A stretch of DNA of 64,000 nt from Asterochloris sp. CNOR1 (taxonomy: Eukaryota > Chlorophyta > Trebouxiophyceae > Trebouxiales > Trebouxiaceae): the NCBI GenBank assembly GCA_963969365.1, contig OZ017761.1, positions 1,984,001 through 2,048,000 on the forward strand, read 5' to 3'. The position numbers and the translations under genes were made by a program. The notes under the pieces are model-generated. The model searched no databases, was not told where the DNA came from, and saw only the letters and a program-made list of their open reading frames with translations. This document shows, piece after piece, positions 1-64,000 of this stretch; position 1 is the first letter of the stretch, and each line of letters opens with the position of its first letter.

Positions 1-3000
1 GTGGTACAGCGAAGTGGTGGTGGAGTCAGAGATGATCAGCTACTATGACGTGTCAGGTGGGCTGTACGCGTGGGCAGCGCGTACTTGATTAGTCCCATCA
101 AAGCCTTAGATTAGATGAGAAACCAGGGGTTACTGATGTGGCAGCCGCTTTGCGGTGGACTGCACAGCCACAGAGGCTGCACATTGATTGTGATCGAGGC
201 AGATCATCTGCAGATGAGCACTTGCCATGACCGGCCTGAAGAGCTGCCCACATAAGAAAGGAGAGGAGGACAGAGCTGGGGAGAGTTCTTGGCAGCTGGG
301 AGCTGCAGTCTTTGCATGTCAGCTCAAGGCTTCAGCTTGGGCCATCAAGAGAGGCATAGCAGCACTTGGGATTGGGCTGAGCCTGCACCATGCTGAGGCA
401 GGGCTGCAATTGTTGGCACACAGCAGTCCTCTGGTATGTCCAGCCAGGCAAGCTTCACATTGAGGTTATGTGACTGCACTGGGGACATAGCTTGTTATAT
501 ATATATTTGGCTCAGGCACAGCTCTTGAACAGTGCCGGGGCTCAGGTTCATGCTGCAAGCATGAAGTAGCATCGTCAGAGCCTGTAGGGCTTACCTGGGC
601 AGGGGCGAAAGGGGACTCTGGGCTGACCCTGAAAACCCCTGCACATTGTGCAGCACCTCGCTCGTGCCCTCTCACACCTCCCACAAACATGGCTTCCTCA
701 CATTGCGGGCTGCAACACTCTGCAATTCCAGGCTTCGTCAGGAGCACGCCTGTCCAGCTCACAACTGCTGAGGTCATGGCTGCCCTGCTGCAGGTTGCGT
801 GAACATGCGCGTCTGGGTCACTATCCAGGGCCATGCAGCTTCAGGTACCTCAGGCTACACCTTAGAACCCATATTTCCTCTCCCCTGTAGGCTGTTACAT
901 ATTGCGTCCCTGGGCCTTCACGGTCTGGGAGTTCATCCAGCGCTGGTTCGACGGCCACATCAAGGAACTGGGTGTCCAGAACGCCTACTTCCCTCTCTTC
1001 ATCACTGAGGACGCCCTCAACACAGAGGAGGATCACGTGGAAGGGTTTGCAGCAGAGGTGGGGTGAGCATCACCTGCTCAGCGACAAGGGCACTTGAGTG
1101 ATGAAGATAGCTCCTGAAGAAGTGACAGACCACCCGGGTGCCCACTCAAGAGTGCCTGTGCATGCGTGTGTATGTTACCAGGCTGTGTGGCAGCTGTGCA
1201 CATGCTTTCCTACAGTGGGCTCATCCAGTCTGGAGATCCTGACTTCAATTCACTAAGTCAGAAGTCTGGTGTCAGAAGGTGCCAGACCGGCAGGGCACAG
1301 GGCTTCTGCTGTACGAGAGGCTCGGTGTTTGTGCACGCATGGGCTGAATAGGACAGCGGCGCCCCTGTATGGCGCTGCTGCTGCCTCAGGTGTGGTGCAT
1401 GCGGGAGCCTCTGCAGTGTGTGCTGCACTCTCCTGCAATGGAGATCAACAGGCCTCCCACTGCTGCTGCCCTGCCATCTCTGCAGGTGGCATGGGTCACG
1501 CGGTCGGGCAAGACTGAAATGGAGCGACCCATCGCCATCCGCCCAACCAGCGAGACCGTGATGTACCCCTACTATGCACAGGTGAGTGATCCTCCCCTGC
1601 AGTGCAAGGCCACTGCACATCATGGACTGTTTGGCTGCCTGCAGCTCGTGGTCTGCACCTGCCAGCCAGCAGCAGCTCTTGCATGTGCAAGCTTGCTCAC
1701 AACCTTGAGTGTTTATATCACCACCTACAGGACAGTCATGTAGCCCTACTAGGCCCAGCTGAGCTGGGTTTGCAGATTGCAACCTGCTCCTCTGGTCAGT
1801 CTGCAGAGCATGCCTAGTACCACCTGGTGGTCAGCTTGCTGGAGCACCGCATTGAGTGCACAATTGCAGATATGGCCAGACAGGAGCTGGCAAGACTTAC
1901 ACCATGACAGGAGGGCAGCCCGCCCCATACAAGTTGATCTGCGGCCCTTTGATCTGCGATGTGGCCTGGGTGTCCCTGTGCAGTGGGTTTGCAACAAGGC
2001 AACGCGCAGATGAGAGCAGAAGGGGGGGCCAGGCAATCAAGCAGCATGTCTCGGGCAAGCTCATGGGCAGTTGCCTGTGCTCACCCCTTCCCCTCCCTAT
2101 GTGTAGCGGATCACCCACGGTGCCATGCCAGCAGTGCAATGAACTCTCACGCGCTGTGCAGTGGATCCGCAGCCACCGTGACCTGCCCCTACGCCTGAAC
2201 CAGTGGTCCTCAGTGGTGCGCTGGGAGTTCAAGCACCCCACCCCCTTCATCCGCAGCCGCGAGTTCCTGTGGCAGGAGGGGCACACTGCCTTTGCCCAGC
2301 GCAGCGAGGCGGAGGTGGAGGTCAACCAGATCCAGGATCTGTATGCCGGCATCTATGAGGAGCTGCTGGCTGTGCCCGTCTGCAAGGTAAGTGCTGGGGA
2401 TTGGTGCTTGAGCTCAATGGAGTTCTCTGAGAGCTCACAGTTGAGGTCAGAGGCAGCTAAATGATGGCTCGCTGTGCATCTGTGAGAAGCTGCCAGCTGT
2501 GCCTGTTTACAGGGTGTGAACAGCAGTCGACCACTTGCAATCAGCACTGCCAGGCAGCAGCTGCAAAGCCAAGGCATGCCCAAGGTTATCCTAAGCGTCA
2601 GGCCGTTCACACTACATGCAACCAGTTGCCGTCCGTGACAGTAGGCTGTAGACCCCAAGTAGCTGGAAACCACACAGAGACCATCACCATGAAATTTCAC
2701 CCCCTGCCTTGCTGAGTCCCCCGCCTGCGCTGTGCAGGGCACCAAGACAGAGAAGGAGAAGTTTGCAGGCGCGCTCTTTTCGCGCACAGTAGAAGCATTT
2801 GTCCCAGCAAATGGGCGGGGCATCCAGGTAAGGCGGCCCTGCAGGTTGCAGTTGGATTTCATGAAGCTGCAGCCTCCTTGCTTAGACTGGGCCCTGTGCA
2901 CATTCGGAACTGGCATTGCGTGGCTTGCATCTCACCTGATCGTGTGCTTCTGGAGGCTGCTGGACTGCAACCACAGCTTTCACCATGCAGGGCGGCACAT

Positions 3001-6000
3001 CCCACTGCCTGGGTCAGAACTTCAGCAAGATGTTTCACATCGAGTACGAGGCCGAGGACCGCTCCAAGCAGTTGGTGTGGCAAAACAGCTGGGGCTTCAC
3101 CACGCGCTCCATTGGCGTCATGATCATGGTGCACGGGGATGACAAGGTAGGCCTGCCAGGCTTAGGTCAAGAAGCCGCTGATGTGCTTAATCAATGGGAC
3201 TGGGCCGCTCCTGAGAATGATCTGATTGTGGGTGGCTCCTAAGAGTGATCTGAGCGTCGGTTGCTGTGACTGACAGCTGCCCAGATTCAGCATGTACCGC
3301 GTCAGTATCAGGCACAGGGACGACAAGGGGTTCTCCTGCATATGGTGCTATGTTGGGGGGTGCATGCGCTCATGGTGGCAGTTGCTGCTGTGCTTTCTGT
3401 GTATGAGCAGTTTGTGAAGCATATCCGACAAGGGTCTGCAGACTCGTATGGCAAGACTTCCTGCAGAGTCGCTGTTGTCTGGCCGCCTGCTATGGTGCAC
3501 AATGGCATCGTGATGGAAGCTCAGGACTGGGCATCATTGAGGGAGGATCCATGTGATTTGCTGCACGGGAAGTGAAGGGCTCCACAGAGTCAGTATGCAA
3601 CTTTGTAGGACAAGATGGTTGTGTTCTCATTGACTTTGCCCACCTTTTAAATATTGCTGCATGGGGATGACAAGTTGGCTGGAGGGCTCTGTAGCCCTGT
3701 CATGGCCTTGTCATGGGTGCCACTTTGAGAGGATGAGCAAGGTGCGAGGGTTGCACACATCTTAGGTACACCAGAGCACCAACCATTGTCTGCACAAGGC
3801 TGACATTTGCTGTACATGCTGCCCTGCACAACGAGGGATGAGCAGCTCCCCTGCCTGCATAATGAGAGATGCTGCCTGCACAAGGAGAGATGCTGCCTGC
3901 ACAAGGAGGGATGAGCGGCTCCCCTGCCTGCTCAAGGAGGGATGAGCGGCTCCCCCGCCTGCACAAAGAGGATGAGCGGCTCCCCTGCCTGCAGGGCATT
4001 GTCATGCCCCCGAGGGTGGCGCCTACCCAAGTCGTTGTCATCCCCATTCTGAACAGCAAGATGAGCGACGCCGACAAGCAGGGCATGCTGCAGCGCGCGG
4101 AGGACATAAAGGCATCCCTGAAGAAGGCTGGTGTCAGGGTGCAAAGCGACTCACGCGAGAACTACACCCCTGGCTGGAAGTACAACCACTGGGAGCTTAA
4201 GGCGAGCTGATGCAGATGCTGCAGGTGCTCCACAGGAGCCTGTGTCTCAAGTCATGGGTGACTATCTCACATCCAAGCTCAGGGCAGGGTGATATGGAAG
4301 ACACACGCTCTCCTGCCTGCCGCTTCTGAAGCAGGTCAGACTTGGCAACCTCACACTCCTGATCACCGCAAGCCGCCCGCCACTGTGATGGCACCTGAAG
4401 GCTTTAGAATGATGTCTGGAAGTGTGTCACCTGGCAGAGGGGCACTCTGCAGGGATGCTCAACCGCACTTCTCATGTCAGGTTGTTTGGCTGTGCAGAAT
4501 GCTGATGGTCTGGTGGAACACACATGGCGCACCTCAGTGAGCCGGAAATGGCACGCTGCTCTTCATAGCACGGGTGGGGCAGGGGGCTCAGTCCAACTAC
4601 AGATGCTGACAATCTCATTCTATAACATGTGCAGGGAGTGCCCCTACGGTTAGAGCTGGGCCCCCGAGACATGCAGGAGCAGAAGGTGATGGCAGCCAGG
4701 CGGGACACGGGCGCTAAGGAGAGCCTGGGATGGAACGAGCTGGCAACTCGCGTGCCTGCCCTGCTGGAGCAAGTCCAGGTGGGCTGGCAGTACAGTCCAG
4801 GACCCATCGCGGCGTCCCTTACTAAATTCCGTCTGCAACCAGATCTGGCATCTGGCTGCAGTGGCAAAGGCCATGCTGCCTCTGCATTGTGGGAACTGGA
4901 CGAGAGCATCTGCCCTGCTGGGGCAGGTCCAGGGAGGCTGGCACAGTAGTCTCTAGTAGTGTTAGTATGGAATTGTTGTTTGACCCGGAATACTATGGCA
5001 AAGCCAAACAGGGGGACCATTGTCAGCACCTGCTTTGCATCAGGCTGTTTTGAGAGAGGAAAGATTGGGGACGAGCGGGGCAAAAACAAGCGCCCGCACA
5101 GGGCTATGTGGGCTGGCAGTGCAGGCAATTGGACGCCTACATATGTGCACCAGCTGCACAGGGGTAGACAGTGAGGCTGCTCAGCAAGCAGCATGTAGCT
5201 GCTGCCCGGAAAACAAATCTTCCCTTTAGCAGGAGTTGCAATCATTGCAGGCAGCGCAGGTGATGCAGGAGCACCTTTAGCAGAGACAGCCAGCCAGCTT
5301 CTGTGGCAGGTGCTTGCCTGGTAGAACACTCAGGAATTTACTGCTACTGCTTCTGCATTGGACAGGCTGCCTGAAACACCAACAGGCAGACAGGGTCTGC
5401 TGGCAGGCGGTAGGCAAGTGTAACATTTTGGCTAGCTGACTGCAGGCTGAAATGTTGCGTGAAGCTCCTGCATGGCCTGCTTGACCTGACGACACTCACA
5501 TGTTGGCCTGTGGCTGCAGGCCGAGATGCTGCAGAGAGCACAGGCTGAATTTGATGGCTGCATAGAGTGCGTCGACAGCTGGGACGCATTCATGGCGGCT
5601 CTTGAGCGCAAGCACATGTGCCTGGCCCCCTGGTGAGGAACAGCAATAGGTTCCTTTGCCCCAGGCGTGCTCTTGCAGTTGAGGCTGCAGTGCTGAGGCA
5701 AAGCTTGCTGCTGTACCGTCATTGGCGTGTCTGCATCACTGCAGCTGCTCTGCCGACACCCTCCCTGCACTAAGCTGCAATGCGCCATGTGCGGCCTTCC
5801 ATCTTCTACAGCCTTCATTCAGCAGCCTGGCGGCAAGCTCGTGTGCACAATATGCATACAGTATACATGGCTGCCTTCAGGTGTGATGAGGAGGCTGTGG
5901 AGGAGGACATCAGAAAACGCAGTGCTACAGGGGATGCCATGGGGGCCAAGTCTTTGTGCATCCCTCGCGAGCAGCCTGAGCTGCCAGAAGGCACCAAGTG

Positions 6001-6055
6001 CTTTGTCACAGGGAAGCCTGCCAAGAACTGGTGCCTCTTTGGCAGGTCCTACTGA
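1..6055 (+). CDS. Prolyl-tRNA synthetase, eukaryotic/archaeal type (5' end outside window)
   Basis: Charges tRNA-Pro with proline (class II synthetase). Ten exons join in frame: 1-56, 891-1057, 1486-1581, 2162-2386, 2738-2827, 2991-3146, 3995-4201, 4635-4778, 5520-5632 and 5881-6055, giving 475 visible residues. The frame carries the class II core: [17 protein letters not shown], then [15 protein letters not shown], then the motif 2 region [35 protein letters not shown], the motif 3 region [13 protein letters not shown], an anticodon-binding domain, and the family-typical C-terminus ending FGRSY. The start codon and any N-terminal extension lie upstream of the window, so cytosolic and organellar forms cannot be told apart. 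The intron after 4201 starts with GC (GCGAGC), a GC-AG intron; all others are GT-AG. Several introns hold decayed copies of exon edges (see findings). Identification is near certain and exon borders agree in phase throughout. Confidence 0.97.
1869..1915 (+). pseudogene. Kinesin motor P-loop fragment inside a ProRS intron
   Basis: Within the ProRS intron 1582-2161, directly after a TTGCAG acceptor-like site, one frame reads [15 protein letters not shown]. This is the consensus P-loop of the kinesin motor domain (GQTGAGKT/S). The similarity stops on both sides: no further motor motif is seen and the frame continues into intron-like sequence. It looks like a captured or duplicated exon piece of a kinesin gene lying elsewhere. 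It is not part of the ProRS frame. Confidence 0.75.
3835..3994 (+). repeat. Tandem repeat abutting the acceptor of ProRS exon 7
   Basis: Imperfect units of about 20 to 32 bp alternate 'GATGCTGCCTGCACAAGGA' with 'GATGAGCGGCTCCCCTGCCT'. They run up to and include the CTGCAG acceptor used at 3995. The last unit is the functional splice site and the earlier ones are copies of the acceptor-proximal tract. Confidence 0.8.
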
Positions 6056-6586
6056 CTGTCGCTTCAGCTGGAACAGTTTAGATCATAATCAGAAAGTGCT
6101 GGAAGCCAAAACGAGACAGTCATCATCCTTGCTGGTCTTTGTCTGCAAGACTCCCCGCTTTACCAGCCTCATGCTTACAGCAACACAGTCATGCATGACT
6201 TGGGCAGCAGTGAAAGCATGTCTCAGCTCGGGTTTTGATGCGTCATATGAAGCAGTGCCGCCATCCAGCTCTGCCCAGGCGCATCAGATCAAATCATCAT
6301 GGCCCTCTCCACTGCCACCACTGTAGCTCATTATCTGCCCTGGTAAGGCAGCAGTCTGGGGTGAGGTCACAAGCCAGCTTTCCTGCTCAAGTTTTGCAGA
6401 TGCCACAAGCTGTTTCCTCTTAAGGCGCTGGTGTCGCAAGCTCTGCGGCATCAACAATGTCCCTGTCCCTGCTGGGGATCAGGTGTTTCTGCCACTGCTC
6501 AGACTGAGACTGAACTGTGGCATGCTAGCCAGACTCATGCGGCGCTTGCGAGGCCGTTCACCCAGCAGACATTGGGGCCTGGCCAG
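6056..6586. other. Convergent 3' interval, no gene seen
   Basis: Lies between the stop of ProRS (+) and the stop of a minus-strand gene. It presumably contains both 3' untranslated regions. The open frames here lack splice support and protein character. Confidence 0.5.
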
Positions 6587-7876
6587 CTAGCCACTCTTCT
6601 GCTGCTGCTTGCAGGGACAGTCTGCTGGCTGGCAGTCATCTGGGGTGTACAACCCACCGCAGTCCGGGCACAGGCCCAGCTGTCGCCTCTGCTGCCTGGC
6701 AATGACCTCGTCCACTTTTAGCCCAAGGAAGAAGGTTGACGCCATGAGGCCCTGCATGGCATTGACCCTATCACAACTTCCGTCAAAGGGTGTGGGGTGC
6801 CTGCAAGATGGGAGTTGCAAAGGTGATTTTGGGGGAGGCGCTGCAATGGAGTACAGTGCTGGGTAAGCAGGGCAGCAGCGATACGAGGACACAAGAGCTG
6901 ATAGATTAGCGGCATCACTGAAACATAATCACACACACCTGCTAAAGTCACTCATGCACCTGCACAGTGTGCTAGATGGCTATGCAGTACAGCTCACCCC
7001 AAAGGCCAGGCCTGCAATCTGGTCCAGCGTCCACGGCGGCGAGTCAGCAACTGCCTGCAACAGCTGTGACAATTGAAGCTCTGGCTTGCCAGAAAGGCCC
7101 ACACAGCAAGCTGCTCACTTTGAGGGGTGCCCTGACACGTAGTGGCCGCCTGAGAGGCCTTGACAGCCTGGGCCTGCCTGTGATGCAGTGCCGCTGGGCA
7201 AGGGTAGAAGGCAGCCCCATGGTGGCTCCTTCAAGGGATCTGCTGTGCAACATCAGGTTCATCACACCTGAGAATATAGAACGCGAAGAAGGGGCTGCCC
7301 AAGCTTCCCTTTTTCGTCTACAGTGGGCTGGCGCCTCATGGCAGTGGCCTTGCAGCACCTATAGCAGTAGCGAGATGCCGGCACAGAGACCGAGAGGCAG
7401 GGCAGCAGGCGAGGCTGCCCCTGCAGCCAACTCCCAGCATTTCCAGAATGGCCAGCAGGTATCTCTTTAGATCACGCATCATTGCCTCATGCAGGTAGCA
7501 ATCCAGGCCATGCCCGGATTGTCTGCACATCGCCCGCTGCAGCTGCCATGCAACGTTGCAGCTGCTCAGCAGCAAGGGCATTGGGAGGCGCAGGCAGGGT
7601 CTGCGTGGGGGGGCCCAGGCAATTTGGTCATGTAGCCTCATTCATGTGATTAGGAGATCTCAGCTGCCCCCAGTTTGTGGCCAGGATGAGTGCATCGTCG
7701 CAAGGGCCCCCTGTCACGGGTCTGGCAAGCTTTCTGCAGCAATCTCTGCTGGGCAGTGACTCACTCCCCCAGACAACAGGCAACAGGCACAGGCACAGGA
7801 GTGATTTTGATCCTGGCTTGCTGACCGCTGGCTCATACTTCAGCAGGGCAACCTCATGCCATGGTCTGAACTGCAT
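6587..7876 (-). CDS. Unknown protein with C-terminal Cys-rich (zinc-finger-like) motif
   Basis: I do not recognise the family. The best part is the last exon, 6767 down to the stop at 6587. It reads VNAMQGLMASTFFLGLKVDE, then ARQQRRQLGLCPDCGGLY, then a C-x4-C-x-C tail rich in Gln/Lys; the spacing CxxC...C...CPC suggests metal binding. Upstream, an exon at 7054-6998 reads SPPWTLDQIAGLAFG, and protein-like pieces occur near 7495-7425 (YLHEAMMRDLKRYLLAILEM) and 7740-7640 (CDDALILATNWGQL). A plausible start is at 7876 (MQFRPWHEVALLKYEPA). The phases of the middle exons do not all agree, so the internal structure is provisional. It is convergent with ProRS and overlaps head to head with the start of the large plus-strand gene. 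Confidence 0.5.
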
Positions 7877-10800
7877 CTGGCTTCACTGCCAGCCCATAGG
7901 AGCCAGAGCTCTCAGCTGTCTGCGTGCACACAGCACGCTGTTGACGCCCTCAAACGCTCATGTCCACTGCAGGACCTCATCGCACACATGTACCTGCACC
8001 ACAACCCCTTCAACGCGCTCAGCCTGAAGCCGTTTGTGGAGCGCCTGGAGCCCCAGGCTGTCCTTGAGGGCTGGCACAACGATGTCCTGGAGTTTGTGGG
8101 GAACCTGGAAGGCCAGAGCGTCACGGGGGGCGGCCTGCTGCTGGCAGCCTACCTGATCGAGGGTGCTGGGGGTCTGCCAGCCCTGCAGCACCTTCAGAGA
8201 GGGCTGGACAGGACAGACAGCCTCACCCAGCAGGTGGGCGTGATTCTGCAGCATAACCACAGCACATGCTGCCTGCATTATCCTCGATGGCCAGTGATGT
8301 GCACCAGCTGGTTGCAGGGCGGCATTATGCAGGTCTCCTCTGTGTTTTGACACAGGGTTGACATGCATGAAAGAGCTGGCAGGCTGCGTGTGGGCTGCCT
8401 GCAGCTGCCTTGGTGCTCAAGGTGGCAGGCTCATGGCTGAGGAGGGTGGCTTGCTTGCAGGACGTCCCAAAAGGCTGCATGATGCTGCGCAAGGGACGCA
8501 CAGGTCCTCCAATTGTGTCAGCCAGCGTCGACTGTTCCCTTCTTCCCCTAAGTCACTTGCAAGCATCAACTTTGCCTGCGCTGCAGCTGATTGATGATGC
8601 TCTGGCAGCCCACCCAGGCCTGGCACAGACTCTACGCAAGGGCATTTGGAGGAGCACCTCCAGCAGCCTCCAAGGGGCAGACGGCCACAGCCAGGCAGTT
8701 GCCCCAGGGGCGGCTGCAAGCAGCAGCAGCGGCAGTGCTGGTGGGGCCAGGCAGGGCACTGGGCCAGCTGCATCAGACCAAGCTGCTGTCCAGTCCACTG
8801 GCGAGAACTGTGGTCAGGCCACTGCGGCTGCAATTGAGAAGGCAGCGCAGGGAAATGGCCTGGAAGCTGCAGCCGTGCTGCAGCAGGTGCTGGAGATTGC
8901 CTTCAGCTGGCTGGCGTTCGAGATGCAGGTGAGAGCAAGCACACACCTGATTCGGAGGCCCGCCAATGGTCTCTTCTGGCTGCTGGGCGCTTGCCTGGTC
9001 GCAGCACCAGGCTGCCAGCCTTGTGCTCAGCTGGCTGGTGTGATAAGCAAGAGGATTGAGCCCAAGGCAGGGACTGGACATTGTGCAAGCTGGGTCCTCC
9101 AGCAGCGCTCCTGGAAGCTGCATGTCCAAATTTGCGTTCAAATCTTGTACAGTCTTCATACATACTACCTGGCCTGCAAAGATTTATTGTCTTCCTTGGA
9201 CAGCAGAGGCAGAGTGCCAGGGCGTTTGCTGGCACCCCTGCAGAGCCCTGCAGGCCCTGAGGCAGCTGCAGACCTGCCGCCCCAGGGTGGACATCTTCTT
9301 GAAAGCTGCACACCAAGCACCAAGGCTGACATGACCAGTCCCGGTGCGCTGCAGGAGCAGGACGGCTGTGGGCGCTTTGTCGCTTACCTGGCCATGACAG
9401 TCCTGACCCTCTTCGAGCTGCCAGCGCTGCAGCAGCCCTACCCTGACTGCGCAGTGCTGACATCAGTCGTGCCGGCGGTCATGCGCGCCACAAAGCGCAT
9501 TGCCGCAGGTCAGTGCAAACACACGCCGTCCAACCCTGCCCTGCACAAGCCTGCCATGTTGGTGTTAGGAGGATGTCATCAAGGCAGGGTCCACTTGTAC
9601 TCGGCTGCATCACTGGCCGCCCATCTGACATCTGCTGGGGTTCTGCGTGCTCATTGACCCAAGCTGGAGCTGGTGCTGACGCAAGCCAGCCCGGACAGAG
9701 CTGGTGCTGTCCTGCACCCAGACCAAGGCCAGCTCAAACAGAGCTGGTGCTGTCCTGCAACAGACCCAGCCAGAGCCCCTTTTCCAACACAGAGCTGGTA
9801 CTGCCCCTGCACAGATCCCCCTTGCCCACACATAGCTAGTGCCGCAGTGAAGCAGCTCAATGCCAGGGCCCCTTGCCCACACATGGCTGGCGCTGCCCCC
9901 TGCAGGGCGCCAGATGTACAACTGCACGGGCTGCCCCTGCGACCGGAAGCCCATTGAGATGGTTCTTCTTGTTCTTCGGCGCCTGGCTGAGGGTTACCAG
10001 CCCATGGCCAGCCTGCTGTCTGCCTCAGGTGCGCCTGCTGGTATTGTTCATTAGTGCTTCATAGGTTTGAGGCAGCAAGGGAGGACTGTCTGGTTTTCGA
10101 AGTGCAGAATTCATCCTGTGGCAGTCGGCCGATGATTCTCAGCCAGTGAAAGCCTGTTGATTGCTTCAGGTGATGCCTGCTGGGTTTGGCTGCCTTGTGG
10201 AGTTGTGGCAGCAATGAATGGGCTGTCCCCTTCAAAAGTCTGCAACTTGCGGCAGCAGGCTGAGGGACGCTAGCCTGGAGGCCCAGTCTACTCTCTGCCT
10301 CAGCAACACATGCTGAGATCGTCTGCTGCATGAGCGCAAAAGCAGCACTTGTGGGGAAGCAATGGGGGGGATCGTCCCCTCCCTTGCTTGCAGGGCGCAA
10401 CCTGCGCCACCTGGCAGAGGGGTGGCAGCCCATTTCTGGCCTGCTGTCTGCCTCAGGGACATCTGCTGAGCTTGGCTGCTGCATGGACATCCGCCAGTGG
10501 GTGGGGGGGGCATCCCCGCTAATCGTCCTGTGTCATCTGGGAGACTATCCCCATGGCCAGCCTGCTGTCTGCCTCAGTACTGCGGGACAGCGTGAGCTAT
10601 GTAGGGGCAGTTTTGATGCTTGCCAGCACATCGTGGACGGCGTCCCGTACAGCGGTCCTGCTGACTCCGCTGGCCCTGCCTGCAGGCCTGACCCCCTTTC
10701 TTGTGAAGCTGCTGGATGACGAGGACCTCACAGCCAAGCAGGCACTTCACCTGCTGGACCTGCAGCTGCGCGAGCAGGTGACAACGGTCTACAGGGGTCA

Positions 10801-13800
10801 CACAGTCTGCATCCAGTGAATGCAGCAGCCCTGCATATATGGCCCAATGGAGCTCACCTTGCTGCACTGCACGCTCTGTCATTTTGAGAAGACTTTCAAG
10901 AACAGCCCCTTCCTGGGACGGTCTGTCCTTCAAGGACAAGCGGCCCCCGTTCACAGGCTCTACTGCACTTGCCCAAAAGCTGCCAGACTGCAGAGCACCT
11001 CACAGGTGCTCTCACGCTGGCCTTCAGGTTCGTCCTGAGGACATTCACAACCTGTACATGACCGAGCCTGTCGCTCACGTGACCAACATCCCCCCTCTGA
11101 CAGGTGGCAGCAAGGCTGGCAGCCCAGCCGCTGAGGGTGTGCAGCAGCCCCACTCTGCTGCAGGCAGCAGCAAGGGCCAGGTGGCAGGTGGCAAGGGCCA
11201 GGCTACAGAGCAGGCTTCTGGGTCAGAGCAGGCAAGCTTTGGTAGCACCATGCAGGCTGGATATATATATTAATAAATATATACACCACTGCCTGGCCTG
11301 CACCTGCTCTGCCTGCGTCCTCCGCAATGCCTGCTCTCACAGTGCAAAGTACCCTTGTGCCAACACCTGCTGCGTCTGAAAGCGCAGTGCTTGTCAGCAC
11401 CGCGCTGAGCCGCTGTGTCCCCTTGCAGAGTTTGAAGGATGACCCTCACCTGCTGACGCCCCATGCCAGGACATGCCAGATGCTGGTGGCGCTCAACACA
11501 GTGCCCAAGCTGGTGCAGATCGTGAGGGGCACCTGTGGTTCAGGTGGGGCTTGAAGGCTGCGAGCTGCAGATGCAGCCAAGGCTGCCCATGCCTGTGGTG
11601 TCCTGCCACCTTGCTCTGGACAGCACGCAACCCTGCGTGTGTGCTGTGCAGCTGTGCCATCCCAGCCTGTGGTGCTGCCACCTGAGCGTTTCTCTGCTGG
11701 ACATGCCCCAAATAGGTCGATCCACTGTTTCTGCCTTCCTGCAGGGGAGCCATGGGTGACTGACACTGCAGCCTTCATGCTGAGCCACATCGCCATGCAC
11801 CGCCAGCTGCACCATGCTTTGGCAGACGCCATCCCAGTGATGGTTCAGGCACTGAGCAAGGAGATCGACACTGAGGAACAGATGGTGGGGCCAAATTAGC
11901 AGCAGCAGCATTGAGGTTGCGCTGCATGGCTTATGTCCACGCACATGCTGCACCAGTGACCTCGATGGGCTTGCCAAGCATGGTGACCCATTCTGCTGTG
12001 CACCTGATAACGTCTCCTGATAATGGCCCCTGTACAATTCAGTGCAGCTCCTGCATCCTGCACCTGCGATGCAAAACATGAGGCCCTCTTGTCACCCTTG
12101 TGGCCTCAGCCCCAGCTTGAAGCGGCTGTTACTGTGCGCATCTGCAGGGCGACGTGGACTGCGAGTATATCTGCCAGCCAGCGGTGGAGTTCCTGGCCCA
12201 TGTTGCATCCCAGGGCAGCAACCTCATCGATATTGGCCTGGCCAATGGCATTGAGGCTCTGGCGCGGGCTGTCAGCGTGGAGCCAGGCAAGGCGCTGGTC
12301 ACGGAGCGTGCAATCCTGGCACTGAACCTGATCGCCAGCGGCGGCCCCTCCTACAGCAACGCCGTGGCAAGGTGGCGCAACGTGACAGCCTTCAGGCACA
12401 AGATAGGTCCGCAGTGGCAGCCCTTCGATCGCATGCTTCCTGATGGAGTCCAGCAGTGCAGGCGCCTGCTGGGTGTGAAGTCAGAGCTGCATGTTAGGGT
12501 CAGCCATGCACCTGGTCTCCGATGTTTTGCTCCCTAGCATGTGTGCTGCTGCATCACCTGCACCTGCAGTTCAGCGAGGCTTGACTGCATCCTGGCATGC
12601 GCCCTGCAATCCCCCTTGCTGTTGTTGTCCACACAGAGCTCCATCTGTGCCAGGATGCTTCATGAGCATACACTACCCTGCTGCAGAGCGCCATCTGAGC
12701 GCCTTCCAGGGGCTGTCAGGGGAGCGCTTTGATGCCTGCCTGGTCACCAACCAGGGCGCGCTGCAGAACCTGGGGTATGAGGACTTCTGCCGGCAGGTCA
12801 GTGGCCACCCAATACTTGTTGACACACTCTCAAGGACAGGATGCTACAAGAAGTTGGCAGCGCTGCACCTCTTGCAATGGCACAGCAGCTGTTTGAGCAC
12901 AAGCTGATGGACATTGGCTTGGCCCGCTGAACAGGAACTCTGCAGGCAGTATGACAGCACTGAGCTCCACTCAATTTGGCGCTGCACCTGACCAGGGGCT
13001 GCTGCGTTCTGGGATGCGTGTGCTCTCTGTTGCTGGTTGACCCTGCCCGCCAAAAGCACGCCTGCCTCGCGTTACAGGCGGGCCCCAATGTGCATTGATG
13101 CCCCTCTAGCTGGGCTGCAATGGTTTCTGGTGGTGCATCTTCCTGACCGCCTCAATTCTAAATGCCCCTCAGATGTTTAGTATGCCTCTTCCAACTCCTC
13201 CAGTCCCCTGCTCCAGGCTGAGGCTGACAGTGCAGCAGGGGCCAAGGCCAATGGGGGCAAGGGCACCCAGCAGCCCTCCCACAGTGCTTTCCTCAGCTGC
13301 GCTGACATGCTGATGGAGGGAGGCCAGTCAGGGCGGCACGGGGAGGACACACGTGCCATGATGGCTGCTGTCCTGCTGGGGAGCATGTCTGAGGAGGTTT
13401 TCGTGGTGAGCCTCCTGATCATCACTTCTCAGATGCAGCCCAGGTGTGCTGCTCATGGTTGCAATGACTTAAGGGGGTCTTTGAGGTGCCTCCCCCTCAT
13501 CAGTTGGCTCATCAGCCCTTCATCTGGCCACTGGATGGACTTGCACCCCTCATCTCCTGCACAACTCTGCGGAGGGGCCGCCCATACAGGATTCCTGTGC
13601 CGTTGGTGCCTGCTGTGTTGCCTGATGGCAGTGCTCTCAGCAACAACATACTTGAGTTCTGCTCATGGACTGCCCAGCATGTGTCACAATTCTAGCTGCT
13701 GACACAGTCTGCGGTGCCTGCAGGCCTACCTGAGCTGCTATGGGGCACTCAGCCCCATTCTCAATGGCATCGGTCAGGTGTTGCAGCTGCCTTGTGGCAG

Positions 13801-16800
13801 CAGCTGCGGTCCTACTCTGCATGGCCCCCTGTCTACCTTCAGTGGGGCAGCAGCTGCTGGGGATGCAGTGGGCAGGGGCACGCCGTCAGGTGGGCATGCC
13901 TACAAGGACCAGTGGTATGCTGCACTGTGGGCCTCGCTGTGACCCTTTGCTTTTGATCAACCCTGTGCACCACAACCTGTGCTGCAACTCTGTGTACTGT
14001 CTCTCCAATAGGCGGCGGCAGCAGCCCCCGCAGTGACCTTTTCAGGAGCGCTGCTGAAGCCTTTGCACCGCCTCAAGCGAGCCTGCTGCTGCATCCCTGC
14101 CACTGGTCTCCTTCATGCATGCAAGCCCTGTCTGGCCTGGTGCACAACATATGCATGTTGCTGCACTCTGAGTGTCATCACTGCAGCAGCTCAACGCTCC
14201 TGCAGCTCACATCAAACCCCTGCAGGGGCGCTGCTGGATGCCATAGCAGGCTGCACGCTGCTCAACGGCACGCCCTGCTCAGGGGACCCTGGAGATGCTG
14301 CTCTGGCTGAGGAGGCGGTGCAGTGCCGCCTGATGCTGGACAGCAGCCTGGCACATCTGGGGGAGGGTGGCAGCAGTCTGGCCAGTGGGTTTGTGGAAAG
14401 CATGTTGGTGCCTGGGTCACAGGTGAGGCCCTGCGGGCTTGGAACCTGAAAACAGTCAGGCTGCTAGGGGGTAACAGTTGGACTTGAGGCTCCCTCTGTG
14501 TGCTCGAGATGAGGTAGTGAGTTGAGACAGGGCAGCAACCTGGTCATCAGCTTCACAAGTCAGTAGGCTGGCCTGCCTCTGGGTGCATGCAGTAGGCGCT
14601 GCTGCCGAAGTCTGGGAATATGCTGCTGCAGCCTCGTTCAAGCTTGTCTTGGGGACAGCTGATGGGGACTCGGGATTGATGGTGCGGCTTTTTCAGCAAC
14701 AGTCAGTCAGCAAGCAGCCTGCCATCATGCAGAGCTGCTATTGTCAGGCCACAGGCCAGCCCCTTGGTGGCATGAGCTGGCCTGCTCCGGATCTATGAGA
14801 CTGTGCAACCTCAATCTTGTTCTCCCTGCTTCTCAGGCTGGCATGGTGCCTTCGGAGGAGGTGATGCGCAGCTGCGACTGCCCCTTCTGCGCTGCGTATC
14901 GCAGCCGACTGCTGGCTGGCAGGAAGGGTGGGGCGCTGCCAGCAGGTGACTTGGGTGTTCTGACGACCAGGATGCACTGCTGCTGTCTGAGAAATGGGGG
15001 TCTGCAGGGCCATGCAGCTGCACGCTGAGGTTGGCTACTTTGCTGGGAGCAATCCTGCGCATGCGCAGTGCTCCTCCAAGAAAACAACAGCACAGCAAAT
15101 GGCAGAAGCGTCACAGCAAAGCTGCGCTCATGCCTGTGCAGTGCACCCTTAGCGCCCCTGCAATGTACTTGCAGCCCATGTCCACGACGCGCTGCCTGCT
15201 GTGCAGGCGAATGCTCTGCAGCCAGCTCAACTCCAGCCACCAATGGGCAGGGCACCAGCACGGTGATGACCACCAATGGCAGCGCTGCTGGGGCAAGCAA
15301 GGCGCCTACGCCTGCCAAGTCCACCACTCAGCTGCCCTTGAGGGACCCTCTGGCTGCGAATTTCAAGGCCACAGCTGTCATTGGCATCTCAGGGAAGGCC
15401 ACCCCAGTGTACAGGACCAATGATCCCTTCACCTTCAAGGTCAATGACTTCAAGCTGCCCAGCGATTTGGTGAGAGACTGGAAACAAACTTGATGTGGGG
15501 CCTTGAGGGTGTGCTTGGGCAGAAGGTGTGCCAGCCTTACTGTTGCGGAGCCGGTGCTACCGCTTGTTGCCTGCTCTGGGTGTACTCAGCTGCTCCCTGT
15601 GAAGCCAGCTGCCACTCTGTCTTGTTCTCCCTTTCAAGTGTGGAAGCTGCCACAGCAGGGCTAGGTTGTTACTGCTATCACTTGTTTCACATCTGCTACG
15701 GTCAACCATTCTGGTCACCCTGTCCTGGTGTGTCTACTGGAGGCCCCACCTTTGCTGCAGGTGGAGGACACTGTGCAGAAGCACCTGCAGCTGTGCTTCA
15801 CCCTGCAGCCTGCCTTCCCCCCCTCTGCCAGCATGATCAACATAATTCCTGGTGCAGGTGGAGGACACTGTGCAGAAGCACCTGCAGCTGTGCTTCACCC
15901 TGCAGCCTGCCTTCCCCCCCTCTGCCAGCATGATCGACATAAGTCCTGGTGCAGGTGGAGGACACTGTGCAGAAGCACCTGCAGCTGTGCTTCACCCTGC
16001 AGCCTGCCTTCCCCCCCTCTGCCAGCATGATCGACATAAGTCCTGGTGCAGGTGGAGGACATTGTGCAGAAGCGCTACCCGGCATGCTTGGCAGTGCTGA
16101 TCACAGAGAGCCTGGAGCTGGAGGGGCTGTGGGTGCCTTCCAGCACGCCACGAATCAAGGACAAGGTGGGGCTGGCAAACAGCAGATGTCTGTAACTGCA
16201 CGGGAGGCCAGCTTTATGGGCCGAATCGTGACTGTGCAACTCACTCAGAAGTGTCCATTGACATTCAGACTGTTGCCTGGGGATCTGCTCTGCACATATC
16301 CCCTGGAGTGCAACCACCCCCAAGGAAGGATGGCGTTCACCACTTGCCTCAGAAGCCCAGCAAGGTGGCTAGACCTGTCCGTGGACACTGCTACTGAGCA
16401 CCAACCCTTGCGCCTCTCTGCCCACAGGACGGCAGCGACGTCCTGCAGTTCCAGCGCTTCAGGGTGTTTCACCCCCTTCCCAAGCAGGCGCACCACGGCA
16501 TTCTGAAGACGCTGTGGGACAAGCGGGTGCAGTGGAATCAGGGGCTGAATGCACGGCGCACCAAGCAGCTGCTGCAGGTCAGCATAGTTGCCTGTGCTTT
16601 GCGTCTACATGCCTTGCTGGAAATGACCAACGATCATGTGTGCCTGGCAGGAGCGTGCATGAAGCAAGCATGCTGGACAACGGGCCAGTCTTGGTCTCTG
16701 TGCATTGCTGCATGCCAGCAGAGACCTTATAAGTGCCTTGCCTCATCTCTTCAGCGCCCGCAGGTGCGCTCCAGGCATTCCTTCAGCAGTGGTGCTGCCA

Positions 16801-19800
16801 TGTCTGGCCTACTTAAGCTTGTCTGGAGCTCTTTAACGAGCACAACTCTGGGGGACAGTTTTAACGCGCCTTTGCGCTTCCATCCAGAAACAAGCAGACA
16901 TTGTCAGGCCCACATCACCTGGGCTGCAGGCGTTTCTCTCCAACGAGTCGAGGGTTGGCCACTCCCCTTGCCAGGTGGTCCCCCAGCCAGCGGCTGGCAC
17001 AGCTGCTGCCCCCAGCAGCAGTGCCAGTACGCCAGCCACCCCTCCGGCCGTGATACCAGCTGCCCAGGCTTCGCCGGTCCCAGCAGCCGCAACTGGCGCG
17101 CCAGCTGCCAAGGCTCTGCCGGTCCCAGCGCCAGCAGAGGCGCAGGCAGTGCCTGCCGCCGCTGCTGCTCTGCAGCCTGCATCTAGCCTGGCACGCCGAA
17201 GTCATGCACAGCACAGAGAGGCGGCAGCTGCGGCAGCCGAGGCGCAGGGCACAAGCTCCCGCCAGTGCTCCCCTGCTGCAGGGTCCTCGCTGGCTGCTGC
17301 CCAGTCTCCTCCAGGGCCAATGCTCATTGCCGCTGCCAGCTCCTCAGCAGGACCCCTCGTGAAGCGGGCTGACCCTGCTGAGGCTGCCCCTGGAGCCACA
17401 GCTGTAGCCCGTGAGCCCGGGCACACGCGCAGGCCCTCCGCTGCCCGCCAGAGCCTGCAGACCTACTGCGTGAGCGCCAGCAGCGATGGCACCGTGCGGG
17501 CCTCTGCTGTGGATCCAGGGGCAGTGCACTTTGATTCCATGGAAGGGGCCCAGCATGCCAGCATGGTCACAGAGGAAGGAGATGAAGTGCATGTGGTAGT
17601 GCGACCCATGCGTGCTTCAGGTGAGATCTGAACTCCTCTCTGGGGTCTGCCAGTAGCGTGCATGCCACAGCGTAGTCGGTCAAGTATGAAGGGCACTAAC
17701 ACGTGTTACCCTGTGCATGCAATGGTGTGCTCATGCAGGGCCAGTGTGCCTCAACGTCTTCGCCTGTGAACATGCTGGTGTGCCCAATGCACCTGTTGAG
17801 TGATAACTTGGGAAAGACGACATGCTGAGCTTGAGGCATGCCAGCATGCTCCAAGGCGAGGGCTGCAAGATGCTCTGACGGTGCACTTAGCGACCGCCCA
17901 GATTTGAGACACATGCTTAGAGTTGAGGCAGCAGATTGATTTCGCAATAGCAAGGGCATGAGGTGGCGCCTGTTTGGGCGTGTTGGCCAGAGGCCATAGT
18001 GCTTTGAAAGACGGCAAGAAGGGCCCTTCTTGCTGGTTCACTGATGTCCGGCAGACTACCTCATTCACTACTTGACCGATGTCTAGCAAGCTGCTGCTGC
18101 TCATGTTCTGCCCAGCAACACACACCTTTCTGACAGACAGTGCTGTCTGTTGCAGATGACGCGCCACCTGTGCAGGCGGACGATGCCTGCCCTGTGAGCC
18201 CATCCAGCCTGCCAGACAGCGTCCTAAAGGCCATGTGCTCTATGGGGAAGGCTTTTCTGTCCAGGTGGGAGCTCTATTTTACTTGTTGTTCAGCCTTTAG
18301 TGTGTTGTTTGTTTGATTTCTGTTCGTTGTGTGTCTTGTGTTGTTTGTCGTCAGCTTGTGTTTAATTCGTACTTTAGGGTGTTTGTTGCTTGTAGAAGCC
18401 CTTGAGGAGACCACCTTTCCATGCTCTGCACAGCTATTCAGGCGTCTGAGCAGCACCAGTTGGACCTTGAACGGCGCTGTGGAGGGTGGTCCTCTTGGTG
18501 CTCTGCTGGTTTTCGAATCTGAGCTGCAGCCATCTGCCGCCTGCTAGTTGCTTACGTCAGCCTCTGCAATGTGCAGGTTCACATCGGGCACAAGGCAGGC
18601 AGTGCACCCAGTGAGTGACCAGCTGGGCTCTCAGGTTGACTCCGCAGATGATGTGGAGGAGAGGGGCCCGCCTCGCCGAACTGTCTCGGAGGGTGCCTCT
18701 GCTGCTGGGCGAGCAGCAGCATCTGAGGCCCCCCCTGCCAGGGCATCCTCTGCGGGTGCCTCAGGCTCACCTGAGCTGGACGGGGCAGCCACGCACCCTT
18801 CAGCCAGGTCGCCTTCGGCAGTTGTGCAGCTGACTGGTGACCCTGCGGCAGAGCAGGAGCCTGCTTTGGTGGGACAATGGACCTCCCTGCTGCAAGGTCA
18901 GGAGGCTCAGGAAGGTGTGCAGGAGCAGGCCCAATCAGGGCAGGGGCAGCAGCTGCACCCGCCACAGGCGGCAGCAGCAGTGCAGAGCCTGCCTGCTGCC
19001 CCTGCACAGCTGGCAGGCGCACAGCCTCCTGTCGCCGGCTTGGTTGGTGCAGGCCTGGCCCCTGCAGCGTCTGCAGGGGCTGAGCAGCCTGTACGGGCTG
19101 CGTCAATGCAGCCGGCCGGCAAGCAGGGTGCACATGCCTCTGCCGTGAGCCAGCCTCAGGCTGAAGCGCCTCAGGAAGAGCAGGCAGCTGCTGTTGCGCC
19201 TGCTGGCAAGGAAGCAGCGACGGGCACAGGCGCTGGGGCCATCTCTGCAAAGGAGAAGGCTCTGAAGCGGGAGCCAGCCAAGGGGAAGAAGGGCCACAAA
19301 AACGCTGATGCCATCAGGTAGGCACGTGCCTGACTACAGGCAGCCTGTGCAGGGCTCATGCTCAGGCATGTGAAGAAGCTCCACTTGCGCTAGACACAAA
19401 GAAAGCTCTGAAGCCCTGTTTGGTGCTGCAGTCACTGTCAGGCTGCAGTCATCTGCCAGACCTTGACAAGACAGATAAGAAGTGCACCCATGAGCAATTG
19501 GCGCCCTCATGTCGCATGCTAGCACTCGGAGTTTGCCACATCCTGTTCACGTGCCCCTTACCAAACTTCTGTTCACTTCAGGGCCCGCCCCTGCAGCAGG
19601 AAACGGGCGCTCTGCCTGCAGCGGCCTGCCTGCACCATGAGGACAGCGCCCACCAACACCCAGCCACCCCTTAACTAAGCAAAGCCGTTCCACTGCAGGG
19701 CTCGCCTGAAGCAGAAGCTGGAGGCCCTGGTCAGCTACGAGGCCAGCTGCGAGGGCAGCGCCTCCACTGAGGACGGCTCATCGGTCACCAGCGGGGCAGA

Positions 19801-22800
19801 AGACGACCAGGTTGCCCATGCCGACATCATGATGAGGCAGCTGCTGCTGGAGGTGAGGGTCGGGGTGGGGGAGGTGCTGATCTGTCCAGATGCCATGGTG
19901 TGCATGCATCAGCAGCTCTACTCTCCAGGATTGGGCAAGTTGGTCGCTGGTGGAGCTGACAGCATAGAGTGGGTTGTTTGTGCGCACATCATGGCGAGGC
20001 AGCCGGTGCTGAGGTGAGCATCGTGAGCTGGGTGGAGTGAATTGCAGGGAGCTACATGTTGCCTTTGTGCCTCAGTGGGTGCTCATGCAGATATCTTGAT
20101 GAGGGGGTGTGGGGCCATGCGACGTTTCCCGTCTTCTTGCCTCAGTGTAACCCTTTGCAGCTGAATTCTATTGTCAAGGCAACCCTCATGGTGACACCTT
20201 TGAAGGGCTGTGCGTCCCCAGCTTCCTTGTGACAAAAGTGCAGGCTGCTGCTGGGGTTGTACTCAACAGCAGTTGCATTGATTGCTTCCTGGACAGTGGC
20301 CCACCTAAACTTGAAGGTAGGGCGGCTGCACGGCTGATGGTGGGAGCTTCCGTGGGGGACTGCGGGGAGCGCAGGGTCTTGCTGACAACAACTTAAGTCT
20401 CCATTTTCGGCCTGTCAGCATTTGAGTTTGGCCTGTCAGCAGAAGGGGAGGTGGCAGGGCTGCTGCAGCTGAGAGCATGAGCAGGCGCTAGTTCGGCCGA
20501 TGTGACGAGTTGGCCCAGATAGCACAGGATCCTGCCTGAGCAGAACATGGGATCTGCATATGGATGGCTCCTGCTCTGGGGCATTGTGCTCAAGCTGCAC
20601 GTGGGGCGCCTAGTGCTTACCTGCTGTTGTTGTAACAATGTGGCAGCTCCTGCTTGAGATGATAAGGCATCCAGCTGCCTGAGTCAGGCAGGCTCCTTGT
20701 GCTCCCCGCTGACTGATGCTCTGACATTGCAGCTGCTGCAAGAGGCAAGCTTGCACCGCCTGACGGCCTCCCAAGTTTGGCTTTGACACCAGCTTGGCTT
20801 TGACATCAAGGGACTGACCGCGTGTCACTGCCTGTGCAGGAGGAGCTTGCTCGTGTGCGCCAGGAGCAGGAGCGTCTGCGCAAGCGCCAGAAGGGCTCAG
20901 CGCCCGCTGCAGCAGACAGTGCTGCGGCAAGTGCTGCCCAGCCCAGTGGCAGGCCTGCTGCAGGTGCTGCCAGCACGGCGGGAGGTAGCAGCAAGGACGC
21001 AGGGCCCGGGGCCCAGGCTGGCAGTGAGTGCTCTGTGGTGGTGCCTGATGTGCTCTGTGAAGGAGGGGCTTACTGTCCTGCAGCACTGTTGAAAACTGCT
21101 CAGCCGAAGACGATATCTCCATCTTATGGATTACACATGGCTCATCTCGCTCAGCTTGCTGTCCTCATCTGCAGGCGAGAGCACTTATGAGGCGCAGGGC
21201 AGGCCTGCCCAGCAGCAGCAGCCACGGCAAGAGTCCCCGGCACCCTCCAAGGCGCCGGGCCGACAGCAGGCTGCTGAGGGCAGTCAGATGCAGGTGCACA
21301 GCCCTCCAGTGGCTGCTGCCCGCCCGCAGGAGGCTGCGCAGCCTCAGCAGAAGCTGACCAAAGCCCAGAAGAGGTGGGCTTGGGCTTGCTGGTCTCTTTT
21401 CCCAGCGACTTTTCCTCATGCATGAGCTGCTACAGGTGCCACAACTTGGCCATCTGGTGTGAGCCTTGCTCGCTTTTGGTGCTTCCTGGACTCAGCCGCT
21501 GACATGCTCACATAGCATGGCCTGTCTGTATGAAGCTCTCTACCTATTCCAACTTCAGGCAGCGGTCTGTTTCACTGCCCTCTGGTCTGCGCCAGATTAC
21601 TCAGATTATGTTAACCAAACCTCCTCTGCTTTACTCTGCTGCAGGCAGCGCAAGCAGGCAGCAGCTGAAGCTGCCAGTCGGCACGCTGCGGCCACCTCTG
21701 AGCCTGCCTCATGCAGCAGCAGTCAGCAGCAGGGCAACGGCAACGCCTCTGTCATGGACGACTCAGCTTGGGAGACTGTGGGCGGCAACAGGCGCAACTC
21801 CAAGAATAGGACCCCTGCGCCAGCCACTCAGGAGGCTGCATCCCAGCAGGGCAAGGCTCTTCAGCAGCCTGAGCCACCCGCCGTGCTGCCGCCTGCAGCC
21901 GGCGCGAGTCCCAGCAGTGCTGAGACGCCGCCTGCTGCTTCTGCTCCTGCTGAGGCGATGCAGGAGCCTGCACAGCAGAAGGTGACATGTGGATCCTGAC
22001 TCTTGACACACCTGTTCAACTGCCAGATGTCTGAGGGCTCCAACACTGCTGGGTCCTCAACATTCGGCTTGCTTTGGCCCTCAGCAGGCCCCAGTGAGCT
22101 CAGCCTGTTGATTCAGGACTTGCTGCAGAAGGTTCATATTTGACATTCTGTCAAGATGCGCGCCTGGTGCGACAGGGAGCTTGTTGCCCATGTTGATCCC
22201 CTCGTTGCCATGCAGGCCATAGGTGGGCAGCTTCCTTCAGCCAGGGTGTCAGGAGGGCATGCAAGGCAGACCAGCGTCTCGTCCTCTGCAGACAGCGTGA
22301 TCAGCAGCGCAGTCAGTGGGCTCCTGGTGCAGGCGGTGCCTGCCAGGCAGCAGGGTGGCACCGCTAGCAGCGGCATTGGTGCCTGTGGCAAGCAGCCTGC
22401 CAGGGTTGCTTCTGCGGCGACTGGCACTGAGGCTGTCGGGCCCAGCAAACAGGCAAGCTGGGCAGGCATTCTGAAGTCAGGCCCTGGAGGCGTGCCTCTC
22501 GAAGCTGCTCAGGCTGCCAGCGAGCCACAGCCACATGTGGTCAGCACTCCTCCCGCTGCTGTGGATGCAAGTCTCGCGGAGGCGCCTGTGGCAGAGCCGC
22601 CAGCTGCTGCTGCACCGGTGGCCCAGCAACAGGAGGGGCTGCCGGCACAAGCTCTGGCAGCGGCACCAGCTGAGGCGGCACCTGCAGCAGAGGTGTCTCA
22701 GCACCAGGTGGATTCTGCACAGCAGACGGGACCGCCTGCGTCTGGGCTGACGGGGCGTGACTTGGGAAGGATGCCTGCGCCTGCTCCGCAGCCAGGGGCC

Positions 22801-24561
22801 AGACCAACGGCTGCACAGGCTGCTGTGACCCCTGCTGGGCTGGACCCGCACCAGCCCATCAAGCTGAAAATGCGGCCCAGCAGTGCTGGGTCTGATGCGA
22901 GCCGCCCGCAGCATCAGCAGAGGGCCGCCACGCCCTCTGCTGCAGCTGAGATGCAGGCACAGCAGCAGCAGCCTGCTGGGCAGCCGCAGCCGGCGGGCGG
23001 GCAGGGGATTGGTGCTGGCCAGGCCTCTCTTGGTGCCGGCAGTGGCGGTGGCGGTCACCAGCAGCAGCACAAACCAAGCAGGGGCAGGCGGCAGCAGGCT
23101 GCGCTGCTGAAGCAGCAGCAGCAGCAACAGGCGGCGGCTCAGCAGAGGGAGCCGCTGGGGGCTGTGCAGGGTTCAGGCTTCCAGCTGCCAGCTGTTGGGC
23201 AGACAGGCCCCGGCCTCTTCTTCCCCATGCCTTCCTACCAGCTGCCGTCGCCCCAGCAGCAGCCGGCCTCCATGGGCTGGCCCACCCTGTACCCTCAGCA
23301 GGCAGGCGTGGGGCAGGCGGTGAGGCACCAGCCAGTGCCCCAGGCCCTGGAGGGGCTGCAGGCGCAGCAGGGGTCGGCCCACCACCTGAGGCAGGGCTTC
23401 AGAGCGGGGTGGCAGCCCCCGCTGTGGGTGCCGCAGCCAGTGCTGCACCCCCACCACCACCAGCAGCAGCCGCAGCCGCAGGTGCAGCAGGGCGTGCCGG
23501 GGGCCAGGCAGAGCCCCTTCGGCAAGGGGCCTGCAGGGCGGCCCGCCGTGCAGGCCCCTAGCCCTGCTGGTGCAGCTGCGCAGGGCGGCCGCAAGCAGGG
23601 GCCCGCGGGTCAGGGGGCCCCCCACAGCCTGAGCCGCACTACTTCGTCAGCTTCAGGGGATGGGGCCTCTGCTGCCATGCTGCAACTGCAGGCCTCAGGG
23701 GGTGGCTTCCCCGTGCTGGCCGGCGGCGGTTGGGGCCTGCACGCGATCGAGCAGCAGGGCCTGGGCCAGTTGCAGGGCCAGGCCGTGGCTGGCGCCAGCC
23801 AACAGCGCTACGGTGGTGCCTCAGAGGACGACGAGCTGCTGAGCGGAGTCTTCCAGAAGGTGCTGTCGAACATGCCCGGGGTGAGGCTCTTTGGAGTCTG
23901 GAACCGAGCTTGCTGCTGTAACCAGCAAGCCCAACTTTGATGGCAAGCGCCCCCGGCCTCGGCAACGACTGCTGGGTCAGGGGTGCAGCTCCAGTGGCTG
24001 CTGGGCCCTTCTCATGCATGTCTTTTGTCACGACGATGCTGTCAGCTGCACTTGATGCAGTCTGTGGTCGCAATGTGTGCTCGTGAAAATTACACGGGGT
24101 CACGAGCACGCGAGTCCCGTCTTGTAGTGCTGCTTGGGCGTGACACACCTGGCAATGGGATGTGAGCCTTCCACATCCTATCCTGTCTGCTGTGCAGGGC
24201 GTTGCAGGCGGTGCATACAGCCACGCAGGCTCCCAGGCGCCAGCCCAGGCCGCCGACTGGGGCATGCCCCCCACCACGCCGCAGAGCATCAACGCAGCTG
24301 CTGCCTTCAGCAACAACAGCAGCTACAGCACAGCCTTCCTGCCCTTTGTGGACCTGGCAGCCCCCACGAGCCAGCCCCTTCCAGCGGCTAGAGTCCCTCC
24401 CGACAGCCAGCAGGAGGAGGCCAGCTGCCCCTTGACACAGGTGGGCTGAGGCTCTGGCCCTTAGCTAGAACATTTGGGCAAAACTCAATTCCACCCTAAA
24501 GCTCACACTGACTGTAGTCCCTCCTTTCCTGCTGCAGGACATCCTGTCCATGTTGGCCTAA
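7856..24561 (+). CDS. Very large protein: helical repeat-like N-half, Ala/Gln/Pro-rich C-half; family not recognised
   Basis: Twenty-eight exons join with matching phases: 7856-8233, 8461-8928, 9355-9508, 9906-10028, 10686-10777, 11028-11180, 11429-11543, 11745-11884, 12148-12371, 12637-12796, 13217-13405, 13724-13889, 14012-14173 (end uncertain), 14226-14422, 14837-14945, 15207-15469, 16052-16165, 16428-16577, 16888-17620, 18156-18264, 18577-19317, 19699-19852, 20840-21023, 21175-21373, 21645-21981, 22216-23880, 24198-24440 and 24538-24561, about 2,580 residues. The first third is helical and ARM/HEAT-like by eye (for example FLVKLLDDEDLTAKQALHLL), with one Cys cluster (CDCPFC). A Lys/Glu coiled stretch near 20840-20900 follows. 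The rest is Ala/Gln/Pro-rich low complexity with a DDSAWETV motif, ending DILSMLA. The start could instead be the Met at 7988. A scaffold role is only a guess. Several introns carry exon-edge duplications. Confidence 0.8.
9655..9905 (+). repeat. Tandem repeat running into the acceptor of exon 4 of the large gene
   Basis: About five imperfect units of roughly 40 to 50 bp contain 'GAGCTGGTGCTGTCCTGCA' or decayed forms such as 'GGCTGGCGCTGCCCCCTGCAG'. The last unit is the real acceptor before 9906, the same arrangement as at ProRS exon 7. Confidence 0.65.
9985..10585 (+). repeat. Decayed copies of the 3' half of exon 4 of the large gene
   Basis: Exon 4 ends with CCCATGGCCAGCCTGCTGTC followed by TGCCTCAG. 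The block recurs near 10265-10312, 10400-10460 (with its own CTTGCAG acceptor, GGGCGC start and the phrase LAEGWQPISGLLSAS) and 10545-10580. A weaker match lies near 10150-10180. All lie in the intron before 10686. The copy at 10392 could be spliced as a phase 1-1 alternative exon. Confidence 0.75.
15761..16051 (+). repeat. Three perfect-length 97-bp tandem copies of an acceptor plus exon start
   Basis: Units at 15761-15857, 15858-15954 and 15955-16051 start GTGGAGGACACTGTGCAGAA and end in GGTGCAG. They lead directly into the true exon at 16052 (GTGGAGGACATTGTGCAGAA). Copies are nearly identical, with a few substitutions, so the expansion is recent. Every unit boundary is a GCAG|GTGGAG junction that could act as an acceptor. 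Confidence 0.92.
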
Positions 24562-24870
24562 GCCTCTTGACTGGCGTCATCTCCAGTAACAACACCTCTC
24601 TCTCCCCAGACGGGTTGCCGCACCTTCTGACCAGACGCCCTGACTTGTGGCTCGACCATGCGCTGCCCGCCACACACTCAAACGCATGAAATCATCATAT
24701 TATCAGGCGCCAATCCTTCATTCAGTCATCCTAGCATCCATGCAAATTGTCAGGCTGCGGGCCGTCAATTTTGTGGATTTCCAATTCACCACCTGTGCCT
24801 GTCTGACAGCAACACAAGACATCGACTGGCTCATGACAAGAAGCAGCAGATCCGTCCAGGTTCAAGTTCG
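24562..24870. other. Interval between convergent genes, no gene seen
   Basis: Probably the 3' untranslated region of the large plus-strand gene and, on the minus strand, of the secreted-protein gene that enters the gap. No convincing exon is visible. Confidence 0.4.
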
Positions 24871-25070
24871 NNNNNNNNNNNNNNNNNNNNNNNNNNNNNN
24901 NNNNNNNNNNNNNNNNNNNNNNNNNNNNNNNNNNNNNNNNNNNNNNNNNNNNNNNNNNNNNNNNNNNNNNNNNNNNNNNNNNNNNNNNNNNNNNNNNNNN
25001 NNNNNNNNNNNNNNNNNNNNNNNNNNNNNNNNNNNNNNNNNNNNNNNNNNNNNNNNNNNNNNNNNNNNNN
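24871..25070. other. Assembly gap, 200 N
   Basis: Exactly 200 N, a conventional size for a gap of unknown length. Its right flank lies in duplicated exon/intron units of the minus-strand gene, so the gap probably reflects unresolved tandem copies. Confidence 0.95.
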
Positions 25071-25934
25071 CGCGGGAGGCTTGCAACAAGGTGCGGATGT
25101 GTGACTGCCGACTGGGATCCAGACAGAGGGCAGGCTGGCAGCACTGCACCCACCGTGTTCAACAGCGCGGCATCGCCTGTGAGTGGTGGCGGGGTCTCTT
25201 GCAGCAGGTGCCTGGCTGGTGGCGGCGGCACCACCTCCAGAGTGCTGAGCAGTCCAGTCCCGGCGCCCACCACCGCGTTGCCAGCGTCGGTGAGAGCTGT
25301 CACTGGCTGGTCTGTTACCGGGGGAGGGGGACCTTGCAGGAGGTGGCGCCCGCCAATGCCAGTGAGGGCTGCAGTGAGGCCAGTGGCGTCATTTACAGCT
25401 CCTCCCACCGTGCCCTGGAGGCTCTGTTGGACCTGCAACAGAGCTTGACACTGTCAGCATGCAGTGGCAGCTGCCGCAGCTGTGCTGGAAGCAGGTCTCC
25501 GCTGGCACATGCAATGGCCAGGTGGGTTCGCGGCAGGCTTGCAACAAGGTGCGGTTGCGTGACTGTCAACTTGCAACAAGTTGCGGATGTTTGACTGTCG
25601 ACTGGCACCCAGACAGAGGGCAGGCTGGCAGCACTGCACCCACCGTGTTCAGCAGCACGGCATCGCCTGTGAGTGGTGGCGGGGTCGCTTGCAGCAGACG
25701 GCGGCCAGGCTCCTCCTGTAGCAGACAAGTTACACGTCGAGGGCTGCCAGGCAGCAACTTTGAGGCTGCATTGTCAGCAGAGGGTATACCACTGCTGACA
25801 TCGCCAGCTCGACGGGGTCAGCACTTGCAGATTGAAGCACAACAGCTCCTGTAGCGCGGCTATGAGCCCACCTGTGCAGCCGTTGACAGTCCAGCAAAGG
25901 CTCCAGCCAGGAGCAGGCTGCGGATGGCGACCAT
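25071..25934 (-). CDS. Secreted Pro-rich protein with RRLLQ motifs (3' part lost in gap)
   Basis: Exon 1 (25934-25872) encodes a signal peptide starting MVAIRSLLLAGAFAG and ending STAAQ. Exon 2 (25715-25644) reads EEPGRRLLQATPPPLTGDAV and exon 3 (25432-25154) carries GRHLLQGPPPPVTD and PPPPARHLLQETPPPLTG. All junctions are phase 0. Exons 2 and 3 end with the same block (PPPLTGDA..LLNT), and the intron sequence after each is also duplicated, so whole exon-plus-intron units were copied. The gene runs into the N gap and its stop is not seen. Signal peptide plus short Pro runs suggest an extracellular or wall-associated product (inference). No enzymatic domain is visible. Confidence 0.75.
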
Positions 25935-26981
25935 GGTAGCTGCTGAGGAGCAGGAAGGGAGCTCAGGGTGGAGGGAGCCGTTGAAGAGTGATTCCTGAAG
26001 CTCCCAAGGAGAGCTTATCAACGGATGCCAGCGTACTGTCCAGCCCCATCAACATCCAGGCTGCTGTGCAGTCCCAGTGCACAGCCAAGTGGACCATGAC
26101 TAAAGTGGATCAGGATCAACCTGGTCATCCTCCCCCTCTTGCACCTGTGCCTCGCTTCGACTGCCGCTGAAGGTCTGAGTCATTTTAGGGGAAGCAATGC
26201 TGACCCAGTCCAACCTCCACACCACCCTTGCCCAACAGTCAAGTCGTAGCGCCGCTGTCAAAACGCTCACCTTACCTGCCAAAACTCGCCAAGCCAAGAA
26301 CTCTCCCAGCACAACAGAAGGGCTTCCAGCAGATGAGCACGCCTGTCTAGCCTGAGCTCTGCAAGCGCAGATGAAGCCGTTATTTGCCTTCATCAGGGCT
26401 ATGATGGATCTGGACGCATAACACCCCACGGCAGCGTACATGTCCTGAGGTCTAGCTCCGTCCTGCACCAGCATGCCAGGCTACAGCATATGAAGCTCTG
26501 CCTGTGCAGGCCTTCTGTTGCTGGCTCCTGTAACTTCAAGCCAATGGCGAACCCTTGTGCAGCATCACTGCCAAAGCAACCTCAGACAAAGGGGGCCAGG
26601 ACCTGTAATCAGCAGCTGGCATTAACAGTCCCAGGCACATGTCTGTGTGGGCTTCAGCTGTTCAGCTGCAGTTGTTTCGGGCTGGCTTAGGGCAGCAGCT
26701 GGGCCTGCAGACAAGCCATGCCGATCTGTGATAATGCAATATTCAGGGTGCCATACAGTCCAGTGTGGCTGAAGCAGGCAGCCGGGCAGGCCCAAGAAAC
26801 ACCTTGCAGCAGGGCCCCCAGCAAGAGGCACGCCACAAACGACATGGGCCTGGCAGGCGGCCCATGTTTGCTGTTGGCAGCAGGGAGTTTGATCACACAA
26901 GGTGCCCTGAGCCACAGGCGAGCGATGCTTGCCCACCTGAGGGGGTTTCGTGCTGCACCGCCTCCTTCCAGCCTCGTCTGG
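25935..26981. other. Upstream interval of the secreted-protein gene, no firm gene
   Basis: A minus-strand stretch near 26690-26890 (MSFVACLLLGALLQG...) could be a hydrophobic exon of the gene to the right, but I see no matching splice phase. Otherwise nothing supportable. Confidence 0.4.
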
Positions 26982-28200
26982 TCACATCATCTGCTGTGGG
27001 ATCAATGTGCTGCCTGTGCTTGTGGCACTTGAATGGGGCCGCAACAGGCATATGTGGCTGCCAGGGAGTTGGCGGGCTATTTTGAGACTGATCATGCCAG
27101 TGGGATCGCCTGGCACGTCATCTGCCAGGTAGGCCTTATATGCTATCCATAGCATTCCTGACACTGTGGGATGGGAGAGCCTCGGCACCACATCGTCTAC
27201 CTTCAGTGGTGCTGGGGAATGAGAGAGCGCCAATACCTTTGCCAAGCTGCGCACCGTGTCTGTCGCTGCCTTTTTGTCAAGACAGCTGCGCTGCGACATC
27301 AAACAGTGATTGAGGGTGATGAAGGGCAGGTGGCAAGACGTGTCTACTTGCACAGCATGAGCCCTTGGCGCTGAGTGTATCAATGCAGTGTGGGGCAGAC
27401 CTCACTTTGAGGCCGCTCAAGTGTGCACACTTGAGGCAAGGCAGCAGGTGCATGAGGCCAGGAGCTGCTGGGCTCTTGAGGACTGCATGATGCTCTCCTG
27501 TGCTGTGGCTATGGGTTACACAGCAGGGACTGCAGGCTCACCTCTTGCCAGTACCGTCACAAAGATATTTGTCAAGCTTGCCAGCTCATGATGCACCCCT
27601 GGCCAGAAAGCATCACTGAAGACGACAGATGGCATTCTGGCTGATGGGCAGGAAGGCTTTCTCTGCAGCGCGCTGAGCGCCGAGCTGCTGCCTGCGAGGC
27701 TGGATCTCCTTGCCAAGCGCAGGCGCTGTCTTGAGGCCATGTGCTCGATTGCAGGCTGCTGATGGGGGAGGCGGGGGCTGGCACGGCCACAGATGTCTGG
27801 CTGCTGATCTCTGCCAGCTGCAGCAGGATGCCTTGTTTTTGCACAAGGGTGACCTGGCTGGCAGTGCGGTGGACCTGAGGCCTGCCTTGATGAGAACACA
27901 GGCTTTGATGACTGCCTGGTGGCCTGTCCCCGTGAACACTTTCTGCATGTCTGTCTCATAAGGAGGGACTGAGCTTGTTGCTGCAAAACAAGGTCCAGGT
28001 CCAGGATGCTGCCTTTGACCTTCGTCAGGCTTTGCTGGGCCTGGGGAACTGCACACGGCAGACCACAACGACCAGGTTCACCAATCCTTCGTGCTATGTC
28101 AATTCGATCGAGGCAACCATCTGCATGTAGCTGACCGGTTAAATTCTGGAGGCACCTGGAGATGCACTGGCATTCGGCAGCCTCCATCCGCCGAGACATC
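26982..28200 (-). CDS. Putative protein-coding gene, unresolved exons, unknown family
   Basis: Protein-like segments follow one another on the minus strand: VPQAQQSLTKVKGSILDLDL near 28060-27990, GHQAVIKACVLIK near 27925-27885, KQGILLQLAEISSQTSVAVP near 27845-27780, and FWPGVHHELASLTNIFVTVL near 27610-27550. The last is followed by a good donor, AG|GTGAGC. SLAKVLALSHSPAPLK and SGMLWIAYKAYLADDVPGDP lie near 27250-27090. The frame then stops at 26982. I could not prove every junction and do not recognise the family. It is divergent from the ankyrin gene, whose start lies about 120 bp away, so they may share a promoter region. Confidence 0.35.
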
Positions 28201-28323
28201 TGGATTTAGATTTTTGAACTGGATCCCTGCGGCCATCAGCCCTGTGCATGTGATCCTTATAGAGTGGCAAATAACTTGAAGCAATTGAGCGCTTGGCACA
28301 GCAGATAGCAGCTGTTGTCAGTC

Positions 28324-31300
28324 ATGGCCGAAGCTAGTGTTCGTGTGCGGTTCGGAGACAACAAGGTACCAGCATTGATTGGAGACTGCAAGACGAGTGC
28401 ACTGAGCTGGAGGCAAACCTGGTGTGACCTGTGCTGCAGCATGCGCCCAAGGCTGTGCTGATGGAACACGAGCCCATTGCAGAGGTGAGTTTCAAGCAGA
28501 AGAGCTGAGAGCACGTGTGCAATACATCCCAGCTGTTTGCACACATTGCAACCTTGCAAATATAGCACAAGCAGCCTTACGCTCCTGAGTCCCTGATTGC
28601 AGCCGGCCCTGCCGCGCAATGAGTCTGTTGGAGCACCAAATTCAAGTGAGCAGTGCCTGGTGCTGATGTCTGTCAGCAACTGCCACCTGCAAGCCACTGT
28701 ACATACGACCTCCAGCCAGCTGCCCGGCTTACTTATTGTGCAAGCCCTCATGTCCCATGGACGGCCTGCCGTGGTGCTGCTTCAGGCGCCCTTTTGGAAA
28801 AACATCTTCATGGCCAGAATTAAAGGGACACATTGTGCCGTTGGACTGCGCTCGCTGCCCTGCTGCATGTCCCCAACTTTCCAGGGGCCCGACCAAGCTG
28901 TCTGTGCTGTGTTCCTGTCCTGAAGCTTTGTGGTCCTTCCTGAAGGCAGGTGGCTTGCCCATATGGCAGCGGGCACTGGAGTGTGACAGCTGCTGCAGGT
29001 TTCAGCCTACAGAGGCCTGAGTTATACTGCAGGCCCTTAGCTTTGCCAAGGAGGGCGGCTCTGGATCGTGCATTTTCAGCTGTTCTACTCCTTCTGGGGC
29101 GCTATTATAGGTCTTTAAGGACTCAGCCCTGATGTGAATGCTCTGCAGAGAGCCCTGGGCTCATGGAGGAGCCTGAAGTGCGTGTCATGCACATGCATGC
29201 CCACCGCCTGTCTCGAGGGGGAAGTCTTGAGGCTCATGTCGCCCCTGCTGCAAGTCTGGGCCAGAAAGAGAGCTGCTGTCTACCACTTGGGGCCTTGCAA
29301 ATTGCTGCCTACTGCAGGCCTAGGCGCCCTGGGGGGGCTGCCACATACAGTGAATTGCTGTCCGCCAGTCTGTGATGCTGCCTCACCAGCATTCTCATCA
29401 TGCTGCCTGCTTCTGCTGAAGAGGGCACTGGTGCCAAGAAGGGCGGCTCCATCTACCACAAAGACGAGGATGAGGAGGGGGGCCCTCTCACGCTGCATGA
29501 GGCCGCTGAGCAGGGGCTGGGCAAGGAGATTGCGCGGTAGGCTGCTAGTCTGGACCTGCTGCATGTGCAGTGAACAAGAGGAGAGCGCGTGCTCAGGCTG
29601 CTGGCTGCACCTGCTGCATGGGGCCTGCCAAGTAGAGACCGCTCCCCTATCATTGTTGGCCCACTCACTCTCATGCACTCAACCATCACCACTCACACTA
29701 CTCAGGCTCCTGGCGAAACCTGCTGCATGGTGGCAGAACCAGTAGACGCCGTTGTTGTATTACTGGGTCCTCACCTCCTTTGCTCCCCACTCACCACTCC
29801 CCAATGGGCACTCAAGCGTCTTGAAGCTTCAACACTGCCCTGCACACTTGCAGTATGGTGGAGCGCTCCCTGGACTTTGACATCAACCAGCGGGATCGCT
29901 ACGGGCGCACCGCCCTCATGTGGGCCGCAGAGATGAACCACCGTGACGCTGCCGAGACGCTGATTGACCTGGGCGCAGACAGGCGGGCTGCAGATCCTGT
30001 CACCTCCAGGTGCGCTGGGCCTCCACATCAGATGTGGCGGCAGGGAGCATACTGGTGCATGTGGGCGCACACAGGTATGCTGTAGACAGGAATTTGTGCA
30101 GCCACAGCAAAGCAGCTTGAACGCTTCCTTCTAGGCATGGCCTTCCTGTAGTTCTAAACCTGTCTCAGTCGACGTCAACATGGGCAGCGACTGCCTGCCG
30201 TGTGCACTCATCTTGATGGCCAGCAACATGACAGTCACCCAGTATCAGCATTAGCCAGGCAAGACACCCAGCCTCAGCTGGGATGCATGCTGTTCCACAT
30301 CAGCAAGGTCGTGGGAGAGCACAGGTTCTGCAGACCCATGTGACCCATGTGACAGCCAGTGCAGCAGCAGATCGGTATGACTGCTTAGTTTGCACAGCTG
30401 TCGGATGCAGCCTGACCCTGTTGCCAGCAGCCAGCAGTGCAGCACAGGCTGCCCTGCCTTGGCAGCAGTCTCCGGACGCTGCACACTATGCCACATCTGC
30501 TGCCGTGCCGCTGCCTGCCATTTTGGCAGCCTCTGAGCAGGAGCCCAGCAGATGTCAGGCCACTGCATCAGGTCACCGCCTGCCCAATGGCTCTTTGACC
30601 ACACCTGACTTCAGCGCACAGCACGCACGCTGCATTGCTTGGGTTGGCAGGCCACCTTGCCCTGCACCTGACTGCATTGGCGGTTGCAGACAGGAAGCTG
30701 TACCTCTCGCCAACACAGAACTGCCATCACTGCCTGCAGGATGCCCTGGTACAAAGCACCGCTTTCGTAGAGGATATTTGCATATGCTATAAGCATATCA
30801 TGTAATGTTCAAGTTATTGAGCTGGCCAGCGTGCCTGCAGGACCTGCAGATTAACTGCTTACTTAAGTTGCAGCCCCCATGCCCATGGGATGTTCACCTG
30901 CCATGGACACTCACGCTGGCCCTAGGGACTACTCTGCACTTGGCTGCCTGTGCCGTGACTGAGGACACGCTGCATGTGCTGCTTTGCCACTCCAGCCAGG
31001 TACATCTGAGCATACTCATCTGTGTTCAGGAGCCTGGACCAGGCAATGCAGCGAATATACGGCAGCGTGCAGGGTCTGGCCTCAACCCTGCGACTCACTT
31101 TCCCCGCGCCGATGCTTTTTGCAAAGCATTGACTCAGCGTGTCCCTTCTGTCTCACCCACCCAGCTTGCCTGACAGACGCAGCCTGCTGTGAGTATTGTT
31201 TGAAGTCCTCCTTGAATGTCTTGCAGGACTGCCCTGCACCTGGCTGCCCGTGCGGGGGCTGAGGACATGCTGCACGTGCTGCTGGATGACATGGAGGAGG

Positions 31301-32270
31301 CTGAGAGAAAGGAGTACGTCAACGAGGCTGACAAAAATGGGATCACCCCAGTCTACTTGGCACGCCAGAAGGGTAAGCTATCTGCACTGTACTTGTCAGG
31401 CTGCGTGGTTGCATGCATGGCACATGTCTGCATGTCATTGCGCCCAGCGTGGCAGCGCCTGCTTACAAATGTTGCGCATAAAAGGCGATCCAGAGCCTCC
31501 CGGCGGCTAGTGCAACACGGCGCAGCTGCATCTGTGGCATGCCTGTATGCCATCACGCTCAGCATGGGCGCCATGCAGCCCGCCTGGCATCCAGCATCAT
31601 GTCTGTGCCTGGCACGCTGAACCCGTGACGCCTGTATGCTCGTCATTGTGCTCAGCGTGGCAGCGCCGACATCCTGCCTGTGTACCTTGTGAACCAGAGG
31701 GTTGCATCTGCATGAGGCATTTGCAAAGCTGGTTTGGGTCGGGATGGTGCCTGCGGCGCTCTAGTGCCTGCGGTAACAGAGGGGACCTGCATCTTGCAAG
31801 CATTATGCTTGCCTGCGTACCTTTTGCGCCAAAAGAATGACAAGCTGGTTCATGCTGCATCTACCTCAGGGCCCTATATTGAGCTTCCCAGCAGGCTGTG
31901 CCATGTGTGTATACCTTCCAGCCCAGCAGATGAGAGCATGAGGGGTTCAGCAACTCTCTAGCTATATAAGGGCACCTGTAGTGGCACTGCAAGCAGCACC
32001 AATCCACTGTCTGGCGCAGTGGAAGGGTGAGGTGCAGCGGGAAGCACTGTTGCTTGGCAGTGTAGGAATCTGCTTGAGCTCGGCAGCGCAGCTGGGGGCC
32101 TTGCCAGTCCCTGCCAATAGCGACAGCTGCATCACTCGTCTGTCATTATGTATGCAGGTGACGAAGCCTTGCCCGTGTTTGAGTACCTGATGGAGTGCGG
32201 CGCTCGCTACAATCAGCAGGCCTGGAAGGAGCTGGGGGACCTGCCTCCCCTGCCACCTGGCAGGCACTGA
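28324..32270 (+). CDS. Ankyrin-repeat protein, about 244 residues
   Basis: Eight exons agree in phase: 28324-28365, 28440-28484, 28603-28645, 29149-29223, 29422-29536, 29854-30009, 31227-31372 and 32158-32270. The start MAEASVRVRFGDNK is at 28324. A basic/acidic linker (GAKKGGSIYHKDEDEEGG) precedes three ankyrin-type repeats: GPLTLHEAAEQGLGKEIA, then RYGRTALMWAAEMNHRDAAE..LIDLGA, then RTALHLAARAGAEDMLHVLL and NGITPVYLARQKG. The tail ends PPLPPGRH. Ankyrin repeats bind proteins, and no catalytic domain accompanies them, so an adaptor role is likely but the partner is unknown. The four small first exons are less sure than the repeat exons. The intron before 31227 contains a second, decayed copy of the third repeat's exon. 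Confidence 0.8.
30915..31000 (+). pseudogene. Decayed duplicate of an ankyrin exon
   Basis: The stretch reads TTLHLAACAVTEDTLHVLL, closely matching TALHLAARAGAEDMLHVLL encoded from 31227. It is preceded by CCTAG as a possible acceptor. One extra base relative to the true exon puts it out of phase with the upstream exon, so it is best seen as a relic or a poison exon. Confidence 0.7.
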
Positions 32271-32719
32271 GCCTGCCTCCTCTGCCACCTGACAGGCAAT
32301 AAGCCTGCGCTCATCTGCACAGCATCGCGTGATGATAAACAGCCGGCTCGCAACAGGGATCGAATGGTTGAAATGCTACATTATAAATGAAATTGGAACC
32401 CATCCTGAGTGGCACAGCTTGTTGCAGGCTTGTAGGGCAGCAGCTCAGCTTTTACCGAAAAGAGGTGGCTTCATCTACCCTGGCACCCTGATTACTTCCC
32501 AGAGTCTTCAGTTGGTCTAATGAGTCTGAAGCATCAATGCTACGCATACGCAGCAGACAGTGCAATTGTTCAGGGTCAAGCAGTCAAACAATAGTGGGAC
32601 CGGCAAGGGCCTGTTGTAAGTCAAGCAAGGGCTGAAGTGAAGGCTGCAATCGCTGAGATGCAGCTGTGAACAGCTGAACAGGCTGCATGTCCTGGGCACA
32701 GGCTGCGGCGCTGCTCTGC
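32271..32719. other. Convergent 3' interval, no gene seen
   Basis: Between the stop of the ankyrin gene (+) and the stop of the surface-protein gene (-). Frames are short and lack splice context. Confidence 0.5.
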
Positions 32720-35700
32720 TCACTGCTGCTTGGAGCTCACCGGCACACCAGACTTTGTTGCTGGGGTGCCTGACCCAGCTGTCACATGAATTCCTGACCG
32801 GCCCTTGGGCTTGGGCGGGATGTAGTTGCCGGTCACGCCCTCGCTTCGCTGGCCCCCGCCTGCAGCACAGTGCTGTCTCACTCAGGCTAATTATAAGATG
32901 TTGAGAGGCAAAGTTCACTAGTGATCGGGCAGCTACGCAAGAAGGTGAGGAATCTGCTGCGCCCAGGTGGGTTTCTTGCAGGGCATATGCCATGATGTGC
33001 GCAGGATTCTGCCAGGGCAGATGACAGTGGGCCAACAACTACTGCCTTGTACAGCCTTGACAGAGTCCTCAATAGAAAGCTGCCGGGCAACAGGCACAGC
33101 AGCCCACCTCCGTAAGTGAACACTGCAGCCGGTGCCTTGGTGGGGGTCATGGGTCTGGGCTTGGGGGCATCACCAGCAGCCTTGGCAGCAGCAGCAGCTG
33201 CCATGGTGCGGATGCGGCCCATGCAGCAGCAGAGGACAATGACGACAATGACACACAAGACGACGCCGCCCACCACTGCCACAGCAATGATGCCGGCCGT
33301 GCTGATGCCGGAGTTCGTACCGCCTCCTGCAGCGCAATGCAAAGACTTGACTCAGATCTGTGCCTGCAATTGTGATCACATGCATGATTCGTGAGTTGTT
33401 GCCGCCTTCTGCAGGGCAGTGAGGTTTGGTTGCTTGCGCAGGGTGACGCCGCGCCCACCGCCACTGCAATACCGCCGGCAATGCCAATGCCTGAGTCAAA
33501 GCTGGCGCCTGCAGCGCAGCGCAAGCGTAACAAGGGATGCAGGCTGGGCTGATGCCGAGCCCATGCTCTGCAGCAGAAGGGGCTTCAGAACTGCAAGACA
33601 AATACGGCAATGCTGTACTGGTGTGTCAGACATGCAGCAGCAGAGGGCACTGTCCCTTGCTGGATGCAGAAGCCCCTGCTCTCCTTGTCACACAGGCCGC
33701 ATGCCCATTGATTGCTGCCTAGATGCAGCTCCCTAACTTCAGTGCGTGGGGCACGCAACATGCTCAGCAGTGGGCGACTAAGGACAGGATTGTCCAGCTC
33801 ACCAATGCAGATGCCATTGATGGCACCATTCTGGCAGACGTTGCCAGCCTGCTTGACAGCCGCCTCGCTGCTAGCCACATAGACCCCAGTCGTGGTCAGG
33901 CCGTTCTTGTTCAACGAGCTCTGCAGAGGCAGCAGGTGATGCAGCGTCACCAGCAACTGTGAGGCGCTGCACAATACACAGGACAGGCAAAACTTCCAAA
34001 ATGGAAGAGGCAGGCTGCTTCCATTGACACAGCTCACTCCTCAGTCCCCACTACCTACCACCCCCAAGGACAGCAGAACTGCAATCACCTCTGGTGACCG
34101 CAGAGGGCTGGACTCACCATCAGATCGCCCTCGATGACAGCGTTGACCAGGTCAGTCTGCACAACTGCGATGTTGGACTGTGAGTGGGCGTTGAATTCAA
34201 CCGTGACGTTGGCGCTGCTGCTGGCCTCGGTGGATGTCTGCATGAGGCGCCGCCCGTTGGCAGTCTGCAGTGCAGCACAAGGGTAGACTCAGAGAGGCTG
34301 CCCTGAGGTTTGTAGCTGATGCCATGGTGCCGGCAGGCAGGGCGTCTCACCCAGGCACAATACAGTGAGCGGTGCTGATGCCCACCACGTCTTCCGCAGA
34401 GCGGTATGCACCAGGCTGTGAGAGAGGTGTAAGCAGATACAACAGGATCTGCGAGAGGGCATTGGCAGAAGGCATGTGGCCACTTCGTAATGCCACAGGT
34501 CTGGGGACATGCTGCAGGCCTATCTTCAAAGGAGGTAGCCTGGGCAGTTTGCATATCATTAGCCTTGGCAACTGCATCAGAAAGCTGATGTCAGATGTCC
34601 CCTTGCCATGCGACACAGTGGGCATGCCACAGCTGGCCGAGCAGCTGACAGACAGCAGCTAGTTAACTCACCACAGCCAGGCATGCATGCTTGCCTGAGC
34701 ACCTGACAGAGAGCTGGGTCAGCAATGACATCAAGTTGTGCGGGGTGTCATCGGGTTCTGCTGTGGGGCTAATCTCAGAGCCTGCCTGACTGGAGATTGT
34801 CATGCTGAGCTCAGGCAAGGCAGGGCACCCTCTCAAGGGCTGCAGGGGTGGGGGCACATGCTGCAAGCCTGTCATTGCATGGGTGATGTCTGTTGAGCCT
34901 CACCAGGGTTGTGGCCTGGACTGCAGCCAGGGTGTTGATGTCAGATGCGATCACGCTCGACATGGTGGAAGTCAGGGCCTTGGTGAGAGTGATGATCTTT
35001 GCGTTGTCGAAGGGCCTGCAGGGCAGCCAGGAAGCTGAAGCGTTGCACTGCGTTGAGAAGCCCTGTTGTGGCAGTTGGCAAGCCAGCCAGAGGGATGTCT
35101 GCCACACTGCATGCAGTCGCTGTGCAGGCAGGGCATTCTTGAGCTTGGCAAGAAAAGAGCTCGGCGTGCAACAGCCCTGCAAGACCTGACCTGCAATGCC
35201 GCCAGCAGGGCTGCACGGGCGCAGCGGAAGCTGCTCTGCTGCCTCATATAAGAACAGCTAGACAGAGCTGCAGACGGCCCCTAAATCAGCAAGTGCAGGC
35301 ATGCACAACACAACACAACTCACCACATGCCAGGCCCTGTGATGACAAGGTTGGCGTCCAAAGCTGTTTTGGCTGCAGGGGAAGCGGTTGTGGCAGGGGC
35401 CTGCAGGCAATGGCAAAAGTAGCACTGAGATTGACTGAGGTAGGTCCTGAGGGGCCAGTGTGCCTCTAGGAACACATATAGATGGGAAAGCATGTCTGCT
35501 GAGAATGAGAGGGGGGAGGTGGTGCCCTATTCTCAGCACCTACTCTGCCTTTGCTGGGCACCCGCAACGTTCTGGCCAGCTGAGCGCAGCACTGGGTGCT
35601 CTGACTCTCGGACAGTGACTCTAGCAAGAGCTGAGCAGTTGTGCAGGGTACGCTTGCAACTGCAAGACAGAGCAGGTCAACCCACCACCACGGCAGCCTT

Positions 35701-38700
35701 GCAATACTTGCTGCAGATGGCAGCCTTGCTTTGCAATGTGGTGGTAAGCTCGCATACAGCCAACATGACCTTTTCTCCATGCTCTGCCCGAACCAGATGC
35801 AGCTTTGTTGAGCGTGGCAGTGACGCGCTGTGATTGTACACCAGAAGCACCCCCACTCCCAACTCACCACAGCGGCACCCTTGCTGGGCCTGGAAATGGT
35901 GGACTCGTGCACAGCATGCACCCTGCTAGCCAACCATGAGATCACAGCATGCACTTATGTTCATGTTCAAGCTCACCACGGTGGCAGCCTTGTTGGGTTT
36001 GGCGGTGGTGGGCTCAGGGGTGGCCTCCTCCTCAGTGACTGGGGCGGCAGTGGTAGCGCTGGGGGCGGTGGTGGCCTTGGGGGAAGGCGAGGTCGCGACG
36101 GGTGAGGGGCTGGTCGCGACCGGCGAAGGGCTGGCGACTGCGACAGGGGAGGGGCTGGCCACAGCCACAGGCGATGGGCTGGCCACCACAGGTGCATCTG
36201 CAGGGAGGGCAGGAAGGGAGCTGTGAGGGGACTGAACATGTTTGCCAGGTTGTGCAAAAGCGTCGTAAGGGTGAGGTCAGGAAAGGTGCAAGACGAGGTT
36301 GCGTAGCTCTGAAATCGGGTGGCATGTTGTGCCAGCAAGTGCAACAGCTGACACTGCGGTAGTCAGCTGGGTGTGCTGTTTATGCCTTCCTTTTCGATTG
36401 CAGGTTGCATAGACGAGCAGGGATGGCAGGCGTCGCAGTGGAAGCAGTGTAGTGTGGGCAGGGGCTGCCCTGTCCGCAGCAGCACTTTATGGGTAACAAA
36501 GGGTTCCTCACCTGTAGCATCAGCAAGCAGCTTCCTCCCTGCAGCAGTCCATGGGCAACAGTCATGTCACAGAAGTGCAGGTGTAAGCTTGTTGGAGGGG
36601 GTGCTCAGGAGAGTGGCAGACCTCTACTAGCGACCACCAGGCCTAGGCCGAGGGCAGCATAGTGTGCAGAAAAAGCTGAGCAGGGGCCTTCATTGCCCTT
36701 CACGGGGCAAGCGCAAATTCATGCAATGTGAAAGCAGGTGCACAATGAATCCCAGCACACTGCGTGAACAGGCGTCACGCTGGGCACTGCAGCACCTCAC
36801 CACAAGGACTCACCAATGGCAAAGTGGCCGCTGTAAAGGAGCTCTGCCTCCCCATAGGGTTCCGCAGCGCCCGCCTTGGGCAGCACGCCTTCACCCGCAG
36901 GCTCGGAGTTGCTCCCAGGGAGGGACACAGCTGTGGCGGGGAGGAGGACAGAGTCGGAGGCGGGGTTGATGTTGTGGGGCTCAGTGGCAGTGACAGCCTG
37001 TGCCAGCCGGCGGCCTGCAGGCAGGGGGAGGCACCTCAGGCTATGGCATGTGGTGTGGCACACATGGACGAGGTCAGGATGGTGCTGCCATGGGTTCTAT
37101 CCACATAAATCATGTGTTTACTGTAAATGACACGTATTGCTGTGCTTGCTACACGTGATTGTTTCGAAGCAGGGGCAGCCTGCTCATGTCTGCATGCTGC
37201 AGGCAGCAGACTGCATGGCGGGGCCCAAGGGCGCTGCGTGGTGACTGATGCACCATGACGTAGCACAAAATGAGGCGGGGATATGCAAGCTGAACATCTG
37301 GTAGCATCCACTGGGACTCTCCCTGGGGCTCAGAAAGGCAGTGACCACCAAGGAGCGTGCCACGACTGTGCTGCTGCTGAGGTGCAGCCATTTGGACGCA
37401 GAGCTTTGGTGTGGCAGTCCTCACTGGGCGGCAAACGCTGCAGCCGGCATGAGGAGTGCAGGACGCTGAAGCAACCCAAGTATGCTTCCTGCCTGAGCAC
37501 CCAATGCATGTCTGCAGATGCAAGGTGAGGCAGCTCCCTGAAGGGAGCTTGTTGCAGGCAAGTCCCTACCAATTGCAAAGTGGCCGCTTGGGGTGGCCTC
37601 TCCCTCCACAACAGGCATCTCGGGCTCTGCAGCGCCCTCAGACTCCGCCTCCGCTTCGGTCTCAGGCTCAGCCGCTGTCTCAAGCTCTGCTTCTGTCTCA
37701 GGGTCTGCCTCAGCCTCAGGTACTGTGTCAGGCTCAGCCGCTGCCTCAGGGTCTGCTCCAGTCTCAGCCTCAGCTCCCAGCTCCCCCTCAGGCTCAGCCA
37801 AAGGCTCGCCCTTGCTCTCAGGCTCAGTTTCAGGCTCAGGGGCAGCCTCTTCCACCGTGGCTGGGAGCAGGACGAAGGCAGGCTCCTCAGAAGTGGCGGT
37901 GTTGCCGCCATCGCTGATGGGGTCGGTGCCAGGGGCCTCAGGGAAAGAACCTGCTTCAGCAGGAGTGGCCTGGGCAAGCCTGCGGCCTGCAGTTGAGACA
38001 TACAAAACGTGAGTGCGCTCAGCTTTCTTTATCTGGTGCAGCAACAGCACCCCAAGACAACAGGATCATGGAGCAAAGGGAGCCTGCTGCATGCAAACCC
38101 TCACCGATTGCAAAGTGGCCGCTTGGGGTGGCCTCTCCCTCCACGACCGGCATCTCGGGCTCTGCAGCGCTCTCAGGCTCTGCCTCAGGCTCAGTCTCAG
38201 GTTCAGTCTCAGGCTCAGCCGCTGTCTCAGGCTCCGTTTCAGTCTCAGGCTCTACCTCAGCCTCAGATTTTGTCTCAGGCTCAGCTGCTGCCTCAGGCTC
38301 TGCTCCAGTCTCAGCCTCAGCCCCCAGCTCCCCCTCGGGCTCAGCCAAATGCTCGGCCTCTCTCTCAGGCTCAGTCTCAGGCTCAGGGGCGGCCTCCTCC
38401 TCTGTGGCTGGCAGCAGGATGGAGGCAGGCTCTGCAGAGGTGGTGTCGCTGCCATCGCTAATGGGCTCAGTGCTAGGGGCCTCAGGGGTGACCTCTGCCT
38501 CAGCAGAAGTGTCCTGGGCAAGCTTGCGGCCTGCAAGCGAAATGTAGCCCATCAGGTCTCCACTCGTGTCGTAACAGCAGCACAAGACTACGGGAGCATG
38601 AAACTGGAGGACCCACCCAGCACCACCCGTAGCACCACAGAGGCTCCTCAATGTGACAACAGCACGTATAGCAGTTGCCACAAGAGGCAGCCAGCACCAT

Positions 38701-39253
38701 TTCAAGTCTACACGCATAGCATCAGCCCCAGCAGCACGGTGGGCTCCTCACTGTTGCGGCTCTTGGGCACTCTGTGGGCCACAAGTGGACAGACTGCTGA
38801 TTCTTGCTTTGAACTCAATCAAGGCGTAAACCTGGCACAGCCCTGGTGTTCTGCTCAGTGCTGGCGCTCTTCTGCCTTGTCCCTTCCTGTCAGCACAAGA
38901 CAGCTGGCATAGACGTCCTCCAAACCAGATGCACTCACCTAAAAACACCCCCACCACCACAGTGGGCTCCTCGCTAGTGAGACTCTCCTGCTCAGCAGCC
39001 AGGGCAGTGATGAGCTCCTCGGCGGAGGGCTCAGCTTCCTCAAAGCAGGGCTCAGCCTCCTCAAAGGAGGGCTCAGCCTCCTCGATGGTGGCAGGAAGCA
39101 GGATCGAGAAGACATCGACATAGCCGGTGCTGCCATCGCTGAGGGGCCCAGTGGCACTGGTCTGTCCAGGCAGGTCTGCTAGGATTGCAGGGGAGTCATT
39201 GGTGGCGGCTGCTGCTGGTGCCTCGCCCTGACCTGCCTGATGCAGGCGTCGTC
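32720..39253 (-). CDS. Single-pass cell-surface protein with duplicated acidic Pro/Glu modules and Ser-Pro stalk
   Basis: Exons in order: 39253-38939, 38530-38105, 37986-37570, 37014-36814, 36197-35977, 35400-35324, 35015-34904, 34264-34118, 33920-33803, 33326-33108 and 32859-32720, about 797 residues after an unseen first exon. The first four exons are modules starting G-R-[RK]-L-[AH]-Q. The middle two and the fourth end GHFAIG, and all share an ILLPAT- or VLLPAT-like block and acidic Glu-Pro repeats. Exon five encodes (S-P-S-P-V-A)n, typical of hydroxyproline-rich wall proteins. Then come ALDANLVITGPGM, IASDINTLAAVQ and ANGRRLMQ segments, a Gly-rich linker and a transmembrane helix (IIAVAVVGGVVLCVIVVIVL), then CCC and a basic tail ending VPVSSKQQ. 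I infer a type I membrane protein with a wall-facing stalk. The signal peptide exon upstream of 39253 was not found. An additional small exon near 34430-34375 is possible. Confidence 0.8.
33440..33520 (-). pseudogene. Truncated copy of the transmembrane exon start
   Basis: After a GCGCTGCAG acceptor the minus strand reads GASFDSGIGIAGGIAVAVG, a copy of GGTNSGISTAGIIAVAVVG from the real transmembrane exon about 190 bp downstream, in the same phase (1). It ends before the full membrane helix and has no good donor, so it is probably a dead duplicate or a rarely used alternative exon. Confidence 0.7.
37570..38530 (-). repeat. Tandem duplication of whole phase 1-1 exons
   Basis: Exons 38530-38105 (142 codons) and 37986-37570 (139 codons) are near copies. 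Both start GR.LAQ, carry EEAAPEPETEPE and EPEGELGAEAETGA, and end VVEGEATPSGHFAIG. Exons 39253-38939 and 37014-36814 are more diverged members of the same set. Because each begins and ends in phase 1, copies can be added or dropped without changing frame. Confidence 0.9.
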
Positions 39254-39553
39254 CTGCACGCATGTAAGGGACAAAGGACTGTCAGGACAGCTCACTATCA
39301 CATGTGCCGTTGCTGCTGGCCCCTGCTTATAGGGTACCTGGTGCAGCGGCCCATCTACAGGGTAGCATGGCTGTGAGATGGTCAGAGCTGCACAGCTGGA
39401 GACTAGCAGAGTATTGGCTACAAATGGGTCCTCCACTTGCGTGCTGCTGCTGCTGCCACACAGAGGCTGACAGGCACACAAGATTAGATTTGCTGATGCG
39501 GACAGTCACAGACTTTCTGGAGCGCGCTGCTGCTGAAGCTGCCTCTTGTGCAG

Positions 39554-40397
39554 CTGCAAGGCTGCAGCAGTGGCCTTGAAGCACCTGGAAGGCTTGCCTG
39601 CTGGCATGCAGGCAGTGAGTTGGCTGCAACACGGTCAGCTGCAGACGGCAGCGTGCTGTGACGTGTGCTGTGGTTGCCTTTGCTGGCCATGCAGGGCTGC
39701 AGGGTGTGATGCAGGCAGACGCCGCAGGCTGTTGGCCAGCAAAGCTGCCTGATGCGCATAAGGCAGCCCTAAAAAGTGTGCATCCTACAACTGGAAGTCC
39801 AGCTGCACATTCAGTGGGTGCTAAGAGGCAAGTGCTGTGAGACTCGGCAGGGATTCAAGGAAATTGCAGTTCTGCGAATGTGCAGACTACAGCTGCAGAG
39901 GGGTGTACCCAATGCAGGGTCTGACCAGGCTGTGCAGGGGTTGTGGCAGTCTAGCAGGGACTGGCCAGGCAGCGTCTGGCAGACACAGACACTAGCGTGT
40001 CACTGACATGGCAGCGTGTAGCAGGCGCTGGCATGGCAGCATTCAGCAGGCACTGGCATGGCAGCACTCAGCAGGCACTGGCATGGCAGCAGGGCTGTTC
40101 ATATGCAACACCATGGCCGCTTTCAGAGATCGTAGGCCCCTGCCTTAAGTTGTACATGGGTGTCCTGGCTCAGCATCAAGTTCAGCAGGACCCTGATACT
40201 GCAGCCGCAGCATGGACAGCAGCATGCCAGGTAAGTGCGAAGACAGGTGCTTACATGCTGGCTGTGAGCAAACTTCTGTCTGTCAGGCAGTCCCACCTGA
40301 GAAGATGCTGCCTGATGTGGGGCCTGCCAGCAGGCAGAGCACCAGCAGAAGGCCTGCGGTGCAGACCCCCATTCCGGATCGCAGCCTGAAGTCCTAG
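39554..40397 (+). CDS. Small unknown protein (3' part of a gene)
   Basis: Four exons agree in phase: 39554-39614, 39703-39831, 40129-40230 and 40287-40397. They give ALKHLEGLPAGMQA, then GVMQADAAGCWPAKLPDAHK, then IVGPCLKLYMGVLAQHQVQQ and AAAAWTAACQ, then AVPPEKMLPDVGP and a Ser/Arg-rich tail ending PIPDRSLKS. The donor after 40230 is a perfect GTAAGT. The first exon is entered in phase 2, so an upstream exon with the start is missing; helical sequence near 39495-39570 (RTVTDFLERAAAEAASCAAA) may belong to it. I do not recognise the family. It is divergent from the surface-protein gene. Confidence 0.45.
40008..40095 (+). repeat. Short tandem repeat, about 26-bp units
   Basis: Three to four units of 'GGCATGGCAGCATTCAGCAG' plus six bases lie in the intron before the exon at 40129. 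The core includes a CAG that resembles an acceptor. Confidence 0.8.
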
Positions 40398-40874
40398 CTG
40401 TGCTGTGCTGTGGTGCTACAGCTCACCAAGGCACAGGGCTCTGACCAAAAGGTTCTGTCCTGACACCACCCTGCAGCATCAGTCCAGGTTGCAGCAGGCT
40501 AAGTGGCCTGAGCTGGGCAGTCGTGTAGCTGAGGCCGGCTGTCATCGTTGGCAGTAGCATACAGTGTGGCAGTTGCTGCTAATACTGCAACATGCCAGCG
40601 GTGGGCTCAGGGTTAAGGGCGCACCCAAATTAACCTGCAGGATGGTGAGGGGGCACTGCCTCCCCAGGCTCAGAGTGCGGATTGAAGTGGGCTAGGCCGA
40701 AGTTGCGGCTGTCTATGGCAGGTGACCTAGACTAGGTGGAGCCACAGCTGCGGCTGCCCACACCTCAGTCTGGAGGAGCTATCAAGGCGACCTCATGCCA
40801 CAGTACGCCCGCATTCAGCCCATGATCCGATAGACAGGGGGGAGTGGGTCCTACCAAAATCAAGCAGGCCAAAG
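40398..40874. other. Intergenic, upstream of the F-box gene
   Basis: No protein-like frame with splice sites. It presumably holds the promoter of the F-box gene and the 3' end of the small gene. Confidence 0.45.
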
Positions 40875-42463
40875 ATGGCACTTGGCCTGCTTGATCTGCC
40901 TGATCAGGTTATCATGGGCATTATGAAACAACTGGACCCTTTGAGCCTCTGCTGGACATCCAGAGCCAACAGGCACCTCTTCTGTCTGGCAGGTGGTAAG
41001 CACTTTTCCCTGCAGCATTTACCAAAAAGCCTCTGTGGAGTCATTGCCTGCTTTTTCCCCGCAGTCAGCAGCCTGCGCCCAGGAGCAGGCACCCGAAAAG
41101 GCAAGCAACAGTGCCCACCTTGCACTGGAGCCTGAACAGCAAGCAAACCAGGCACACAGGGCATTGCACTGTCCTGCAGGCCTCATGCAGGCCAAGGCGC
41201 AGATGTGTCTGGCATGGGCCCTCCAACTGCCTCCCCAGGTAACCAACTCCCAGAGTTGCCCCCTTGAAAGGTTTGTGGCTTTACCAACGGCGCCTGCCAC
41301 TTGGGCCACTCTAGCACAATGCCTCTGCCTGTGCACTGGCCTGCCTGCTCCAATACCGTGGAGTCCAGGCAAGCTTTCCCCCATCTGTTTACCAGTCCGC
41401 AGGGCACAGCAAATCATTGCGGTCCGCGCAGCTAGTGGGTGCCAGCCCTCCAAGCTTGCCTACAGGCACAGCAGTTCTACTGCCAGTCTTCTGTGACATT
41501 GCCTGTGTTGGCAATGTCTAGCTGCTCCTCCAGGCAGGGCTGGGCATCGCCGTTCTGGAGCTTTACACCGCCTCTGCGTATGCGCGCAGGTCTTCCCTGT
41601 CATGCACGACACTGCACGCTCTGAACGCTTCTCCTACAGCTGCTCAGTGGTCGCTCTCAGGGCCGCCATGGAGACTGTAGACTCAGAGGGGCTGGCAGCC
41701 AGCGCAGCTGCGGCAGTGCAGGTGGGGCTTCTGTTGTATGGGAACAAGCGGTCAGGCACGTCAGCATGCGGCTGGGAGCTGTGGGGGATTGTATGATTGC
41801 ACCTGGTGGCAGCTGCAGTGCAGGTGGGGCTTCTGTTGTGCTGAGAGAGCAGCCCTGCATGGCAACATGCTGCTGGGAGCTGCAGAGGCATGATCGTGAC
41901 AGACTGGACGGTCACGTGCTCAGAGCAGCTGGCCCTGGGGTGGTACCTGGTGAGCTGCACCCGGTGGTGTCGTGATCTGGGCACAAGGCTTAAGGTGGAA
42001 CCTACTGAGGAGAATACTTACTGTGGCAGTTTCTTTTCATTTTGGGCTGTTACAGATGTGCCTGATGTGCTGTGGCCCACACCACCGCCGCATGGTGAGC
42101 GGCAGGGGCAGGCAGCCTGGAACCTGGGGTGCTGCTGCCTCAGGCAGCCACACGCTGGAAAGTAGGATCTGCTGCTCTGTGTTGTAGGGAATCAACCTTC
42201 ATTCCTAGGGGATGAGTGCAGTCGGCGCTCACAGCTTGCGTTGCAAAAGGCAGTGATAACACTATGACACTAGGTTTGTGCTCGTGCAGGAGCGCATCGA
42301 GAAGAGTCGCCGCCACAGACACAGAGCGGTGCCCCTCACGCCAGAGGAAGCCAGCAGGCTGCCGCCTCCAGCCTGCTTCACTGTGTGCCGGGCTGACAGA
42401 GGCAAAGTTCGCTTTGTCCCCTGGCGGCCAGCAGAGCAGCAGCTGACTTTGGGTCAGCGCTGA
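40875..42463 (+). CDS. F-box-like protein
   Basis: The start at 40875 opens with an F-box: LLDLPDQVIMGIMKQLDPLS then LCWTSRANRHLFCLAG, matching the family pattern LPdevl..Il..Ld..sL......nr.....c. F-box proteins link targets to the SCF ubiquitin ligase through SKP1. Later exons are 41072-41238 (Glu/Ala-rich), 41590-41721 (FPVMHDTARSERFSYSCSVV), a piece ending at 41949 (MIVTDWTVTCSEQLALGWYL), 42056-42094 (MCLMCCGPHHRRM) and 42290-42463 (basic, ending VRFVPWRPAEQQLTLGQR). The junction between 41721 and the piece ending at 41949 does not agree in phase, so one exon or border is missing. No Kelch or leucine-rich repeat was seen, so the substrate-binding part is unknown. Confidence 0.6.
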
Positions 42464-42660
42464 ATGCCGCCTACCCAGGCAGGCAGCGCTGAGGACAGCT
42501 GGTCTGGAAAAAGAAATGCTTGATTCCCTGGCAGCCAGCAGAGCAGCAGATGGGTCAGCGCTGGTCCCGAAACAAAAAGGCTGGATCCCCTGGCGGCCAG
42601 CAGAGCAGCAGATGGGTCAGCGCTGATGATGCCTACCCAGGCAGGCAGCGCTGATGACTG
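42424..42660 (+). repeat. Tandem copies of the last codons of the F-box gene
   Basis: The block CGGCCAGCAGAGCAGCAG plus GTCAGCGCTG, which encodes the C-terminus (RPAEQQ..LGQR) and stop, recurs at about 42530-42570 and 42592-42627. The sequence CTACCCAGGCAGGCAGCGCTG recurs at about 42471 and 42632. The duplication therefore straddles the stop codon and extends into the 3' flank. Confidence 0.85.
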
Positions 42661-43846
42661 AGGGTCCCAGCCTGCAGCTGTGCTGCCAGGGCTTGGCAGT
42701 GCAGTCTTATAGTAAAACACCAGTCTGGCTCTGCACCAGGACTAGACAAAAGGCTGCTGGTCCTCAGGGGGATGGCCGTCAGAAGCCGTCGCCACTACCT
42801 CAGGGGCAGAGGAGAGCTCGTCAAAGGCAGCCATGCACATTGCAGGATGACCGGTCAGCCCTGCATTTGGCATCTGGTGCTGCTGCCAAGAATGCATGGC
42901 GCTGCACATGTTGCCTGGTGTCCATGTTATGCACAGCACATACACTCCCAGCTTATGTATGCAGGGCCAGCCTGTGCCTGTGCCTGTTTTGAGAGTGACA
43001 TGCGCAGTTTGCCTGCAGATTGCGATCCTGGAGGGACTCGAAAGAGGATTTGCACGGTTCCAAGCTACAGTCAGCATGCTGGCGCTGCATCTTTGGCAAA
43101 CACCTCCCAAGTGGAGCCTCCAATGCAGTTGGACCTTGGTGAAAACATCAACTTGGGGCTCGGGCTTGAACATTGAAGTACTAAGAGTTGGGGAGAGAAT
43201 GATGCATGCTGCGATGTCTGGCAACATGTTGGGACAAAAAATAACGCTGTATACTATGACCATAGCTGACTGATGATGTCAACATCATGAGCCCTCAGCA
43301 TAATATTGTAACAATGCAAAAGTAAGTTTAGGCAGCTTGAGGAGGCGGGCAGGTTCCACCTATTGAGGGCAGCAAATCAACGCAACCAAGGGGCGCCAGC
43401 AAGCAATGCAGGTGCAAAAGTGCGCCAAAAGCTCAGCTGCTGTGTGGCAGTCGGGCTTTTTGCACACCTGAGATGTGAGGGGATGGGACAGGCTGGCCCT
43501 GGCTGGCGTGCTAGCCAACTCACGTACTACACATTTTGAGATGAGGTAACAAAGCGGTGGGTTGAGGCAGATCGCGAAAGCGGAGGGTGTGAGAGGTCAC
43601 AAGATCTGCTATAGCCCTCAGGCCAGGTCGTCCCCTCTTGCGGCCCTGTTGTGGACGCCATAGCTGGGGGGGCCCTGCAGATGGAAGGGAATCTTGAGTT
43701 GGTATTGATATTGGCCAGCTTAGTTGCTGCATTGACACGGACATTTGCGTGAGGAAGTCTCCAAACACACCTACCCCTTCCCAGATCATACAACTCAGGC
43801 CACACAGTTGCATCAGCTGTGTGTGAGAGAGGGAGAGAGCATGGGC

Positions 43847-43920
43847 TCTGGATAGATGACGACTCTCAGCGGCAGCAGATGTGAGGATTTGCCGTCGCTG
43901 AGAGTCGTCATTTATCCAGA
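43847..43920 (+). ncRNA. Strong RNA hairpin (candidate miRNA-type precursor)
   Basis: Arms at 43847-43871 and 43896-43920 are 25-nt inverted repeats. Every position pairs when transcribed from the plus strand: 24 Watson-Crick pairs and one G-U. The loop is 24 nt. A GATGACGACTCTCAGCG core lies in the left arm. Weaker pairing extends a few bases outward. It sits between the convergent F-box and AZG genes, about 1.4 kb and 0.3 kb from their ends. It could be a small-RNA precursor or the remnant of a short inverted-repeat transposon; no target-site duplication was recognised. Confidence 0.55.
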
Positions 43921-44175
43921 TCCCCAACAGCTTGCCGATGCACACATATGCGCCGCTTTGTTACAGTGCCAAGCACCAACAGGGGCAAGCTGCCGCCACC
44001 CGCTGACAGCAGAAAGTGCAAAGTCTGCTGCCCCGTCCTCTCCCACACACAAACCTGCTGATCAACGTTGACCCGTTGACTGCTGTAATCTCCCCAGGCT
44101 GCAGCTCAGCCCATTGCCACAAATCCATCACCTTGTCACCGCCCAAGCACTCCATTGCCTGCGTGTTGTAACGGC

Positions 44176-47100
44176 TTACCAACACAGTGCATGCCCCTGG
44201 CAGCCGCCATGGCTCGGGAGTCTCACCTGCTGGTGGCCGTTGATGCCATCCACTCCAGAAAGCTCCCCAGACTGCAGCTCGGGCAGCTCCATGCTGGCAA
44301 ACTTCTTGGCGTGCCGGTGGGCACTTTCTTCAGAGGTCAGCACCTTGGCCTGCTGGGCCACATCAGACCTGTCGTCAAGCTCCAAGTCCATGTGCTGCAG
44401 GCAGGAACAGGAGGTCATCTATGTTACATAGTAGAGGTCACATCAGGTCCAGGGGGGTGAAGATTGGATGACATCAGACAGCTTGCACAGATCCTTGTGC
44501 TGAAGGCAGGACAAAGGAGGATCTGGAGTGAGGTGGGCATGCGGGGCTTGCAGGCAGACACAACACAACCCAGTGCACTGAATCAAGCAGAGCAGCAACA
44601 ACAAACTGAGAAGTGGGCTGTGCTGGGCAACCACAGGCTGCGGGCAACCAACATAAACAGGGCTTACATCTTCCTGGATGCCAGTGTCAGTCCTCGGGTT
44701 TCGGCCCATCTTGCGTAGCGTCCACACAATGATGTAGTCAGCTCCATTGATGATGAGCCAGGAGACAATGCCAGCAATGACACCGTACGCTGCAGGCACC
44801 AGCAGGGCATGCCTCAGGATGGGGGATTCTGAAGCAGGCGGGTGAGGATCCTGACTTTTGGAGGCGGGGACACTTGGCTGCATGGCAGAGCACACACAGC
44901 CACAGCAGGCTGCAGGAAGCCATCTTACATGGAAATGACAGTGATCTCAGTGTGAGCCCTAGCTGTGCTAGCTCCCTGCTGAGTCTGGGAGGCCCTCAGT
45001 AACTGCATTTGGGCTGCGCTTGTGCCACAACTCACCAATGCTGTAGGTGAGGGGCATGATTGCAATGGCCAGGAAGGCTGGAAGGGCATCCCCTGTGCGT
45101 GCCCAGTTGATCTTGGCAGCATTCATCATCATGAGACTGCAGCAGAGGGAACAGGATTCAACAGCAGGCCCAGTCAAAGAGGGGAGGTGAGACTCAGGTT
45201 GGGGCTGCAGGAGTTACAACTGCAATACTACAACATCACAGCAAAGCCGCAGCAGGCTGCTGTCTCTTGTGCAAAGTCTGGTCCCAACAGGAAGGGAGCC
45301 ATGCAGAGGATAAACAGGGGGGTAGCGCAGAACAACTCTTGGTGTGCATGTCAGTGCCTTGGTGAGACAGCTCGAAAGAAAGAGAGAGACGGCTCGGCCG
45401 CGGACAGATGCTCACCTGCCAACAATGATCAGGGCTGGGCCGACGGCATAGGGTGGAATGCTGGCTGCAGGCAGACACAGAGAGGATTCAGACAGGCACA
45501 TGCTGCAGGGGGTGCTGAGCTGCAGTTCAGCTGCGGGCCGGGTGCATGGATTGTGTGCAGCAGAAGGCCAGTGACTCACCCAGCAGTGGTGTGAAGAACA
45601 GAGCGACAAACCTGCAGGCGGCACAGGATGGTTGTGAGGTGAAATCAAAGAATCTGCCTGAGTGTTAGGGCTCAAGGGTGTGGCAAGCACAGGCGAGCAA
45701 ACTGGATGCTATTGCTCTGTAGTTGGCTCATGGCCAGGTAGCCAAAGGTCTGTAAGAGCATGCTCCCTTCACAGGCGCTGATGCAGACTGAGCACAAAGC
45801 CTGGTCTCAGGAGCATAGCCTGTGTGCTAGTGCTGCCGTATATGGCCGACAGCTGTCACAGCCCTTGAGGCTGCCAAGCCAATGACAGCAAAACCTAGCC
45901 ACACTGCATGGGATCTGCATGCGCCCACAGACCCACATGTAAAAGGAAAGCATGAGGGGCTGGCAGCCAACCCTTAACAGAGTCAGAGCCTGACCCTGAT
46001 GTTCCCTGTTGTAAGACAACTCCGAGCTGATTCCAGCATGAAGACAGCAAGGCCATGGTGCGCAACCCCCTCTTCCACCGCTCAGGGAAGTTCGCAGATT
46101 TGAACAACAGCATGAAACCTTTGAGGCTGCCCCTGCCCCTGCTACTAGCGTTGGACCATCCTGCCCCTCGTCCCGGACCCCCCGAACTCGTCACAGTCAG
46201 CCCTTGAGGAAGCTTGCACGCAGAGGGCCACTGCCACTGGCTGACTCTGCCAGTGGCAGCTGTCTCCAGGCAGAGGTCCAGACTCACATGTAGAAGGATA
46301 TCATGAGGGCTGTGATGCCGGTGCGCCCGCCCTCACGGATGCCCGAAGCTGACTCCACGAACGCGGTGAGGGGGGAGCTGCCCATGAGGGATCCAACAAC
46401 TGATGAGAACCCGTCCGTGCAGTAGGCAATTGTCATTCGGGGGAAGGTTTTGTCAGGGCGGATGAAGCCTGCAGCAGGGAGGCTGAGCAGTTGGGCAGGG
46501 ATCTGGACAACATGTCAGCAAGCCCCACAGCTCGTGGAGAGGACTGTGCAGGGGCTTGGCTCAAAAGCTAGAGTTGCTGCAGCGCGTTGCACATTTGACA
46601 GCACAAACCAGTCTGAAATGTGTCAGCATGAGTCAGGGGGAGTGAAGGAAGCTTGCGCCGACCCGTGATGATACATTCATGTCACATGCGTGACTACAGG
46701 TGCGGGCCTTGAACTCCAGGAGGCCCACAGCAACAGGATGTTCAGGCACAAGGGTGTTTGCCTGCACTCTGGCTCACCAGGAAGGTTGAGGTTGATGAAG
46801 TTTGTCCTGCAGGGGGGCAGCCAGCAGAGGGTGAGCCACACAGGCTCAGGCAGCAAGGCAGCTGTCCACTTGTGCTTGCTGGGCAGATGGATGCCTGCTG
46901 AAGGAGGGACTGTGCTCGACGAGGTCAGGGGCACAGCGCTGCGGCACCACAGGCGGACACGCAGGCTTGCTGTGGATGAAGGGGTGTACCGGTGATGCAG
47001 GCAGATCAGCATATTTGCACAGCACAGGCACTGTGCTGTTTTGTTTCAAGTGTTTCACTCACATAGCATACAGGGTTCCTGTGAGGTCCAGGAAGTCAAT

Positions 47101-50100
47101 GTACAGGAAGGTGATCTGCACAGGTTCAGCAATTTGGTTGGTTGGTCTTGCAACCACTGGAGTCGAAGCATGTTTGGTGCTGCAGGTCGAGGGTGGGCTG
47201 GGGGCTGCGAGGTGTGGCGCAGTGACAGAGCCACTGACACCCACCGCAAGCAGCAATGGGATGCATGTACCTTAAGTTTTGCGTTGGGCGACCTCTAACC
47301 CCTCTGGGCCACATGGAGCGGTGCAAGCAGCCAACACAGTCTCATCTCACTGGGCCACGGTCGGGCATGCGGTGCAGGCAACACTCAGCCCAGCTGAGCA
47401 ATGCAATGCGGTGCCCCAGCTTGTGCAGCATGCATTGCATGACTTTTATCACATGAATGCTTACCAGGGCTATCCAGAGGTCTCCAGTGGTGAAGCCCGA
47501 GAAGTCAAAGACTGCACCAGTGTTGTAGATACGGGGGGCAGCCACCACATGCTTGAAATACTGTAGCCGTTCCTCGCCCCCTGCAGCAGGAGTGATGAAT
47601 GCTCAGTCCCCAGGAACGGCAGCATGAAGGAACGCTGCTGCCTTCCAGAGATGGGTGGGCACTTGACACCTGCTGTCCATCCCTCCTCAACCCTGCTGCC
47701 TGAATAAGGCAGCAGGCAGGGCGCCGCTGGCACGCTGCCAACACCCACATGCACCGTGGTTCACATGCAGTGCGGCAGCTAGGCTGCACAGTGCAGGCAC
47801 AAACACTTGCACAGCAACTCCCACACATTGTAGTGTAGTGAACCAGCCTGAGCTGATGGCTGGTTGGCGCCCCCTAAGCCACAAGCTGCATGAGGGCTGT
47901 GGAAGGGTGTGCTGCCCCACGTGCAGGGCCTCTACCCCGCCAGGATGCAGCGTGCATGTGGTCTGCAGAGCTGAGAGCTGCTGCCAACAAAACAGGTGCG
48001 CAGCATCTCCTCCCCGCAAGCTGCCTACCTGAGTAGTCACCCCTGGAGCCCAGGTAGGAGGCAGCATGGCCAGGGATCCACGAGATGATGGTCACAAACA
48101 GAATGCCCACCATGATGGCGCCCTGCAAGCAGCACAGGGAAGGGTTTGGCATGGCCACACACAACCCAGTGAACACCCGTCAGGGCCTCATCAAACAATG
48201 GAGACCCCAAACCACCACCCCTGAATTGGATCAGGGCCTCTTACTCTGTCTGCGGGCCAGGCCAGGTCTGCAACTGTTGAGTCCACCCCCGCCCCGCCCC
48301 CCCAGAGAATTCATGGGCTGCCTCAGCCAGTGACACAAACTGCAGCAGGCTGCCGACAGGCACCACTGGCAAGCCGCGCTGGCAGGCTGGCCCAGCCAAT
48401 GGGTTAAAGCTGCAGCAGACTGCACACCACACTGTGCCTGAGCTGTGCGGGAGTGTGCAACAGCCAAAGGGATGGCGGGCATGCGCGGGAGCCTTACACA
48501 GATAGTGACTAATATCTACTAACCTCCCGACACCACGGTCCCCTGCTGCTTCCTATGATTAGGCTAGTGGCCCAGCGGCTCAAGGCCCAAGTGTTGCTGG
48601 CAAATGCTGGCAACACCTCCAATTGCAGAACCCCACCTTGGCGCTGCGCTGCATGACCACAGTAATGATGGCCAGTCCACCACAAGCAGGTGGGTTGATT
48701 GCACAAGCAGCGCTGGCAGCGGTGCTATGTCACATCTCAGCTCACCTTGACATTGCGCTGCATGAGCACAGCAATGATGGCGAGCCCAGCCAGGCCGAGC
48801 CACAGGGAGCCAGCCTCCATTTTGTCGGTGTTGCATGCCATGGAGGTGGAGGGAGTTGTGATGGCAGAGCTCAGATAGTTGGGGACAGCAACGCCGTCCT
48901 CGATGGCGCAGATGCTGCTCATATCAGAAGCCGAGATGGTGTACGTGGGTACCTGGGAGCCTGCGGGGCAGCCACCTGCAGCACAGGGTGTGCATGACAG
49001 CTTTACCTGAAGCCCACATCATTTGGGCTTCTGGAACAAGTGCTTCTCTGTGGCCGGCGATCCCATTGGGCTGGCTGCCTGCAGCACAGGTGGAAATGGG
49101 GGCAGCCAAGATGGTGGTGCAGCTCAAGAGGTCTGGGTGGCGTACTGGGGGGCCTGACAGCCGCCTGAAGCACCGGGGTGAACCTTGACTTCTGTGACAT
49201 AGGCAAACATCCTGACAGCCACCGCACATGGTTAAGCATTAGCTGCCATCTCCAAGACCAGGCATTCACGAGCAATGCCATGATGACGTCCTGGTGGCCA
49301 GCAGCAACCTCAGCAGGTGAGCACAAAGCAGGGCAGCAGCAGTTCTGTAATTGAGGGCATCACGTGGCAGGAGCAGCACCTCCACCGCGGAACAGACAAC
49401 ACGCAAACCCCTGCTTCAAGAAGCACCACACAGCATGTGCAGCGCCTTGACTGCACAACAAGCACCAGGGGTAGCCTCACCCCCTATCTGCAGCCCACAG
49501 ACTGCACAACTAGCACATCGCCCCCTGTCTGCAGCCAACAGACTGCACCACAAGAAACTCAACCCCCTGTCTACAGCCAAGAGACTGCACAACGCGCGAC
49601 TCACCCCATGTCCATTGCCAAGCAGCATGCAGTACGAGCCCAGGTCAGCTGCAGCAGAAAGCGCTCACCCAGGGTGACAAGAGTCGAGGGGTCGTATGTG
49701 ACGACTCCCAGACCCTCAGAGGCCTGCAGGCCGATGAAGGCCAGAAAGAGGCCAATGCCAGCAGAGGTTGACAGCATGATGGACCTGCAGGGACAGGATT
49801 GGTCATGATGCAACTTGTGTAGATGAACAAATTCACAATGAGATGCAGCAGAGCCCAACCAGATGCCACCCTGGACGCTGCTGCTGCTCAAGAGGTAGGC
49901 AAGCAGATGCACTGCATGCAGCAGGGCACCCAGGCAGCTAAGAGCAGAGGTCTGCTGGACATCCAGCAAAGCAGTTCACTGCTGCCTGAGGCACATATAC
50001 AGAGACCTGATGCCTGAAGAGGGCTGGGTGCCATGCTGCCCTGATGATGTGCCATGCTGCTTGGGCAGGCCTCCACTGCTGTGGCCCATTTGCTAGAGGC

Positions 50101-52308
50101 CACCTGGGCGCCTCTCAGCCACAGGGCCAGGTGCCATGTTGAACTCCTGAGTGCTTCCCTTCCACTAGGTCTACTGTGCCCAGGCTGCTAGCTGCTTGTT
50201 CGAGGTGAGGGCAATGCTCAAGCTTGGCCTTCGTGCACCCCACACTCGCCATGCGAACGTGGTGCTGCCCTCCTTGCAGCTATCTTTTCGTCAGGGTGCT
50301 CTCTGCAGCTACCGTGCAGAATGCTGATAATAGAATCTTCTCACTTGGGGATTAAGGCGATGATCTTGGCACGCACACCAGTGATGGCGAGGGCAATGAA
50401 GATCCAGCCCTCAATAAAGACGGCGGCAATGGCAGTGCCATAAGACACCTGCAGGATGGTCAGCACAAGATTTGATTCATGCACAGGCAGCAGCCCAGTT
50501 CCTTTGATGCAGGACAGAAACCATGCTCTGTGTGCTGGACCCAGTTGTTGGAAGCTGTGCAAGAGGAGGAGCAGACAGTACTCACCGTTCCCGTGCCTCT
50601 GTAGCCGACGACTTTGTAAGCCTGCAGCACATGTTCAGGTAAGGCTGCGTGTATGTTTCATTGCAGCCTGGCCGTACAGTACATAGTCATATTGGCACTG
50701 CAATCATGCAGATGTGCAACCCAGACCTGGGTACAAGCAGTGCTCACTCACTAGTGAACAAGCATATGTTCCCGTGCAAATGCATGTGGAATAGGCATGG
50801 CTGCACTGCAGCTCTACAGTTCCACGGCTGCTTTCAGATGAGGCTTGGACAACACTGTCTCCAGACAGGTACTGAGCCCATGCACAGCAGATGCGCCTGC
50901 TCATACAGGAGTGACATGAGAGCCAGTACCCAGCCATTTAGTCAGCATGAGAACGGTGTATGCGCACCAGGTAAGCGTTAGTTCCTGCAGGGCAGTGGTG
51001 CAGCATGTCAGCCACAGACACGGTGCACTGACAGCAGCAGGGACTGAGCAAGCTGGGCAACAGTCCTTCACAAAGCAAGGAGTTGTACAAAACAGTTCAC
51101 ACTGCATACTGAGGGGTTCCCTTACCCATGCCAGGAGCAATGCCAATGGGCAGGTTGGCAAAAGCTCCCATGATGAAGCAGGCAATGCAGGAGGAGGCGG
51201 CTGTGGCTGTGATGAGAGACTTCTTGGTGGTTGCCTGCGGGCAGCAGTGGGGCCCACATCAGTTGGGCCAATACTTCCCAGGGGCTTCTGCAGAGCAAGG
51301 CTGTGGTTGGATGGACTGCCACCAGGCCCTCTGCTGTGCACCCTGTCTCAGTGCCAGCCACACGGCTGTTGGTGCCAGATCTCCAAGACGCAGCATCTGC
51401 CATCCCTCCAGCTGTGGGTGTTGCCTTGGTCCCGAGCAGGACCATCACGCAGCAGCTGCAGTGCTGCGCGGAGCTGTGTTCAGTGCATGCAAGCAGGCAA
51501 AATGGTGCCTTCATGCCTGCTCACCAGGCAGTCGGCATAGCCAGGGTTGTCGTTGCCGTCGATGTCAGGAAACTTGCAGCTTGGGTCGCCCTTCATGGGG
51601 CCCTGCAGGGGCAGTGCGGCACCTCAGGGGCCTGCTGGTGCTGCGTCTGCATTCCGCTAGGACATGTAGGGGGACACATGTGCGTCATGTGACAGCATGC
51701 TGATGCTGCCCAGACAGTCCATGACAGGCAGCAACAGGTTGTCCATAATGAGCAGCAAGTCGCTGCAGCAACACAGCAAGCTGCAGTGCTGCGCTGCTGA
51801 CTGGAAGTTACTCACGGTGCAGTCGTCAGGGGTACAGGGCCCGCCTGAGTCTGTCAGAATTGCAGCATTGACCGCCAGAATGTAGGCCATCTGCATTCCA
51901 GGAAATGCCAGGCTGACTGATTGTGATCCCTGCGGACATAAAGTGGTAATCGCAGGCAGCTCACCGTGAGGAATGTAACAGTGCCAGCTCTCATCTCTGT
52001 GAGCAGGTTGGCCTTGCGCTCCTTGAGGGCAAAGGCCTTGCCAAACTGCAGGGCCCAGGAACAGTGTCGCATCAATGGGGAAGAAAGGGTTCTGCTTTTT
52101 GAACAAAGTAGGCCTAGATGCCTGATCCACCCATGCTACTTAGCCCTGCTCCATCCTGGGGCTTGGGCAGCCTGCCAGGATTGTGCAATGTGCACCAAGA
52201 GGCACAAAATGCATCTCCGAGCATCAGTGTTCAAGAGCCTGCTGCCCTGCAGGGCCAGGAGGGCAAACTCACCCAGCTGTTTGCCAGCCGCTCATTGAGA
52301 GCGTCCAT
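44176..52308 (-). CDS. AZG-type purine/guanine-adenine permease (NCS2 / AzgA family)
   Basis: Proton-coupled uptake of adenine/guanine-type purines across a membrane is the known role of this family (plant AZG1/AZG2, fungal AzgA). Twenty exons fit in phase: 52308-52273, 52045-51965, 51890-51816, 51602-51525, 51234-51126, 50984-50968, 50621-50586, 50448-50345, 49784-49669, 48975-48746, 48122-48029, 47580-47465, 47115-47063, 46806-46778, 46468-46288, 45611-45580, 45464-45416, 45136-45036, 44789-44668 and 44394-44176, about 625 residues. Family signatures include [82 protein letters not shown] and IMPLTYSIG. The start [12 protein letters not shown] corresponds to the usual N-terminus. The last exon may instead splice to a further one near 44110. 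Exons of 17 and 29 nt are present. The acidic cytosolic tail is longer than in plants I recall. Confidence 0.93.
49440..49615 (-). repeat. Short tandem repeats in the AZG intron beside exon 9
   Basis: About four units of roughly 50 bp contain 'CAGACTGCACAAC' and 'ACTCACCCCCTGTCTGCAGC' on the plus strand. Read on the coding strand they carry GGGGTGAGT-like words resembling the donor of exon 9 (GG|GTGAGC). They lie just downstream of that exon in transcript direction. Confidence 0.55.
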
Positions 52309-53083
52309 GGAATCAACGATGCCGACGTTGTACTGGCTCCCCTCTTGACTGAGATCGATACCACCAGCTACTGTGGTGCCCCGCTCGGAGCCTTGACCAA
52401 ATATCTTGTTTCACGGGCCTTGCGAAAGTAGGTCACAGATGGGGCATCCTTATCCAAGCTTGGTGCAGTCTTTCAAATTGGCATCAATCTCTTCCTTGAA
52501 TGCTGGGCAACAGGATCAGATCTGGCCACTGTGCGATCTGAGCTGCATCTGATGTGATGCAGCCCTCTACCAGCAGCTGTCTGACAAGTATGGCTGAACA
52601 AAGGCTGCAGTCATGCGCCAAGGTTCACTCTGCAGGAGGAAATGGCATGTTGTAAGGGCAACAAGTCCTGGAAACACCCCCATACCCTGCAAATGGACTG
52701 CACACACAAGCAGGCAGCATCCAGTCACAGCCAGCAGTGAGGCGCCTGTATGCCTGTGGCCTGGCCATCAAGAATGTCACTTTGTGAGGTGTGCTGGTGC
52801 CATGTATGCAGACCAGACCTTCCCCTGAATCTGGAGATTAGTGCTGTGAGGAAGGTGTAGAGCAAGCAGACACGGACTTCAGTTAGACAAGTACTTTCCC
52901 GGCAATGGAGTTGTTACAGGCCACAGATGCTGGACGCTGTCAGATAGGAGCTCCAACAGGCGAGGTCTGGACCCCCAAACGCTTTTGTCTTAGTAGCGAT
53001 TGAGGTGCGCTTAAGTCTCACTGATCCTGGTCGGGAATGAAGTGAACACAGCACTATCTGCAGGCGGAACAGCAGCCCTCAAC
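52309..53083. other. Divergent promoter interval between AZG and nuclease-kinase genes
   Basis: About 775 bp between two divergent starts. A minus-strand frame stays open for roughly 30 codons upstream of the AZG start Met, so the AZG N-terminus could be longer. Nothing else is supportable. Confidence 0.5.
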
Positions 53084-56032
53084 ATGGGACGACTCAGAAA
53101 AGTCTTGTGGGAAATCTACCCAAATATGGCAGCTTGCACAGATCGCCTGTACGCAGTCCAGGTGTACGATGAGGCACAGCTGAGCCAGCTGGGGAAGCAT
53201 GACCTGGAGAAGGCTGGCCTTGCGCCAGAAGAAACCATGCGCATATGCAATCACTACCACGCAGTTTCAGGTGGGCATGGGTTGTTAGGCTGCATGGGGG
53301 CTTCGTCGTACAGTATGCAGCAGAGGGTAGCATATCTAAGCGTCTGCCGCCAGAGCTCATGATCCTGTGCAATATGAGCACATGTGAAAGCTGTGCATGC
53401 TGTGCAGCACATGCTAAGGTTGCCTGCAGCAGCAAAGTCTGGCAAGGTGGGGCCATGGCAAGGCTGCAGAGGAGTGCACTTCTGAGGGAGGTGCTGGCGA
53501 GGTTCCTGCTGCGAGGCTGCTGTGAAAATAGAGCCCTTAATTGATATCAGCACAGGCTGCCGTCTGCCCGCTGGGCTTGCCTGCAGATGCCAAGGGCAGC
53601 ATCTGATGCGAGCAGAATACTGTTGTTTTAAAGGAAAAGACCTGGATGGTGCCTTGCTGGTGGCATTGTACAGGTCGTGCAGAGCAGACCCTGAAGCCTG
53701 AGTCCACAGGGGACGCCTGCAGTTGCTCCAAATCTCTGCCTGTGTGTTCTGCCAGAGCTGAAACGACATGCAAAACCCAAATTGGCATCGCCGTGGCGTT
53801 GATGTGATTGATCTGCTGTGCAGGCAAGCGGCCTCGTCAGGCTGACAGTGACAGCGACAGTGACAGTCACTTGGGTTCCAGCAAGAGGCCTTACACAGGT
53901 AGGTGGACCACTATGCTGTGCTTTGCCTCTGCCTTGGATTTTGCCTGTTAGTGTTCTGTGGTAATCATCACATAGGCTTTTGCAATTTTTGCAAATTGCT
54001 TCATTTGTGGCGCTGTCCCTGTTGTGTCAAGAGCAGTGCTGCAATTTGTCATTCAGTCAAAAAGCTGGGAGCCCTCACACAGCTGCACTTCCCTGTGCAG
54101 GAGTCAGGACCGGTCAGAGCTGTGGGTGGCCTGCCTATAGAAAGGACTGCCTCAGCTGCCCAGCACAAAAAGGGATGTAGAAGCAGTGTTGTTCCCAGCT
54201 CGATCTGATATGCGCATACCCGTCACACCGGTGTTCTATGAGTACATGGCGACATGCTACCCATGCACAGCTACACAGTTTCAGGAGCGAGCCGATGCAT
54301 CATCATTGGTGGCTGCGCTCAGCACTTTGCTGGACCCTGAGTACACAAAGTTCTTCACTGGGCAAACTAGCTCCCACCTCATAGTGGAGTTCGTCGCCAA
54401 GGTCTTTAGTAGTCTTCGGCATTGGAGCACTCAACGCGTCCGCTGCAGCATCAGACTAAACAGTACAGAGCCATGCAGAGCAGACTGCGGTGGTACATTT
54501 TCCCGTCTCAGGCCTGACACCATGGTTGCCATGGATAAGTGCACCTTGCTCATTGGTGAAGACAACTGGGATCAGCTGCAGCTTGCTGTGCATGCACCTA
54601 TGCAGAAGCGGCAAGAGTTGGACGCAGCGTTCTATGGGCAGCTGCGCTTTCTCTTGGCATATGCTGCAGCTGGCAAGGAGTTTCAGTGGTTCTGGATGTG
54701 CTCAAATGGCAAGGTGAGCACCGTTTCCATGCTCACTGCAATATTTGGCCATCACATCCTGGCCATCACATCCAAACATCATTGGCCAGCTGCTTGCAAT
54801 ACAGACTCCTGTGGGGTGCCCTGTGGGACACTGCCCAGTGGTTCCCAGCCCATCCTTTTTGTGCTGTTGCGGATGCAGGTGGAGGAGGTTGGCAGGACTC
54901 TGGACCTGACTCACGAGCAGGACCGCATTGAGCTTGTGCTGACCCTCGCCAGAGCATATTTCCTGGCAGTTGTCATGGTCAAAAGTGCACCACGGCTCGA
55001 TGAGCGTCCCACCCTTTACAGTACCATCCTCAGGGGGTCTGTGGGACGTGAGAAGGACAGGTATACTGGAGCTCTAATAAGCGCATTTTGAGCTTGAGCT
55101 GCCAGTTTTGTGTGAGAGAATCTGTGCAAGTGGCTTTTGCACCTGTTTCTGTTGCACCTCTTGTATAATGTGTCCCCTTTGACAGCACAAGACTCATAGG
55201 CTACCATACCAGTCCTGCTGTGTACACGTACCTACTTGTGCTGCCCAACAGCATTCTCAAGGTCATCTGCAACTTTGAAAGCTATTCCGAGGCTTACAAC
55301 ACAGACTGGGGCAGCATCAAGGCAGCCTATGCTGCTGCCAATCAGGCTGCAATGGCCTGCCACCCCAGGCCACCTTTCCTTGTTACTTCATGCCAGCCGC
55401 CAAACCTTAAAGACGATTGCTTTAAGGTGGAGGTGAAGCCCATAGGCTACAGAGCATGGTGCGACAGTGAGGAGGCAAGTGTGTGATTAGCATTGCTTGC
55501 AGTGTGTGTTGACTGGGGATATACGGCTGTCCAGAAGAAGGCAGCATTCTGCCTCCCTGCCTGGCGCTTAGTCCAAACATCTGCTTGAATGGTTCACAGG
55601 ATGCCTGGGGGGCAGCCCACATGTTGGCCTTGAAGTGTTGCTATGTGTCTGCAGGATGTGCAGGCTTTGGCAGCTGCCTGCTGCAATGCTGCACGGGTCT
55701 TGCACGCAGCAGGCCTCGTGTATCGTGACTTCAAAATGGACAACATCGTGCAGCTGCAGCCTGGCTCGTACATGGTCGTTGACCTGGAGGCAGTCAGGAA
55801 AGCTGGGGCTGGACGCCTGCCAGCAGGCTTTCATCTGAGAGGCTGGGGCCGTAAGACCCTGACCAGAGGACAGTACACCACTCTATCAGACATGTATGAG
55901 ATTGGTGATTTGACGGGACAGCTGCTGCGAGCACTCTGGAGCGCGCCTTCTGCCCAGGCGACAGACTTGGACCAGCAGAAAAACAAAGCATTGTCCGCCG
56001 AGGATGCATTGCAGCACGCCTGGCTCTCTTGA
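53084..56032 (+). CDS. Crinkler-type protein: PD-(D/E)XK-like nuclease domain plus kinase-like domain
   Basis: Exons 53084-53270, 53824-53898, 54181-54713, 54879-55060, 55186-55474 and 55655-56032 fit in ph. and give about 547 residues. Exon 2 is a bipartite nuclear-localisation-like segment: KRPRQ, an Asp-Ser run, then KRPY. The middle part has the layout of the nuclease domain found in Crinkler effectors: RPDTMVAMDKCTLLIGED, FYGQLRFLLAYAAAGKEFQW, then TLDLTHEQDRIELVLTLARA. The C-terminal part is kinase-like, with GLVYRDFKMDNIV as catalytic loop, MVVDLEA at the metal-binding position, and ALSAEDALQHAWLS at the end. In published surveys, REase-kinase Crinklers are linked to transposons and to effectors in conflicts between organisms. 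The gene looks whole as far as I can see; activity cannot be judged. The intron after 55474 is GC-AG (GCAAGT). The N-terminal 62 residues match nothing I know. Confidence 0.7.
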
Positions 56033-56516
56033 ACATCTATGCAATTTGTCAAGCTTGACTTGGGCCACACACAATCCATCTCAGGTGGCAGATTCCTGGC
56101 CCCATTGCCATGTCATTGAGACTAAGAGTATTCCCAGTCACTAACCTGTCATATTTTACGTTCTTGGACACATACATTCCTGTCAATGCAGTGAGCAGTC
56201 CTAGCGCAATGCAACGTCTAGCCAATGTCACAGTATTCCCAGTCTACACTACATGTCGTTGCATGCCTGCTAGAAGCTACAGGCGATCTGTCCCACACCA
56301 TCGACTTGCAGTGCCTCACAGAGCCTGCAGACAAGTCCTCGTGCACTGCCAAGCACCAGGTGACCTGCATGTTGATGCCAGCAGCTTCATTTAATGGGCC
56401 TATCTTGTTGCTTCCAGCGCCCTAGCAATCAATACAAACTGTCTGGGCGCACAGTACTGAAAGCTGGGCTTGAGACGTCTGCGTGCTGCTGAACTGCTCC
56501 TGCTCTCTTACCTCAG
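56033..56516. other. Interval before the coiled-coil gene; first exon not found
   Basis: The next gene's first recognised exon is entered in phase 1, so a start exon should lie here or further upstream. A frame at 56110 (MSLRLRVFPVTNLSYFTFLD) followed by GTGAGC is possible but ends in phase 0. A short ATTCCCAGTC repeat occurs at about 56130 and 56235. Confidence 0.35.
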
Positions 56517-59500
56517 GCGCAAACAGGGGCGGCTCCCTCAGAGACATTGAGGACCTCAAGGAGGACCTTGCTGCTCTTGAAGAGGAGCGAGATGGGGCTG
56601 CAGAGGCTGCCAGGGGTGCTGTGGCCAAGGCACGGCAGTTTGCAGACCATGCAGCCAGCCTGAGGGCTCGGGCGCTCAAGGCCATGCTGCAGGGCCAGGA
56701 GGTTGAGGCCAGGGGCCTGCTGCAGGTGTGCTCTGTGCTGCTTTGCAGTCTGGTGTCTGTGAATGCGCAAAGGCCTTGCAGGAGGACCAGAAGGGGTTTG
56801 CCAGCAGCGGCTGCAGGTGTTCTCACAGCTGCTCTGCGCTCAGCAGTCTATTCATGACCGCTGCTGGAGGCCATGCAGCAGAGTCCAGAGGGGAGGCTAG
56901 AGGCATGCTGCAGGTGCATTCTCAGCTGCTGCTCTGCACCCAGGCGTTAATGACTGCGTGGACACCATGCAGCAGGGCCAGGAAGGGGTGCCTGTGTGCT
57001 GCCTCAGCTTCGGCTGCGTGCAGCTGGTCACTATGGGCCCTCAACCTGCATGTCATGCAGCAGGGCCAAGTTGCCGCAGTCCGAGACTGCAGCAGTGCCC
57101 CTCCTCCTCAGATATATATGCCGTTGTGCTGTTGATGGCAGGCCTGATGAGCTTAGGAGGCTCCTTGTTGCAGGCGCCTCACACTCTGCGCCATGCAGCA
57201 GGCACAAGTGGTTAAGGATGGTGGCCTCTTTCAGGCTTGCAGTCCCTCATTCCCTGCACACCACTGCTCCCTAGACAGCAGATTCGAGGCGAGGGAAGCT
57301 CTGCACAGTGCATGAAGAGGCTTGCAGTCCCTTGTTCTCTGCATGCCCTGCCTCATAAAGAGCAGACATGAGGCGCTGGAAGTTCTGTACATTGCAAGCA
57401 GAGGCCTGCAGTCTCCTGTTCCCTGCACGCCACTGCTCCCTAGACAGAAGACACGAGGCGCTGGAAGTTTCGCACAGTGCAAGTAGAGGCCTGCAGTTCC
57501 TGTTCCCTGCACACCAGTGCTCCCTAGACAGCAGACATGAGGCGCCGGAACATCTGCACAGTGCAGGCCCCAAAAACTCATGTGTGGCCCTCCCATGGCT
57601 GTGCAAGGGTACAGACCGCATCCTGCATTTCCTTTGCAGTCTGCATATAACTGACCCCATGTCTGCTGCAGGAGGAGACAGTCATGCTGAAGGTCTCTCG
57701 ATGGCTTGGGGTGGAGCCAGACCTTGGCAAATGATGTCAGCTGTTTTGCATGCAAGGCAGGGCGGGGGAGTCAACTTACTCCATTCAAGTGGTTCTTCGA
57801 CGATTCTGAAGGCTGCAAGCGTGCCTGCCTGGAGCAGGAACCCCGCCATGGCTCTGATCCTGGCTGCCACCGCAGCCCCATAGCGACAATGCCCACTTCA
57901 TGGCTGCCCACTGCAGGCGCGGCCTTCTTGCAAGATGTGTGGGATAATGCTGGGCCCAGCTGCCGCTGCCGTCCAGCAGCAAAGAAGGCACTGCCTGCTT
58001 CAGGAGCGGCATACAAGCAAGATGTGCAGGGCAATACTGAGCCCAGTTGCCGCTGCCGTCCAACAGCAAGGATGACTATCACTGTCACTGCCCGCTGCAG
58101 GCTTGGCATACATGCAAGCTGTCCAGGCTGAGGCTGAGCCAGGCTGCACCCACAATGCTACATAGCAAGGGTGGCCCCCACTGTCGCTGGAGCGGCAGGG
58201 CATTCAGAGTCCAGCTGCAGTCACGATTCAGTAACAAGGACAGTCATCAATCCTACTGCCTGCTGCAGGAGCGGGCAGTCATGCTAGAGGCCTTTGAGGG
58301 CGCCAAGGAGCGTGCTGAGAATAACCGTTCTCTGGCAAAGGCGTTGGAGAAGCGAGTGGGTAGGACACGATGTGTTGCAGCAAAATGTGGATGCTGTTGT
58401 CATGGTAGGCTCAGTTCTCAGTTGCACATTGTGGCCACAGTGAGGTGTATGCAGGCTGCTGATTCCAGCATCTCTGCCTGCAAGGCGCAAGCAGACGTCG
58501 CTGCAAGTCCTCCAAGGTTGTGGTCCTGGTCGCTGGTCATCAAGCTGCTCCTCTAACAAGACTTGTGTCTGCAATCAGCTTCTGCAGCAGCTATTCAGGC
58601 AGTGGAGTCGCATGCCAATAGCAAGCAAGGACGGTGTCTCAGGGAAGGCGGCAGCGAAAGTATGTGATGGCTGCCCGCTCTGCCTGCTGGAAGCTTCAGC
58701 AGTAATTTCACTGCAATTGTTGCGTGCAGGAGAGCGCCAGACACAATTGATCGCACTTTTGGCCTCCCGCGGCATGATCAGGCCGGGTGAGGCCCAGCGT
58801 GCGCGGGAAGCCAATGCCGAAGAATCCCAGAGTACGCTTATACCAAATCCAGTGCCAAGCGGTGGCCTCCTTGAATCAGCAGCCAAGTGCAGCAGGCACA
58901 AGTTCATCTCCGATATCTGGCTGTGGATAGACTGCTGGTTTGCCGAGCAAAGCACCAGCGTTCCCATGGCCTCGGTCAGAGAGTCACTGCGAGGCAATTT
59001 GGCTGCGTTGCTGAGAGCTGGCATCTGTCACAAGCAGGCGACATGACTGCACCCCTGTCAGTCTGCCTGCTGTTCTCCCCGCAGGCATGCATAAAGAGGG
59101 CCAACAGGGCTGCCTGCCGTCACCAAGTCTGCCGTCACCAAGCAAAACAACTCTCTGCTGCCGTACAGGCTATAGGAGAGCAAATCAGGATGTGGAACAA
59201 ACCTTCAGGGCGCTGGAGAGGGAAGACAGGCAGCAGCAGGACCGCATCAGCCAGCCACGCAGCTCTGCACGTGAGCACCTGCCTGACAGGCACCACAAGC
59301 TTTCACCTCACACTTGTCTAGTTAGCTTGTTGCTTGTGATCTCCTGAGCTGGCCCTGCAGCTCTCCCGCACTTCTAGTGGGGCAGCCTGCCGTCAAAAGC
59401 CTGGCCAAGGCTGAGCACGCAATTTCCCCTGCTCTTCATCACGCCGCCAGCAGTTATTTTTTCTGGGACTGTCGTGTTCTGCAGGTGGAGGGCTCACTTT

Positions 59501-62500
59501 CAGCTGCCAAGAAGGCAAATTAAAGTGCTGTGGCCTGGTGCAGGCCCTGCAAGCCAGGATGTGGAAGGACGCTTTGTGGAGCTGGAAAGGAACACGCTGG
59601 AGGCCATGATGCGGGCCACAGACCAGCAGAGCACACAGCAGCCAGGGGAGATCTCCCCACCCTCTGCAGGTCAGAGTCTATGACATGTGTAGGCTGGACC
59701 ACTGGGGTGTATCCTGGCAAAATGTGCAGCAGCTGGAAAGGGCCATGCCAACTGCAGGTTGAATGCTGGTGATAGTGCTCAGAGGGTGCACACATGTCAC
59801 AGAGCCATGGAATGCAGAGCAGGCAGAGCAGAAGGCACTTCAGTGCCTGCAGGCCCGTCGTCAGGCAAAACACATTCTAGTCACATGTGGTACATGCCAT
59901 GGGACTCTTGTGCTTCAGTGTGATGCTTTGGAGAAGATGCAGCCTACCAGCTATTCAGGTATATGGCGACCCGGAACAGGGTCCTTGGGAGGAGGTGCTC
60001 ATGTCCTTCAGTTGCTTCAGCTGAGGAGTGCTTGGCTGCAGGTAGCAGCAGTAAGCCACTAAGGTCTGACCCAGCAGAGGAGAGGCCTTGGCGACCCAAG
60101 CCTGCTGAAGACTACTGGCAGACAGAGCGCCCAGGGAACAGTCCCAGCACGCAGCAGCCTGCAGGTAATCACAGACACCCAACAGCTGCGCAGCTGGCTG
60201 GCCAGCCCTGTTGTTGCTTCTGAGTCCGCTGGACAAGGTGGTCCTCTTGGGCGTGCCAGCCTGCCCTGCTGCCGCCTCGGAAGCACTGGGTTGGTCACAG
60301 TGGTGAAGGCCCTCGTCAGGCAGAGAAACACAGACGCCTTGAAGTGCAGTGCAGCCTGCATGCCAACTCCAGGAGCCTGGCCGCCAGAGGCATTTACAAA
60401 TGCAGTGAGCAAAACATGCTCCAACCCTCCAGGCCTGTTTGGAAAACAGAGAGGGGACTCTCAGCAGCGCAGCCAAACAGAGTAAGGGCGACGCTACTGC
60501 ACCACTCACTCGCAGCTGGGTCACACTTCAATGCAGCCACTGCTGCTAACACTGCCTCAACCGCTCTGTTTGGTCATCCGCTGCTGTCAGTGCCGTGTCG
60601 GCAGTTTTGTTTGACAGGGAAGCAGCACTGCAATCTCCAAAGCATGGCCAAAAGTAACTCTGGCCAATAGCATGTGGGGTAAGGTGGCTGAGGAACTCTG
60701 CTCATTGCAGGCTCATCTGGCAGGGAAGCAAGCGCTGCCACCCCCAGACCAGCATCAGCAACACAGCCCGGCAGGACTCAGGGCGACACCAGCTGGTGGG
60801 AGGCAGCCGAGGGCCTGCTTCAGAAGGAGCGGGGCCAGTACTCGACCGCCCAGCTCACGTCTGAGGCTATCCAGGAGCTGCAGATCAAGGGGCAGCAGGT
60901 CACCAAGCTGTTGACCAAGCTTGTCAACAACCGGGTGCAGCATGGCTTGGACCCCTCGGTGAGCTTGAAGCTGGTCAGCAGCAGGGTGCAGTATGGCTTG
61001 CACCTGTTGGTGAGTTGCCAGCATGCAATGCAGAAGTGCTGCAGTGCAAAAGGGCAGCCAGGTGTCTCAAATGCCTGACCACAAAGCTGGACAGCAGCAG
61101 GGTGTGGCCTGCAGATTGCAATGCGCTGCCAGTGCGCGTATGGAAGAAAGCTATGGAGCTGAGCTGCTTGCACAGATGATGGTCAATGGCAGTTGGAGTA
61201 TAGCAGCAAGTTGTCTCCAGGCAACCATCTTGAAAGGGCATGTGGGAAGTGCATTTGCCTGGCTGCAGGTGCACTACCTATTGAAGCCGCACTGCATGAT
61301 GTGCCTGCTGAGCCGCCTCTCTGACAAGCCAAGAGTTCCACACTGCTTGTCACAGTGCCCTTGGCTGCAGCTGCACGTCTTGCGGCTGGAACGTTTGAGG
61401 CTGCACCCGATAAATTGTCACTGCAGCCTGGCTAGCATCTCCTTAAGCTTGAAGGTGTATCGCTGCTCTGGCTGCAGGTGCACCACCTGGTGAAACTGCA
61501 TCGGCTGATTTGCCTGCTGAGCCACTTCTCAGACGCTGGAGTGAAGCCTCGGCCCCCTGCATCTGAGTGGACACCCAACATCCGCCAGCGCTTGATGCGC
61601 GACTCCATCCAGGGCATCATTGATGCGCTGGACAAGGCAGAGCCCAGCCGCACTCCCACTGCCTGGTGAGCACCTGGTGGAGGTGCAAGGCCTCCTGCTG
61701 TCGCACTCTCGAGGGCTCAATATTACACACTGACCTGCACACAGGGCATGCCTTGCCCACCGGGTCGCCTGGGCTGGCCCGGGAAAAGGATCCTTCTCTG
61801 GGCCAGCAGGATATGTAAGTGTCTGTCCTGCCTCCGGCTTCTGCAGGGCAGCTGCAGAGCTGGAGCTGCCCAGGGTGCAGGCCGCTGCAGTGAGAGAGAG
61901 AGCTCATCAGGGCAATGCAATATCAAAACATATTTCATGCGTGTGAGTTCGCCAGCAGAAGGAGCCCTGCTCTGCTGGTGTCCTGCAGCTGGCAGCCAGT
62001 TGAGCGCGGCCAGGTTCAGGACCTGCAGCACAACAACCGACGCCCACAGACATGTTGTGCTGCTCTCATGATATGCCGTGGTCCTGGTTGTGCCCTGCAG
62101 GCAGCAGCTGATGGGTCGCCCCCTGGAGCAACACAGCTGATCATTTCATGCAGGCAGCAGCTGATGGGACGCCCCATGCTGAGTCATGTCATGCAGGCAG
62201 CAGCTGATGGGTTGCTCCCTGGAGTAGCACCGCTGATCCATTCCATGCAGGCAGCAGCTGAGGGGATGCCACCTGGAGCAATACAGCTGATGCATTTGTG
62301 CAGGCAGCAGCTGATGGACGCCTCCTGGAGCAACACAGCTAACTCACTCATTTTCATTTCATGCAGGCAGCAGCTGATGGAGCGCTCCCCTGGAGCAACA
62401 CCGCTAATTCATTTCATGCAGGCAGCCGCTGAGGGGACGCCCCCTGAAGCAGCACAGCTGATGCATTTATGCAGGCAGCAGCTGATGACGCCCCCTGGAG

Positions 62501-63846
62501 CAACACAGCTCTTTCATTCATGCAGGCAGCAGCTGATGGGTCGCCCCCTGAAGCAACACAGCTGACTCATTCATCTTCATTCATGCAGGCAGCAGCTGAT
62601 GCAGCGCTCCCCTGGAGCCACACAGGAGGAGGTGCAGGCCCAGCGGCGCAACCTGTCCCCACCCGTTGCACAGCTGTTTGTGCTGTCCATGGCCCAGGCC
62701 TTCAGCATTGAGCGGGGCGATGCAGAGCGCATGGTTGCAGCGGCTGTGGCAGCGCACACTCGAGGGCTGCTGCTGGATGCAGTTGCCACCATGCGGCAGG
62801 TGAGCTGACGTATGTACTGGGCGGCAAATGAGAGGGTGATGCCCACCGGCAGAAAAGGCAGAAACAGGATGCTGTGCTATCCTTGGCCCAGGCCTGCAGC
62901 TGAAGCGTATCAATGCTGATCAGGTGGTTGCAGCAGCCGCTCTGTCAGCTCCGCTTATAGCTGAAGGCCTGGGCCACAGACAGTACAGTATCCTCTTTCT
63001 GGTAGCAGCCATGGCAGTGCACACCCAGGGGCTGCTACTGCGCAGGGTTGAGCTGGCACCCATGCTCAATGCCTGTTGCTTTGCATGGCAGCAACAGCTG
63101 TCGCCGTGCCCACTTGGGGGGTGCTGCGGGAGGCAATGACTGCCACGCCAGGCATGCTGCAGCGGTTTGTGGCCCTGCCGCACACATGCAGCATGCCCCT
63201 GTGCTCCACGACCTGCGCACATGCCATGGATGGTCTGCAGCATGAGACATGATGCAGCAACAGTCTCTTGGTGCCAGCCCCTGGGCAGTCTGATCTGGGC
63301 TCTGTCCTGCTAGCAGCCAGCCGCCTGCTGGATGCCTTTAGGGGGGTCAGTGCTGGATGCATTGGGCTGCAGTATGCGAGGATGCGCTGGTGCTGCTGCA
63401 GATGCCTGTGCTGTATGGTTGTAGCAGCCATGGCAGCGCACTCCTGGTGATGGTGTCATGCGAGAGCTGAGCTGATGCTCCTACAACATTATTGGTGTGC
63501 TGGATGGCAGCAGCAGCTGGAAGGAGACTTCTGGTTGAGATGGCTGCCCCAATGTCCCCTGTTGCAAGCCAGCACTGGCAACGTAAGAAATGCCAGCCCT
63601 GATTGCGAGACGCTGCTGCAGGCCAGCACTGGCGACACCAAGCGTGCAGATGCCGAAATGCAGCGGTTGGACCGGGTTTTCCGCACTTTCCCCCCAGCTT
63701 CAGACTCAGCGGAGCTACAGATGGTGGCCTCTGGGTTACAGGGCTTTCTGACTTCAAGTGACAGGCGGACCCTCCTGGACGCCTACACGCGCATCGCCAG
63801 CAGCATGCAGTGCCGAAGGGCCTGCGCTCAGGCGCTGGGCTGCTGA
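56517..63846 (+). CDS. Coiled-coil protein, family not recognised (start missing)
   Basis: Exons 56517-56725, 58269-58355, 58588-58633, 59169-59270, 59544-59669, 60042-60164, 60711-60958, 61478-61665, 61847-61889, 62593-62799 and 63622-63846 agree in phase, giving about 534 residues. The N-terminal part is a Glu/Ala/Arg coiled coil (LKEDLAALEEERDGAAEAAR and AFEGAKERAENNRSLAKAL). Two consecutive exons are homologous: QDVEQTFRALERED and QDVEGRFVELERNTLE. A Pro/Ser-rich linker (RPWRPKPAEDYWQ) follows, then helical domains (TSEAIQELQIKGQQVTKLLT; IRQRLMRDSIQGIIDALDKA; VAQLFVLSMAQAFSIERGDA) and the last exon, RLDRVFRTFPPASDSAELQM to ACAQALGC. The 58588 exon is small and least certain. A cytoskeletal or trafficking scaffold is possible but unproven. 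Its introns are the richest in exon-edge copies. Confidence 0.7.
56730..57215 (+). repeat. Decayed tandem copies of the donor edge of the first coiled-coil exon
   Basis: The exon end reads GCCATGCTGCAGGGCCAGGA ... CTGCTGCAG|GTG. Similar blocks with 'CCATGCAGCAG' and 'CTGCAGGTG..TTCTCA..GCTGCT' recur about every 100 bp at roughly 56810, 56870-56930, 56970, 57050 and 57190, with increasing decay. Confidence 0.65.
57238..57570 (+). repeat. Tandem repeat, about 90-bp units, 3.5 copies
   Basis: Units share 'CCACTGCTCCCTAGACAG', 'GACATGAGGCGCTGGAAGTT' and 'GCACAGTGCA..AGAGGCCTGCAGT'. They lie inside the intron between exons 56725 and 58269. Confidence 0.85.
57890..58125 (+). repeat. Tandem repeat, about 100-bp units, 2.5 copies
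   Basis: Units share 'AGCTGCCGCTGCCGTCCAGC', 'CAAGATGTG' and 'GGGCAATACTGAGCCCAG'-like stretches. They occupy the same intron as the 90-bp array and include repeated CTGCAGGC acceptor-like sites. Confidence 0.75.
62098..62592 (+). repeat. Array of nine copies of an acceptor plus exon start
   Basis: Units of about 40 to 65 bp begin TGCAGGCAGCAGCTGATGG, continue CGCCCCCTGGAGCAACACAG and end CTGATTCATTTCA-like before the next TGCAG. They start near 62098, 62151, 62192, 62246, 62299, 62365, 62418, 62470 and 62521. The tenth, real one leads into the exon at 62593 (CAGCTGATGCAGCGCTCCCC). Each copy keeps a usable TGCAG, so this is a ladder of competing acceptors. Confidence 0.92.
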
Positions 63847-64000
63847 GTGCCCTCTCAGTAGCATGTTACAGCATGCAATATCGACAGTCTTGCTTTCATG
63901 GCCAGCTGGCCAGCGCGTCGTGCCAACAGCCTGCAGAAACTCATTCATGCGCCCCTATAGGCTGGACGGCGCCAGTTGACTACACATGTTCAACAGATGC
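63847..64000. other. 3' flank of the coiled-coil gene
   Basis: No further exon seen before the window ends. Confidence 0.5.

Follow-up and report, generated by a model that had tools for sequence, protein, structure and literature searches.

Copies of exon edges in the adjoining introns of Asterochloris sp. CNOR1

Exon sequence, some of it degenerate, has been described in introns of its own gene by Exonize (PMC12343006) and by Ivanov and Pervouchine 2022 (PMC9013439), and the introns of the green alga Asterochloris sp. CNOR1 hold such sequence as well. Compared with tandem exon duplication as set out in these two papers, it is here the exon edge that recurs, keeping to its own side and apparently without clear coding constraint. 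The second paper gives the share of exon bases with an intronic homologue as 0.08% in fly, 0.06% in worm and about 2% in human (PMC9013439); our value of 2.3-3.4% at ≥80% identity (score cut-off 20-16) comes from other software and another definition and compares only roughly. In the potato RdRp gene, a tandem duplication spans an intron/exon border and carries splice signals, a single case with a new spliced intron (PMC4974935), whereas in the 294 kb analyzed here copies occur at 102 junctions, decayed and lying inside existing modelled introns. Introners (PMC9860276) are likewise a genome-wide process acting on introns; here, in contrast, introns of different genes have hardly any sequence in common. 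Intron gain by AGGT duplication is similar in that tandem duplication occurs near splice-like words, but here existing introns grow and none was shown to be new. Templated insertions and serial replication slippage produce short local copies at a distance, whereas the copies here are nearly all direct and always lie across an exon edge. A literature search that left subscription papers mostly outside its reach returned no account of junction copies at such density.

To our knowledge, transposon-free intron lengthening is poorly documented because intronic duplications quickly lose their trace. A conserved exon provides a fixed reference against which edge-crossing duplications remain legible as fossils in about one intron in five, and the sizes and directions of local duplication become measurable within a single genome. 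The copies also raise the question of whether splice sites themselves attract copying.

Exon edges in their own introns

We analyzed a 64-kb window together with 23 ten-kb stretches sampled across the 56-Mb genome, 294 kb altogether. A purpose-written semi-Markov gene finder, whose unsupervised training used these same 294 kb, yielded 512 exons and 458 introns; as it does not model GC donors, the exon border at 4201 in ProRS and the final ProRS exon were placed by hand. Ten proteins picked from the 23 loci as recognizable-looking, three of them shortened, all matched Pfam families (10/10), and copies occur at 32/304 junctions within those ten loci. We compared 80-bp junction blocks with their own intron at an ungapped score of at least 16 in 410 of the 458 introns (820 junctions), excluding the 48 introns shorter than 120 bp.

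A copy was found in the own intron at 102/820 junctions and in 90/410 introns across the window and sample loci. These amount to 136 matches, where other introns predict 1.6 and the own intron in reverse complement yields 1. Donors contribute 61 matches at 48/410 junctions (other introns, length-scaled, 0.71; reverse-complemented own intron, 0) and acceptors 75 matches at 54/410 junctions (0.91 and 1, respectively). The window is typical, with copies at 27/186 junctions versus 75/634 in the sample loci, and copies at a range of identities were present in loci sampled across the genome. The sequence-only reading of the window had proposed a genome-wide process detectable as an excess of own-intron over other-intron matches; that excess holds in ~0.3 Mb with purpose-made gene models, confirming that exon-edge copies are real beyond the window and affect about one intron in five. 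Its separation of the process from introners also stands, both on the near absence of matches to other introns and on the sequence between edge and copy, which matches other loci in 7/55 cases versus 12/55 control intron segments. Consistent with the intron lengthening it envisaged, copies are associated with longer introns: a near copy (≤130 bp) was found at 43/408 junctions of introns >350 bp and at 12/332 junctions of introns of 170-350 bp, 2.9 times as often. The acceptor motif is strong and TGCAG occurs in introns too, but other, reverse-complemented and wrong-side introns are almost matchless and motif-matched decoys gave far fewer matches, leaving chance, composition or shared splice signals an exceedingly improbable source of the copies.

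The copies keep to their own side. Exon ends (END40) recur in the downstream intron in 23/249 cases and in the upstream intron in 0/249, exon starts (START40) in the upstream intron in 17/249 and in the downstream intron in 0/249, and exon interiors were copied in 3/430 cases in each direction. Direction-free copying would give 14.4 wrong-side matches and we observed none, which, together with the own-intron excess, upholds descent of the copies from their own host exon edge. Whole-exon duplication was rejected on the same two zeros. Local pairs were direct in 497 cases and inverted in 17 (arrays counted many times, and under a filter different from that of the pair-class counts below), a ratio on which we rejected inverted templated insertion. 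A spliced exon-exon joint is crossed by 1/60 matches, so the template looks unspliced and an origin as cDNA-derived exon copy was discarded.

The same adjacency rule, with exon ends recurring in the intron that follows, is predicted if the introns are themselves duplicated exon gained by AGGT tandem duplication, an idea to which the pattern had earlier been related. Donor-acceptor similarity at score 12 is somewhat enriched (5/456 introns versus 2.05 expected), but at score 16 it is found in 0/456 introns with 0.11 expected, and isolated copies have median positions of 0.32 and 0.29 along the intron, roughly one third of its length and away from its far end. We regard this origin as very unlikely, and the earlier link to it is not borne out.

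Copies at individual junctions

All ten donor-side places previously listed for the window hold a measurable copy, eight of them clear. The two weak ones belong to the ProRS donor 3146/3147 (3115..3674, plus strand), where copies of the last 20-32 exon bases lie at 3299-3328 and 3655-3674 with gapped scores of 15 (near 3310) and 16 (near 3660; 18/20 bases). At the ProRS donor 4778 (4756..4943, plus strand), parent block 4756-4789 and copy 4910-4943 are identical at 30/34 positions, with the GT changed (gapped score 26). Donor 10028 (9984..10577, plus strand) has three copies, at 10127-10188, 10412-10468 and 10550-10577; the copy near 10400 reaches a gapped score of 33, and that at 10550-10577 is identical at 28/28 positions and ends exactly where the exon ends. 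A Pfam search gave no match from which to name the family of this gene, and the label of UFD2-type ligase for the gene at 7973-16577 was dropped after Pfam and PDB searches lent it no support.

On the minus strand, donor 35977 (35761..36015) has copies at 35863-35906 and 35761-35829 (gapped score 24 near 35880). Two donors of an AZG-type purine permease follow on that strand: 46288 (45928..46309), with a copy at 45928-45958 (gapped score 23), and 48746 (48634..48788), with a copy of 43 exon bases plus GTG at 48634-48679 (gapped score 32) whose flanks have no visible relation. On the plus strand, a 102-bp duplication at 41707..41882, with the junction near 41720-41750, is tandem-like with small gaps (gapped score 27), and donor 56725 (56681..57240) has decayed copies at 56773-56856, 56870-56958 and 57190-57240 (gapped score 36 at 56900). 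Exon-end copies with 51-bp spacing lie at 60917..61104 on the same strand (HSP 60917-61104, ungapped score 29), the first two in one exon per the gene model. Intronic placement, which had been claimed for all ten, fails in the gene model near 60970 and near 10400, the latter copy lying in an exon called at 10394-10591; exon calls of the gene finder within relic regions (10394-10591, 62101-62565) are probably false.

On the acceptor side, five of the places listed earlier are clear. The acceptor of exon 16052-16165 has a 97-bp x 3.3 tandem array at 98% match (15756..16073, plus strand; near 15761), and a 70-bp junction block at 33273..33524 (minus strand) is duplicated 182 bp apart, with a score of 30 at 33440, between two predicted junctions. 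Copies also lie upstream of exon 58269-58359 (57660..58293, plus strand; score 30 at 57670) and 209 bp upstream of the acceptor of exon 61478-61665 (61259..61534, plus strand; score 41; near 61270), the latter running from the exon start to about +57 and on the intron side only to -10. At 62091..62623 (plus strand), a 54-bp array of about 7 units by TRF carries TGCAG and exon-like sequence, and most units of this 62098 array are called exon by the gene model. The places near 44500 and 63565 are weak (scores 16-18). The one given as 3840-3994 is a real 31-bp array (3823..3993, plus strand) that runs up to the acceptor of exon 3995, but it is wholly intronic and holds no exon sequence. Exon 31227-31372 has a copy of its start, beginning at the exon border (30925..31283, plus strand), that was absent from the earlier list.

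Selection might retain the copies as alternative splice junctions or as decoys, as in tandem alternative exons. GT is present in 22/44 donor copies and AG in 31/48 acceptor copies, and synonymous changes are in excess (0.358 versus 0.274 ± 0.026 expected), an excess compatible with weak or past constraint on either parent or copy. However, by our estimate GT and AG are retained no better than the mean copy identity gives, mismatch rates by codon position are nearly flat (0.21, 0.17 and 0.22), and stops are at chance level (7 versus 8.7 ± 2.9 expected). Exon starts never occur downstream, so the copies are not whole-exon duplicates. The ProRS and AZG permease copies are not exons, as both proteins are contiguous with known structures once the copies are spliced away; ProRS aligns unbroken across the 3146/3147 joint to solved ProRS. 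We therefore consider selected retention improbable. As judged from stops and codon positions, the copies appear to carry no clear coding constraint, and the suggestion that they seed alternative exons finds no backing there.

Proposed duplication across exon edges and possible short-patch copying

The explanation we prefer, at a probability of roughly 0.5, is that local direct duplications cross exon edges and leave relics in the adjoining intron. Such duplications would occur at many places in the genome, those within exons presumably being mostly purged by selection. Where the duplicated stretch lies across an exon edge, the original edge would remain in use and the copy would land in the adjacent intron, to be spliced out and to decay without clear coding constraint while the intron gains length. 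Conservation of the parent exon and of the splice consensus would keep the exon half readable longer than purely intronic copies, and introns would appear filled with junction relics.

Tandem arrays are placed at random relative to junctions. TRF arrays span a junction in 12/44 cases (13.4 ± 2.6 expected), or 3/11 at ≥90% match (3.1 expected). Among abutting pairs, 4/41 are junction-intron (4.5 ± 1.9 expected). Detection is nonetheless 3.7 times higher at junctions than in introns (77/420 versus 67/1362), or 2.9 times when edge-near intron windows serve as baseline (19/296). Part of this edge bias is exon conservation, which in simulation raised junction over intron detection 1.2-2.2 fold, but the observed ratio exceeds every simulation run. 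In the pair-class counts, made after removal of low-complexity and low-period matches (315/501 HSPs retained), exon-only/intron pairs show no excess (39 versus 35.1 ± 5.4 expected), though conservation should favor these too. Pairs at ≥90% identity in these counts hint at a junction excess (4/23 versus 1.5 ± 1.3 expected); they are too young for conservation bias, and the hint speaks against the preferred explanation.

The rest of the duplicated unit departs further from that view. The simulations assumed simple neutral rates with a single conserved exon, and their percentages serve as guides. Among non-abutting junction pairs, similarity extends into the rest of the unit in 3/34, compared with 23/29 and 46/59 simulated (about 78%); for exon-intron pairs the counts are 11/39 against 35/49 and 45/70, and intron-intron pairs, at 23/33, are nearer the simulations (115/129 and 157/182); in TRF arrays the whole unit is duplicated by definition. 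For the most part, decayed junction copies are short blocks standing alone, and the remainder of the supposed unit shows no similarity. Of the junction copies, 87/102 contain 12 or more exon bases, and in 61 of these 87 the intron flank lacks detectable similarity. The rest-of-unit tests go against preservation bias as the full explanation, and ordinary tandem duplication does not fully account for the junction-centered part of the copies. The earlier description as tandem duplication of exon edges is kept for the edge copies themselves; the random arrays and the missing rest of the unit count against its tandem part, whereas the hint among young pairs points the other way. We infer that isolated junction copies are edge-crossing duplications that lost their intron half and are spliced out, but the speed of this loss is unexplained by edge-crossing duplication. 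The alternatives are unusually rapid erasure of the intron half and short-patch copying that begins at splice sites.

The second option is a tentative one: repair or replication at a splice-like intronic word (TGCAG or CAGGTRAG) would switch to the real splice site, copy 20-60 bases of exon edge and return. Such a lineage process, placing patches of exon edge plus splice consensus into the adjacent intron from a seed at the splice site, would differ from tandem and exon duplication as well as from introners; we think it possible but doubtful. If true, it would steadily supply intron growth and decoy splice sites. On the intron side, blocks often stop close to where the splice consensus ends (donors at +5/+6 in 11/48, acceptors at -14 to 0 in 29/54), but slow decay of a conserved consensus also predicts a sharp end. 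Supporting short patches are the dissimilar flanks, an edge-to-copy sequence no more repeated than controls, and the non-abutting pairs without similarity in the rest of the unit, 31 junction-intron and 28 exon-intron versus 10 intron-intron, by our estimate far above what placement and conservation give. On the other hand, the strict one-sidedness demands that switching always run from intron to exon. Decoy AGGTR words in introns acted as sources in 5/104 and 6/93 cases, near the intron baseline, which also speaks against short patches. Intronic TGCAG words did so in 15/296, or in 30/350 looking upstream, the latter slightly above the interior baseline of about 5% and in favor of short patches; on the decoy counts as a whole we rejected copying driven by the motif. 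Some seemingly isolated pairs are tandem with small gaps, for which reason gapped extension was run as a check on ungapped matching; by eye, the L009 donor and the L018 acceptor are pairs of this kind.

Exon edges recur in their own introns

The genome comprises 56.38 Mb in 21 contigs, C1–C18 measuring 2.0–4.5 Mb each and C1 carrying TTTAGGG telomere repeats at both ends; the window lies on C16 (1984001–2048000). Both this type of telomere repeat and the genes present point to the green lineage. We analysed the window together with 18 + 5 10-kb stretches spread over the chromosomes (294 kb in total), using a semi-Markov gene finder trained on the 294 kb itself. It predicted 512 exons and 458 introns (median 317 bp), with CAG|GTGAGY as the donor and TGCAG|G as the acceptor consensus. 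As checks on these models, the 456-residue ProRS, two of whose exon ends were placed by hand, aligned throughout with solved ProRS, residues 3–530 of the 627-residue permease aligned with AZG1, and 10/10 sample proteins, picked as recognisable, had Pfam matches. The predicted acceptor is highly uniform across the sample (T, G, C and A at −5 to −2 each above 90%, preceded by C in 61%), which may stem partly from the model's fifteen hand-picked seed sites. One ProRS intron (window 4202–4634) has a GC donor (AAG|GCGAGC) and a TGCAG acceptor, and the protein joins in frame across it.

We matched the 80-bp block at each junction to its own intron beyond the block and found copies scoring at least 16 for 48/410 donors and 54/410 acceptors in the 294 kb. 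These amounted to 61 donor and 75 acceptor matches, compared to 0.71 and 0.91 expected from other introns, and reverse-complementing the own intron left 0 and 1. At least one edge copy was present in 90/410 introns (window 23/93, sample 67/317). Direction was strict: exon ends were copied into the downstream intron in 23/249 cases and upstream in 0, and exon starts into the upstream intron in 17/249 and downstream in 0, where 10.0 and 4.4 wrong-side matches would be expected if direction were irrelevant. Exon interiors were copied in 3/430 cases in each direction, and 1/60 matches crossed an exon-exon joint. Gapped blocks had a median extent of −46 to +18 around donors, whose copies lay 70–332 bp away (10–90% range), and of −17 to +30 around acceptors, with copies 74–214 bp away (same percentiles). 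At window 10550–10577, the sole perfect copy (28/28) among three relics is the farthest from the edge, whereas the younger copies would be expected close to it.

Arrays and isolated junction copies

Ungapped direct matches within a locus were strongly local, with 2–5 sample pairs per million cells (score at least 20) at 15–200 bp, 0.07 at 3–6 kb, where three loci supply the strong pairs, and 0 at 6–9.5 kb. In L004 and L006, two sample loci outside the window, strongly matching direct repeats are separated by about 3.0 kb and 4.2–4.6 kb and are perhaps tandem gene copies. At window 25500–25612, a block containing a 32-bp array recurs 458 bp upstream. Local pairs were 497 direct versus 17 inverted, with arrays counted many times over, and filtering left 184 families. 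Relative to the same shapes placed at random, junction-intron pairs were in excess (39 versus 21.0 ± 4.1), intron-intron pairs fewer (58 versus 74.8 ± 6.3) and exon-intron pairs near expectation (39 versus 35.1 ± 5.4).

Arrays and abutting pairs are placed at random relative to junctions, in small numbers: 12 of 44 TRF arrays (period at least 18) spanned a junction (13.4 ± 2.6 expected), and 4 of 41 abutting pairs were junction-intron (4.5 ± 1.9 expected). When pairs of at least 90% identity were taken in their place, 4 of 23 were junction-intron (1.5 ± 1.3 expected). We read the arrays as ordinary tandem duplication. The 143 non-abutting pairs were edge-rich (junction-intron 35 versus 16.6 ± 3.7; intron-intron 36 versus 54.6 ± 5.8).

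Similarity in the remainder of the supposed unit was found for 3/34 non-abutting junction pairs (simulations 23/29 and 46/59), an intermediate 11/39 exon-intron pairs (35/49 and 45/70) and 23/33 intron-intron pairs, closest to simulation (115/129 and 157/182). Among 87 junction copies, flanks showed similarity in 22, no detectable similarity in 61 and were too short in 4; between edge and copy no repeat family was found within the 294 kb. Isolated junction copies have the contiguity expected of edge-crossing duplication, but their intron half is missing. The reading we favour, at a probability of roughly 0.5, is that duplication would cross the exon edge, with the exon side preserved in readable form and the intron half lost, a loss that this reading does not account for. 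A short-patch process seeded at the junctions themselves is less likely.

A copy within 300 bp was seen for 77/420 junction windows, 67/1362 intron-interior windows, 19/296 edge-near intron windows and 9/418 exon windows 40–120 bp from an edge. In simulations of neutral tandem duplication that kept the exon conserved, junction/intron ratios were 1.2–2.2 over 14 parameter sets; exon conservation therefore accounts for much, but not all, of the edge bias that is seen.

Nature of the copies and published systems

Mismatch rates by codon position were 0.21, 0.17 and 0.22, splice dinucleotides were retained in part (GT 22/44, AG 31/48), stops numbered 7 (8.7 ± 2.9 expected) and the synonymous fraction, 0.358, lay above the expected 0.274 ± 0.026. 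From these sequence features, we therefore read most copies as probable non-coding relics. The synonymous excess would fit some change on the parent side, weak past constraint being the alternative. At junctions of longer introns a copy lay within 130 bp about three times as often as at those of shorter ones (43/408 versus 12/332). Median intron length was 505 bp with a copy and 284.5 bp otherwise, a comparison of lengths uncorrected for target size.

Of all exon bases, 2.3–3.4% had a homologue of at least 80% identity within an intron of their own gene, compared to 0.08% in fly, 0.06% in worm and about 2% in human in PMC9013439, where a different program was used. According to PMC12343006, Exonize detects unannotated or degenerate exons in introns, and lower eukaryotes show fewer events; a potato case in PMC4974935 is a single duplication spanning an intron-exon border. 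Within the open-access literature searched, the copy density and edge-only form in this alga appear new.

The gene finder calls exons within regions of exon-edge copies at window 10394–10591 and 62101–62565, and automatic annotation of the genome may hold exons, true or false, in such regions. Predicted proteins at two further sample loci match flagellar families (CFAP47/CFAP65-like domains at L010, WDR35/IFT121 at L022), which suggests that the alga has retained flagellum genes.
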